From: Stichopus chloronotus
Taxonomy: Eukaryota; Echinodermata; Holothuroidea; Aspidochirotida; Stichopodidae
Assembly: GCA_021234535.1 (NCBI GenBank)
Contig: CM037839.1
Span: 10,231,419-10,295,418, forward strand
Length of the DNA stretch: 64,000 bases
Direction of reading: 5' to 3'
In this document: positions 1 to 64,000 of the stretch, one piece after another
Layout: every line of letters starts with the position of its first letter
Numbering within the stretch: position 1 is the stretch's first letter
Position numbers and translations under genes: made by a program
The notes under the pieces: generated by a model
What the model was told of the DNA's origin: nothing
Databases searched by the model: none
Seen by the model: the letters and a program-made list of their open reading frames with translations, nothing else

Positions 1-1236
1 ACCTGCGCTGAAATACTTTCCAACTTTACATACTTTTAAGTAGTAGAATTGACATCCTTTAAGTAGTGGAACTGACGTACTTTTAAATAGTAATATAATA
101 AAATATTGGTTCGTACTGGCAATGGCTTCAGTTGGCATTGAAAACTAATACTTTTTGGAGATTCATTTAATTCTTCTAATTCAGCGTTACGGTTGGAAAA
201 AATAGGGGATTTTTTTTTAGAATCCATGACATCATTAATATCCAAGGTCTTGATTGACAGTTCGGGGAGGCGTATTGCCAATGCGTCCTGTATGAAGTAA
301 ATATCCCTACCGGCCTGCTACGGATTCCACACCCTAGCCCCATACTCGTAAACTGCGTATAAGCAACAGGCGCATGTATGGCTAATCGAAACGTCGAATC
401 AGTTATTTCACATCTTCATGAACACCTTGTTTCAATGATGTTGTTATTTTTTTTTTTTTTTTTCGTCTCAGTTTTCAATGTCATGAAAAAAAATCACATG
501 CGTGAAGCCCGGTAATTCGAAACCACGAATCAACGATTTCACACCTTGTTTCAATTGTGTTCTTAATCTGTTTCGTCTTAGTTTTCAATGTCATAAAAAG
601 ACCACCCTTGTGACGTCTCTCAATTTCTAGACTCTGGGTAGACCTGTACTGTCACACATTCATTTCAAATTGATTTCTGTTTTTTTTTATGACGTTTCCG
701 TGGCTTTTCAAAGTGGTTTCTGTCATTTTCGAAAACTAAATGACGTATCCAGTGCATGAACAACGTCATCTTAAAACAAAGTAAAACTTAAAATTAAGCA
801 TAATATAGTTATAGTAAGTAAGCAGAAGTTTCTCATGACACATCGACGTCTTTATGAATAAGTAAATGCAGACCATTATAGCTGCACTGCTAGTACTACT
901 GAAAGACAGCAGATCCTACATGGTGCAACAGATTGTGGAATTTAACACTGACTCTTGTATTTTAATTTGTTTCGGTGTTTCAGACAAATAGGCCTAGTTC
1001 GTTTTCCACAAGCGCTTCATATTGCCCTTTTAGTAACGAACACGCATGGTGCACGTGTGTTTTAAGATGACATTTTAAATATAAATTTTTCGGATACAAG
1101 AGGTACAATCATATACTCCCCACGGTGGGTGGGGGTGGGGGTATTCAGTAGGTATAAAGTTTCCCGTATCGTTGAGTATACAAGAAATTGTATTTCTTCC
1201 ATATGTCGATGCTACACTGAAGCAAAAGTGTTGTTA
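1..1236. other. No gene seen
   Basis: AT-rich DNA with T-runs. Two related blocks (near 395-445 and 520-590) share TTGTTTCAAT and TTTCGTCTNAGTTTTCAATG. Confidence 0.5.
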
Positions 1237-1268
1237 AACCAGGGAGGTGTTATAACACCTCCCTGGTT
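1237..1268. repeat. Perfect 32-bp palindrome
   Basis: AACCAGGGAGGTGTTA meets its exact reverse complement with no spacer. The first 14 bases recur at 19598-19611. Confidence 0.95.
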
Positions 1269-1814
1269 AAACTCACAGTTCACGAACATGTAGTCCGTAC
1301 CAGTAACTTCTTTGTTTCTTGTGTTTTTACCATTGTTAGATGCCACCACATTATCGCTGAACTTAAGTTGTAAAAGATTTCCCATATGGCATTTGAAATT
1401 CCTTTTTTTTTTTTTTTTTTTTATTCAGCATATGTTTGCAATATGCTAAATCGACCTGTAACGACTACTCGCTATACACCTACGATACAGGAGCAGCGGG
1501 GTTAGGGGATGTTTACAGGAGGACTTCTGGCGTTAGGGAGCTAAAGTGGGACAGGGAATCAGGCGTAGTAAGAGTAAATAACATGCATCCCTGTAACAAA
1601 ACATGAACATAAATAACACGCGGTACTCTCAACGTCGGGTGCAACTAGTCCAATTTTCTGTATATTAACTTTATGTTGGGCACCATTCCAGTGAAGTATT
1701 AACAACAATAAATGAATGGAAAAATACATAAAGACACACTCTATGACGTAGTACCCTCTTGGTACACTCTTATAACATATTGAATTAGTCTAATGAATTC
1801 GGTAGGTCTGCGTT

Positions 1815-1968
1815 CTACTTCCGCATGGTCCGGGCTATTATCTGGGTGATGTAGGCCGCCCTCTGCTGCCGCTCGGTAGGGTCCTGGCTGATGTCTATGT
1901 CCGCGTGACCTCTCTGGGGGTTGTCTTCTATCCCAAGTCCAAGGTGGCTAGCGGCATCGCCCCATTCT
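1815..1968 (-). CDS. Terminal exon of an unrecognised minus-strand gene
   Basis: On the minus strand a 154-nt open stretch with about 60% GC stands out from AT-rich surroundings. It reads EWGDAASHLGLGIEDNPQRG, then HADIDISQDPTERQQ, and ends AAYITQIIARTMRK before TAG. Codons are strongly G/C-ending. The likely acceptor is GGTGCAG ending at plus position 1969, with a poor pyrimidine tract, leaving phase 2. I do not recognise the family. The same frame upstream is stopped by a TAG 21 nt before the exon. The upstream partner could be the exon at 3421, whose donor is also phase 2. Confidence 0.5.
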
Positions 1969-2027
1969 CTGCACCCTAGGATAACCTCCTACCGGCAGCC
2001 AAGCTGGCCTTCTGCCCAAAGGGGACC

Positions 2028-2172
2028 TGAATAATCGAATTGATTACACAGTGAAAATATATGGCTGGGTGGAACACTCCTGCTCTCAGCTCGAGAAGGA
2101 CTCCTCCGATCGAAATAATTATATTTGAAAATATATGGTGCTGCCTCTGAATGCGTTGGCAGATGAGTGATC
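2028..2172 (-). pseudogene. Decayed copy of the 3421-3558 segment
   Basis: About 93% identical by eye to the segment at 3420-3569. It lacks 6 nt (an in-frame TGTGAG) and 1 further nt near the donor end. Where the other copy has CAG-GTAAGAG it has CAG-GTCCCC. So both the frame and the splice donor are lost. It lies directly upstream (minus sense) of the terminal exon at 1968. Confidence 0.45.
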
Positions 2173-3420
2173 ATTTCATTCATTAACATCCTAACTAGTT
2201 GACCCATTTTGTAATGTTAAAGTAGACGAACAAAGAAAATACAAGGAGTAGTAGAAAGTAAAAAGGAGAATACAATACGAACAGGACCGGGACCCTGTTT
2301 ACTTAAGCTACATTATGATAACAATGGGTATGGTTCACCCGAGCATGGCCGACTGTCACATCTCAGTAGACTTTATACAACCACTACCGTCGACTGTATA
2401 CATCAATGCATGTCATAACCAAAGGTAGTAAAAGTAGAAATACAACATGGAAAAAATAGTAACAATAATACACTATTGCCAGTGAGTAAGGTGCCTACAG
2501 ATAGCTACTCAATGTGGGTATCGCCCTATACCCGCAATGCTTTAATACTGGTGACATGGGTCATATCCCACTAATGACCATAACTTTCATGGTCATGGGC
2601 AACATGAATAGCCTGGGCAGGGATTCATAAAGTTACAACATTTAGCATTGCTAGCTAAATAACAGCAGGCTAAGAGATAAATGCTCAAGGACACACTTGT
2701 CCCTCTGAATACAAAGCAACTGTTTAGTGCTGTGCTTTTTTGTAAATAAAGTAAGTACAGCTGACTGCCTGTACACAATGCCAAAGGAGGGCACGTTACC
2801 ATGGTGACCAAGAGTTCCATGTGAATGCGAGTGCTGAGTGCAAACTACTACCTAGCACTGACCAAAGGTCATTAGTCTGTGGGACGGTAAACGTATTGAA
2901 TCACATGCCCATATATAGCCTGACAGTCTGCTGCTACATGCACATTATTGACACCATTACTCAGTGGCAAATTTAAGAATAAGCATAACTATCATTATTA
3001 ACAAATCCTCAGAGAACATGACTTCAGTTGCTCAGCAGCAGTTCGATGGCAACATGTTGGGAGTTATGCCTAACCAATCTTAGTAATCAAAAAACTAGAT
3101 ACAGTCGACGAACACACATTCATAAGGGGTACTAGGGGAAATAGAGGAAGGGGGTACAGTATGTGCCTGAATGTCATGAGATGTCGACATATTAGGGGTT
3201 ATTCAGGAGGCAGAAGATACTTAAAAATACAGCCATGTTACTGGCAAAATGCGAGTTTGAGTTACAGGATAAATGCAGTCCTCATCTTAAACATGAATAT
3301 ACAATATAGGTCAGGGAATATGGGATCGGAGTTAAATTAGTTACACTAACTGTTAAGTTGTACTGACATTTGCTCATCCCATGAAGCAATGACAAGAAGT
3401 AGGAAAGAGTCTCTTACCTG

Positions 3421-3558
3421 AATAATCGAATTGGATTACACAGGGAAAATATATGGCTGGGTGGAACACTCCTGCTCTCACACTCAGCTCGAGAAGGACT
3501 CCTCCGACTGAAATAATTATATTTGAAAATATATGGTGCTGCCTCTGAATGCGTTGGC
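3421..3558 (-). CDS. Possible penultimate exon of the minus-strand gene (intact copy of a duplicated segment)
   Basis: On the minus strand a segment from an internal CATTCAG acceptor to a good donor (TTCAG then GTAAGAG) reads EAAPYIFKYNYFSRRSPSRA, then ESRSVPPSHIFSLCN and PIRLFR. Its phase-2 end joins the terminal exon at 1968 without a frame break (AG|A = Arg, then EWGDAA). A second copy lies at about 2028-2172. Caution: phase agreement has a one-in-three chance, and the segment is AT-rich unlike the terminal exon. It may instead be a dispersed repeat; TGGCTGGGTGG on the plus strand resembles a tRNA-type A box. No family recognised. Confidence 0.3.
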
Positions 3559-4637
3559 AGATGAGTGATGCATCCATAGGACGAGAAGAGGTTTTTAAAG
3601 TCTCGATTTTTTAACTTAACCTAAGATCTGAGAGAAGGTTACTGACCATAGACAAAGAGGTGTTTCCGTGCCATCACGTCCGAGAGAAGGTGTTTACTCT
3701 ATTTTTACAGAGGGTAACATAGTGGACCCACCACAGATCATTCATGAGGGGTCTCAGGAGTGGTTTGAGGGGAGAAAGCAGGAAGTGCAGATATAACCAC
3801 ATTCTAAGTAATGGCTTAATGAATGACACAAGGAACAAAGAGAGGAGAGGAGGATGAGGATGAATCAGGGGAGTTGAAGGCAGACTCTTTGTCTACTTCT
3901 GCCAAATTTGTTTACTTGCAAGAGTAAACATTTATAAGGTAACCTGAGGGTCAGTGTCCTACTAGTCAGATGACTGACCATCAATTCTTGGAAGGGTGGA
4001 AGGGTCATTCACACGCAGGGGGGCAGAGAAACAAAATAATAGAGGAACAAAGGGACAAGGTAGTAGAGGGACAAAGGAACACAATAGTAGCAATTGGCTA
4101 AAATAGCACTGTGCTACAGACCTTTCCCACCAGAAGACTATGCCACACGTTAACGTACGATATGCCTTCAATAAAGCACTTCCGTTGAAATTTGATATGT
4201 CTCCCTGATTTCTACAATCGGTATCTTTTTCAAAATTTTCTTAATTTGTGGCGATGTGGCTCCTTTAAAATACCGTACTATAATCACAATTTCTGCTCAT
4301 CATTGGCTAAACGGGTTTCAGTCTCAACTTTGAGTTGTCAACGGCCTTTAAATCCACAGGTACGTACAAGAAACGGAATAACCGTGTTCCATCATTTCGA
4401 AACATGATGAAAACCATTTTTTTTTTCATTAAATGAGCCTAGACTTGCGTATGGTACATAATTGAGAAGTTGAAGTTTCATTTATTATTCACGACGGTAT
4501 GTTTCTTTAAAATCTGTTAATCAAAATGGGAAGCTGACTGCTAATAAATTTAAACACTGATGATAAAACTCTGCTGATCAGTCCAGTTCACACTATTTCG
4601 TCCCTTGATCTATAATGTATAACTTCAGAAGGTTCAG

Positions 4638-4887
4638 CTTCTTCACTAACTTTAAAAAAAAACAAGTTAGCAACTGTTTGTCTGCGTTTTTAGTGCCACG
4701 TAGCTCCCCCCCCCCCCCATCCCACCTTTACATTGGTCTTAACCACGTGTTGCGTTGAACTTGGGCTTCTTCACTAACTTCCAAAAAAACAAGGTAGCAA
4801 CTGCTTGTCTGCGTTTTTAGTGCTTCATAGCTTCCCCCCAATCCCACCTTTACATTGCTCTTAACCACGTGTTGTGTTGAACTTGGG
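4638..4887. repeat. Tandem duplication, two units of about 128 bp
   Basis: Two units starting CTTCTTCACTAACTT, each with GTCTGCGTTTTTAGTGC, a C-run, and CTTAACCACGTGTTG. Non-coding. Confidence 0.85.
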
Positions 4888-5178
4888 GATTCATTTGTTT
4901 AAAGGGACCCATTGACTTGGTTTACAAAATACAACATATTTTGTGACACCTTTTAAGTGTTACTCATAAACTGATGGTTAAACTAAGTGAATATCTGACC
5001 ATCGATGTTGGACACAACTAAAGTGACAACGCAGGGAAAGTAACGTCAGTTGAATTTCTCATACTGAAGTGTAGAAGCGTTGATAGTCGAAAAATCTGAA
5101 ATACCAGCTGAAATTCTTCATATTTCAGTCTAGCACATTTTATGCCAAATATTGGACTTAGATATAGCATGTTACCTA

Positions 5179-5380
5179 CAATCTTGGACAAAATTGTTGG
5201 GACACTTTGTCATACGTTGCAAATATAATACTGAATTTTAGGTGACAGGATAACAGTCATGAAACCCCGCGCCCCTTTCCAATGTTGCGCTATAGAAGTG
5301 AATGTACCTTTTGAACAGCAATGCTATAGCTAACATTGAACGGGGGCGCGGGGTGTCCCAAGATATTTTGTTCAAGACTG
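5179..5380. mobile_element. Tc1/mariner-type MITE, copy 1
   Basis: 202 bp with about 30-bp terminal inverted repeats (CAATCTTGGACAAAATTGTT at the left; CAGTCTTGAACAAAATATCT on the other strand at the right), flanked by TA on both sides. No coding capacity. A second copy is at 51732. Confidence 0.85.
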
Positions 5381-5974
5381 TAGTGCGTGAAAATTTTCTC
5401 AAAAGGGGATGTGGGACATCTCCTCCTTTACAACCTTCTCCCATTCCAACCATCACTCATCTCATGTTTTCCCCATCTATCAAAATACTTGTTAAACAAC
5501 AGTTTTCCTCAAAAAAGTGGCGATCATTTACAAAGTTATCGGTACAAGAACTATCTGTGTAAATTATTCTGCAATCGTAGGTCGCTTGTTGCAAAGTAAT
5601 AGAAAAAACTAATCGTCAGAGAGTAACAATTGTTGGCGCTTCACTGGAACTATAATTCCACGGGAAAAAAAAGTGATTGCACAAATGCAAAATATTGCAC
5701 CGCATTTTGTTTAAGGTTACCTGGTAGTTGAAAATTTCTACAAAAAGAAAGAGAGAGAGACCTGCTTATAAGTAAAAGTAGTTGGATAGAATTTTTAAAT
5801 TTTCTTGTGCACTCCGCGCCAATCAATGTGGCGCTCCGCTTAGATAGTAATTAGTCACAAACAATCAGACAGTAGTCTGTGAGCCCCCCCCCCAAAAAAA
5901 AAAAATCTAGGTGTTGTTGTTCTTATGTGTTCAGCTACAATGTATTTGCCATGTTCTCAACGAAACTTGGGTAG

Positions 5975-6534
5975 AGCTCTGGGCCGAGGTAGGAGAGCTG
6001 TACCAGGTGAAAAAAATGTGAATTACCCAGAAAAGATTTAAGAAGATGTCACCTGGCAAGATAAATAAATAGCAAAAGAGAAATTCCTAAAGATATATTC
6101 AATTCAAATCTGGTATCAAATGTAGCACCATTTTGCATTCAGCCCACCCTATGTTAGCAAAACTTTTTTCTAGGGGTGTCACCCTCCTCTTGACACTTCT
6201 CCCAAGATCACGCTTTTATACAAATCACTACGACCTAGGCAGAGGTGTGGGATGAGGTTGCTGGGGTCCTGTCAGGTGGAAAAATCTCAATTACCCCCCA
6301 AAAAAGGTTTCAGAATGAATATTTTACCCAGGAAGATGGTAAAAAATTAAATCATTACTTAAAAAGTAAGAATTCCTGAAGATATATTCAATTCAAATGT
6401 AGCATCAAATGTAGCACCACCTACGTTACCAAAAATTTTCCAAAAGGGAGAGGACGCCCACTCCCTTTGATTGGCGATCAGCCATCGTCCTCCCCCCCCC
6501 CCCCCTGCCTTCTGCCAAATCCTGGATCCGCCAC
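5975..6534. repeat. Duplicated non-coding block, ending like a hAT-type element
   Basis: About 200 bp occurs twice (5975-6170 and 6240-6445), both with AGATATATTCAATTCAAAT and ATCAAATGTAGCACCA. The right end, GGATCCGCCACTG at 6522-6534, matches the terminal form of the hAT element at 17867. No left end or target duplication was found. Confidence 0.55.
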
Positions 6535-7182
6535 TGTTTAGATATTCATTTTTAAATCCGACTCTCATACGCCTTTTGTTAAAATTTCAATGAAGAAAGG
6601 CTCATGCAGACAATTCTGACCTAATGGTAGTTGGTTTCTGAATTCCACGCACTTGAAGGTGAAATCCGCATGCTAATTTTCACAATATCCAAATCGATTA
6701 CTCAGGCAGCCCACGACCGTGTAAGAGTAGTATTGTACTTTTGGGTATAGGCCTATACCTGTTGAGGAAAAAAAAAAATCGAAACTGACACTTGCATGGA
6801 AGATGTGCAAATACTTCCAAATGTTTATGAAGCATTACGAATACGTATACAGACAATAGCATATACGAAATACGTAATTTCATTCTATGTGCAAAACTAT
6901 CGGTATATTATTTCTTTTTTATCTTTACAAAAATTTCATGTTCATTTATCTTGAGACGGTACCGTGCCTTAATGTTCTTCGTGCAACACGAGGTTTGATG
7001 GAGTTTTCAGTTAAGAGTACATTGGCGACAAATGAAATTTTCCTTAGGAAACATGTACACAATCAGATTACAACCAGGAAAGTAAATGTTGTTAGGCAAT
7101 TGTGCATCACACACTCCCCACAAATATAATGTTAAAATTACATTGATTTCATGATGAGCCAGTCAGGACACAGTCTAAAATG

Positions 7183-7412
7183 ATAACATTAAGTAGATTT
7201 AAATCAATTTAATGTCAACACCGCTTCTAGGTGATAGAAGTAAATTGACTTAATACCAACATTAAATAGACTAAATGACTGCATTAATTCAATGTTGACA
7301 TCATTTAATGCTTAGGTTAATTCGACTTAACGTTAGCATTTAAAAACTGTACTGTGATTGGCATATCATGAAAGTGATTGAATGTCAAGATTGATCCATT
7401 TAACGCTAGAAT
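7183..7412. repeat. Short-word array (TTAATGT-type)
   Basis: Repeated words such as AACATTAAATAGACT, TTCAATGTTGACATC, TTAACGTTAGCATTTAA and TTGAATGTCAAGATT in mixed orientation. Non-coding. Confidence 0.6.
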
Positions 7413-8159
7413 TAGGTGGGGTAGTTTTGTCCCCGATTCCCAACCCAATACGTTCGAGGATACTAAATAAAACGTCAAACAATATGGAAATGCGGAACAG
7501 TTCTTTTTCGTACCAAAAACCGGATATTGTATGATGTTAGTATATTTTCCTTTAAAAGAATGCTCTATTAAAGAATTCTCTAAAATTGAAGCAAGATGTG
7601 TAGTTATTCTTACGTTTTTTAAAGTGCACGAAAGGCTATATACTTTTTACAGTGGTCAAAAGCTATAAAATCTATACCTTACAGTGCAGCCTATTTTGAT
7701 AGAAAATTGCCAAAGATCAAAAGGAAATGATTTTTCATAAACATTTTTGTGTAGGGGATTTGCACTTAGGTCCATATTTACCGCAGGACCCGGTTCTTCT
7801 AACTTTTTCGGCTGAAAAGGTAACTCAATATTCTCTTTAATTAATTAACATTATTATTAGGGAAACTTACACTGAAATACGTGGCGTATAGATGTTGAGA
7901 GTTGTTTTCCAGGTTGGTATACAAAAGAAGTCAAAATAGAAGATTTAACGATGAAGACCAATGTTGTTTTTATCAAACAGCAAATCCTGCTTTAAGGAGG
8001 GACAGCGTAAATTTATCGTAATAGCTTCATATTAAGTAGGCTAGTAGTTCTAGGAGAGAGAGTTGCATACTCTTCAGTCAAAATGAACCGTGAAATGTGT
8101 ATTCCGTAACGATTGAGAGATTTACAAAGATTGTTAAAAATATCGTGGAAGAGGAATCT

Positions 8160-8565
8160 TATAGCGTATCAAATGTTTGGCTTAAAGGGAAATAGGGCGT
8201 TTAGAATACACCAACATGACATAACAAAAGAAAATAGAGGTACTCATTGTTAAACCATTCAGTCTTATCAATAAACATCATCTCCTCAAAACATTATTAT
8301 GCATGTGATGGGTGACGGATTTATGCATCATTTGAATTTTCAAAAGTTTGGGTAAACAAATTAGTGTTGAGCAATAAATCACTGAATTCCTATCTGTGAG
8401 AAGCTTATTTCTTGAAAAGAAGGCTACTGTCCTTCCTTATTTTTAATAATCTATCATTCTACACCCACCAACATTGGTTAAAAAATATGGATGTTTTCTC
8501 TAAAACAAACGCCGAGTATTTCCCTTGAAGATTTTCTCGCGTAAGGCTTTGCAGGATGCACGTTG
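8160..8565 (+). repeat. Dispersed repeat (GCATCATTTGAATT family), copy 1
   Basis: Shares several blocks with 13050-13325 and 22555-22920: TGCATCATTTGAATTTTC, GGTAAACAAATTAGTGTTGA, TATCTGTGAGAAGCTTATTT, TCTTGAAAAGAAGGCT and AAACAAACGCC. Identity is about 70-80% by eye. No coding frame, family unknown. Confidence 0.6.
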
Positions 8566-8890
8566 ATGATTCATTTGACGACGGATTTATAGACTACTCT
8601 GATGTAAGCTGTTTACATATATTCCATATGGGGCGAAAGCCTGTGGCTAATATATTAGGCCTACTACTTTGCGTTGGGTGACTGATAATTCAACGATGTA
8701 AAATCGACTTTGTTATATTTTTCACAAGGTCAGTTCGAATAGGAAAACTCTACAAAAGAGTCCATCTTACTGTGTCCTGGCACTTTGACCTACACAGTAC
8801 ACGTCGCTAAGCTTCACTACTAGTAATGCCACTCTCTTTATGCACTCATCCACAACTTTTTTCTCTCGCTCTCACCTGGGTCGCCCTATA

Positions 8891-9325
8891 TTCGTTATTC
8901 AAAGCGTCATAGAAAGGTTTGATATTAATATCAAAAAAAAAAAGGTTTGTTATCTATAATCGAATATAAGGTTCGTAATTAATAAACGAAACAAGGTTCG
9001 ATATGCGTAACCGTCATATTCATGACAAAAAAAAAAGTTTCGCTTTATACGATCATGCGAGAATACGACTATATGAACATCCAACATTTTTCCTGAATAT
9101 TGAACCTTCTACCCATTGTATACATCAACCCCTTTTTCTTTTATGACGAACGAACCTTTTTCATCATTATGAACAACGACCCTTCTGTTTAGTTATGAAT
9201 AACGAACCTTTTTCCTATCGTGGATATCGAATCTTTCTTCCCGTTACACATCACGAATTGTTTTTTCGTAATGACGAATAGTGAACCTTATACGTAATTA
9301 ACCTTATAACTAGGAAACCTTATGA
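8891..9325. repeat. Inverted short-word array (AAGGTTCG / CGAACCTT)
   Basis: The left half (8915-9045) repeats AAGGTTCG or AAGGTTTG every 25-40 bp with A-runs. The right half (9100-9325) repeats the reverse complement, as in GAATAACGAACCTTTTTC. The change of orientation is near 9060. Units contain small palindromes such as GATATTAATATC. Confidence 0.8.
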
Positions 9326-9329
9326 AAAG

Positions 9330-10685
9330 TGACCATTGATAAAAAACAAAAAAACATATGTATATCGTGCTGTCTCCATTACACTGCAGTACACGTGTAT
9401 GCTTCCTTGACGTTAGCGTATGTACACAACACTGGCGGCTTCCATCCGTCAACAGTTCTGAAATTCTATCATATAAAAATGAGCAACAAATTAAATTTTT
9501 GTTCAATATTAACTGCATCTTTTCCAGGAAGTAGTACCTTTCCAGATCCTGAAGCATTTATATGAAGCATGCAGTGCTGATCATGTATTAAGGTCAAGAG
9601 TTTCAATATATGACGATGGCAGGTTTAATTGCGTATCGAAAAGCCTTCCCGACTATACAGCATGTTTTAATTGAGACCATGGCATCAGCTCTTTAAGATA
9701 TAGTGTAATACTGTACGTAAGTTTGTCACAAACACCATAAACAATGTGTTCAGGAGTACATGAGTAAAATATATGAAGGTGAAAAACGTTATTCTTATCC
9801 CATGTGGAATTTTCTTCCACTGTAAATTCTAACTATGCTTCTATGGTTATTTGTACATCAATATCTACCGACAAGGGTGGGGGGCTAGTAAATTTGTAAA
9901 GATTGTTTCTTTTTTAACCACAATCTTTTTATGAATAGAGGCAAATAGCTTCCTTCAGTTCTTCCTTTCTGTCCAAACATTGGGACGTCAAATCATCATT
10001 TTGTTTACTTATGCGTTACTCTAACTTCCTTTTAAATGGGGCGGTCCGCTTATCAGTGATAATACGTGAAATCTACAGCTAGAGTGCCGATCATACAACA
10101 CTTAATTGTTGTACACATACGGCACCTGATTTTGTCAAGTTTAACATTCATGAACTGATGAAAACCACCCCGCGTTACTTAATAATTTGCAAATTGGTGA
10201 TGTAACCGTCTTAAACAGCCGCGCATATTACATGTATATACATGTACGGTATTTGGTTACATTCTCCAATATTATAAGGGTTTCAGGATGATTGCGGCGA
10301 CCACTTATGTATTTCGAATCTTCATATAATTTGTTGCTGTCGGCTTGCAAAACGTCTTGAAACTGAACTAAGTTTCCATCCACTCCGTCCTCTGCGTTCA
10401 ACGTTGATTGGCTGCTTCTTGGTGGTACCAATAGGTAGCCGTAGTTTTTTTTTTTTTTTGGGACACTACAGTTCGTGTGTTGAGTAGCAAATTTATATTA
10501 TCTATTGATTTTTCTCTTGTCGGCTTCGGTGTGTTTGTTTCGACACAGTTAATTTACTTGGCCGTTGTATCCCTCTTTCATCAGAAGTTCACTGTAACTG
10601 AGTTCGGAAATTATTTTTTATTTTGCTTTCTTTTTGAAATAGACGACTACAAAAGTCAAAGGACAAAGGCGAAGACGGCAGGAAG
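9330..10685. other. Upstream region of receptor exon 1
   Basis: No coding signal. The promoter and 5' UTR of the receptor should lie in the last few hundred bases. No clear TATA box. An open frame from 10477 runs through exon 1 in another frame and is not called. Confidence 0.4.
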
Positions 10686-10779
10686 ATGGTCCCATCAGAA
10701 ACAAACAACCTAACACGATTTCTTTTTCTGATGGTGATAACCCTCTCATCAATGGTGACACTAGTCGACAATGTGATAG
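10686..10779 (+). CDS. Receptor exon 1: signal peptide
   Basis: The ATG at 10686 opens a 31-codon reading frame ending at a GTGAGAG donor in phase 1. The peptide starts MVPSETNNLTR and continues with the hydrophobic core FLFLMVITLSSMVTLV, a typical secretory signal. The phase-1 end matches the phase-1 start of the Ig exon at 21223. The first intron would be about 10.4 kb and holds a LINE and a hAT element. An overlapping longer frame upstream (from 10477) has no feature supporting a start and runs through this exon in another frame. The link to the receptor rests on phase, strand and content, not on transcript data. Confidence 0.7.
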
Positions 10780-11629
10780 GTGAGAGTATTAGCTTATCAC
10801 ATTTTATATTTTAATTTTGTAATTTCCGGTCTTTTTTATGTATGAATGTTTCCGTTGTGAGTGCAACCCCTATACCACGCGGTTGAAATGGTTACACTGA
10901 ACTAACTGGCAGTAATAATTACGGTAGGTTGGCGAGTATAAAAGACTTACAACAGGTAAGAAAAAATAATTTTGCCCTATAACATAAATAACTTTAATTA
11001 AGGATACTGAGTTTACTGAACTCACGGGTCACGGGTTCATGGTAGAATGCTTATGGATGCCGGTTCAACGGTATCGTAAGAGTGGGTCGTGACAGTGTTG
11101 TACGTATTTCGTCACTTACCGTACTTGATTATCACACACTGAACGAAAACTTATATTTGGACACTAACTTTGCTATTCGGACATGACAAAGTTTCGACTC
11201 TAATGGACATGAATAAGTAATCCTACCGGTGAGGCTGATTCGAAGTAACGCTACAGGGAAAATAATCACGTGATCATGGGTCAGGGGTAGCATAACTTGC
11301 TGTGAAAAAGGACGAAGTCCATATCGACTTTTCCCCATAATCTTGTGGTGAAACATTGACGGAATAATTCTTTCGTATTATTCACACTTCGCGTAATACG
11401 CAGTATCATGAAGTCAGAACTTATTTGACTGCGACGAATTATTTGACGTTGACTACCCATGCTACTATGGCAGTGTTAATGTATTACGTATAGGTGACGA
11501 TGTATTTGACAGTAACAATTCATGTTGCCCGCCGTCGATAAAATTGGCAGTATTAATCCTCTTATGATGCATGTCAACCGATTTCACTGTACAATCATTT
11601 TGTGCATGAGTCTCAACATATATTGCGTC

Positions 11630-12738
11630 AGTTTGAGTTTGAGTTGAGTTTGAGTTTATTCATTCAGGCATGTATATATATACAAATGATTTACTTATAT
11701 AGGTTACTTGTTTCGTAATTATTAAGTACTATATACACATACATGAAAGGGACGTCATAAGCTCTGAGAGAGCTTGAGGTGACGTCCAACAGAAAATAAA
11801 CAAAGTTATACTAATTGGGAATGAAGATCAGGTGACTTAGGAACAACAAAACTATACAATAGTTATTTACAACAAAAATTGTAAATGAAATAAATAAATA
11901 AGAATAAGAAAAGAACCTTAGGAGTAGGAAGAAAAAAAGGGGGGGGGGAGGAGGGAGGTGGGAAGATGTAGGAAAAACAAAGGGAAAAGGGATGAAGAAG
12001 GTTTTCTACATCACTTGTAATAAATCAGTACTGCATATTATATTTATCCAAGATAAGACTCTTAATTTGTCTCTTAAAGCTATTTTTTGTAGGGCACATT
12101 CGAATATCCATAGGTAAAGAATTCCAAAGGTCGGGGCCAGTGTGTCTAATAGATCGATGGGCGAGAGCTGTTTTGGGGTATTCTAGATGAACATTTAAAG
12201 AAATTCGGGTTGGATAATTGTGGATAGCAGAGTTGATGCGAAGCATGTGTAACAGGTTGGCGGGCAGTTCTTGAGTATGGAATCTGTACATAAAAAGAGC
12301 AATTTGGAGGTAATGAATATCATGTATAGTAAGTGTGCGTATAATGGATTCGAATGTGCCCGATAATCTGAGTTCGTACAAATCCGGACAGCTTTTTTTC
12401 TGGAGAAGAAGCAAGGAGTTAATTTTAGATTTTTGACAAGCCCAAACAATATTACAGTATGAAATGAAGGGTAGTATAATCGAATTATAAACAGTAATCA
12501 AAGTTCGTCGAGGAATATAAGAACTTACTTTATACAATGCACCAACTCCACGTGATACAGACGTAATAACGTTAGCTATATGAGAATTCCAGTTCAATTC
12601 CTCATCGACAGTAATACCTAGGAATTTAGTACCTACTTTTTGATCAATTTGCATATTGTCAATAAAAATATTAAAGGAAGGGTTAGTGTTAATTGACCTT
12701 TGATTCTTGAAGAGCTTTTTTTTCTCCGGGGTTCCCAT
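11630..12738 (-). mobile_element. 5'-truncated Jockey/CR1-like LINE, RT C-terminal part
   Basis: The minus-strand frame 12738-12025 (237 residues) is the thumb and C-terminal region of a non-LTR reverse transcriptase. It has VGTKFLGITVDEELNWNSHI, then LITVYNSIILPFISYCNIVW, then LFMYRFHTQELP and TGPDLWNSLP before the stop. These are standard late-RT motifs of the Jockey/CR1 groups. The catalytic motifs are missing, so the copy is 5'-truncated. The 3' end carries repeats of AACTCAAACTC at 11630-11660, as LINEs of these groups often do. The middle of the frame is shifted (see finding). It lies antisense in the first receptor intron. Inactive. Confidence 0.85.
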
Positions 12739-13049
12739 GGCATGGTGCGCGTAAATGCGTGTAAGTGTTTCAATATGTAAATATGTTCATCTTTTGCTTG
12801 TGGTCATCTTCCAATTAAGTCAATCAATGGACATCAATGGCAAAAGTTGGATCAAACGAGGAAATGATTTATTTTTCTTTTTTTAAATGATCAAAGTAAA
12901 TTGATAACTGCTGGCAGCCTCAAGTTGACTTGCAGACTGACCACCCTGGTAGAAATATGATTAGATCCTCAAAGAAATGGAATCATCATAACACGTAAGA
13001 TATACCGTAAGTCTCAAAAACGCACGCTAAGTGACACCTTCGGGAAAGC

Positions 13050-13325
13050 CATCGCCGGCACAATTGTACGGCAAATAAGGCGTTTCAAATGCCCCAACAC
13101 GGAATACAAACAAAGCCGCTATAAATATAATCATTGTTAAACAAGTCAGTCTGGCCAGAAAACATTGCAAAAGCTCCTACTCTTCAAAACATATACGCAG
13201 AGGACGAGTTGCGAAAATGCATCATTTGAATTGTTGAAAGTTGGATTCAGCAAATTGTTCTTGAGCCACAAGTAATCGAAATTTTATCTGTGAGAAACTT
13301 GGTGAATTTTTATGTAATTTCTCCT
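13050..13325 (+). repeat. Dispersed repeat (GCATCATTTGAATT family), copy 2
   Basis: Contains AATGCATCATTTGAATTGTT, CAGCAAATTGTTCTTGAGC and TTTATCTGTGAGAAACTTGG. Shorter at the right end than copies 1 and 3. Confidence 0.6.
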
Positions 13326-13329
13326 CCCT

Positions 13330-15110
13330 CTGGATAGATTTAAAACCAAATTCTGCCTTAAAGAAACATAACTTGAGACTCGAGGCAGCTAAAATATCAA
13401 TAACCGCCATGTACCTATGTTCATACTTTTCTAGGAGTCAATTTTGTTTCTTGTCTGTTTCATTTATTTACATATGTCCGTGTTCACAATCTTTTAGGGC
13501 TATTTTGAAAAGCGGCGTTAAAGAAATGAAAGATGACTAAAGAATTTTATTTTACATCCTCCCTCGCGAGGATGTGCTTAAGTACCCCATTGTCAACCTT
13601 GCATTGCAGTAAATTGTTGTTTCTCAAGCGTAAGTAACTTGCATGGGTACACTCTGTTGGAATCGCTGATATCAATTTTCATGATAATCAACATCACACA
13701 TAAATCAAATTTTAAGGTGACATGCATTGTAAAATGTTAAACTGTTTATTATCTAGACAGAAAAACATTGGTAAAAGAACAATGGAGGATAAGAGCAAAA
13801 CAATAAGAACATAAGTTGTTTTGCTTTATATTCCCTAACTAAACATAATACATAAAAAAGACTGATGATTACCACGTAGAGAAAGTAGCAGTATTAGAAG
13901 GATATGCTATCTGTAATAGGGTAAACTGTTAGTCATAATTAAGTGAGGCGACTTGATATTATAGAAATATTAGCATTATTTTCATTACACATTTCATAGG
14001 CCTGTTACTCACATCAAATTTTCCCCATGTACAACGTAATTAAAGGCTATACATGTAACGTTAGAGATGTAAAATGTTACATAGTTCATCCTCTGGCTAT
14101 GAAAACAAAGACATAGTCCTGTCTACATAACTATGCCGGTTTAGGGCAAACAACTGTAAGAGCGTATGTTGTTTACGTTCCTTTCAACTGAACATAATAA
14201 AAAAAGATTATGATTATACCATGTGGATCAACTAGCACTATTGGGAGGAAAAGCCGACTGTAATAGTGCAACCCACTAGGCATGCACTACTCGACCAGCA
14301 CAATGATGACTTTATACAACCGTTTATGGTGTAAATATGAGGGCAAGTGGAATTATTGTAAACTTGAGCGAACGAGCACTTAAAATATCCTGTTCAAACT
14401 TGTCAGTTTTGAGTACCCGTCTTTAGGTCACGCCAAATGACCAAAAAAACTCCTAACTCATCCAGAAATCTGAAAATAAAATTGAACATGTCATAACAAA
14501 TATAGACTTATTGTTACAGATTGTAGCTGGAAAATTTCAATCATTTTTTTTTTTGTCATTCAATGATCTTACCAACTAACATAACAAACAAAAAACAAAG
14601 GATTTTAAGGAGCAAAATATGATGGATACCACAGAATAGTGGAACCAATGAACTGAGATGTTCGTATGCATTGCGCTTGCTGATCTTAGTTTACAATGAA
14701 AACAATGAACAAAGCTGTTTCGTGTCGTTGATTGATTGTACATACTCAAATGATTTTAGCACACCCGGTACACCAAAGCCACCGACAACGATTCTTTAAA
14801 ATTGTACTAATTTATCTCATTTACGCAGTGACACGACGGATAAATCTTTTTTTTTTCGGTATTGAACCTTTAGGAAAACTTTCCATCTTTGTAGAGTTAA
14901 AAAAGTTGGCAATTGAACATTTCTCAAAGTAATTATATATACTACAGCACTGCTTGGTTCCATCTTTCTCTTGAGTGGAGATTGAATGGTCCCATAAGAA
15001 AATGAACCGCCGACGCTATGTTAACGGACATAACTTCCCTTGGTGTGATTCACTCTCTCACCAAAAGACGACTGAATGCGCCCGGCGTTACGGGAAGCGG
15101 TTTTACTTTT
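13330..15110. other. Intron sequence without recognised features
   Basis: AT-rich, short chance frames only. Two blocks near 13730-13940 and 14060-14290 share words (TGTAAAATGTTA, AACATAATA, AAGACTGATGATTACCA / AAGATTATGATTATACCA), suggesting an old duplication of about 340 bp. Confidence 0.4.
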
Positions 15111-15114
15111 TATC

Positions 15115-15294
15115 CGATATTTGGTGATATCAGCGAATGAATTGGTGATATCAGGAAATCATTTGATGATATTAGCAAATATTTGCTGACATCATCAAAC
15201 AATTGCTGATATCACCAATTATTTGCTGACATCAGCAATTAATTGCTGATATCATTAATTTATTTGCTGATATCATCAAATGCGTTGCTGACCA
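15115..15294. repeat. Inverted short-word array (TTGCTGATATCA)
   Basis: About nine units of 19-24 bp. The first three read TTGGTGATATCAGCGAAT-like. The rest read the reverse complement, TTTGCTGATATCACCAAT-like. The flip is near 15180. Each unit is nearly palindromic around GATATC. Confidence 0.88.
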
Positions 15295-15462
15295 TACGGC
15301 GTACTCTTTGTGATCATAAGGTTGCATCTAAAATTATGGTTTGAAACGTTTTGAGAATGATGTAAAAAGTATGGAAATTTCCTGATGTAGAGTACCTGTA
15401 TAAGACCGCATTATATTGCACACGTAGGTATTTTAAATGAACACGTAATCATGTTAAGGCAG

Positions 15463-16565
15463 TGGCGTAGCTAGTAAGGGGTGGGGGCGGTCAAGGGGGC
15501 AAAGTGCCCCCACAGAAAGTTTGAGCACGCGATGACGAAGAGACGAGGGAGAGATGATAACTTGACGGAGTTGGGGAGAACTGGTAGATCTAAACTGAAG
15601 GGGGAGGGGCGCTGGGAAGTTGTCGGGCTTCACAAGTGTGATCTTTTAATGACGTTGAAAACTAAGACGAAACAGACAAACAAAATGAAACAATGTATTC
15701 ATGAAGGTGTGGTGAAATCGTTGATTCAAGGTTTCGGTTGGCCATAAAGGCGCCTGTTACTTATACGAATATGCGGCTAGAGGATCGAATCCGCAACAGG
15801 ACGGCATATTTATTTTACGCAGGGCACATTCAAGGCAATAAGCCTCCCCGAACTGTCGATGAAAACCAACGTCATGGACAATGCCCCCCTTTCCAACCCT
15901 AACGCTAAATTAAGATAACTAAATCCCCCAGAAAGTATTGTTTGTCAATGCCAACTAAAGCTGTTGCCAATACGAACCACTATTTTTTCATATTACTATT
16001 CAAAATTACGTCAATTCTAGTATTTAAAAATATACACGTCAATTCTACTAGTTAAAAGTACATTATTTTCATTTTGTTTTAATTTGGAAATGTTTCACCA
16101 CAGGTGCATGCAACAAACTAATGTTTCGCCCTGACCTCATCCCTCCCCCCCCCCCAAAAAAAAAATAAAATAAAATTTCGAGTCTGGTTTTCCGTCGCTT
16201 TGTTGCATTAGATAATGTTCAACCACCTACCCCAATTTTCATGTTTATTTTCAAGCTTAATATGGGTCATTATCAACCAGTGAAAAAGTGGGTCGAAAGG
16301 TATGTTCAGCACACCTTCCCCGTACTATTTGCCTCTCAACCTATCTGATATGTATTACCATTTTTCATACATTGATTTATATCTCTTTTGGCCTAATTGA
16401 CAAATTGCAGGTATGAGATCCCTATTTTAAGGCTCGGTACATGCAGCTCGGAACACTCTGGAAGTGTCGTTTCCGGCTATCTGGAGGGAGGGGGGTCTGA
16501 AAAGCCAAAAGTTTCTTGTACGCTCCGCGCCAACCGATGGTGGAGCTCCGCTTAGATAGTCCTGA
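15463..16565. other. Stretch with fragments of hAT-like non-autonomous elements
   Basis: CAGTGGCGTAGCTAG near 15467 followed by G- and C-runs looks like an element's left end; no matching right end was found. At 16509-16563 a segment with TTCTTGTACGCTCCGCGCCA and CTCCGCTTAGATAGT repeats the one at 5806-5862. No gene seen. Confidence 0.4.
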
Positions 16566-17024
16566 CGGCACTCAGCCCCGTCCAATACTGTTTAACCTTT
16601 AGGTTAATGGGTGCAGGTGTTATAGGAAGTCAATTTTTCACCATGGGTGAACAAACATAATCCTTTTTTAGTTAAGAGAGGGTGTCCCATTCCTTAGACC
16701 TCTCTTCATGCCTCCTAGGCCTATCTGTGGACAGACTGATTTGAATCCTGGCTAAAGTCTTGTTAGAAAACCCCCTCCCCTTAAACCCCTCAACCAGAAC
16801 AGAGGTAAAAACAGGGACGATGAGTCGATTTTGCCCCCTAACAAAAATAAAAATTCTGGCTAAGCCTCTGAGGGGAGCATAAATTAGCTTGCCAGCAAAA
16901 ACATATATGTAGACTGAACATTGAAGAGGGGGGAGGGGATGATTACATTGACCATCCCCTAGTCAAATATTGGAGGGGATATAATATACATAAAATATAT
17001 ATTGGAGGGGATATTCTTTGAAGG

Positions 17025-17867
17025 CAGGGGCCGCACCAAGGGGGCATGGGGGCAAATGCCCCCCAGTCAGAGCCTTCCCCCGGTTGCCCCCCCCCCCACT
17101 CAGCTCCTGAAGTATAGTGTCCTTTCAGGAGTTTTCAAGGCAAAGTAATACTCAAATAATTTTCCTCCCTGTTTGAATCATTCCCAAACTTTTCAAAGTA
17201 ATTAAAACCAGCCTGAGAGCTCTCTGTAAAACTGTGCAAGTGACATTCTTTAACTTCCTGTCACTGAAACTTTTCAATGCAGAGCAAGCTCTCAAGTCTC
17301 ATGGGCATTGGAGTGTGTAAGAGGTTATACCACCTGGTATGCTCGACATATAAACATGAAGTGTAACAGATACATATGTATATATCTATTCCCTATTAAT
17401 ATACTGTACATATTGCATTAACCTTTCTGTTCTAAGAAAAGTGCAAAAGTGTCAAGAGATTGCTAATAAGTAGCTTTTAAACATATTGTCGCTTTCCAAC
17501 TTCTCATGTTGTCAGCTAAGAAGAGTAATAGCCAAATAAGCCTAGCTTGCATTGAAATCATTTGGAATCTTTGCTTTGGATGATGCATTATGGAACAACA
17601 TACACCTATCCTGAGTCTTAATTTTTTACCAAGAGATTTGCTTAAACCTCAGAGCTTCCGGGGGCTTCGCCCCCTGGACACCCACCGGGGCTTTGCCCCT
17701 GGACCCCACCAGGGGTCCTAAGGCGGGCCCAAGGACCCCACCCTGTAAGTCTCGCGCTTCGCGCTGGATTTAGCGCTGCGCACGAAAAATTGTTTGCCCC
17801 CCAACATTTTCTTTTGCCCTCCATTTGCCCCCCCCCCCCCACCTTTAACATCCTGGTGCCGCCACTG
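17025..17867. mobile_element. Non-autonomous hAT element with 8-bp TSD
   Basis: 843 bp with imperfect terminal inverted repeats: CAGGGGCCGCACCA at the left and, on the other strand, CAGTGGCGGCACCA at the right. It is flanked by the exact 8-bp duplication TTTGAAGG (17017-17024 and 17868-17875). An 8-bp duplication plus CA-rich short TIRs is diagnostic of the hAT superfamily. The interior has poly-C/G runs near both ends and no transposase frame. Confidence 0.88.
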
Positions 17868-17875
17868 TTTGAAGG

Positions 17876-18995
17876 TACAGGGATAACAGCGCACCCTGTT
17901 TAAAGAAGCCAGCAGTAGCCAGCAGTATTCCCCAAATACTAAAGGTCAAATAAGTTCGTTTGGTCATCACCACAGGACTAGCCATATGGCAAACCGCTCT
18001 GTGAAAGTCTGCCGACGTATAATGACATCTGCAGACCATATGTAGGCCTACTTATATCATTCTATATCGAGATATGTAACCAGTTGTCATAAATTGCCTG
18101 CAAATTGTTGTGAAGATCGTTTCGAAAATTCACATATACTGAAGACCAATTAAAACTAGAAATGGATTTGCCTGCAATACGCAGAAATGTGGAGGGTAGA
18201 AGGCAAGCCCTTGTTGTTGGGAGTAAGCCAATCTTGGTGGATCTACCCCTCATAGGAGTTGCCTTTTTGGGGAAAGGAGTGCAGTGTTCCTGTTGCCCCC
18301 TCTCCCAATCCAATGTTTTGATATCACACTGGACGAAACAAAAATCCCATTGGAGATCTCTCATAATGTTACTATATATTTCTCAAGAAATTGGACTAAA
18401 TTAGAGTTATCTACTCTAGTTTCAGCTGTATATCTGTCACACCTGACTCTCTGTTTCACCACTGAAATGGAACATGAGAGAAGTAAAGCACAACTCGATC
18501 AATCAAGTGCAATGAAGCCATTCGCATTCAAGCAGTACATGATTATGTACAAGGACGCCACGTTGTACCCACTAAGAAGCACTGAAGCAGTGCATGATTC
18601 TGTATAAAGCCATATGACACTTTGGTGTTGCGCACCAATTTGGAAGCAACGATTGATACTCCAGGTTTACCACCTCACTGGGAAAAGGTCGAACGACATT
18701 TCATGGCGTTTGCTGGAAATTTATCCGCAGTTCTCTCTTATTACTTTTAACTCCCTTCTTGCAGTCGCGGCAATATACTTTTCCTCAGTGGATTTTGGTT
18801 TAAAGACGGCCATATAGCTCGCACTTACTGCAATTGTTGAAATTTCGAGCATGAATATTTGTATGCACTAAGTTACGTTACGCGAAGGATAGGCGTTTTT
18901 AGCCCTACAATGCTCAGCAAAAGAATTTGGCATTTGACCGATAGTGACAAGATTGTAGTGCGACGCACAACAATGATAAAATGTACAATTTAGTT
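17876..18995. other. Intron stretch with overlapping open frames, no call
   Basis: Around 18062-18610 open frames of about 100 codons exist on both strands (plus: TLDETKIPLEISHNVTIYF; minus: GRSTKIGLLPTTRACLLPS). No family, no start context and no convincing splice pair, so left unassigned. Confidence 0.3.
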
Positions 18996-19008
18996 TGCCA
19001 CCTTGCCA

Positions 19009-19057
19009 CCTATCTATCCATGCATCCATCCATCTATCCATCTATCTATCCGTCCAT
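19009..19057. repeat. ATCC/ATCT microsatellite
   Basis: Tetranucleotide run (ATCCATCCATCTATC type) bordering the 19.1-kb tandem array. Confidence 0.85.
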
Positions 19058-19059
19058 CA

Positions 19060-19590
19060 TTGTTCAAAATGTTTCTCCTACTATATACTTTCAAGGATTT
19101 GTTTGAAACTTAGACACAATGTTACATTGGTGATGCCCTCAGGGTGTTCAGAAAAAGTTGGCTGCAAGGTCCATGTGGGTCCTTTGGCCCATTTTATGAA
19201 ATTCTGCAAAATACTGTTTCTATTCTTTAAAAAAATGTTGATGGCTTGTCATAATGATAATCTAATAGTGGTACCTTCAGGATGTTCAGGAATTTTGGGT
19301 GCAATATCCCTTTGGTCCATTTTACGGAATTCTGCAAAATGCTTCTCCTCCAACAGATTCCTTTGTACAATATTAATGGTTTGTCGTAATGGTACTCCTT
19401 TAGTGGTGCCCTAAGGGTTTTCAGGGATTTCGGTTGCAAGGTCCTATGTGGGCGCTTTGGCTCATTTTATCAAATTCCGCCAAATGCTTCTCCTCCTACA
19501 GATTCTCTTGTACGATGTCGATGTTTTGTCATAACGATTATATGTCAGTGGTACCTACATGGTGTTCAGTGATTTTGGATGTTCCAGGAT
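19060..19590. repeat. Degenerate tandem array, about four units of 130-150 bp
   Basis: Each unit has GGTGCCCTNAGGGTGTTCAG-like, GGTCCATTTTATNAAATTC and TGCTTCTCCTNCNACAGATT blocks. Open in two frames for part of its length, but stops and frame changes argue against coding. Confidence 0.75.
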
Positions 19591-21222
19591 TTCATATAAC
19601 CAGGGAGGTGTAATTTAGAAGGAGGTTCATCTAATTCTTTCCATTGAACCTACCTAGTTGCCGCCAAAGACATCTGCTTTGTTCACCACTTACAGATTCG
19701 ATGGGCTTAAAACGTATTAAGATCTCAACGTGAAAGGGTTCATGTCGTCTGCTACGTCGTCAGTTACATTGGAAAATTTTGCCCATAGTTATAACATTGC
19801 CAGTCGCTATTCTTGAAAATTAGTTTTCACGTTTTTGACGCGTTCTGGCGTTTATCATAGTAGACCGGTGTCAGGATGTGTAATTTGCTGAACATGGGTA
19901 TACCTACCACAAATTGCGAAAGTTTGCGGAAATTGATAAAAATTCAGTAGTAAATTATAATCTTATGTCCATTGTCATGATTTGTATATGGCAAAAGCCC
20001 TACACCTTATTCTTATACGCTAGTCCATCTTGATTCGGAAGAGATAAAAAAGGCATTTTGATTGGTGAGCTGCAAGTCCTGTCTTGGCTGTCGGCAACAA
20101 CCTAGGCATCAAAGCATTGTTCTAAGTAATCCTTTTCACAGGATATAAGCAGGTGTGAATAAACTTACGTGGATACCCTCTAGAAATTGGATGTATCACA
20201 CAAAAGAGGGTGCTTTAAGCCGTACTCCTTCTGAATTGCACCCCCCTCGATATAACCTACAGACTATAGGTTGAAGGTATGAGCTTCTGCACCATTGGTG
20301 CTCTAGTTTTCACTTTGAAAAATCAGCTGTTTATAACATTGAACTTACATCGCATGATTGCTTATATATCTTTCTGATTAATTATATAAGAAGTATGTCA
20401 GTAAGATACCTGAGAGGGTAATAGGCGTAAATAGCAGCTAAAATGCTTCGCATGACACGGCGTGTGTCTGTCTGGCTCTTGGCCTTTTTACGTATAAATC
20501 ATAAGTCAATTCTGTGTATCTCGTAGCCAACATTGGGACACAAACATTTAGCGCGTTTCTGTACAGCTGTGTCAAGATGTGAATTATATTCGAAGCTTCT
20601 CAAACCATCTGGAAACGAAAAGTCTTGACGGGCATATTTTCTGAAGAAAATAGAAACAGACAAACAAACATTTTAATATCTTGCCAGTTAAAGCAACATT
20701 GTGATGGGACGTGATGAGAAAAAACATGTTTGGTGTTATATGAAATGAATGTTACGTTAATGAGTTGCATTCAAACAAGCGGCTTCAAATATTTAGATTT
20801 CTTTTTGGAGGCTTATGAAGGAAGAGATCAACAAATATGAAAAGTGGGAGAGTAAAAAAGAGGACGATAATTCTGAGAGGTAGGGGAGGGGAAGAAACCG
20901 CCGTGGTCTTTCTACGTTGGATAGAAGGTTTCAGTCCATAATTAACGTCATATACATCTAATCTAATGTATATAATCTAATACATATACACCATCAGTTT
21001 CAAATCGATAAGTAATAAAGCAAGGTTCCTTACCTACATTGATTCTCAACATTACATCGCAAATCAAATTAAAGGTGGGTTTGTACAATCGACTACGAAG
21101 AATATGGCAAAACAGGCAATGATCCTATATATTGATTGAATTAACATTATCCATGGAGATTATCTCTTAATGAAACGAATCGTTGGCGTATTAAAAAAAA
21201 GCCTTTTTTTATTCCATTTCAG

Positions 21223-21456
21223 TGAAGACTGTCACACAGGGGGAAAATTTCTCGTTGTATTGTAGTCCTTCGTTCTGGAGTTTGACCAACCTCACATCAC
21301 AGTTACAATGGTTTAAGGATGGATACTTGGTGCCCAGCTATGACGGTATTGAAATATACAGCGTGAGAGACGCAGATTTTAAAGACAGTGGAATGTACTC
21401 TTGTCAAATGGAAGGAGTCCCCGACTACGGTCAACAGACAAAGGTTATCGTTGGTG
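21223..21456 (+). CDS. Receptor exon 2: Ig domain (D1)
   Basis: A 234-nt exon, phase 1 in and out, after a strong pyrimidine tract and TTTCAG and before GTAAGT. It encodes one complete Ig domain. The B-strand Cys is in NFSLYCSP, the C-strand Trp in LQWFKDG, and the F strand has the classic DSGMYSCQM. An N-glycosylation sequon is visible in the C-terminal part of FWSLTNLTS. In gp130-type receptors an N-terminal Ig domain precedes the cytokine-binding module and contacts ligand at site 3 (known). Position and phase here fit that plan. Confidence 0.88.
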
Positions 21457-22397
21457 GTAAGTAAATCTATCGTGGACCGCCCATTGACCATGGTGGCATA
21501 TTTTACAATTTCTCGAAACCCCGCCACGTTGCCCTACTCTTTGCCATGTCGTTCCTCTTTTTGTTGACCTGTATACGTACAGTGCAAGGCGTAGCCCATA
21601 AAAGACTGTCCAAGAGCACCGCCATCAAAAGGCTGGCGTGAAGAGTACTCGTGAAGGTTGGTAAAAAAAAAAGAAAAAAGAAGCCCTTCCAGCTCACCGG
21701 AAAATGGCGCATTCGAGTAAGAGTTTACAAGGACTATAGCCCTTTGTCAGAAAGACATTTACCAGGGAGTAGGTAATTGTGAGAAAAACTTAACCGGCAG
21801 AATAGGTCATTGTGAGACTGATTTTACCAGGAGGATATCAAGTTATGAAAAAGAAAATATCTGGAGAATAGGTAATTCTGTGAGAGACTTTTCATAATCT
21901 TTTGAAGCATTTTTCATCCATTTAAGAGTATACCACAATCAAAAAGTTGGCGGGAAGCGTACGCGTAAAGTGTAGCATTTAGTACATTCAGACATGGATT
22001 AAAGATTAAATGTTGTGACCAAGAACATCCTTATAACTGACAGGTAACATCATTTAATTTCTATTTTCCTCAACAGTGGGGCACATACTTGATAAAAACT
22101 TAAATCTCCAAGTTAGTCATGCGAGGGGGGGGGGGGGGGTCCTTGCAAAACTTGGTTAATAAAAAAGTCAATATATTTGCTCATCTGAGTAAGTCATCAA
22201 CTGACTAGAATATTAAAGTTCTTTATCGTCACTACACATTCCTAACTATAACAGCATGCAAGTTTCCCGATGCCTCTCAGCTTTAGAACGGGTTGCATTT
22301 ACGCACTTTACACCCTGTTAGTTATCACTAGTTTCAAATCACCTCGGATTATTGCAGGTCTTGACATTGTTTGTTCTTGCCCAATTTTGTCCTTCAG

Positions 22398-22515
22398 AGG
22401 CACCCAGCAGACCACCGCAATCAGTTTGTCTTGACAGTCGGACACCGATGGTCACTTGCATGTTTTACACGGGTACCGATGGGGATGTAGAACTATGCTG
22501 GGAAATAGCTAACAC
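22398..22515 (+). CDS. Receptor exon 3: first half of cytokine-binding domain D2
   Basis: A 118-nt exon, phase 1 in and 2 out, between CCTTCAG and GTAAGT. It starts EAPSRPPQ, a Pro-rich linker, then SVCLDSRTPMVTCMFYTG. The spacing C-x9-C equals that of the first disulfide in gp130 D2. The usual Trp two residues after the second Cys is absent (CMFY). A third Cys follows in VELCWEI. The half-domain split at a phase-2 intron is the usual layout for D2 in class I receptors. Confidence 0.8.
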
Positions 22516-22554
22516 GTAAGTATCGAACAGAGGGACAAAATTAAAGAGGAAAAC

Positions 22555-22920
22555 GCATAATGCGAAATTCTTACTTAAAGGTAAATATAAAGTTTGCAGC
22601 TCACCGACAAGGCATACAAGGAAAACAGCTTCAATTGTTGCAAAATCGTTCAGAATCATCAATGAACAACCACAAAAGCTTTATCAAAATGTATACATAC
22701 GATGAGTTACGGAAGGGGCTTCATTTGAATTTTCGACATTTTGGTGAACAAATTAATCTTGAACAACAAATAACCCAAATTTCTGTCAGAGTTTCTTGAA
22801 AAGAAGGCTTTCCTTATTTGAATAATTCATCACTGTGCACGTGTCCAAAAATATTGGTTTTAAACATACGATTTTTTTTTTCTGTTTGTTAAACAAACGC
22901 CTTGTGTCCCTTTAAAGTCT
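22555..22920 (+). repeat. Dispersed repeat (GCATCATTTGAATT family), copy 3
   Basis: Contains GGCTTCATTTGAATTTTCG, GAACAAATTAATCTTGAACA, TTTCTTGAAAAGAAGGCTTT and TTAAACAAACGCC. It starts 39 bp after the donor of receptor exon 3. Confidence 0.6.
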
Positions 22921-23994
22921 CAATTAAGTGTCTGACATGTAACATCCATAAAATAGAATGATGAGACAGACACACACTATGTATAAGAGACTACTTGTAA
23001 ATTTCGATGCTACTGATCAACTCTCTGACTTACAATAGAATACATTAGCTTTTATGCTGGGGAAACGAGCAACATCATCACAAAATTTATCGACGAACTG
23101 TCGTGACTGACAAGACCGGTGTATTTTATCAAACTAGGGGTGAACTTTAATTTAGGGCATCTCATCTGGGTCAGTTGACAGTAGATAACTTAGCAAGTCC
23201 TGCAAAGTTACGACAGGGGACGGTTCAGCTAAAATTCATGGTTGGCTTAAAACATAACGAAGTGGTGATTATTCGCAGGACTACTCAAAAGGCTTTCACT
23301 GGCAGGGGTTAGGTTACCAACAGGGGGTAGGCAACTTAACCCTACGGACCTCGAGAGAATAGGCCCCCACGGTGGGCAGTAGACGAGAGAGCAAAGACGC
23401 AATTCACACTGCTGCCTTGAACATATATGGTCTCTCTTCTGAGTAAATCAAACCATCATGGAAAAGAAGCGATAGGTTATGTCTAAATATATGTCGCGAA
23501 CTGGTTATCGGTATAATATTTCAACCTAAATCATAAAGGCAATTTTTTTTTAATTGTATATCCAGGCCCCTTATACGCAGGTAGCTTGGTTCCGAGGGCA
23601 TCTGAACTACTGTAGTGTTGAGGGACCTTCCGTTAGTCCTAGTAGGCAGGTTAACGTTACCTAGCCTACACAGCAGTTTTTTTTTTCTTCTGCTAGACGT
23701 AATACACTGTACATTAATGTTGCTATAGGCTTATGCAAGTTTGTGTGTCGAGATGGTTAACATGACCGTAAGATCTGCTTTCATTTCCATTCCTCAAAAT
23801 TTACACTTTTACTGTGATGGGTCATTATTGTCCTCGACATTAAGCCACGGATCCAGCACTATATCATTCATAAATGTTAGCAAATTTAGGAGTAAACCTA
23901 ACTATGGAAATCCCCACGTCAATTAACCTTTTTGTCACATAGTTATGAATAGTTGATAAGGCCAGCCAGTAGAACCTTACCCACAATTTTCTTT

Positions 23995-24215
23995 TTAAAG
24001 GCGGAATATGAGATGCATAAGCAATCCCCTAGTCACCTGCTTTCGTTCTTTGTCAGTGTTTTGAGGAAGAGAAAGTAGGGGAAAACAGATCACCTGTCAC
24101 AAAATTTCAAAAAGAAGAGAACTACGAACTCATCTTCAAGATATTTGAAAATGAAAATTGTCTCAGTCAACATTTTTGTTGGCCCTGCAAAATTCAGACT
24201 CTCCAAGAAAGCACT
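23995..24215 (+). mobile_element. AAAGCTGG-ended repeat, left-part copy
   Basis: Starts TTAAAGGCGGAATATGAG and shares the inner block (GATCACCTGTCACAAAATTT, GAAAATTGTCTCAGTC). The right end is missing. It lies in the D2 intron of the receptor. A long minus-strand open frame over 24090-24581 runs through it and is not considered a gene. Confidence 0.65.
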
Positions 24216-24687
24216 TTGTGTATGAGTGCTGGAGAGGAGCCAGGTTCTGGAAAGTGGGGGTGGGGGTACAACGAGCACTACCTTGTTGGTGGGAATGTGG
24301 GCGTGGCGCGTGTGCATGTTACGACGTAAATGTATGTTACAGAGGGCGGGAAGCTCAGGGAAAAAATAGGGTTCTCTTTGTACGAAAAATATGATTTTCT
24401 GACTACTGACGTTCCAGGTTCTAGGAAGTGAGCACCTCAACCCTCCTTCCAATCCGTATAGCATATTTACAGGTTGCGATGACCGTAAGAAAATACCTCT
24501 CTGAAAAGTGGTGGAGTAGTCTCCTCGCCATGCATGGCGTTCCCAGTACATTGGTCGAAGTGTTTCAGTTTCTGCCAACAAGGATAAATATCCAGAAAAG
24601 TTTCCAGCTTTTTAATCATTTCAGATGACAAATGTTCATTTTAGATGACAAATGTTCTATTTCTCTGTTTTATTCTCTTACTTACAG

Positions 24688-24836
24688 CAACAGATATGTT
24701 TGGTATAGTTCATGCAAAGATAACGTGCAAAATGACAGCTTTACGTTTATTTTGGAGGAGCCAGGACTGATCGTAACCACCACTGTATCGAATGAATTTG
24801 GCAACATGAGCAGATCAGATATACACAACCCTATCG
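24688..24836 (+). CDS. Receptor exon 4: second half of D2
   Basis: A 149-nt exon completing the split codon of exon 3 (phase 2 in, 1 out), from a CTTACAG acceptor to GTATGT. The translation begins NRYVWYSSCKDN, giving the fourth Cys of D2. It ends with an F-G strand pair like that of gp130: TTTVSNEFGNMSRSDIHNPI. The last residues lead into the D2-D3 linker. Confidence 0.8.
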
Positions 24837-25416
24837 GTATGTTTCCATTGATGTCTTTACTCATAATTCTCCAGTGTTGCTTGTTTGTTGTTTGGTTTAC
24901 TTAATTGATACCAAAGAGGACGGCGTGGTGTCCTGACAGACTACGCACATACAAATCACAAACACAGATAAAAGGAGGTCAAACGTCATAAGAAAAACAT
25001 ATGGTGAGAGTTGGGACGTGACACTGATAATGACAAATATGACATAATCAATGCAGCTCTATATCCGTTTCTTGATAATCCCTTCCATTGTTGTTCACCT
25101 GGTATCTCGACGGGGAGGGGTGACTGACTTCCTATTGCCATGACCACAATGAGAGTCTAAGGTAGGAGGGGGGTAGACATCTCACGCACCCCCCCCCCCC
25201 CCCCTCTTCCTGCTCTGTTCATGCTTCATGTACTTTCAATACTTTGTAATGAAAATGTCATGTCATGCAGGTAGATGCCAAAATGTGCCATCAAATTTGT
25301 TGTCAAAGCAAGTTCATTTGGAGCGAAATTAGCCACTTTTCGCACTGATTTTTTAACTCTCGTTAAATAGCACACTGAAGTAACTAATATTAGGTCGTTG
25401 TTTGTGCAATAACCAG

Positions 25417-25562
25417 TACAGCCCGATCCTCCGACAATTACGAGACTAATTTCAACCGGTATCGACCAATTCAACGCCAGCTTTGAAATTCCTACCTCTT
25501 GGGATGCTGAGGAGTGGTTGAACTATGAGGCAATTTACATTCAGAATGGTGTCTCAAATAAT
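25417..25562 (+). CDS. Receptor exon 5: first half of D3
   Basis: A 146-nt exon, phase 1 in and 0 out, ending at GTAAGT. It opens VQPDPPTITRLIS. This resembles the gp130 D2-D3 linker, which has the form V-x-P-x-PP before the first strand. The B and C strands follow (FNASFEIPTSW, LNYEAIYIQNG). The acceptor (AATAACCAG) has a weak pyrimidine tract but is the only in-phase choice seen. Confidence 0.8.
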
Positions 25563-26169
25563 GTAAGTCAATCACCCAGGGACTTTTAAGTGTGGGAGCT
25601 TTTGCAAGCTATTGTACCATTTCTCCTGTTTCTCCTGTATAGGCCCCAATAATAATAATATCAAACACTTCTAGACTTCAGGGGCAACGAAGTAGTCCCC
25701 ACAGCTGCTTAATACTGAGGCAATGCTCTCTTTGAACGTAAACTTGAAAGCTTAAAATGCAAGAGTCAGGACTGTTTACAAGTTATATATAAAGTAAATA
25801 TGATGAAAGTGTAATCCACTGGTTGAGAAATATTAAGTAACGTAACCGTGCTATTTGTACATTCTTTTGTCTTCACAAAAGGGAAGGGGAGTGGTTTGTC
25901 CTTGTGAGGAGGGGGAGGGGAAACTTAAGGCAAATATTTCATAACAAGGTTCACGATGTTCACGACGTTGAAACGATTGATTCCTGCACCACTTTATTTT
26001 TTACCTATGTTTTTGCAGCTGGTCTCTATTGAAACTGCTGATTTATTTTATTTTTTCACTACTATTTCACGGCTACATTGTAAATTACCCGCAATATATC
26101 TTCCTAATGCTATCCCAAATATTTGTCATGAATATTTATGAGTTTTTGTCTCACCCTTTTCTCAAATAG

Positions 26170-26356
26170 TTATCTACGTCGTTCACCAGACGGACGAACG
26201 AAGAATCTTTCTCCTTTACGGTTGATAGGTCACCGTACTCACTTGTCTGTTTGCAAGTGAAGGTACAAAATGGAATTCTGGGTCCATTTTTGCAAGTGGA
26301 CTCCCTCCGTTGGAGTAACTTTTCAGAACCGATGTGTTCATACACTCCAATGGCTG
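26170..26356 (+). CDS. Receptor exon 6: second half of D3 with WSXWS-like box
   Basis: A 187-nt exon, phase 0 in and 1 out, from CTCAAATAG to GTGAGC. Strand E is FSFTVDRSP and strand F is YSLVCLQVKVQNG. The G-strand region holds LRWSNFSEP. The W-S-N-F-S at 26311-26325 (about residue 295) aligns in place with WSXWS, the hallmark of class I cytokine receptors; Phe replaces the second Trp. Such conservative variants occur in family members (known). A Cys-containing tail (MCSYTPMAG) leads to the next domain. Confidence 0.85.
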
Positions 26357-26658
26357 GTGAGCACACATGTTAATTATTCATAGGCTGAAGTACACTTCTT
26401 AGCCATTTCTGTGTCTACATATCGTGTTATATAAATGTGTTATATATGTGGAAAGAAACTTATAAGGACATGATTTTGATACGACATGAAAGTTTTCTAT
26501 TAAAAGACAGTGGCATTTCTATGTAGTAACCGATATCGAGTCCAGGTCTACCGTAAGCAAAAAAATAACAATCAATTTCTTTTATGTAAATTTCATAGCC
26601 TCGAAAAGATACAGTTTGAAAAATAAACGATATTCTTTTCCTCCTTTCTGACTCTAAG

Positions 26659-26747
26659 CACCCTCCAAAAGTCCTCAAATTGTGGAAGTTTTACTGAATC
26701 AAAGTCGAACAAATCCTCACCTAAGGGATGTCACACTTATTTGGATG
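26659..26747 (+). CDS. Receptor exon 7: start of FN3 domain D4
   Basis: An 89-nt exon, phase 1 in and 0 out, from ACTCTAAG to GTAAGT. It encodes APSKSPQIVEVLL and later DVTLIWM, the A and B strands of an FN3 domain with the B-strand Trp. It is followed by an intron of about 10.2 kb that carries an R2-like LINE, a solo LTR and a large palindrome. Confidence 0.75.
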
Positions 26748-27150
26748 GTAAGTATTTTACGTTCAATGGATGAAAATTACAAATTTCATTTGATGAGTGA
26801 TTTCATAACAAGTTGCGCTTCTAATTTTCTCTCTTCGAGAAGTTACGCCCAAACCTTTCACTCTCCAAGCTAATTTTAACATCTTAGTAAGAAATTTCCT
26901 TAACGCGGTTTTATTTGTACGCCATTCACTGCACCAGACCTTTTTACGTTAAAGCTAGAAAACAGCGATCAGCTTGAAATTTACGATGAATAAAATGTAT
27001 TGCACCAATATTTTTAAAGAGTTCCCGGCCTTACATCGTCACGGCAAATAGCCAGCTCAAAGCACAAGTTAATGCATTGCAATAAAGGCTGTTACAAAAG
27101 GAAGTAATTCACCCGTAGAATAGTTGAAAGTTAAAACTCATTTCTGTTAC

Positions 27151-27355
27151 AAACGATAACGTAAAATTAACCTACAATGTAAAAATGACCTACGTTGTTA
27201 AAAAAAAAAATACCGATAATGTAAAACAAATGATAATGTTAAAAAACATTACCGATAATGTACAAAATCTTTGAATTGATAACGTAAAAAAATATAGATA
27301 ATATAAAACTCTTGTTTACCGATAACGTATTAAAAATACCGATATTGTAAAAACT
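27151..27355. repeat. Short-word array (ACCGATAATGTAAAA)
   Basis: Eight to nine degenerate units such as CGATAACGTAAAATTA, ACCGATAATGTAAAAC, TTACCGATAATGTACAAA and TACCGATATTGTAAAA, spaced 20-35 bp, mostly in one orientation. Confidence 0.75.
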
Positions 27356-27596
27356 GTTCTAACGAGGATTTTATGTGGTACTACATACAAGTCATGATGT
27401 ATGCATGCGTGTTTATGTAGGTATGTCGGAAGGTCGGTAGGTCTAGGTAGCCCGGCTGGGCGGGGAAGCAAATCGGTAGTTTCGTGGGTGGGTGGATGGA
27501 TGCATGCGTTCATGTGTATGTGCGCATGTGACCTGTATGAATTTATGTGTATCAAAATAGGTGTAACAGTGTATTTGTGAATGTAAAAAAATAATA

Positions 27597-29640
27597 ATGC
27601 CAAAATGGAAGACACCTAGACCGGACCAGGTACAAGGATACTGGCTCAAATACCTGACAAGCTTACATGATAGACTAGCAACACAACTTCAAAACATCCT
27701 CGAATACCCACAAAACATACCAACATGCTCACAACTGGGCGAACTGTTCTCATACAGAAGGACGCAACTACAGAACCATTACATGTGTACCGACAACATG
27801 GAAACTATTCTCAGGGATGCTTGCCGGCCATATTAACGAGCACCTGAACACACCAACTACTTGGGCAAGAACAGAAAGGATCACCACCGGGATCGATATA
27901 GGGGAAGGAAAGACCAACTTCTGATCAACGACAAGATTCTGACCTTGAACTCGAAGAACACACAGACTAACTTGGCAGTGGGGTGGATAGACTACAAATA
28001 AGCATAGGACTCCGTACACTCCTGGATACTCCACAGTATAGGGCAATGCACAAGATCGACCCGAAGATCATTACACTAGTACAAACATCAATGAATAACA
28101 GGAACACCAATCTCACATCAGGTGGAAAATAGCTAGCCAACATAAAGATCCGACGTGGAATATTTCAGGCGATTCACCCTCACCCCTACTGTTCTGAGTA
28201 GCTCTCAACCGTTTGAGCCACATCCTACGAACCACGAAACAAGGATACATACTACAAACAGGACACAAAATCAACCATCTACTGTGAATGGACGACTTGA
28301 AACTGTATGCCAAAAACGAGAACGACCTCACCGCCCTGATTGACGGAGACTGTCCGAATCTTCACCAATGGCATCTGCATGGAATTCGGACTCGACAAAT
28401 GCGCGAGACAAATCATACAACGCCGAAGAGTGACCAATCGCCTTGAGCTACCCAGCATTTGAAAGATCAGTAATGCTGACATCAATGAGGGATACTACCT
28501 TGGCATACTTCAGAACATGCAAAACAAAGAGAAAGAAGTAAAACACAAAACTACATTAACATACAGAAAGAGGTTGCGACAAATGCTGAAATCACGACTC
28601 AGTGGCAAAACTTGATAAAAGCAGTTAGCAACATACGCAATACCACTACCAGTAATCAAATACACCACATGCATAATTGACTGGAAGCAGGCAGAACAGG
28701 ACAACTGTACAGAATGATGAGCAAGACAATGAACATGTACAAAGGACGCCATTCTAGAGCTGAGATACATCGACTGCACCTGTCACGAAAGGATGGCGGA
28801 AGAGGTCTGAAGGGAATCTCGGTCACAGTAAAATTCCAATGTGCCAGACTGCAGCAGTTCATCACATCAGCGAAAGACACAGACCCACCAATTGAGGCAG
28901 TCTGGAAACACACAGCAATAACAAGGTACAAATCAAAGAAAAATGAAATGGCGGAATGGCGGACAGAGTACACCAGCAAATGGTCTAACAAACAGCTACA
29001 TGGACAATACAATCGACAAGTCCCGCCGACGGTGGAATCCACTGAAAACACATACAAGTGGCTGAAAGGGAACACGGGGTTGAAAAGTGAAACAGAGGCG
29101 CTAACAACAGCTGCGCAAGACCAAGTCTCAAACATAAAATGCCACATGACAAAGGTACTCTACACGATGAATGATCCCAAGTGTAATGTGCACGGAAAAA
29201 GATGAGACATTTGCCCATATAATCACAGCCTGCCCCAAGGTAGCCAGAAGCCTCTTTAAGCCCAGGGACAATGTAGCATCCGCAATACACTACCAAGTAT
29301 GTCAGCAGTACGGTATCCCAACAACAACGTAAACAAGGTTACACAAACCCAACCAACTGAAGAGAACAAGACGAAGATCCTCTGGGACTTCGAAATCAGG
29401 ACAAAGAAACACGGGAAGGACTGATGATTGATGTAGCAATACCCAACGACTCAAACATATTCAAGAAGACCAATGAAAAGGTAGACAAGTACCAAGACTT
29501 GAAACTAGGAATACAGAGATTGTAGAACATCAAAACAAGGGTAATCCCCGCAATCGGTGCACTGGCAGCAAACACCAAAAACCCAGACAGACACCCACAA
29601 CCCCATCCCTGATAAACGATCTCCCAGAGTAATGGTAGGA
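27597..29640 (+). pseudogene. Decayed R2-like LINE: RT plus restriction-like endonuclease
   Basis: Fragments on the plus strand in three frames, with many stops. In order: RT entry region (PDQVQGYWLKYLTSLHDRLA, 27622 on); motif A region (NLAVGWIDYK, near 27970); motif C as MDDLKLYAKNENDL at 28288-28329; connection region (HSRAEIHRLHLSRKDGGRGL, 28750 on); a Cys/His remnant (ETFAHIITACPK, about 29208); and an endonuclease remnant with ILWDFEIRTKKH, LMIDVAIPND and EKVDKYQDLK (29378-29510). This order is that of LINEs with a C-terminal PD-(D/E)XK endonuclease, as in R2. The 5' end seems truncated at about 27597 and the 3' end is unclear. Inactive, in the intron between receptor exons 7 and 8. Confidence 0.8.
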
Positions 29641-29749
29641 CTTCCAGATCAGGGGTAAAACACATACCAGATGTTGACAAAGAATGAGAAATATAATACA
29701 AACGTGAGGAACTTAAACCACCCAACAAACATAGCTGATTGCTTTGCTG

Positions 29750-29989
29750 TGAGTACAGTCTGTACCACATGCGTAGACAAGATTTTTGACTGGAGGTAGT
29801 CAAGTGCACGGTCTGATCGCCGTCCGGTTGAGCTGTCTGGTCATCTAAGGAGATAGGTGTGAGAAAGTTTTGAATATTCAAGTACCGCAAGATGCTATGT
29901 GGTGCAGCGTTTGGCATCATTTGAAGTAATTGTTTCTGTTTCGTTTCAATTTTTTTAGAATAAGATAAGGGGGATATGTCCGCCGACAT
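29750..29989 (-). other. Unrecognised open frame downstream of the R2-like LINE
   Basis: The minus-strand frame starts MSADISPLSYSKKIETKQKQ and continues MMPNAAPHSILRYLNIQ, with balanced composition unlike most chance frames here. The frame continues into the LINE remnant as an antisense shadow. It may be a fragment of another transposon's N-terminus. No family recognised. Confidence 0.25.
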
Positions 29990-31340
29990 CTTCTGGTTAC
30001 GACAATAGCCTATACTTATAGTTTATGAGTGGGTGCAGGAATTCCAACTTGTCTTGATTTGCAACTTGCGATTTTTTCGTAGCAATTCATCTCCTTGGCA
30101 TGATAGCGAAGAAAGGTTTAATAGTAAGGAACTATATAGGTTATCGGAGTCGAAATGGTGTAAACCTGCTACTTAAGCGCATATTATCCGGAGCAGGATT
30201 ATGCACCTTCTGCAATTTACTACTGAGGATTGAGCAACAATTCTCCTTATCGTGTGCTTTCTGACAATTTCTCAGTCCCAAGGAAAACATATCTTGCCAC
30301 ATAAATGATGTTCTAAGTCTTTATATGGCTAATTTGATTTGACGAATAATTACTGGCAAAGTTCACTATTAGGCTATTTCCATTTACCACTAAAACGTTC
30401 TTTATATATCTAAATCGAATTTCACAATAATGTGAAGATCGTTAGGTGCGAAATTTGATTTATCTAATAACAACATAAACATGTCCGTATCTGAATAATT
30501 CCACAGGAAGATCCATGACTTGGTGTCAATCTAAAAACATAAGGTTATGAATTGTCATAAATCTGATTTTCGAAAATTTGTTTACTCAGATTCTTCTATA
30601 TCGGGAATATCAGCCCTGTATACTCATCTTAAATCTCATGCGGTGGATTTTTCTTATATTCCAAATTCTAGAATTGTTGAAAACTGAAAGGTTTAACACA
30701 AAAATATTTATAAATTAAACCGCTTGTTAGATCAGAAAGAGAGGCACTGGATTTGGAAAGTCGATTCTTTAGTTCCCACCACGGCTTCAATATTGAGGAC
30801 ACTTTCTGTAGTCAAAACCTTGGGAGTAGTCAAAAACGGTACCAAGCTTTGTCTCTATTGTTTGTATTTTGTTATTGTTTTTCTGTTTCCTCTCTCTTCT
30901 TGATTTCACTTTGTCGATTATCGGTGCTCGTTGGACTAGCTTCCGTTCACTGGCGCTTGTAATCCTTTCTTTACGTACAAATATTCTTGTGTGTCTTCAC
31001 TTGTTTCTAAGGCCTTCTCCGTGTTGACTTATTGTCGTACGAGTGTTGTTCAAGTGTACTTTGCTCTCCGAGAATTAAACTGAATCTTCGTGTACAGAGT
31101 TTTTGGCATGCTCTACATGTACAACAAGGGCGACAAGGTTAATCCTAGGGTAGTCAGTAAGAACCCTTCCTTTCATTGGGGAAGGATTAAAAATAACAAA
31201 CTCCTTGACAACAAATTACAGGATTTTTAGTGCAGACCAACCCACCGCATTTTATACACAGGTGATAAGATTGCTCGCTGGGGGATGGGGGAAAGTATTT
31301 GTCCCAACATTAAGCCCGTTATCTCATGGACCAAAGATAT
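29990..31340. other. Intron sequence between LINE remnant and solo LTR
   Basis: No coding signal, no repeat recognised. Confidence 0.4.
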
Positions 31341-31344
31341 ATAT

Positions 31345-31820
31345 TGTTACGGGAATAACCCTTACATAGTTATGAAGCCTAGTATACTAATGTAAATTAT
31401 CTTCACCTGTGTGTTATGCATGAATCATTCTATACAGCTTCTGCCTAGTCAAGTGTGTGTAAGATGCTAGGCATATGTACGTCGTGAGGTCAATTTACCT
31501 CGTGAGGTCAATTTACCTCGTGAGGACAATTTACCTCGTGAGGTCAATGCAGCTCGTGAGGTATATAAATATGTGTAAAGAATAATAAGCACGGCAGTGT
31601 ATAAAAGGAGTCCGCAGAAGTAAGTTGGTCAGTGAGAGGAGAGTCCGCAGAAGTAAGTTGGTCAGTCAACAGAGGCAGAGCTTGAGAAAGACCTCTCTTT
31701 GTACAGTGTAAATATGACGTTGTAGAGCTAGAACATGAATAAAAGTAGCGAAGTCAGAAACAATCTGCTGGTAGTCCTGGTCTCATTTCTAACCTCCTGA
31801 TCGTCTCGGCGAACGTTACA
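31345..31820 (+). mobile_element. Solo LTR of an LTR retrotransposon
   Basis: A 476-bp segment starting TGTTACGGG and ending AACGTTACA (TG...CA), flanked on both sides by ATAT (31341-31344 and 31821-31824), a 4-bp target duplication. Inside, in order: five 18-bp repeats (about 31480-31562), TATATAAA near 31560 and TATAAAAG near 31600, a 24-bp direct repeat GTCCGCAGAAGTAAGTTGGT x2 (31610-31665), and AATAAA at about 31738. This is the U3-R-U5 layout. No internal coding region or partner LTR is present, so it is a solo LTR left by recombination. A Ty3-type origin is a guess from the 4-bp duplication. Confidence 0.8.
31480..31562. repeat. Five tandem 18-bp units in the LTR promoter region
   Basis: Unit CTCGTGAGGTCAATTTAC, with small changes in the last units. 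It lies just upstream of the TATA box of the solo LTR, where enhancer repeats usually sit. Confidence 0.85.
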
Positions 31821-31824
31821 ATAT

Positions 31825-34010
31825 CGTCGTTTACTAAATGACAAACCCGATTTGGCTAAAGACTTTTTGCATTATGTCTCTACCACGAACACAATCTGCA
31901 AAAGAGTCTTAAATAAAATTTGGATAGTATTTGGCATTTGCAAATTTATTGTGTGGAAGTCCAGATGTACTCACGTGTTTGAAGTCTAGTAAATTATTAT
32001 TTTTCGGGTACATGTAGACTTCAATCGACTTTCTTCGTCAAAATTTCTTGACATAGGCCTATAGATGAAATGTAATTCTTTCAATAGATGAAAGGTAATT
32101 CTTTCTCCAAGATTGTGAATAGTAACATTGTAATTGAACTTTAATTTCATCCTTTCTTTCCTTATTTGTATTGTCTATTATGTAATTTTTGGTTGAGAAC
32201 CAATAAAAAAAAACAACATCAAAAAAGAAAAAAGAAACCTTGACAATAGTCATTTATTGTTGGAAGCTGCTGATTCCTCCTAAGAGCTTATCTCAGAATT
32301 TCAGGTGTATGTTTACTGGTAAGTATTGGCCTAGTATAGTCTACGCCTAAGTCAAAAGGAGTCACCCCCTATACATTACTGTATCAAGCCCGTACCCGGG
32401 GTGGGGGGTTCTGGGGATTCGGACGAACCCCTCACACAAGATCTGGAGTTTCGCTCAGCCTACGATAGTAGGCCTACGTAGGCAACATGTACAAAGAGTT
32501 TTAATGTGTTGGTCATAATTGTCGGGTAAAATGTTTCACTGGTGGTAAAATTGAACTCCCCCCACGGTAAAGCTTCATGCGGGCCTGATTAAAAGTCACG
32601 TGAAAACTAACGTTTTCGACCAAATTCAAATCTGTTATTAACGGTAGTCATACGGTAACAACATATTCCATGAAAAAAAGCAAAGATGGTTTGTTCTCGT
32701 AGAAATCCATTTAAGAAGACCATCTTGTATTCAACGCCTTGTCTGAAAGACCAGCAATACAAAAAAACAGGTTGCAAGTCACTTTGACAGGTAGCCTGTG
32801 CAACAAACTAGTAGACGTCCACATATTAGCTCAACCTAAATTTGATTGCACTCTTGATGAAGGCACGCTTCTTTTCATCAAGTTTTCTTGATTCCTATGA
32901 GTTTATGTATGCCTGATATCACCCACTTGTTACTGCGTTATAGCAAATCTTCTGTGGTGACCAAATTGTTTCCATTGGGTAATAAAAATGACATATGTGT
33001 TAAAAGGAACTAGTTTTCACCTTGTACTTTGCATCCTTCTCAAAGGTAACAGTTTGCCTTAGCTGGTAGGTTTACTGGTTGGGAAAGAGTATATCATGCA
33101 CTTTTCAGTTAACATTTTATGAACACCTTACCCACTGTTTCGTCGGTATGGTCGACACTCTTCGGATCATTAAAATTTTATTTTTTACACAAGTACCAGC
33201 AAAGTTATTCTTGACTTTGCATTCAGAGACAGTTTTCACGGTGTTTATGGAATGTTAACTTTTGTTTCTCAAAAACTTCATGCTTTTGAACTTCGTGGCT
33301 GAGAGAGAGCCATTCTTCTTTTTTCTTTTCTTTTTAGTAGAACGCATAGGGCAGAAGCATATTATACATGTGTGGGTAGAACTAGCCTGCCGAAAAGCCA
33401 ATGTAGTAACTTTAGAAGATGGCGCTCCCTCAGTAATCAAAATAACCATTTCTGTACTCTTCTATACAGAATCTGTCAAACTTAGTTCAGTATTCATTTA
33501 CTCGAATCCCATATTTTGCTGGATAAATTATTATTCATCACGTGGTACAACGAAACAGTATGAATGGTCATATTTTCATACATAAAACGGGGAACAACTC
33601 ATGGAAATTTTGTTCTTGGAAATTGGTCGAGCGCATGTGTGCACGATGCCTTTAAGTTAGCCATTAGTACGCGAGATCTATAGTTCAGTCACTGTGGGGA
33701 GTACAAATCTCTAGCATTCCTTATCCTTTTTCAACAAGTCCACCACACTACAGGCACTAGTCTTTGACTTGTAAACATGATAATTAGGCTACTTGATTGT
33801 TAAACGAAGCCACACAACGTACCACTTTCTGTGGCGTACAGTAGGCTTATATCCTAGGCCATGTCGTTTCAAGGAATGTAGGTTACTCGCAAACATTCGT
33901 ATTGCCATTTAGTGGAATGTTGGTCCTAGCTAGGGCCCAGCTTCGGTTAGACTTACACGCTGTACACGCTATAGGCTTGCTCCACCACTGAATACTTGCA
34001 TGTTACACGT
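31825..34010. other. Intron sequence without recognised features
   Basis: AT-rich, chance frames only. The frame from 33262 (107 codons) is rich in runs and not convincing. Confidence 0.4.
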
Positions 34011-34020
34011 AACGCATGTG

Positions 34021-34102
34021 CGCTAACTTCCTTTCAGTCGTTCCATTCAGGGTTGACAAATTATAATTTGTCAACAATTGAACGACTGAAAGGAAGATAG
34101 CG
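34021..34102. repeat. 82-bp imperfect palindrome
   Basis: Outer arms CGCTAACTTCCTTTCAGTCG... (23 bp, one mismatch) enclose an inner perfect palindrome, GTTGACAAATTA with its complement (34052-34075). Confidence 0.9.
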
Positions 34103-34912
34103 CGATTGAGACGTGACTCCGCCTCTTGGTTGACGTTCGATGAACATTCACATAATTTTGATTTTTGTCGTGACGTCATTTTTGGTGGCTGTAAATGAGA
34201 TTGCAATAGCAAGTTGGCAGGCTATTGTATACCTGTAGGTATGCATGGTGAAGACCCAAGTATTATATGTACTGTACTACAAAAGTCGGATTTTTGAATG
34301 ATGAAGTTGGATTTTCTTTTGGACCAATGAAACACACACACAGCTTTGTTTTCCATTCATTCCGAGGACATCATTGTGCTCTCTTTTGTTTTTTCTTCCT
34401 CAACCCTAACCTTAACAATACACTGTCTATTATTAATCTTGAGAGGGCCGGAGAAATCTGTTGAATTTTCTATAGAGGACCTAAAATCTATTGTTTCGGT
34501 CCTCGATCCCACCCGAAATGAAGAGCACACACACACAATAGCTTGCTTACAGCAGGCTTGGGTAGAACTGGGTGTGGGCATGCTGTACCTGCGATCATAG
34601 CTGCTGTTTGCTGAACGTATTACGTATCCCCAATGTAGAGAGATATAGCTCATGGTTCCTTGTACGATGGAGCTACGGTTGTACACCATGTAGGCCTTTA
34701 CTACATGCTTCATACGCACATGCCGTATACAGAACGTAGCAAGAAGGATTGGATGCTGGTGTATCTTGCAGTAGCGTTGTCCTTGTTTTTCACTGTGCAC
34801 ACTAATTAAGTGTGTGGTTTCCTATTGAAGTATTGAGTAAATAGTTCCGTAACGAGCTGACACTCTGGTTAAACAACTCACACAACCATACTACCGTAGA
34901 TGGCATCGCCTT

Positions 34913-35342
34913 TAACGTTACGGTCCATTCGTAAGGGTTTTTATCCCGAAGGATCCCAGAAATGAGGGCCGTTTTTTCCCGAAGGGTCATTAATCCGAAG
35001 GGCTGTTATTCCAAATGAAACAATGGGGCGTTTTTCCGAGGGTTCATTATTCCGAAGAAGCCTCCGGATAAATGGTAGGGATTATTATCTCTAGCATTTT
35101 ATTAAATGGGTCTTTTTTCCAAAGTTGAGTTTGAACCGATGTAACCATCGTCGCAATTCAAGCGTTCGAACTGAAATAACGATCCTTCAGGAAAAATGAC
35201 CTTTGACTCGGAATAACGTTTCTTCGAAAAAAACAAAAAAAAAAACAAAAAAAAAACAATGACCTTAATGTTTGTGTCGGAATAACAGCCCTGAGTTCGG
35301 AATAACAAGCTCCGTCGAAATAAACGGCGTGAATTCGGGATA
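34913..35342. repeat. Inverted short-word array (TTCCGAAGGG / TTCGGAATAAC)
   Basis: The left half (34935-35060) repeats TATTCCGAAGGGTCATT-like words. The right half (35150-35340) repeats the reverse complement, such as GACTCGGAATAACG and AGTTCGGAATAACA. The flip is near 35090. Open frames over this stretch are repeat translations. Confidence 0.85.
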
Positions 35343-35349
35343 TGACCAG

Positions 35350-36994
35350 TCGGAAGATGACATAAAGATTGACACAAGGCTGGTCGTATATATGTTTAAA
35401 TTCAGACCCATATGTGGTGGGATTGCTCAACGAGCAAAACCTACTAGTGCGGTGACATGGACATGCATCCAGAAATCGCTTCATTCAGAAATTGCAGATT
35501 GAAACCCTGAATGACGAGCCATTGGAATTATATCTATTACTGTTTTTTTTTTTTTTTGAGATATGGCTATTCCTATTAAGTTTAATGAAAATGCAAAACC
35601 TTTGATGTGCGGGAGTGTTGCACAGTGTCTTTTCTGGGCATTGTATATCTTTGTTATATTGTGCATCTTTAGAACTGACATTGGAAAGTGATATCAATAT
35701 ATTTACATAAGACAATACATGCTTTAAAAAAATGCAATCCTCGGGACTTACAAAATTCTCAATTGTCCTTGAAATGAAGGTTAAGTAACTCCAAAGGATA
35801 ACATGATTCACATCATGTGATTCCCTCCCTAGACGTCACAGGTTTGCATTGGTCTGTGAGGGCCTACGTTTATTCATAAAGCAATTGTAAAATAGAAATT
35901 TCCTTGTAAAATAGTCAATGTCTGATGGATTTTTAAGAAATTGTGTTGTGATTTGCTACACTTTTAATGATTAATTCGGTCAATATTCAAAAATGTGTTT
36001 TATCATGTAAGCTTAGGTCAGAAATATTTTACTTTACGTCGATGACCCCATGAGCTGCATGACCCACATAATAGTATCCCCACTTCCTGAACACTAACGA
36101 TTTGTTTCAGTGATACATTCCGAAAGATGAATGATAAACTTGTCTTAAAGCAATTATAGCAGGACACCTTCCCTCCCTTCCTCAGAGTAATCCTTCAACT
36201 ACTTAAATAATTATTTTAACGACAATCATTTTCAACAGAGATTAGGATAGCGATTATCCTAAACACACTGTGATTAAATTCAGCAACTTCGATAATTGAT
36301 GACACTCCCAGCAGAGCGTAGATTTTGCAAAGTCTTTCTCAGCGAATGAATTCCCCCTCTTGTCATACATTCCTCACAATTTGAGCTGCAGCCTACCCCA
36401 ACCGAGGATATTTACTCATCTAGTAATCGCGTTTCCCTATCAGCGCCGTCCTCCGGGCATCGATCAGTGAGGGGGAGTAAATACTCCTCCTGATGAACAG
36501 TACAGTGAATGTATGGATGTTCCTCCAGAGGAGGGTGGCGGAACCAAGATTAGAGGACAGAAACTTCCCAGCCCAAGCAGGTTCTGACGAGTCTCATGCA
36601 GAGAGTAAATTATCACTATATGGGATATCCTAAACTTGACGTAGTGATGTAAGTTTAGAGTGAGCTGTCTGTAGTGGACGGCGAGCGCTGCGTTTAGGTT
36701 ATTGTATGTAGCATACGTTTACCTATAGCACGCAATGACCCTATAAAGCTTGGAGGACGGCGCATGACATAGGTACCTATATCGAACACCTAGGGCCTCC
36801 ATATTTCCTCGTGCAAAACATTGCTACTGTCAGGCTATCGCCTTATTCGTTGGTTCGATTGTCCACTTCATTTCTGTGTTCTTTTTGAAACAAGTGGACA
36901 CATTGGACAGGGCGTGTATACGAACGAAAAACCGCTATATCACACTTTTAAGAAGGCTTTAAAAACGTTTCAAACGCATTATATTTCCTTTCAG
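35350..36994. other. Intron sequence before receptor exon 8
   Basis: No coding signal. Between 36440 and 36560 there are paired words (GAGGGGGAGTAAATACTCCTCCTGA and CCTCCAGAGGAGG types, read in parts) that could fold. Confidence 0.35.
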
Positions 36995-37115
36995 CCGCCT
37001 CCAGAGGAGTATCGGAATGGTGTAATCGACCACTACGAATTGTACTCAGTACTGGATAATGTCACCGTCGGCGCACTTAACTTATCTGGAAAGGTGACAA
37101 AAACCGTGGTGAAAG
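36995..37115 (+). CDS. Receptor exon 8: middle of FN3 domain D4
   Basis: A 121-nt exon, phase 0 in and 1 out, after TTTCCTTTCAG and before GTATTG. It reads PPPEEYRNGVIDHYELYSV. Joined to the preceding TLIWM this gives W-x-PP-x(5-6)-NG-x-I-x-x-Y-E. The same order occurs in gp130 D4, where the B-strand Trp is followed by PP, NG and Y-E-V. A sequon (DNVTVG) follows. The upstream open frame from 36821 has no support as coding. Confidence 0.78.
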
Positions 37116-37609
37116 GTATTGTAGTCAACTTGCTTGATTTTTGAACTTCCCATGTCGAATCATAACTTATGAGGTCTGCAAGAGAGTAGCGCACATGCGC
37201 GTTGCCTATATCAAGAAATATTTAGACCTTTAAAAATTGCTGTTCTGTTGCCTCGGTATTTATGTGAATGGTAGAATGACAATTTTGATAATATATTGTA
37301 TTAGCAGGTCAACTTAACCAATGAAAGCACGCGCGTGCGCGAAAAGGAGAAAAGACAGCGTTTGCTCATTGACAAAAAGTGGCCACGTGACATGTTCACA
37401 GCCACTGACCAATAGATAATCATGTTTGAAAATCGACCCTTAAACAACACTTTCGTGTGGAGTAGGACGCTGTCCAGTATCAGTTCAGTATCAGTTAGCC
37501 TTTGCCTTATGTTACCATTTCCGCTTAAGCAACAATGATTCACACTAGTCTTGAAAAACATGGCCAGTTATTTTTGTTCTTTTTTCGCGATAATAGGTTT
37601 GAGAAAGAA

Positions 37610-37775
37610 CACTGTTATAAATCTAAATTGTAAAATGTAAATTTACAGAAAATAAAACAAAGAAATACAAAAGGAATACAGAAATGTTCTGATAATTAGT
37701 TTCAAAACAATTTCTGTAATTCTTATTTATTTCTTTGTTTTATTTTCTGTAAATTGACAGACATTTTTTACAGTG
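37610..37775. mobile_element. CACTG-ended MITE, copy A (overlaps receptor exon 9)
   Basis: A foldback element with long terminal inverted repeats: CACTGTTATAAA... through TTTACAGAAAATAAAAC, answered by TTTATTTTCTGTAAATTGAC ... TTTTACAGTG. Its right arm contains the proposed acceptor of exon 9. This copy has a small duplication near the left end. Confidence 0.8.
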
Positions 37776-37894
37776 AATGTATCAATTTTTACTGCAAAAT
37801 GAAATTTAACAGAGTATGGTCTCATGGATTTCGCATAGTGTTACTCTCAAATCCACTATCGGGCAAACAGATCATACAAAGTACACACCTTCGG
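37761..37894 (+). CDS. Receptor exon 9 (probable): end of FN3 domain D4, acceptor inside a MITE
   Basis: Open frame in phase with exon 8. It contains FRIVLLSNPLSGKQIIQS, a good FN3 F-G strand pair. The only in-phase acceptor seen (AAATTGACAG before 37761) lies in the terminal repeat of the CACTG-ended MITE, so the first residues (DIFYS) would be MITE-derived. The next AG in the MITE (TTTTTTACAG) leads to an immediate in-frame stop. The donor is uncertain: GTGAAG after 37894 or GTAAAA after 37918, both phase 0. The candidate next exon needs phase 1, so either an exon lies between, or a weak donor at 37880 (GTACAC, phase 1) is used. Without splicing the frame stops at 37964-37966. Confidence 0.5.
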
Positions 37895-38198
37895 GTGAAG
37901 CAGGATGTGCTGATTGATGTAAAAATACCCTTTATCGTCAATTTTTCATCTTTCGTCTCCATTTGATACAAACCTGAAAAACAACATTTACTCCACGTTT
38001 CTTTCAGAAGAAATTTCACCAAGTAGAGTGTTAGTTAAGGATGAAAGAAAATTGTTTTACCTTTTTGGCTAAACTCTTACGTAATGGTTATTCTTACCGA
38101 CGTTATAAACGACATGGATGCGGTTCCGCTAAAGTTTGAAATCTTATCGAAATTTGCAGATTTTTTCTTATTTTCAAACAAATTGAGTCACATACTTA

Positions 38199-38200
<2 letters not shown>

Positions 38201-38232
<32 letters not shown>

Positions 38233-38252
38233 CCACTACCATCATTACCATC
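38201..38252. repeat. (CAT)n microsatellite
   Basis: About 12 perfect CAT units followed by interrupted ones. It makes a His run in an open frame that is not a gene. Confidence 0.95.
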
Positions 38253-38674
38253 AATTTTACCTCCTCATGGGGGTGTTAGTAGAGGTAACACAGGATAAGT
38301 GGAAGTGTTTGAGAAATTAATTGCCATCATCTAGGGTAAATTCTTCCTTCACCCACCGAGCCGATTAAGGCATGAAACGTGTTCAACTTTATTTCTTTTT
38401 TTTACTATTGATACGTTTCTTCGTTTTCTTGTCTCGGTGATAGCAATTTTCTATTTTTTCTCTTTTTGTGATCATTCAAGAAAACGTACCCACTAATGAT
38501 ATGCTACAGCAGCATTTTCGTAGTAAGATTTAAAAAAAGAAGAAGAAAAGAAATATTAATAATGATGGTAAGTACAAAATGCTTATCACCAACGACTAAT
38601 AATGAGAACTTCTTACATATTTTAAACAGAAATAAACAAAGGTTAGTAGGTATATTAACTCTTCCGAATTTCAG

Positions 38675-38751
38675 TTGCCTTTACGAGTCAAATAAACGTA
38701 TCGATTGCTCCTGAATTCCCTATAGTGCTAACGTTACAGTGTCTGGGGCTG
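38675..38751 (+). CDS. Receptor candidate exon: A-B strands of a further FN3 domain
   Basis: A 77-nt candidate, phase 1 in and 0 out, from CCGAATTTCAG to GTAGGT. It reads AFTSQINVSIAPEFPIVLTL followed by QCLGL. Length, phases and the strand pattern (INVSI, then IVLTLQC) parallel exon 7, the first part of D4. Its phase-1 start conflicts with the phase-0 donors of exon 9, and its phase-0 end needs a 0-to-1 exon before 41056 that I could not find. Kept as a candidate. Confidence 0.4.
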
Positions 38752-41055
38752 GTAGGTACATACATGCAAGAGGAAAACTTTCGGCGACCTGACAAAGTTT
38801 GACTTGCATGGATTCCGTCCTCTCGGATAGTCTCCAAACATCGGCCCATCATACACAGTACTCCAACGTTTCTCAGAATAGCCCACTTGAAACTAAGATA
38901 ATTCTTTTTTTTTTCAAAATGAATTATCTTAGACTTGAAAAGTCGCCGGCTCCCTCTCTTATTCTGTGTACTTTACTAGGCTCTGACATAAGGCCCGGCT
39001 TTACTGGTCTCTTTTCAAGGAAAGCGACATTTTGAGGGTTTATTTCGGAATGCAGAATTGCCTGTTTATTTACCGTTTGACACATGTTTGCAGTTCTAAG
39101 ACGATTTGTGAACAAAGGATAAAACTGTGGTAAATGTTTGCTCTAGGAAAGCTGAACTTCCGCTTTGATTCCATTTAGAATTAAAGTCAGTTTGTATTTT
39201 GTGATAAAACACGTGATGACAAATGGAAGGAAACAAGAGAGAGAATTTTGTTAAGTTTCTAACTCCTTAAGGTTCATTTAAAAGTTCTAAAGAAAAGCAT
39301 TTGAAATGTGAATGGGCTATACCTACTATAGCTAGCCTGACCGAAAGAGTTAAGGGAAAGAGTAAATCATGGAGATGTAAAGGAAAGCAGAAACAAAGGC
39401 ATGTCCTGGGGTTAATTCAAGTCTAGGCTAACCATCAGCAGGAGAGAGTCTGCATACTTATAGGCGCTCATTACATATCTGTTTACGCTCACATATGTTT
39501 CTCACGGCAAACGCATCCATAATTTGTACACAAGAAACATGGTAGCGAAGGCTTTCATCATCAGCTTGATGGCAGTTACTCTGCTGTTGTGTGGTTTTTT
39601 TTCGTAAATGTTTGACAAAAGTTATCCTGTTTTAAAACCAAACAATACATGAATCGATTAAAACATCGGTTAGATATTTTCGCCCCTCATCAATGCAGAC
39701 TTATGTTATTATGGTCTTCTACTTACTCACTGGGTCGCCGTTGTTCGATCCACTGTGTGCAAACGGTCTCCAACGTCCTCTCCAGCACACTATACGAGTT
39801 TTCCAATCGTATGTTTATCCTCTCTTTGTCAACGACGTTGTTGGGCGCATTTTCCGACAAATAAGTAGACCATCACGATTCTTACCTCAGGCGTACACTC
39901 ACGTCTTTAAACCTTGCGTCCAACGTAGCTTTGACAGTTTCTGTGTCCCATTGACGAACATGCTTTACTATATCATTTTTAGCGAAGTTTCGAACCTCCC
40001 ATCAATTTGATGTCCCACAAAGTAAAGGGTTTTCATGTAAGGGGACGAGTGAGGGATTAGTTCGTCATTTACAAAATTCTTCCAAATTCTCGCGCGATTT
40101 TACCCATTTCACCCATTGTGACTATATGCTACTATAATGCCGACTATAATGCCGAATACAACCGATCAAAACCAATGCTACACAAAACGATAACGATATT
40201 GTAACATCTTTAAGACCCAGCTGTTCGCTTATAGCTTCAAAAAATAATGACCAAAAAAAAAACGCCATTCAGACGTGTTAAAACCTGTTGATTCAAGAAT
40301 GCATTGTGCAATTCATCAACATATACTCCCAGTGAATAAATAATTGGTACTGGAATGATGTTCAGAAAAAAAAGCGGGCTGAAAGGACGGTCCAGAAAAG
40401 AAAATTGGGGCTGAAAGGATTTCCAGAAAAATCGGAGCTGAAAGGATGTCCAGAAAATCGGGGCAGGGCCACCGGGAGGGGGGGGGGGCGTCCATAAAGT
40501 CTCTCTACTACTACCATCAAATGGATAATCACATCAGCACGTTTCACAATTAGGGATCAAAGAGATTTGAAACTTCTCTTCTAAGTGGTCAGACAATTCG
40601 GAAAGTCACACATGGTAGACGTACTTGGACACTCAATTGGGTTGAAAGCAATGGGCTACATTACCAATGGTGATTGTACTTCTCCCACAGTCACGCTTTG
40701 AATCAAGTGCACTTATGCAATGAAAACAGATGGAAAAAAATCGAAAAATTTTTGCTACTAAGTAACAAATTTAAGATCAGATTTTGATGTTCTGTCGAGA
40801 TTCTTATCATTGAATTTCGGCGGCTGCATGTATAATCAAATAGAAATAATTTGACTCAATAATGGCAAAGTACAAAGTAAGTGGTTCTCTCTAGAACATT
40901 TCGCTCATAGCCCGGTTGGGGATAATCGTCTTATATCAGAAAAAAAAATTAATCTATGCAGTTTAAAAGTAATAATTTGTCATTTCGAACCATTAATTCC
41001 AGTTTCAAACTATAGTCTGGTTATATTTGGTGTTTTTTTGTTTACATAATTCCAG
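38752..41055. other. Stretch that should hold a missing receptor exon
   Basis: One exon with phase 0 in and 1 out, coding the C to E strands of an FN3 domain, is expected here. Candidates near 39891 and 40553 fail on donor or phase (see rejected). Otherwise AT-rich, with a C/G-run near 40480. Confidence 0.4.
38889..38940. repeat. Short inverted repeat
   Basis: CTAAGATAATTC and GAATTATCTTAG separated by a T-run, with TTGAAA outside. A small hairpin between candidate receptor exons. Confidence 0.8.
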
Positions 41056-41163
41056 ATTTAGAGTCAAAGGAATTGTACGTTTTTCGTCTTTATGCCTGGA
41101 CTAAAGGAGGAAGGTCGCCTCCATTTGTTTACGTGCTACACCCAGCTGATGATTGGCAACCAA
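41056..41163 (+). CDS. Receptor exon: last strands of membrane-proximal FN3 domain
   Basis: A 108-nt exon, phase 1 in and out, from ATAATTCCAG to GTAAGT. It reads LESKELYVFRLYAWTKGGRS then PPFVYVLHPADDWQP. This is a classic FN3 F-G hairpin (L-x(4)-Y-x-F-R-x-x-A-x-T-x-G-G) and resembles the end of gp130 D6 just before the membrane. The earlier strands of this domain must lie upstream (the 38675 candidate plus a missing exon). Confidence 0.8.
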
Positions 41164-42935
41164 GTAAGTTCATATTATGATGCAGAGTGGCCAAGGTGCG
41201 AGAACGAAGGGACAGTCACCGCGAACATCTTTTTCTTTAAGGGCGGGGGGAGTTGAATTGTTTCAATGTTCTTATAACTAGTATTTCCTCTATTTTCAAG
41301 TTGTAGGAGTAAGATTTTTTTTTCTACAGGCTTCAGGCTAGCTTTGTGACAAATTTCTGTTTACGCCCATGAGGCGTCTGTGATTTGCTCCTAACTGTCA
41401 AACTATTGACCATGACGTCCGACTGTTACACTTATTAAAATATGTCCCATGTCATATTGTTGTGACAGAATTCGTGAACTAACACACAAAACGATAGAGT
41501 GATAAATACTCCAGACCAGTCTAGACCTCAACCCCATCCCACCCCCTCCTTCCTGCAATGAAAATCGAAATTGTGGCAGGGGGAGGGGACGTTCCAAGTC
41601 CTCTGAATGGTTTTCCTGTTTAGTCAATCTTTGTGAGACAGGCACCTAAATGTTGCCGATGTGGAAGGACGGTCTTTGGAGGAGGTTATAGACAGATGGA
41701 TGAAAAATACTCTAGGAATAAAAAGGTTGTTGACAAGCAAAGGGCTCTCCCAAGAAGACAAATTGTTCATAAAAGAATCTTCTATTTCTTGAGTAATTCC
41801 TGTATATTATTCCCGACGATGCCTACAGGCTCTTCGAACAGGAACAATAGAAGCCCCGAAATTTGAATGAAGGAGGAGAGAAGAGGGTGGGAGGTGCTTC
41901 GAGGGAGAGAGGCAGATGAAAGGTCAAATTAAAAAGTGAAAATTCTATATTGCATGAACAAATGGGGGACCCTTGGAGGTAAATGTATGGACGGAAGCTC
42001 CGAATGGTTGGAAGGACTAGGAATGAACCGATGGTCGGTTGACGGATGAGTTGGGTGAATGAGGAGGATAGAGAGGAAGTATGAGGGAGCCCGGGAGAAA
42101 GGGGAAGATGGTACTCATGAATGGACGAAAGGTCTGAGGGGTGAATAAATGGATGAACGGGTGGATGGATGGATGGATGGATGAGTGGATGGATTGGTTA
42201 ATGTTCTTTTCGGTGTCTAACGTTAAATTTTCTATTTAAAATTTGCTTCAAGTAAAAGGGACAATTATTCCAATATCACCATTTTGAGGCTAGTAAAGCC
42301 TTTAACAACAGGCAGGAAACAATTTTCCTTGGAAGTTCCTCTAAAAATCATACATCACGTTTTCCCTCAGTAGCATAAAAAGTACATTGATAATTGATAT
42401 ATACTGTAGTAAGAACACGTACATGTGTAGTAAGAACACGTACAAAACTGGAAAACAAACCTTTATTTGTCTTTTGGAAGACAAATTATTCAGTTTCAGA
42501 GACCTTTTTTTAGGTTTCTAAAGTGCAACCTTTCTTTGAGAGGCTTCCTTGATCTTTACAGAACTTAAAACTGACTTTCACACTCACGAGTGAATTTTAA
42601 GCAAACAATGTTTTCGTGTTTTACATCTATGGTTTTTTTTTCTTTATTACAGTTACATTTCCCAGTCAATTGTTTTCAATTTTAGATCAATAATTTACTA
42701 TTCTGCGTTAAGAGGCATATCATAGGAGTCCGGTATTGGGCTTTTACTTTTATCTGTTATTCCCGAATCAGTACAAAGAAATTATTCGCATTTTTTGTAC
42801 GATAAAGTTATCTATCGGTTTCTATACTTTTTTTAATGTCCTTGACTTTCACTTTTTTATCCGAAATTTCTAGTTTCTTAAACCTTTTTTGTATTTCTTC
42901 CCTTTTTGTCTTTTGTCTCGTTTCATTTTATTCAG
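41164..42935. other. Intron before the TM exon
   Basis: Purine-rich degenerate repeats at 41860-42200 around the GGAT microsatellite; no coding signal. Confidence 0.45.
42149..42196. repeat. GGAT microsatellite with degenerate flank
   Basis: GGATGGATGG run. The 150 bp before it have scattered GGATGAAC- and GGTTGGAA-like words of the same origin. Intronic. Confidence 0.85.
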
Positions 42936-43075
42936 ATGTCAACGCCTTGATGTGGATGGGAGTATTGATGTGTTCTTTATTTGTCTTGGCTGTTCTAGGA
43001 TGTGCTACATTCTTCTTAAAAGAGAAAATGTCATCTAGTTATCTTCCAGAGCCGTATTTTATCCCAGATGCAAAG
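42936..43075 (+). CDS. Receptor exon: transmembrane helix and box1-like segment
   Basis: A 140-nt exon, phase 1 in and 0 out, from TTATTCAG to GTATAT. After NVN it encodes a hydrophobic helix, ALMWMGVLMCSLFVLAVLGC, ending ATFFLKEK, with positive charge on the cytoplasmic side as expected for a type I protein. It continues SSSYLPEPYFIPDAK, a Pro-rich stretch about 10 residues inside the membrane where box1, the JAK-binding motif, sits in this family. The match to box1 is by position and Pro/aromatic content only. Confidence 0.85.
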
Positions 43076-44337
43076 GTATATACTTACTTGTTGGAATTGC
43101 CAGCTCATTTTCTGCTTTTGGTATTATGAAAGCTCAAAGTTTTTCTCTCTATTACATTAATATATCAAACATTGGGGAATATACAAGTAACTTCTTTCTC
43201 TTGGGTGACGGCATTTGTTTGTGATAAACTAATCATTACATCATCGCATATGAGCGCATGTACTCCATTTGGTTGACTCGAAGCAGAAGAGCGAAAGAAG
43301 GTTATGGATAAAGCAAAAAGCATGTGGTGCGTGTCTTGATCATGGTGTTTGAAATTAACATCATACTGAACTTTCATTTTGGTACGGGTTAGAACATCGT
43401 CGTGTCATTCTTCACGACAATTGGCAGATTCTTCGATCCCCACCCCTATCCCCCCCTTTCTCCCTCCCCGACCCCATCGCCCCTTCCCCGAATAGTGTAT
43501 TTAAAGTGATTGCGTGTGTACTGAAAAACCAAAAAGATAAGAGTGTGTCTGATCTTAACTTTTTCTTTATTTTTAAATGTACGCGCGAGGTTGTATATGA
43601 ACGGACTATGTCTTTCAATGAAGGAAAATGACAGTAACTACTTCGAAAAGCAACGGGATTGGCATAAAAACATTAAAAAACAGAAATCATATTTGAAAAT
43701 TATCGGTTCTTGCTATAAGCGCCTACATAATGAATATACAACAGTAGAGGTCTCACTAGTGTATCAAAAACATACTACTCAAGTCGTCGCTCCTTGGTAG
43801 GTATCGGGAATTGCAGTATTTGGTGAAAGGAAACACTGTATCTACAAATAACCTACGAACTGAACACAACCTTGCCCGCGGCGTCAGTGATCCTAAGTTG
43901 GTAACTGAATATTCAATACTAGTATGCTTTCCATTGGCTTGCTCAAAGAAACCCACCGTTGATTTGAATGAAAACTGTCAACCACTACATTGTCGTATTC
44001 TACACCTTTTGTCGTTTTGGTAGAAGAATTTGAAATCGTATGGCAAAAGTAACCAACTGAAACCTATTTATTTTCCCAGATTGTCTGAATTTTTCAATTA
44101 AAAGTCTTACCAAACTTTTGAAGATGAAAATCTCAATGTTTTTACTTTTTGCCTACGCACGTGACCACTTTAAACTGCTGCTGTTGTATCCATCAAACAG
44201 ACTATTTATAGCAGTGAAAATATTTCTCAAGAATTTGAAGACGGATGCTAAATGGGAGGGATGGGGGAGGGAGATATACAATTCTTTTCAAGCAATAGTA
44301 CTGGGTCTCGAAACCTGTTCATAGCTTTTTTTCTCAC

Positions 44338-44498
44338 AAAATCTCAAAGAGCGAGATGAGGGATAGCTCCAAAATTGAGAGTAAATGTTTCCTCCATAGG
44401 AGTAACAACGGCTCTTTCCGGAGAGTTATTCTTACTCCTTTAGAGTGAATATTCACTCTTAATTTTGGAGCCATCTCTATTCTGGCCCTTTGAGATTT
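44338..44498. mobile_element. Foldback element (hairpin MITE-like)
   Basis: 161 bp, ends AAATCTCAAAG and CTTTGAGATTT. The arms pair over most of their length (GCTCCAAAATTGAGAGTAAA against CACTCTTAATTTTGGAGC) with a loop near 44420. No target duplication resolved. Confidence 0.75.
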
Positions 44499-45852
44499 AG
44501 ACAACAGTAAATGAAAATAAGTCATATGAACGATGTAGCACGTAATTACTTATCAGTCCACTTATAGCGGTAAACCCTTCACACATTGGAGTCTTGTATT
44601 CGAATAGTTAGTAAATTGCTTACAGGTTTACATGCTACACGATGTTCAAAAGTCTACAATTAATATCAAAATAGGAACTACGGAGGGTTGTTAAAATACA
44701 AAATTGGTAAAAATTGAAAAAAAAAAAAAAAAAGACGAAAGAGGCAAGAGCAAGACCGATTCTTGTTTGATATTTCATGTATTATATTCCACAACCTAAT
44801 ATTGAGTAAATGCCGGCTAAAGTTAAAACTGGATGTCTGAGCCCCACTAAATTACTTACAACTGCCTTGCATGTTCATTATGGGAAGCATTTCGCAAATT
44901 TGACCTTTTTAGAAGACTTCAGAAAACCAAATAGTCACATGGTGGTGCAAATTAGTGCTAATTATTGCATTTCCATGTGGTTTGTACCCATGAGATTACG
45001 CACACATTATGCATGACGTCACTCACGTAACTGCACGTTTATTTGCATCTTTGTATTCTTCTTTAAGGTATCATGTTAAAGAGGGCAGGCTCGATTCGCC
45101 GGCATGATCACGACGTCACTGCGAGGTTTATCGGAAGGTTGCAGATGTTACTGTGTCACGCTTACCCGCATACACAGCTCAAAACGACTGTACTGTTGCT
45201 AACTTCTAGCAATTTTAATGTGTAAATAGCTGTTTTGCAAATCGTATGGAGCAATAATTCATATAGGCATTGCATAGAGACTATTTCCTTCTCGAACGGA
45301 AACATTCGACACAGCTTAAAAATTGTTTTCAAGAAAAAAAGGGAATATGCAACTAAAAGGACCTTGAATTTCGCATATGATCCTTAGGTTTGTAGATACA
45401 TTATTATTATTATTACTATTTTTATTGGAATTTGATGTTAAATTCTATAGCTTGGTGAACTGAAAGAGAACATGTGTTGTGTTTTGCCAGTGACAATGTA
45501 TGTTTTCTTTTCACCTTAGGATTTTCTTAGCAGTTTCTTTTCATTGCAGAAGCAATATTATATGCCTTTCAGGAACATATCAGGAAAGCTGCATATTTCG
45601 ATATAACAACTATTTCCTCTAGAAATGAAAAAAAAAAAAATAAGAAAATCAAAGAGAAAACAAAATCTTATTGTCAATGTGTACGTACATTGTCATATAT
45701 ATTTATCAGAAGTAAGGCTTTCACTGAAAAAAAAAATAGTGTTTTTCTTCTAAAAGCACCAAATCGATATTATGGGATGCAGTTGCAATTTAACAATATT
45801 CACTGTTATTATAGACACCATTTATTCCAGCATTGACCACAGCCTATACATG

Positions 45853-46198
45853 AAAGCTGGAGTATGAGTTGTACTGGTAGTCGCCTGGTCATCTACCTTT
45901 ATTCTTCGTCAGTTTTTTTCAGGGCAGGAAAGTGGAGGAAAAGGTCACCTGTCACAAAATCTGAAAGAGAACTATGCATTCATCTTCCAGATATTTTAAC
46001 ATGAAAATTGTCTCCACAGTCTTGTTGGACCCACAAAATCCAGGTCATCCGAGAAAACATAGCGGTTGATCACCGCTACTTGAAATCAAACTGACCAATT
46101 GGGACTGGATATGAATATTCATCTATGCCAAAATAGGGTTTAAACTATGTAACCTTGCAGTGGCTATGGCATAAATTTTCAACTCATATTCCAGCTTT
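45853..46198 (+). mobile_element. AAAGCTGG-ended MITE-like repeat, fullest copy
   Basis: About 346 bp with terminal inverted repeats AAAGCTGGAGTATGAGTTG and, at the right, CAACTCATATTCCAGCTTT. An inner conserved block includes GGTCACCTGTCACAAAATCT and GAAAATTGTCTCCACAGTC. No coding capacity. Target duplication not resolved. Confidence 0.75.
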
Positions 46199-46338
46199 AA
46201 TTATACTACTGCGTCTCACATATTAGACTATGGACTGAACATGTTTCTGTTGAATAAACAGTTGCTATGTACAAGGAAAAGGAATTGAGTTCATATACAG
46301 GAAGTCACGAAAACCTTAACAGTAACAGAAATTAACTA

Positions 46339-46488
46339 CACTGTTAAAAATGTAAATTACAGAAAATAAAATAAAGAAACACAAAAGGAATACAGAAATG
46401 TTCTGGTAATTAGTTTTCAGACAAATTCTGTAGTTCTTATTTATTTCTTTGTTTTATTTTCTGTAAATTGACAGACATTTTTACAGTG
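46339..46488. mobile_element. CACTG-ended MITE, copy B
   Basis: A 150-bp copy of the same element. Ends CACTGTTAAAAATG and CATTTTTACAGTG, arms with TTACAGAAAATAAAA. It ends 52 bp upstream of the open frame containing the terminal receptor exon. Confidence 0.85.
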
Positions 46489-46615
46489 TGTAGCCTGTGT
46501 TAATTCAGCTATCATCTACCATACACCCCCGCATAGCATAATGCTTGACGGTGTTAGCGTAAACATTAAAGTAATGATTCTCATTTTTTGTGTCGATTAT
46601 GAAATATATTTACAG

Positions 46616-47365
46616 ATGAATCAATACATGTCAAAGAAAAGAGCGCCGCCTTGTCAAAAGGAAATTTTTGATCAATTGAAATTGCCGCCTCTGTCACTCG
46701 ATCCGAGTATCACCCGAGGGTTAGGCGAAGTGTGCAGTACGCAAGGTATCTACTCTAACTGGAGCCATAGCTCCACAGACGTAGAAGACACTGATGTTAG
46801 CATGTTAAACGTTACTTGTAAGCTGGCCTCCCCAACTGTGGTAGATTGGTCCATGTTTTCTTCTACTCCCTCGGATCGCACTCTTATCAAGGCCCGGGCC
46901 ATCGACGACAGCGCTGACTGTGCACTTCCCATGGAAATGAAACCGATCGAAGACCTAGACGTCCAGAAGGAGTGTTACGTCACGGAACGTGATATCATGG
47001 AATATTCTCAAATTCAGAGTAAGGTGGCCGATAATCTCTCCACCGGGCATGAAGATTCCTCCCCCGTCTGCGTCACGTCGTCGATCGGCGAGTGTCGTTC
47101 AGATTCCACCGTTTCCGAAAAATGGTGTTCCAAATCTTCGGTAGGTTCGATGTATGGCCTCGCGAACGAGGGGTTTTTACTCTGGGGAAGCAAAACCATG
47201 TCGACACATACTAACATTGTGACGAATATAGAATATTACCTCAACCCTGATTCGAGCAGAAATGACATCACTGTGGGTAATGTTGTTTCTCATTATACCA
47301 ACTACGTACCATTCGAAGCGAGGGTACATGAGAAAATGTCCAAATTGAATGAAATTTCAGGGTAA
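46616..47365 (+). CDS. Receptor terminal exon: cytoplasmic tail
   Basis: A 750-nt exon, phase 0, after ATATTTACAG, ending in TAA (249 residues). The open frame extends 75 nt upstream of the acceptor, but that part is intronic. The tail is acidic and Ser/Thr-rich, as in cytokine receptor tails. Its tyrosines sit in QYMSK, IYSNW, CYVTE, EYSQI, MYGLA, EYYLNP, HYTNY and NYVPF. None has Gln at +3, so the YxxQ docking site used by gp130 for STAT3 is absent. Three fit Y-x-N, the Grb2 SH2 consensus (YSN, YLN, YTN). Codon use and GC content are clearly higher than in the flanking DNA, which supports real coding. One large exon for the whole tail resembles the vertebrate gene layout. Confidence 0.88.
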   Translation: MNQYMSKKRAPPCQKEIFDQLKLPPLSLDPSITRGLGEVCSTQGIYSNWSHSSTDVEDTDVSMLNVTCKLASPTVVDWSMFSSTPSDRTLIKARAIDDSADCALPMEMKPIEDLDVQKECYVTERDIMEYSQIQSKVADNLSTGHEDSSPVCVTSSIGECRSDSTVSEKWCSKSSVGSMYGLANEGFLLWGSKTMSTHTNIVTNIEYYLNPDSSRNDITVGNVVSHYTNYVPFEARVHEKMSKLNEISG

Positions 47366-48471
47366 AATGGCAATCCTATACCAAGTTAAACGTGTTCTCG
47401 AATTTGACGCTTTCCTGAGTCAATGTTACGTCATCGTAGCGCCGTATATTTCAGAGGAGCACGATGAAGTACCGACGCATGCGTAGTGGGTGTAACTCTG
47501 TTAGTCTCCAGAAAGTGTCGAGAATCATGAAAGTTGTGGAGGATCTCATCTCTGAATTAAAGTGGTCAACAGCGAACTTCTGATGAACTCACGAGCCCGT
47601 CGAATTCCTGGGCCAACATTAACGGCATATCAAAAGTGGCTACTGAATGATAGTAGTTTTTTAGTAAGGGTTACGGTGAATCGGGAACAAGACGTTTTTA
47701 TTTATATTTCCGGACTTGAGGAACAAATCTGTTAATCACTGCCCCTGGCCCCCTTCGTTCATTTTTTTTTTTTCTCGTTTTCCTTGGTAACACTATGTGA
47801 ATATGTTAAATTTGTTACAGACTTTTCACTTAAAAAGGAACGTGACTATTCTTTAAACATACTGTATTTAAAGCATATCATATTCACTGCATTTCACAAT
47901 ATTTATTGACACGTCAGGATGGTGCCTCTTCTGACGAATTTGGTTGACTACGATGTAATTAGTCCTTGGATTAATCAACTGACTAGATACAGACCAATTA
48001 CATCATAGTAAGTCAAATTTGTCAGTAAAGGCATCATCTGACTATAGTTGAAGTTATACGTCGCAAGGTACATGAGTTGTTTTACCCATATTACTTTTTA
48101 CTCGCATACTGCATACATCTAACATTAAGTTTCTACGGTATTACATGGAATTATTATCACACTACAATTATGATAATATGACAATTGTATTTATGTGCAT
48201 GACATCAACCCACTGGTAAGTGTGTTTTAAATGTATTAGAGACTGTTACGTCATTTATTCGAAATTGAAGAGAAATTGTTATGATATTTGCATAATCATT
48301 TAATCACCGTAACAGTAATTGCTAGAAAAATTAAGTTGATGTCCTCTGAAAAAATATACATAACAGTTTCTGAATATTAATGTACATGACTTAAATAAAA
48401 ATTCAGGAAAATATGCAAGGCATTTGTTGACGTTCTGCGTCGCATTCACGTGTACCTTATACACTGTTAAA
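47366..48471 (+). other. Probable 3' UTR and downstream flank of the receptor
   Basis: No coding signal. An ATTAAA lies near 47558 and an AATAAA at 48394-48399; either could be the poly(A) signal. A short inverted pair around 47926 and 48018 (GATG-CCTC-TT-CTGAC type arms) suggests a small foldback. The end of the transcript is not fixed. Confidence 0.35.
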
Positions 48472-48617
48472 AATATCTATAAATTTACAGAAAATAAAAA
48501 GAAATAAATAAGTAAAACTGACATTATCTGGCAAATATTTGCCAGAACATTTTTGTATTCTTTTTATATTTCTTTGTTTCATTTTCTGTAAATTTACAGA
48601 CATTTTTTTACAGCGTG
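48472..48617. mobile_element. CACTG-ended MITE, copy C
   Basis: Third copy, with a diverged centre that itself folds (CTGGCAAATATTTGCCAG). Ends CACTGTTAAAAATA and TTTTTTTACAGCGTG. Confidence 0.8.
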
Positions 48618-51600
48618 TGTTTATATGTGTAGCCATTAGAACCAGCCTGAAGGTGGTCCAGATGTGATGTTCATGGAATGCTTATACATCACGGTATAGA
48701 CCATACTATATACTACCATACGAATTTTCTGGGGAATTTCCTTTTATTCGAATGTTTCGGCTTCGACAACCGTGTTCATTATTTATATGTCTAAGGTTCT
48801 AAAAGTGTCTGCACTAAAAATGTGTTTTCAGTTAATACTCTCAACAATCTACCTCACATCTTGTTTTACCCAACCTCTGTTACTGCTGCAATATACGGTC
48901 TGGAACTAAAATGAAATGAATAACAATGAACTGCATGTTAGCTACTTTAGAAAAGATGGATTCGGAACTGTAGTATTACCTTCTCAATGCAATCACACCT
49001 TAAACTGGTGTTGGTTGTCCACCCTTACAACACCAGATAGTGACATGCCCTGCTGTCCTTTTACATATAAGGTTTAATGCACATTACGGCGGTCAAATCT
49101 ACCTAAGCTCTCCGAGGTGAATCGTATATGGACCGATACTGAAGCCCCAGGATTAGAGGGGGGGGGGGGGTTGATAAGAGCGTAGAATGCTTAGAAACGT
49201 AGAACGTTTTCGTCTTTAAGTCAAAGGGTTTTCCGATTTTGCAGACCTTTAGCCCCCCCCCCCTCCCGTAACTTCACCGCAACTGCAGGCAACATGTAAG
49301 TACATTAAATGACGAGGGTTAGAACTGGCCTGTACGATTTGAAAACTGCTAATAGATGCCCGCTAGACAGTCCCAGTGGGGCACGGGCGCAATGCGGACC
49401 TCTCGGGAGGGCCGTACAAGTTTTCCATAAAAAGAAAAATGTTCCCCCTTGAGGTAAACATATGTTTACTTGAACATTACATTTCTGTTTGGACACTTTG
49501 TGAGCGCAACCCTCTTGCGATTGGATCTCAGAGGAAATCGCACGGCCCCGTTGCGTGATATTTCATCGTACATCGTTAATCTCACGGAAGCTAGGTATTC
49601 CGTCAAAATCTCACTGAAACCTTTTCGATTTATCGCGTTGAGAAGTTGGAACAATTTACCTACGGTCTGATTAAGTTCTGTCTACAAGTGTCATGGCGTC
49701 ATTGTCACACAATAGAACCAGTTTCCCTTTTGAGATGTTGGGTGGTTGCCCTTGGTAAACTTCCCTTCCCCCCACCCCTTCTGAGATAAAGGACCGAGTT
49801 TGTTATGTCATTTTTTACATTCATTATTGTTTGCTTGCCTTCCTTGTTTTCGTATTTGTTTCTTATCATTTGTGTATTTTTTTTTATGTTATTTGGGCTC
49901 TTGTCAAACCTGCAACGAACCTCAGTCGATTAACGACTTATTTCCACAAGGGTTGGTATTTAAGCAATTTTTACATTTCGCATCAAGTATATCATCATTT
50001 TTGTGAAAATTATGATTTTGTTGATAGTAAAAGAATCAATAAATGGTTGAAAAGGAAGAGTGAACATGATCAATGACTTAATACGAGTGAGCGAATGAAT
50101 CAGGTCCGTAGTCAAGGGGCAGGAAAAGACAGAGGAGGAAGTCCCCTAAAATTTCTTTCTTCCAACACCCCCCCCCCCTCCCGCCCGGAACTTTTTGGGT
50201 AAAGAAAAAATTATCAACGTTAAGACATGTTTTTGATGTACACCCTATCCACCATTTCTATGTTGGCCCCACCAAAGAATCTGACAAACTGGCACGGTCC
50301 TGGAATGAATCGCTACGTAGAAGTGATATATATAGTAATATAGTGGTAGGGATGACGACGGATAATGACCTCCGAGGTAACTGCGTACGTTGGTAAAACT
50401 AGTTACAGTATTCTCAGCCATGTTGCGTATAGCGTCAGTTTATATACATTTTACGTCGTTCATATGATAGGTATGCACATGATACAGTTGATTAACTTGT
50501 TGGGTGTATTCCACGTGTGACATTCAGTTGAAATAAGAAGTAGCATGAAAATGTTTTACCAGACATTGAAAGAGCCTAAACGTCTATTTGCGTTTCTTTG
50601 TCGTGTTGGCCCGTTTTAGCTATTCAGATCACGTTGATCTTCTTGTTGCTAGTATTCATTCACTTACAATGCAACAACAAAGGAGATAGATAAAACATAC
50701 ACCTCCCGTTATCCTGTTTCTCTCACTCGCTGATTTCATGGATCGCTTTGGAAAATAGTTTTGTTTTTTCTCTGTCTTAAACTAAATGAACGGAGGGACA
50801 AGGTATAACCAAATTGTTGGCGGCAACGATCGAATCCAGATGAATAAGGGCATTTATGCCCATATTCCACAATGCTTATAACGAGGTATAGGGTTGACTT
50901 CTACAGTAGTATACCATAGTATACCAAGTACAAGTGATCTAGAATTTGCTGAGCCTACCTGATTTAATAACTTTTATGATAAGTATAGTTTTCAAGTGAT
51001 GATGATAAGAACAACCGGCAGACATAATGGTGATTTAACCCCTCTCCAGGTACGTAGTCGAAGGAGTGGGGGTGAGACAGTATTTTGACCGGATAGCCAC
51101 CTACCTCCCAGTCCCCTTTCGTGGATCATATTTTGTTGTATCGTATTTTAGTATTGTTTTAATGATAGTGCTAGTGTTGTAGGCCTACCTTTTTTACGCC
51201 CTGTAGCGGTATTATCCGGCTTATTAAAAGGCCCGGGAACTGACATTTCCAGAGGTCTGGGAGGTTTTTTTTCCAAAATATTATCATACGCTTGCACCAG
51301 CCAACAGACAACCATACCTCCAGAGTTTATTTAGACATTCATGACCTTGATTTGACCAACCACCTTCCATATTAAAGCTAGGGAGAGTCATAAATCACTT
51401 ACTAATGAGTATTATCTAGTGGGGGTCAACACTAGAAAGATTTAAAAAAAAAGTAAACGTTTTTTCTCCCTATTGGAGTACACTCTGACAGAAGTTGCCA
51501 TTGGCAGATTATTCTTTTTCTTAACTATAAGTCTTTTCAGAAGATATGCTTACACTCCATTTGGAGAAGGAAATTTTCAGCAACTACCTATCCTAATGGA

Positions 51601-51729
51601 CCTGGGGCGTCACACTGATTGAGGACGCTACTCAACCATCGTCGCACAGCTGTATATTGCCATGCAAAGTTCGAATAATAACGTATGAGTGTGGTTGTCC
51701 CATGCACTCGGCTTGGAGTAGGGTACACC
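48618..51729. other. Intergenic, little recognised
   Basis: No gene except the possible RT remnant at 49540-49670. Several C- and G-runs. Confidence 0.4.
49540..49670 (+). pseudogene. Possible LINE reverse-transcriptase C-terminal remnant
   Basis: The plus-strand frame ends ARYSVKISLKPFRFIALRSW then NNLPTV. This pattern (a basic/aromatic stretch followed by x-W-N-x-L-P) is common at the C-terminus of Jockey/CR1-like RTs; compare LWNSLP in the LINE at 12025. Only about 40 residues, so weak. Confidence 0.4.
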
Positions 51730-51731
51730 TA

Positions 51732-51929
51732 CAATCTTGGACAAAATTGATGGGACACATTGTCGTACTTTGCAAACATAATACTGAATTTTAGGTGAGA
51801 GGATAACATGAAACCCAGCGCCCCTTTCCAATGTTGCGCTATATGAGTGAATGTACACTTTGAACAGCAATCCAACAGCCAACATTGAACGGGGAAGCGG
51901 GGTGTCCCAAGGTATGTTGTCCAAGATTG
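51732..51929. mobile_element. Tc1/mariner-type MITE, copy 2
   Basis: Same element and orientation as copy 1 (about 85-90% identical by eye), ends CAATCTTGGAC and GTCCAAGATTG, flanked by TA at 51730-51731 and 51930-51931. Confidence 0.85.
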
Positions 51930-52573
51930 TATGTAGGATAAACCTGACTCGAACTGAACCTAGACTCGGCGCATTTTTTACTACGACTTGCATCTGACGC
52001 TTCACTACTTGGATTCGGCTTGGGGTCGTGTTAAGTGGACGCTTCTTAAAGTCTTGGATGGCCTTTAGATTTTCAACTCACTTGCAAACGAAGGAATAAG
52101 TAATTTCCTTGGCTAGTGGCGGTTTGCTGCGTATGACGTGCATACCACACCAATCACAAAACTCTTCCGCCCTTCCCCTCCCCCCCCCCCCTTTCTTTCC
52201 GAATGGTTCTAGCATTCCTCGAGACCATCTTGGTAAACTACATTTTACATGGCTAACCTCAGGTTACCCACGTAAATGGAGTACACCAAGACTGTAAAAT
52301 ACTGGTTGATAGGCCTAAGATGTTACAACAAAACTTTCTAATGCTTTGAGTGACACGTATTCCCTGAAAGAGAAACCTCACATCTTTTGTTCCAGTCTTT
52401 GAAAACAAAACGAAGACGGAAATCACTAACACTTTGCATTTTCTTCCTCCAAATTGGGTATAAGCGTATCTCCTTAAAGCTGGAAAATGGGTCGGAAATT
52501 TGTCAATGAAAGTCAAACCCCTCGGACTATGTCATAGCCACAACAACGTAACATTGTTTAAACAACATCTTTG

Positions 52574-52575
52574 AA

Positions 52576-52610
<35 letters not shown>

Positions 52611-52615
52611 ATATT
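52574..52615. repeat. (AATA)n microsatellite
   Basis: About ten perfect AATA units. Confidence 0.97.
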
Positions 52616-52682
52616 TCTTTCCATCTCTGTTGGTCTGTGTCATTTCAAGTAACGGTGATTCAATGCTATACTTTCTGTAGAG

Positions 52683-52873
52683 TCTGAATTTTGATGGGCC
52701 AACAAAAATGTCCAGACAATTTTCATAATGAAATATCCGGAAGATGCGTGTTTAGTTCTCTTTCAGGTTTTGTGACAGGTGATCTTTTCCTGTATTTTCT
52801 CTTCCCTGAAACACTGACGAAGAACAAATGTAGATGACCAGACGATTGCAAGAACAACTCACATTCCAGCTTT
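52683..52873 (-). mobile_element. AAAGCTGG-ended repeat, reverse copy
   Basis: Reverse orientation. It has GTTTTGTGACAGGTGATCTT and ends CAACTCACATTCCAGCTTT. Only the left part of the element is present. Confidence 0.7.
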
Positions 52874-53759
52874 AACATATTTCTAAAATGGTCTGCGAAG
52901 CACACAACTTGAAAGTATAAGGATTGGAAGCACCACAGATTTGAAAGAATACTCTGAAAAGTTGAACAAATCAATGCAGAAAATATGACGTCACGAAAGA
53001 CACCGCTGGCATCGTCAAGTATAAACTGGAATAGACTCTATAATTAGGGAGCTCTTCAGTAGCATGCTCCATGCTTTAATACTGGAATATGTGACAAATT
53101 GCAAATGAGAAAAAAAAAAAAAAACACGAGGAAAGTAGATCAATGGAACAATGTGAACAATAGACTATCGAGCTGGTTGTTTAGGTTAGGTTGGTCCCAG
53201 CTGATGTGTACTTTTTATGCACGGCGAAGTTGGAGTTTCGTCACGGTGGGAGCTGGATCGATAGTTTTGAAGGAGTTTTGATCGCATTTGCGGGTGCAGT
53301 TTTAAGATTTGCTAATGTGTTTTAAATATGGTAATTATTGTCACATTTTAAATGCTCAAAAATGCGGAGTTTCCCTTATGTAGTTAGCAATACAGCTTTT
53401 GCAATTAAACTGATATACCTTACGTGATTTAAAGATGAAAGGAAATCTGAATTTAAATTATTTCGTGATTTGATTGAAGTTAAAACTAACTTTACATCAA
53501 CATTTTTACAATATGATTTGATTAATTGTCCAACTTTGTGCACCATTAGAGACTTTACCAATGTAAGGAAGCTTGTAAAACCTGACAGGTGCGTCACTGT
53601 TTTGCGTTGACATCTCATTCTCTGAGTACAATTTGACAATTATGTCGATTAGATGAGGGGAAATTCCAGTCTAGGAATTGTACGGTGGCGAACTGCGGCA
53701 ACCAACGGGCGTGTCCGCCAACGAAAATAACTGATAATAGCCACCTCTTAAATCTGGGA

Positions 53760-54490
53760 TACCATCTATCATATACCAGTTGTTTACCTCATGCGCTAAG
53801 CTACTAGGACAGTAATGGAGGCGGGTGGGGGTGGGAAAAAACGTCCAAGGAGAAAACTAGGAGGGCGATGGTAGATGTATTCCACTAACAGAAGTTACTG
53901 GCGATGATTATTCCTTGCACTTCAAGTTTCAACTATAATACCATTATGGGTTTCAGCTAGTTACCTATGAGATATGCTGTGACAATCAGGAGGGGGTGAG
54001 GGGTGAGAAAAATGGGGGATTGGCGCACCCAACAGAAATTACTGGCATTAGACAATCCGTACATTTGAAGTCCTTTCTATCATTTTCCAACTGGTTTTAC
54101 TATTTGGTTAACTCATCAGCTCATCTAGGTCATTCAAGAAAAGAGAAAAAAGGGGGGGGGGGGACGGGGGAGTTAAAAAACACTTGGTGGACGACTGGTA
54201 GGTGAAAACCACAATCGTGAAGTACTGGCAATGAATATTCCTTACAACTCAAGTCCAAGGTTGTAATTTTCAGTGGATTTCGACTGGTTACCTCGAGAGA
54301 TAACCTCGGTCAGTGTGGGGTATGAAGACGACTGGCAGGGGTACCCTACATGCAAAAAATTACTGGCAATGGCCATTTCTTACATTTGGAGAACTTCTTA
54401 TCACTTTCCAGTTGATTTCAGTTGGTTACCTCATGAGCTGATCTAGGTCATCACATCACCCAAAATTACTGGAATTGGCCATTTGTTGTC
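53760..54490. repeat. Degenerate tandem array, about five units of 135-190 bp
   Basis: Units share AACAGAAATTACTGGCAATG, CATTCCTTACATTTGAAGTC, TTTCCAACTGATTTCAGTTG, GGTTACCTCATGAGCT and a G-run. Non-coding. Confidence 0.8.
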
Positions 54491-57400
54491 TTCTGGCAAT
54501 ACCTGAAATATTGTCAATAATTTGATTTGGTTTCCGATAAAAGCTGCAATAGCTCAGCTCTTATGTGACATTTTGCTCCCCCCCCCCCCCCATCACACCC
54601 ACCCACAGCGGGCTTGCTAGTCGTCCTGTTCCATATATTCAGGGGTACGATGGAAACGTCGTGATGTAGGTGGCAATTGGTTACCTTTCCAGCTAACCAA
54701 ATGTCCCGGGCCATTGGACTAACAGCTTTAGCGTTCAAGTGTTCAGAATCGCAAGACATTACACGGAAGCAGTTGAGAGCAGTTGTAATCAAGTGGGACA
54801 GGATATCAGTATAAATAATGAAACACATTAAAAACGAAAAGGCCAAGCACTATTACTTGGAAAGATTTCCCAATACTACGTGATTGATCAATTCATGGGT
54901 AGCAGCGATTTGCATATAATAATGTGTCACGGAAAGTTAGACTGGAGCTCAACATATATAGAGACCAACGCTATCAATAATCAAATAATGCTTTTAATTA
55001 ATACTGCTTGAATTTGCAAACATATATACAGTGAACATGTAGAAATTAATTAGGGTAAATCAATAAAGGTGAAATAAGGAAAAAATGATTCCAATCAATA
55101 GTGTCCTGCTTCCGGTTTTCAAAAGGACAAAAAAAATAACTCTTTCCTACGAATGCTCTGTTCTGTATGAAGTAAAACTGAAAATAATTCTTCAACAAAA
55201 TGTTCTCTTCCAAAATGAAATAGCGTCACCCTCTTGATGGTGAACTTATAGTTGGGCACGAGCCCCTCTTTCGAAACGTTATTTCCTTGGCAAAAGATAG
55301 GCTACTTCCCCTTACTGCCTTCTGGCTTACTTCCAAATGTAAGAGCTTGTCACTTAGCCATTAAATCTCTCCTGTCACATGAGCCATTCTTATATTCCTG
55401 AATTGGCAGAACCAATGTTGCCTATGTCCGCCCTGGTGATACGCATAGGGTTTGTTGTGACCTGTAACTAGCCACACCTAGCCCCAATTTGCACCTAACG
55501 GTACCTGTACAGGCCACAGTTGGCCTGACCTTCACTTCACATTGTCTTGAGCAGAAGTGACTGTCTGCTGTTCACAAAACCCACCAGTATGACCAACAAA
55601 ATATGTGACTGCATAGGATGCATAATGTCCACTAGGTGATTGCATTCAAGTTGTTCACCAGATACCATCTAAATTATGTGCAAGATACCAATGATGCATC
55701 TCACTGCACATTGCCAGCAATACCATGAGGAATGGTCCATTTACTCTACAGGTATAACTAATTACATAACACATATAAACACAACGAAAACACCATCGTG
55801 ACATAATGTATACGATCATGTTATTCTGATTGGTCAAAGTCGTCGTGGACCTCTTGACTTTCAACCCCGGGAAGCGTCTGGACTAGAGCCACGAGGCGCA
55901 CAGCACTGGTAATCTTGTCGTTGAACTGTCAATGTGTATCTGTCTGTACTATGTAGGCCGACTGTATCATAGTGTTTTTTTCCCTCTCACTTCTGTCATC
56001 ATCACGTAGTTGTTAATTTTCAATCATCATCGTCGACTTAATCTACTTAATTTCATGTGTGCAACTCCAATCAATTAATAAATGAAGCTCTGATCGACCA
56101 AATTAAATCCAACTCTCTCTATCCACATTTCTGTTCTCACGTCTCTCTCTCTGTCTCTCTCTCTATACTGTAAAATAATAATAACTCTTAGTAACGTTTG
56201 GGATATCCGTCGCTGAGGCAGTCATACGACGACTGCAAACCCCTAAAAACACAAAATATAGACCGAAAAGGAAAGTCGGGACCTTTGACAAAATGACGAA
56301 CATATGGTGAACATCGTCACCAAATATGTTGTTTACTTTCCAAGATCTCGCCATTTGAATATTCATATAAATTTACCAGGACGCTGCTATCAGTGGTTAT
56401 GTGACATTGATAATTCGACTCACGCAAGCGGGTTTACAGTCAACTTAGGAAAATATGGCAGAACCCTTCTCTGGATTTCGAAAGTGAGTAATTTGGACAG
56501 GAAACAATGTTTCTGAATTAAACTGTGGGGAGATGTTTGTCAAACACTTTTGCTTCATTTTCATAAATATATTCCCAGGGTTTTCTTCTCCTTTACAATG
56601 ACATTGATTGGGAGCCGGGATAATATGTCAGATGTCCGTCCGGAGGTCAGCCCATTTTTTTGCGATGATTTTCCAATGCCGGCTTCGAGACTGATTTTAA
56701 CTCCGAATTAAAATGAACCCAACGCCTGTCCGATCAACGAAAATGACCCTATACCCGACAGCAGATCTGCATGCAGGCACCCGACTGAAAGTGCCTAAAA
56801 ATACCTCGGGAGCTAATCGTAAACCCATTGTGCCTGGAGTATCAGCTAGCACTTTGAGCCAAACTGCGGATGGATAAACAGAAATACTTAGCTACCCAGC
56901 CCTTCGCTAAAGTAAGCGCAACATTTGTCTGTATAAATTATGGCGTCGGCTTTTGTTGCTGAAGCTATTCATATCTACATAATACAGTAATTGTCAGTGG
57001 GATCGAAATTTTCATGGGCATTCATTTACGCAAACAAAACAAGAGGGCACCGACATGAGTTCAGTGCGCATAAATTGTTTTTATTGTCATTCGAAAATTC
57101 TGCCCCTTGAAACTGAGGGTCATGACTTAACAGACAGAGTTATGACTTGGACGATTTTTTTAATGATAAAAACCCGCAAATAAACTTGACCATGACTGCA
57201 GGATTGTGAAGTCAGGGTCAAAGTATAAATGTCCAGCGTTCAAGGGGCAGAATTTTCTAATGGCGTAAAAGGAGTCATTAAAAAAAAGTCAAGCACTCTT
57301 TTTTTTAACAGCTTCCGTTTCCCGACAGTACATGTGAGTAGCCACTATACGAATATATGGTTGAATGACCTCCAAAGCATCTCAGTCTAGAGTTTGCGAT

Positions 57401-57724
57401 GAATTGATAAGTCACTTGTGACACTCAATCATCAAAGCAATCTTACTGAGTTTGAAGCACCCCTAGCTTTCAAGTTTATTTCTTGTTAGAGTACAAAATC
57501 ATTGCCCCTGTGGGACCGTATCACATTAGTATGACAATTTGATCACAAACACTTTAATAACAAACGAATCAATTGTGTTTACACAAAAACATGTTTACTC
57601 ACGCCAAGTGTATAATGAAACAACAGTATATTCCATTAGTCTTTTAATTGACCTGCAATTAATTATTAATAATATTTAGCCCCCTAAAATTCACAGATGT
57701 AATAAAAGTTATGAATATTCATGA
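54491..57724. other. Intergenic, no gene seen
   Basis: Chance frames only. The stretch 56600-56840 has higher GC but stops in all frames. Confidence 0.4.
56138..56165. repeat. (CT)n microsatellite
   Basis: CTCTCTCTCTG-type run. Confidence 0.85.
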
Positions 57725-57985
57725 GCACGTTGATCTGACGTTGAAAGTGGTATCCAACGGTTGGTTGTCCTACGTTGACCCAACGTACACTATCTAACCG
57801 TTGGCTGTCTAACATTGACACAACGTTCAATCAATCCAAATTGCCCAACGATTGGCTGTGCAACGGCGCCAGTCCAATACAAACTGGACAACGGTTGGTT
57901 GTATTGGCCAATGCTCGATAACCAACACAACGGTTTGCCAACGGTAACCAACGTGGGCCCAACATTGGTCCAACAATATGTGCTA
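57725..57985. repeat. Short-word array (CCAACGTTGG)
   Basis: Dense repeats of CCAACGGTTGGTTGTC, CCAACGTTG and GCCAACGG in both orientations. The open frame from 57815 lies within it and is not a gene. Confidence 0.85.
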
Positions 57986-58339
57986 TCTGAGAGTGTCCCT
58001 CAAAAGTATTTCCAGAAATGTGTGCTCGTCAAAGTATCCCTCAGATCCGCACGTGCCGTGAATCTGCATGCTTTGAATGCCCCGAAAAACGAGTTGTGCG
58101 TGCTTTCATATTATCTTAACATAGGGTAAGTATCTCCGTCGAGTTCTTGTAATAGACACATGCGTTGTAAAAAAGTGACGGTACTACCAACGCATGGATA
58201 ATGACATTGCTACCAGACACAAAACATCATTGCATAGGTTGCAATACCGTATCACATTCGTGGAAAGTTTAGACGTAAAAGTCATGTTGACATCATGCAG
58301 AACCACCAGCATCTAAAACACTATATTATGAGCTATAGT

Positions 58340-58520
58340 CACCGTGACTTTTGACCTTGACCTATGACGTCATCGGTGGAGCGGACACTGCATCTCATAC
58401 CAAGGCGCCTAGACACAAAGCTTGAGGTTCATCCAAATTACCGTCCGGAGGAGATCTTGACACACTTTTTTCGAAGCATTTTTGCCGATTTGACCTTTGA
58501 CCAGGTGACTATCAATATGT
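58340..58520. promoter_or_regulatory. Repeat-like segment with consensus CRE and DR1 motifs
   Basis: TGACGTCA (58365-58372) is a perfect CRE. TGACCTTGACC just before it contains an ERR/SF-1-type half site. TGACCTTTGACCA (58491-58503) is a near-perfect DR1 for RXR-type nuclear receptors. The wording resembles TGACCT-rich dispersed repeats of invertebrates, so function is unproven. Confidence 0.35.
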
Positions 58521-61500
58521 TCAAAAGTCATCTCATCGTTTACTTCTCATACATGGTAGTTTATACTCCTAGGTATTCACACAAGTGAAAATACTAAAAA
58601 AAGTGTAAGAAAGGAAAGATTGAAAAGAAAAGATTGCAAATTCGTCTCGTTAAAGTGGTCATGAACACTTTTCTGGGGGTACGTACAGTGCTCCATCCGT
58701 TCGCAATAAATGTCGGAACTTTAAATGTGTCAAGACTTCATTTTAACTGAAAAATGGACGAAAAACAAATAAACCAACGTACGTACATACCTGATGACTT
58801 AACGTTATTTGTGGTTAAGTAAATGCATATTTACCTCTGATTTTTAATAAAGGCTATCGACGGATAGCACCGTGTAGTAAGGCCTAAGGTTCTACAAGAT
58901 AAATAGGCGGCGCTCGTTATTTTTTCCCGGTTGCTAATATCTTAGTTTACTGAAACTAAAATGCAGTTAATCGACTACTGTACTGCACGTTTGCTGGAAA
59001 TACTAGTTTTGGCTAGTTTGGGCCTCCAAAATGAAAAAAAAAACAATAAAAAAAAACAACTACATAAAAAATTACGCCGTGGACACAAATAGAAGCATCC
59101 ATAAAGCCCTTTCTTTGTTTTTATGACCAATTTGTTCAATAGAAATTTACTTAGCTTCATCAAATAGCAACTAGTAGTACGTACAGTAGTGTATGGTCCA
59201 CATTACAACCAAATACATATACAGACACTGACATTAGCGGTACCGGCCCGGATAGGAACTGCTTAGTTGAGTTGGGAGCCCTTGACAGCTACCACAGCCC
59301 ATTCGGCATGGTTGGTGACTACTAAGAATTTTAAACTGAAGTTGGAAACAGAGGTTCCTCTCCTTGTTACCTGAAACTGATTCAATGTAGGAGCACGAGA
59401 CGTTTAGCTAAGTTGCTCGGGGCCAAACGCCACGGTAACCACTAACTTCTTGTAACAGCAACAACACTTACAGTGTACATTAGCAAGAAGTTGTACTTAG
59501 GCTAACAGTGTGTACACTAAGACATAGTAACACTAACAGTTCGGCTATCCCAAGGTCATGCAACAGTCTAGCATTTTAGCAATAATTTACAAATACAAGT
59601 GTTACTGTTAGGCCTTACTGGGTACTGTACTGTAAATCCTAACTTTAGCCCACAATTTAGTGCTCTAGTTCTCATGAATAAGAGGTAGGCTAGGCTACGA
59701 CCACAGGTCGTCCTAGCGTTAACAAATGTAAACACTATACCTACACCAATATAGATGTAGCCTAGGTAATAGTGTACGGGAATTTCCGCACGAGTAAGGA
59801 CACATGAAAGCACTATTCACCCGGAAGTTTTCCTACGAATAAGGATACTTGAAAGCACTATTTACACCGAAATTTTTACACAGACAACTCCCTGATTGAA
59901 ATGTTGCTTTACACCATGTGGACTAACTTAGTTACATGCTACTATGGTCAAAATTGAAAAAAAAAAAGTCACCAGCCTCCTGTAAAGACTGTGAAGTGCA
60001 GGGGAATTACCATGGGTGCATGCATTTAGGAAATTATGAATGAGAATTAGCTTTGACATGCACCCGTACCGTACACAAACATTCATCAATATATCTTCAG
60101 TAATGAGAGACATGGGCCTGCACAAACAAAATAGCATACAAAGGCAGCGAGCGCCCCTTATTGTTTTTCGTCTTGTGAATTGTGACTGCAGGAACGCTTA
60201 ATTACACGAAAATTTCCGCGTGAATAGTCACAACGATAGTGTGCCCTAGGACGACCTGTGGCCAAGACAAAGGCAGCATACTGTAGCCACCGAGTTGGAA
60301 GATTATCATAGTTTTCATCATCATCATGAGACATGAATGCAATGCGCTGCAGCAACCCCCATACTAGTCAAAACGGCTACAGAGCAAAACTATCTACAAT
60401 GGATCTAGTTTCACTTACATACTCTTTATTTGTGACAGAAATCAACATGTGTATCTAACTAAAGAAAGGAAGAAGAACAATGAGTTCAACTGACTGTCTT
60501 TTCAATCAGTCTTCTAGGCATCTAACTTCTATGTTTAGACCAAACTTGCTGGTCATTTTGACCAACATCATTGGTCATTTTGAAGATCTGTCCCTTTGTG
60601 GGACTAGTGTGGGCATATTGCATTGAGGAGGTTTTAAACACAGTTGATCTTGCCAACAGATAATATACTGGTAATGAGGAGGTTGATTTATGTTACATGT
60701 TGTTTATATTATGTGAAAGATACATGAAGTTTTACGAATAGCAGTCCCTTCTCTTCCTTATCCAAAACTCTAACTTCTAAGAAGAACTTATTCTCAAATG
60801 TTTTTGATAGTGTTGAGTTGAATATGGTGATATCGGAAAATACCAATTTATAAGTGATTTAGAGAAAGTTAATATCAGCCTGACACCGATTCAGTTTGTT
60901 GTTATGTGTGCTGCCCCAACATTAGGCCAAGCCTAAACATTTACTTACGTAGCATATCGCTACAGTATATTGCTACCCTCATGTCATTCTTGTACAAATT
61001 CTAACTTTGAAGAAATATCAATTTAAGCCACTAGGATTTCTAAGTAATGCAATGTCATTTGAACTTTGTAACTTACAAATAGTTGGCTGTTCATTTCCAC
61101 TGATGATGAAATATTGTACTTAGTCATTCATGATTGCAGAGGTGCAAGCTAGGTTATTTGCGATTCATCTCACAATGTTAGGATATGATATTGTTAACTT
61201 CGGAAGGCCTCATTCGATCTTTTCATTTTTTTTTATTATGAGACACTTTTGTGCGGTTTCACTCAAAAATGTATGTAATATAGTTTATTTTACCATGACA
61301 TGTGTAACATTTTGTGGAGCATTCAATTTCTGAAGCAATATCAATAAACTTTTGTCAAGCTGAAGTGACTTTCATCCTTATGCAGCATATAGCATTTAGA
61401 TTCCATAGTGCCACACGTTTTCTGCGCTATGGAATCTTTGGTTTGTAGGCCAGTCTGAAGCCAGCACAGGATTCCGGTGTGTTCATTCAGCACAGGATTT

Positions 61501-62270
61501 TCTCAATTCCAGTGCAGGATTTGCTCAACACTCTTGTGTTGGCAAAGCCTGTGCTGAAATTCTGTGTTCACTTTGAACTAAAGCAGGAAGAATTTGGTAA
61601 TGTTTACAATAAACTTGTGCAACACCACTGTCTTGCAAGCAAGTTTTGGAATGTTTAATGTAACAAGCAAGTGCCATGCATAAGGAAATGATGAAATGCT
61701 TGTTATCAGTTGCCATTATTAAAGATGAGGGTCATTTTTGCTGATGCCAATACCTTACGGATAATGCTATTATCAGTTGATACTGATACTACTTACAGAT
61801 AATCAGCTCAACACTAGTCTTTTATGCTAGTTTCTATTATTGTTTCCATAACCATTGAACTAAAAATATTTGTGCCGTAGGACCTCGTTAAGGAACGGGG
61901 GAGAGCGCGAAAAAGCAAAACGGCATTTGTCGGTTTTGCGTCACACATTTGCAGGCACACTGATGGCCACCTTTCATAGTGGTACAGTATTTTGCAAAAC
62001 CAAGCTTCTATGGGTAAAATAAATTTCTTACGTTATGTTGTTTTCTTGAAAAATTCCTTAAAAACAAACTTGATCAAGGACAATATTGGGATTGAAATTG
62101 TATGTAATATGATATCCTGCTCTACATGCGTTGTGCCTAGTCACAGCATTCAGCAGGTATCCTAACCACTGCATACAGAGCAGCGGGATAAGTCAATCTT
62201 CACAAGAAGTGATCAATCTTTCTCTACCTTTAAATTTTAAAGTACTGTATGGTCCTTTTTTCTGTTACAG
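58521..62270. other. Intergenic and upstream of the TTLL-like gene
   Basis: A block at 59700-59880 (ACAGGTCGTCCTAG, GGGAATTTCCGCACGAG, a 52-bp unit with TGAAAGCACTATT twice) recurs partly inverted at 60200-60270. Upstream non-coding exons of the TTLL-like gene must lie here or further left but cannot be placed. Confidence 0.35.
61399..61435. repeat. Short hairpin
   Basis: GATTCCATAG and CTATGGAATC around a 17-base loop, upstream of the TTLL-like gene. Confidence 0.7.
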
Positions 62271-62420
62271 TTGGAACATCAAAATGCCACTTTCATCGTC
62301 TAACTGCCTTGCAGTTCTTCAGCTGGCCTAGAATCTAAAGTATGGCCACTGCCAGTCCAGCTGCTGGTGGAATGAGGGACAGAGGAGGGGATACTACCAG
62401 TAGTCTCCTAGATGGAAGCG
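62271..62420 (+). CDS. First coding exon of a TTLL-like gene (CDS from 62342)
   Basis: An exon after a strong acceptor (TTTTTTCTGTTACAG) with 71 nt of leader, then the ATG at 62342. The acceptor implies at least one upstream non-coding exon. The frame runs 79 nt to GTGAGT, phase 1: MATASPAAGGMRDRGGDTTS then SLLDGS. It is low-complexity and likely disordered. It joins in phase to the exon at 63346, with which it should be read. The product is named there. Confidence 0.6.
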
Positions 62421-63345
62421 GTGAGTTCTTCCAGCAACAACACTTACAGTATCTGCAGAGGAGTTATACAACCTTTGAAAGTGAATAGACTTTTAATAGT
62501 TGATTAGGAACAAGTTTGGTTGATGTTTACATTTTTTCACTGTTATGCACTGGACAGCAAGCAGTAAGTGTGAGTGAATGATTTTCTACTGTCCCAGAGA
62601 CGATTCAGTTTTTTTCTATTGATGTAGTTTTTTAGAATCTAATTTTCACAATTTACCAAAAACAAAGCCTCCATACATGTGAGTAGCTTGGAGCAAGTTT
62701 AAGGATGTCTTCAAACCATTGGCCTGAAATTGCAGGGAAGTCACTGCATTCATCTACCAAATGAACGTTGTGCATTTTTTGAAAAGTTATGCAAAACAGT
62801 ACAAAAGTACAAAAAAAAAGGGAATACTCTAAACAAATACAAATAATGAAAACAGTGCAAGACCTTAAAAGTGTGAGTAAATTATGTGTGCAGATATATG
62901 CTAATCAATGAAGAGGCGTATCATACACCTGATAAATTTGCAAACCTTGTGAGAAATCCATCTCTAAGAGGCACTCTAGTTGTTTTTTTTTTGTAGAATT
63001 TGCTAAGTTTCACTTAACCCGCCATGTTTTCTTTGCATACTAATGAAAACTTATCAGACTTAAGTTGATCCCATGTGTCACATACAAAAGATCATTAATG
63101 ATTGGGTAATTGATGATTCAATTTGCTTTTTGAAAATTCATAACCAGTCATTTTTCCACATTTGTACTAATTCATATGCCTACACAACCAGTACAAGCCA
63201 GGGTAAAAAAATGAAAGAGAAAGCAAGTTTTCATAACTGTTTGATGTGAAATTTGGATAATTATGCGACATTGCCATGTGGTTGTATTCTTGAAAATCCT
63301 CACTGTTGAATGGATATCATCTCAATGTGCTGCTTTGATTTTCAG

Positions 63346-63531
63346 GACCTATTGGTACAGCAAATCCTGCCAGATCTTCGTTTGCCCTAAAAACCAGCAT
63401 CTCATTAGACAGTGGCCTCGGCAATGACGAGGAACTCCGACTTCAGCTCGCCGCTGCCCAGCAAAGAAAGAAAGCCAAGAAAAAGAAGAATCCGATACTC
63501 ATAAACATGACGTTGACGAGATACTCAGTTG
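63346..63531 (+). CDS. Second coding exon: N-terminus of a probable tubulin polyglutamylase (TTLL6/13-like)
   Basis: A 186-nt exon, phase 1 in and out, from TTTTCAG to GTAAGC. A disordered acidic part (SLDSGLGNDEELRLQL) is followed by a Lys-rich run and then KKNPILINMTLTRYSV. In TTLL6 and TTLL13 the TTL domain starts the same way: a basic run, then hydrophobic-I-N-x(4-5)-R/K-Y-x-x-V. Those enzymes add glutamates to tubulin tails on axonemal microtubules (known). The catalytic ATP-grasp part would lie beyond the right edge, so the assignment rests on about 15 residues. Another TTLL paralogue or an unrelated Lys-rich protein is possible. Confidence 0.5.
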
Positions 63532-64000
63532 GTAAGCACGTAACTTTGCAAAGATGATTGTCATAAATGTTGAGCTGAAAAAGAAATATCATGTTTAGAA
63601 TGTTTAGAGAGATACCGAAGACTAGTAGTTAAAACTTGTGACTATCACCTGTATCTGACTCGGCTTTGATACCCAGTGTTTGGTGGATCCCCAAAAAGCC
63701 AGGTGCATGGCAGTATATTGCATTGTGTCATTGAACAAGGTCCGTAAAGACATAGTCATCATCCCCACTGTACATCATTTTGACTTGGGAGAAACTAAAA
63801 TTCTCAGTTGGTGACTACATGTACTCTTTGATTCACCTCAGAGTTGCCAAATTCAACGGATGTGGCTTCGCTCGCTACTACGTGCCCCAGAACATATCAT
63901 GCTCAGGGAGTTAAGTGATTACACATGATGTCTTTTATGGGTGGTCACCAGGATATCCCTCAAGCAATAAAATAAGTTTGGGTCTGCACAAGGAGCAACT
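63532..64000 (+). other. Intron of the TTLL-like gene, running off the window
   Basis: No further exon seen before the edge. Confidence 0.5.

Follow-up and report, generated by a model that had tools for sequence, protein, structure and literature searches.

A sea cucumber gene for a probable class I cytokine receptor of the gp130/Domeless type, with apparent paralogs in the same genome

As judged from its sequence, this holothurian echinoderm gene very probably encodes a class I cytokine receptor of the gp130/Domeless type that spans the membrane once, and the same genome seems to hold at least three further such receptors together with enzymes for their signalling. This reading is supported because gp130 tops the profile search with the cytokine receptor homology domain (CHD) and FN3 domain, because predicted paralogs share LPEP and [IV]FDxL motifs, and because the genome also contains exons of JAK and STAT. 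It is weakened by the lack of a Pfam match in the CHD, the ranks reached by RPTP structures, a phenylalanine in place of a tryptophan, a displaced Cys pair and the absence of YxxQ.

The gene occupies positions 10686-47365 on the plus strand of the window, the whole stretch of 64,000 nucleotides that was analysed. It consists of 11 exons and encodes 711 amino acids with a single terminal stop, and all ten introns are GT-AG and in phase. An earlier note on this DNA had described in-phase exons for a signal peptide, an Ig domain, a CHD with C-x9-C and WSNFS, an FN3 domain, a transmembrane (TM) helix and a long tail, and every one of these parts was found. Identities below refer to P0001, a protein of 466 residues whose longest listed contig measures 1589 bases.

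Exon 1, 10686..10779, plus strand: start codon and signal peptide; 27/31 residues identical to P0001
Exon 2, 21223..21456, plus strand: Ig domain, phase 1-1, Pfam Ig_2 just under its cut-off; 66/78 identical
Exon 3, 22398..22515, plus strand: CHD first half-domain, part a, with C120-x9-C130 and C143, phase 1-2; 36/39 identical
Exon 4, 24688..24836, plus strand: CHD first half-domain, part b, with C158, phase 2-1; 47/50 identical
Exon 5, 25417..25562, plus strand: CHD second half-domain, part a, starting QPDPP, phase 1-0; 44/49 identical
Exon 6, 26170..26356, plus strand: CHD second half-domain, part b, with WSNFS, phase 0-1; 59/62 identical
Exon 7, 26659..26747, plus strand: FN3 part a, phase 1-0; 26/30 identical
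Exon 8, 36995..37115, plus strand: FN3 part b, phase 0-1, Pfam fn3 at residues 333-402; 36/40 identical
Exon 9, 41056..41163, plus strand: FN3 part c, phase 1-1, Pfam; 32/36 identical
Exon 10, 42936..43075, plus strand: transmembrane helix and box1-like YLPEPYFIP, phase 1-0; 42/47 identical
Exon 11, 46616..47365, plus strand: cytoplasmic tail of 249 residues with box2-like KEIFDQLKL and 9 tyrosines, stop codon ending at 47365; matched by P0007

The reading frame is more than a product of chance, because P0001 (89% identity) is colinear with exons 1-10, with no insertion or deletion of residues at the predicted exon boundaries, and because the frame of exon 11 is conserved in P0007 (84-85% identity over the full length, with the same C-terminal residues). 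At the exon 10/11 boundary P0001 ends in VSF (C-terminus PDAKVSF, just past box1) and P0007 begins with the opening residue of exon 11; the join itself is predicted from the splice sites and the paralogs. No second receptor copy was detected within the window, where tblastn returned the 11 exons and three short matches with E values of 5 or worse. The earlier inference of an echinoderm-like invertebrate host is supported. The sole named relative, P0002, is BSL78_13264 of Apostichopus japonicus, a sea cucumber (52% identity overall, 63% in the CHD). It is ortholog-like, with a model that diverges from the window protein inside FN3, and is labelled just 'hypothetical protein' or 'Ig-like domain-containing' protein. 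Beyond P0001 and P0002, a profile search from the first alignment returned solely four fish L1 proteins (E 0.35-0.95). Such receptors are easily missed, since the CHD matches no Pfam model and the Apostichopus relative carries no more telling a name.

The encoded domains follow the order signal peptide, Ig, two-part CHD, single FN3, TM (the hydropathy maximum, starting at residue 425), box1-like motif and tail. Exons 7-9 encode one FN3 domain, P0001 being colinear here without an extra one, and Pfam fn3 gave a single match of 27.0 bits (cut-off 25), while Ig_2, at 26.6 bits, fell narrowly under its cut-off of 27. In none of three sequences did the CHD match a Pfam family, and no cytokine-receptor model was matched. 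Its first Cys pair, C120-x9-C130, is followed by F132 where the class I pattern C-x(9-10)-C-x-W has its tryptophan. The class I pattern places the second Cys pair x(26-32) after that tryptophan, then x(10-15), and no pair was found at this canonical place in the window protein. C143 and C158 are 14 residues apart, C143 lies only 10 residues past F132, and after C158 no cysteine occurs before residue 274. WSNFS (residues 295-299) has four of the five letters of WSXWS, a motif termed slightly variable in one paper (PMC1963337).

When the profile of CHD and FN3 was compared with the PDB, the seven best of 30 matches were gp130 (E 3.7e-7 to 1e-5), with RPTP-delta after them (E 1.1e-4). gp130 is thus the nearest solved relative of this part of the protein by profile search, and the class I assignment made in the earlier note gains support. 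A five-sequence profile gave gp130 (8d82) at E 5.9e-18, with its best stretch running from the second half of the CHD into FN3, LIFR at 5.4e-11 and IL-12p40 at about 4e-6; RPTP-F (5.2e-20) and RPTP-delta (2.4e-19) outscored gp130, their best stretches lying in the FN3 part. In the single-sequence search RPTP-delta likewise came first (E 6.6e-4 versus 8.1e-4 for gp130), and the CHD alone reached just 0.045 (IL-12p40). These ranks would suit a cell-adhesion or guidance receptor built of Ig and FN3 domains (IgCAM, Robo or RPTP type) in which WSNFS arose by chance, and the best profile matches of the Ig domain, Fc receptors, are no argument for a cytokine receptor. Such a protein is nevertheless very improbable. 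The stretches printed, two for RPTP-delta (residues 325-409 and 322-400) and four for RPTP-F (profile 221-326), all fall within the FN3 part, whereas the alignments of gp130, LIFR and IL-12p40 extend into the CHD. In addition, Pfam shows one fn3 match and no phosphatase family, and the paralog models likewise carry LPEP and a motif of WS type. Given the position of the RPTP matches and the recurrence of these motifs, a chance WSNFS in an adhesion receptor was rejected.

Class II cytokine receptors (interferon/IL-10 type) are characterized by a D200 without WSXWS. The intron phases of the window gene, 1-2-1-0-1 in the CHD and then 0, match the order described for class II genes (PMC8863823), but C-x9-C, WSNFS, the Ig domain and the extra FN3 are class I features, and the PDB matches listed (30 of 30 for CHD and FN3; the best 60 of 179 for the five-sequence profile) include no class II receptor. 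A class II receptor is therefore hardly credible here. A split CHD is said to be common to class I genes, with which the CHD phases of the window gene are compatible (PMC1963337).

Three paralog models (C7A, C7B and C11B) were built outside the window from weak genome matches (E 0.025, 0.068 and 0.097). Because the exon finder imposed the intron phases of the window gene, their matching phases are in part built in; the finder played no role in placing the three tail exons, FN3b in C7A, or D1a and D2b in C11B. Against seven control stretches, D2a, FN3b, FN3c and TM scored above every control in all three paralogs, and D2b did so in C11B only. FN3a exceeded the controls in C7A, did so by a single point in C7B, and in C11B equalled the highest control. 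In no paralog was D1a or D1b clear of the seven controls (the widest margin, for D1a in C7B, was one point), and their placement rests on phase, position and C-x9-C; four cysteines are present in D1 of these models too, in exons that do not exceed background. The WS motifs read WSNYS, FSPYS and YSPYS, and each model has an LPEP box1 and, after the TM exon, a tail exon that opens with Met and bears [IV]FDxL. By motif inspection, box1-like LPEP and box2-like [IV]FDxL segments are thus present in all four genes. No Ig exon was found in the paralogs (best scores 31-37 versus 0-35 in the seven control stretches), C7B and C11B yielded no 5' end, and for C7A the signal-peptide exon is putative. Elsewhere in the host genome, outside the window, a JAK FERM exon was matched, as in none of 14 control genomes. 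Two STAT_alpha exons scored 72.1 and 40.8 bits (cut-off 27.5); two of the 14 controls gave matches with E values up to 10, all of them short of the cut-off. STAT_bind (PF02864) had no match in the host genome or in any of the 14 controls.

If the protein signals as a class I receptor, a secreted cytokine would bind where the two CHD half-domains meet at the elbow, possibly with help from the Ig domain, and the receptor would dimerise with itself or with one paralog. A JAK held at YLPEPYFIP and KEIFDQLKL could then phosphorylate tail tyrosines, to which STAT and SH2 adaptors would be recruited. Docking could not use the YxxQ code of gp130, as this motif is absent from all nine tail tyrosines of the window protein (and from all 32 across the four tails, paralog models included). 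YxN is a Grb2-type adaptor motif, and three YxN tyrosines in the tail suggest such an adaptor. Alternatively, and compatibly with a class I identity, the gene could serve mainly as a decoy or regulatory receptor whose main product stops after box1, exon 11 being rarely used. P0001 does end there, its V-S could be read from an unspliced GTAAGT donor, and a short non-signalling receptor of Drosophila offers a parallel (PMC2914635). Yet the conserved tail frame with its unchanged C-terminal residues, and the tail exon that follows the TM exon in all three paralog models, make a mainly decoy role unlikely.

On the reading favoured here, a receptor family and exons for JAK and STAT occur together in a single echinoderm genome, so that the age of IL-6-type signalling can be tested in an animal group known for regeneration. 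Perhaps, though this is put forward only tentatively, sea cucumbers possess their own small, partly tandem-expanded gp130-type family of at least four genes, with a stalk shortened to one FN3, a rearranged CHD disulfide, a YxxQ-free docking code, an Ig domain kept or gained in one member, and tail-less isoforms, formed by retention of intron 10, that regulate signalling. If true, JAK/STAT cytokine receptors would have radiated independently in a phylum that was once said to be without them.

Among known systems, gp130 has three membrane-proximal FN3 domains, and YxxQ STAT3 motifs mark the gp130/IL6ST subfamily. The earlier description of the receptor as gp130-shaped is not supported as stated, because the window protein has one membrane-proximal FN3, a Cys pair displaced from the canonical second position and no YxxQ. 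Both proteins share Ig, a CHD with C-x9-C and a WS-type motif, FN3, TM and a box1-like region (gp130 topology per PMC1963337), and in both the WS motif is followed in the same register by the next FN3, which opens with PSK.P. IL6R and gp130 'normally' have three to four FN3 domains (PMC13203501). A gp130-like receptor of Ciona, an invertebrate deuterostome class I receptor with the order Ig-CHD-FBN-TM-box1 and a CHD split by introns, was reported in 2007, with 28.0 given in Table 1 as its similarity to human gp130 (PMC1963337); its likeness to the window protein is one of described topology and a split CHD. IL6R-like proteins of sea urchin and acorn worm, non-chordate deuterostome relatives, were reported in 2026, in a paper whose main text does not mention sea cucumber, Apostichopus or Holothur (PMC13203501). 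With class I receptors in print from these three sources, the kind of receptor is already known, and the earlier statement that few are described from invertebrates was too strong. Domeless of the fly is likewise an invertebrate class I receptor that signals through JAK/STAT, although its CHD is a single exon (PMC1963337), whereas that of the window gene is spread over four.

The predicted gp130-like class I cytokine receptor gene of the window is laid out as follows:

10686 to 47365, + strand: window gene, 11 exons joining in phase

Its ten introns are all GT...AG and the joined frame comprises 711 codons and one stop, which bears out the earlier note's claim of in-phase exons; the signal peptide, Ig domain, C-x9-C, WSNFS, FN3, transmembrane helix and long tail that it had described can likewise all be read in this 711-aa frame. 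In order, the protein consists of a signal peptide, an Ig domain (C45, C92), half-domain 1 (C120-x9-C130, plus C143/C158) and half-domain 2 of the cytokine receptor homology domain (CHD), the latter terminating in WSNFS (residues 295-299), one FN3 domain between WSNFS and the transmembrane helix (hydropathy peak starting at residue 425), YLPEPYFIP just past the helix, and a tail of 249 residues. Residues 1-417 hold eleven N-glycosylation sequons, including one in the signal peptide and one in WSNFS. Introns of the CHD are in phases 1-2-1-0-1 and the following one in phase 0; class I receptor genes would share this series. Class II receptor genes have intron phases 1-2-1-0-1-0 according to an excerpt of PMC8863823, and excerpts of PMC1963337 describe a split CHD in a Ciona gp130-like gene that vertebrate class I genes largely share, and a single-exon CHD in the fly.

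A palindromic, MITE-like repeat occurs three times in the window (37632-37775, 46338-46492, 48458-48618), with one copy some 125 bases upstream of exon 11, as does a dispersed, partly inverted repeat at 23997-24213, 45853-46126 and 52603-52875 (72-78% alike). Frames at 12025-12786 (-) and 27567-29205 (+) presumably resemble retroelement pieces; three frames tested in these two intervals gave no Pfam match.

Searching 5.8 billion proteins with the window protein at E up to 1 gave two matches, P0001 and P0002. The latter, Apostichopus japonicus BSL78_13264 ('hypothetical protein'), is the sole named relative, with 52% identity overall and 63% in the CHD; as this species is a sea cucumber, the host is probably a holothurian. 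P0001 (466 aa, 89% identity) runs colinear with exons 1-10, and identity over these ten exons runs from 66/78 residues (Ig) to 59/62 (CHD 2b). Judged on sequence, the predicted gene is more than chance. P0001 appears to behave like a spliced transcript, as its frame of ~1400 bases fits the listed longest contig of 1589 bases only if intron-free, and exons 1-10 are spread over 32 kb here. The P0001 contig probably runs into intron 10, since Val-Ser in its C-terminus, PDAKVSF, would be a reading of the unspliced GTAAGT donor. Exon 11 alone as query at E up to 1 matched one protein, P0007 (248 aa), 84% identical over its whole length with identical first Met and last residues. No contig was seen to link exons 10 and 11, and the best evidence that exon 11 is part of the window gene comes from three paralog models in the same genome:

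C7:4862789-4881538, + strand: C7A, 518 aa with a putative signal peptide (loci within L021-L031)
C7:4893574-4911586, + strand: C7B, model without 5' end (loci within L021-L031)
C11:29280205-29265643, minus strand: C11B, model without 5' end (loci within L021-L031)

The host genome totals 718,950,351 bases over 267 contigs; the window occupies C11:10231419-10295418. A genome search with P0001 gave 18 matches, ten to the window gene and eight elsewhere. With this query, two weak matches on contig C7 fell in the transmembrane/box1 region (E 0.068, 0.097) and one weak match on C11 met a CHD exon (E 0.025). Each model reads as one open frame, CHD through tail, with the phase series of the window gene, an agreement that is partly by construction, as the exon finder imposed these phases for most paralog exons. 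The tail exons were located without an imposed phase; in all three models a single tail exon starts on Met and contains [IV]FDxL, and an LPEP segment lies behind the transmembrane helix (3/3). When the same exon finder was run on seven control stretches, the paralog scores for D2a (CHD half-domain 2), FN3b, FN3c and the transmembrane exon were never reached; D1a and D1b (half-domain 1), and D2b of C7A and C7B, were not separable from the background of these stretches. An Ig domain was sought in the C7A model and not found. C7A and C7B lie ~12 kb apart; the two look like a tandem duplication. Elsewhere, dozens of FN3 matches are packed into about 54 kb of contig C20 (12756581-12810577, +), which may be a single, very large gene for an FN3 protein.

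Regarding family assignment, Pfam matched fn3 in the window protein (27.0 bits, cut-off 25), with Ig_2 narrowly below its cut-off (26.6 vs 27), Ig_3 far below (19.3 vs 30) and no family on the CHD. A single-sequence PDB search placed RPTP-delta first (6.6e-4) and gp130 second (8.1e-4). Multi-sequence profiles, which are more informative than this search, place gp130 at the top for the whole protein (three sequences, 2.5e-8), followed by the Fc-epsilon receptor via the Ig domain. The CHD+FN3 profile without the Ig domain gives gp130 as the best 7 of 30 PDB matches (E 3.7e-7 to 1e-5), with RPTP-delta behind (1.1e-4). With the three paralogs added, RPTP-F (5.2e-20) and RPTP-delta (2.4e-19) rank above gp130 (8d82, 5.9e-18); their best stretches lie in the FN3 part and that of gp130 runs from CHD half 2 into FN3. 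LIFR (5.4e-11) and IL-12p40 (about 4e-6) also match this profile; the CHD alone gets no further than IL-12p40 at E 0.045. In the gp130 alignment the register holds from the WS motif on to PSK.P, where the next FN3 starts.

The genome also encodes JAK and STAT exons:

L032:1006-1797, C14:25518536, - strand: JAK FERM exon, 264-aa frame with FERM_F1 and FERM_F2
L037 and L038, C7:17319065-17322774, - strand: two STAT exons with STAT_alpha

The C14 frame reached 38.5 bits for FERM_F1 (cut-off 26.1) and 28.7 for FERM_F2 (cut-off 26), and the seven PDB entries it matched with E no higher than 0.001 are of JAK1, JAK2 and TYK2, plus one titled simply 'Tyrosine-protein kinase'. The STAT_alpha exons scored 72.1 and 40.8 bits (cut-off 27.5); two of 14 control genomes gave matches, none above the cut-off. 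A genome search for STAT_bind found nothing, and the controls were equally silent. The likeliest role of the window protein is that of a JAK-coupled cytokine receptor. Beyond the presence of the parts, we infer every mechanistic step: a ligand would bind at the CHD elbow, the receptor would dimerise, JAK would sit on the box1/box2-like segments, and phosphotyrosines of the tail would serve as docking sites. By analogy with a short Drosophila receptor (excerpt of PMC2914635), a tail-less form could possibly act as a decoy.

The open-access papers listed showed no class I receptor described from a holothurian. The purple sea urchin is described as having no apparent cytokine receptor signalling (excerpt of PMC3296744), IL6R-like proteins of sea urchin and acorn worm were grouped with Ciona and vertebrate IL6R (excerpt of PMC13203501), and a starfish IL-6-like molecule appears in a 1996 title cited in PMC9465101.

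The earlier note's class I assignment is supported, with gp130 as the nearest solved relative of CHD+FN3; its 'gp130-shaped' is not supported as stated, given the FN3 count, the second Cys pair and the missing YxxQ. While gp130 has three membrane-proximal FN3 domains, the window protein has one; the canonical W after C-x9-C is replaced by F, and the second Cys pair, C143/C158, is off the published spacing. YxxQ occurs at none of its nine tail tyrosines, nor at any of the 32 tyrosines across the four tails of window gene and paralog models, and YxN is found at three of the nine.
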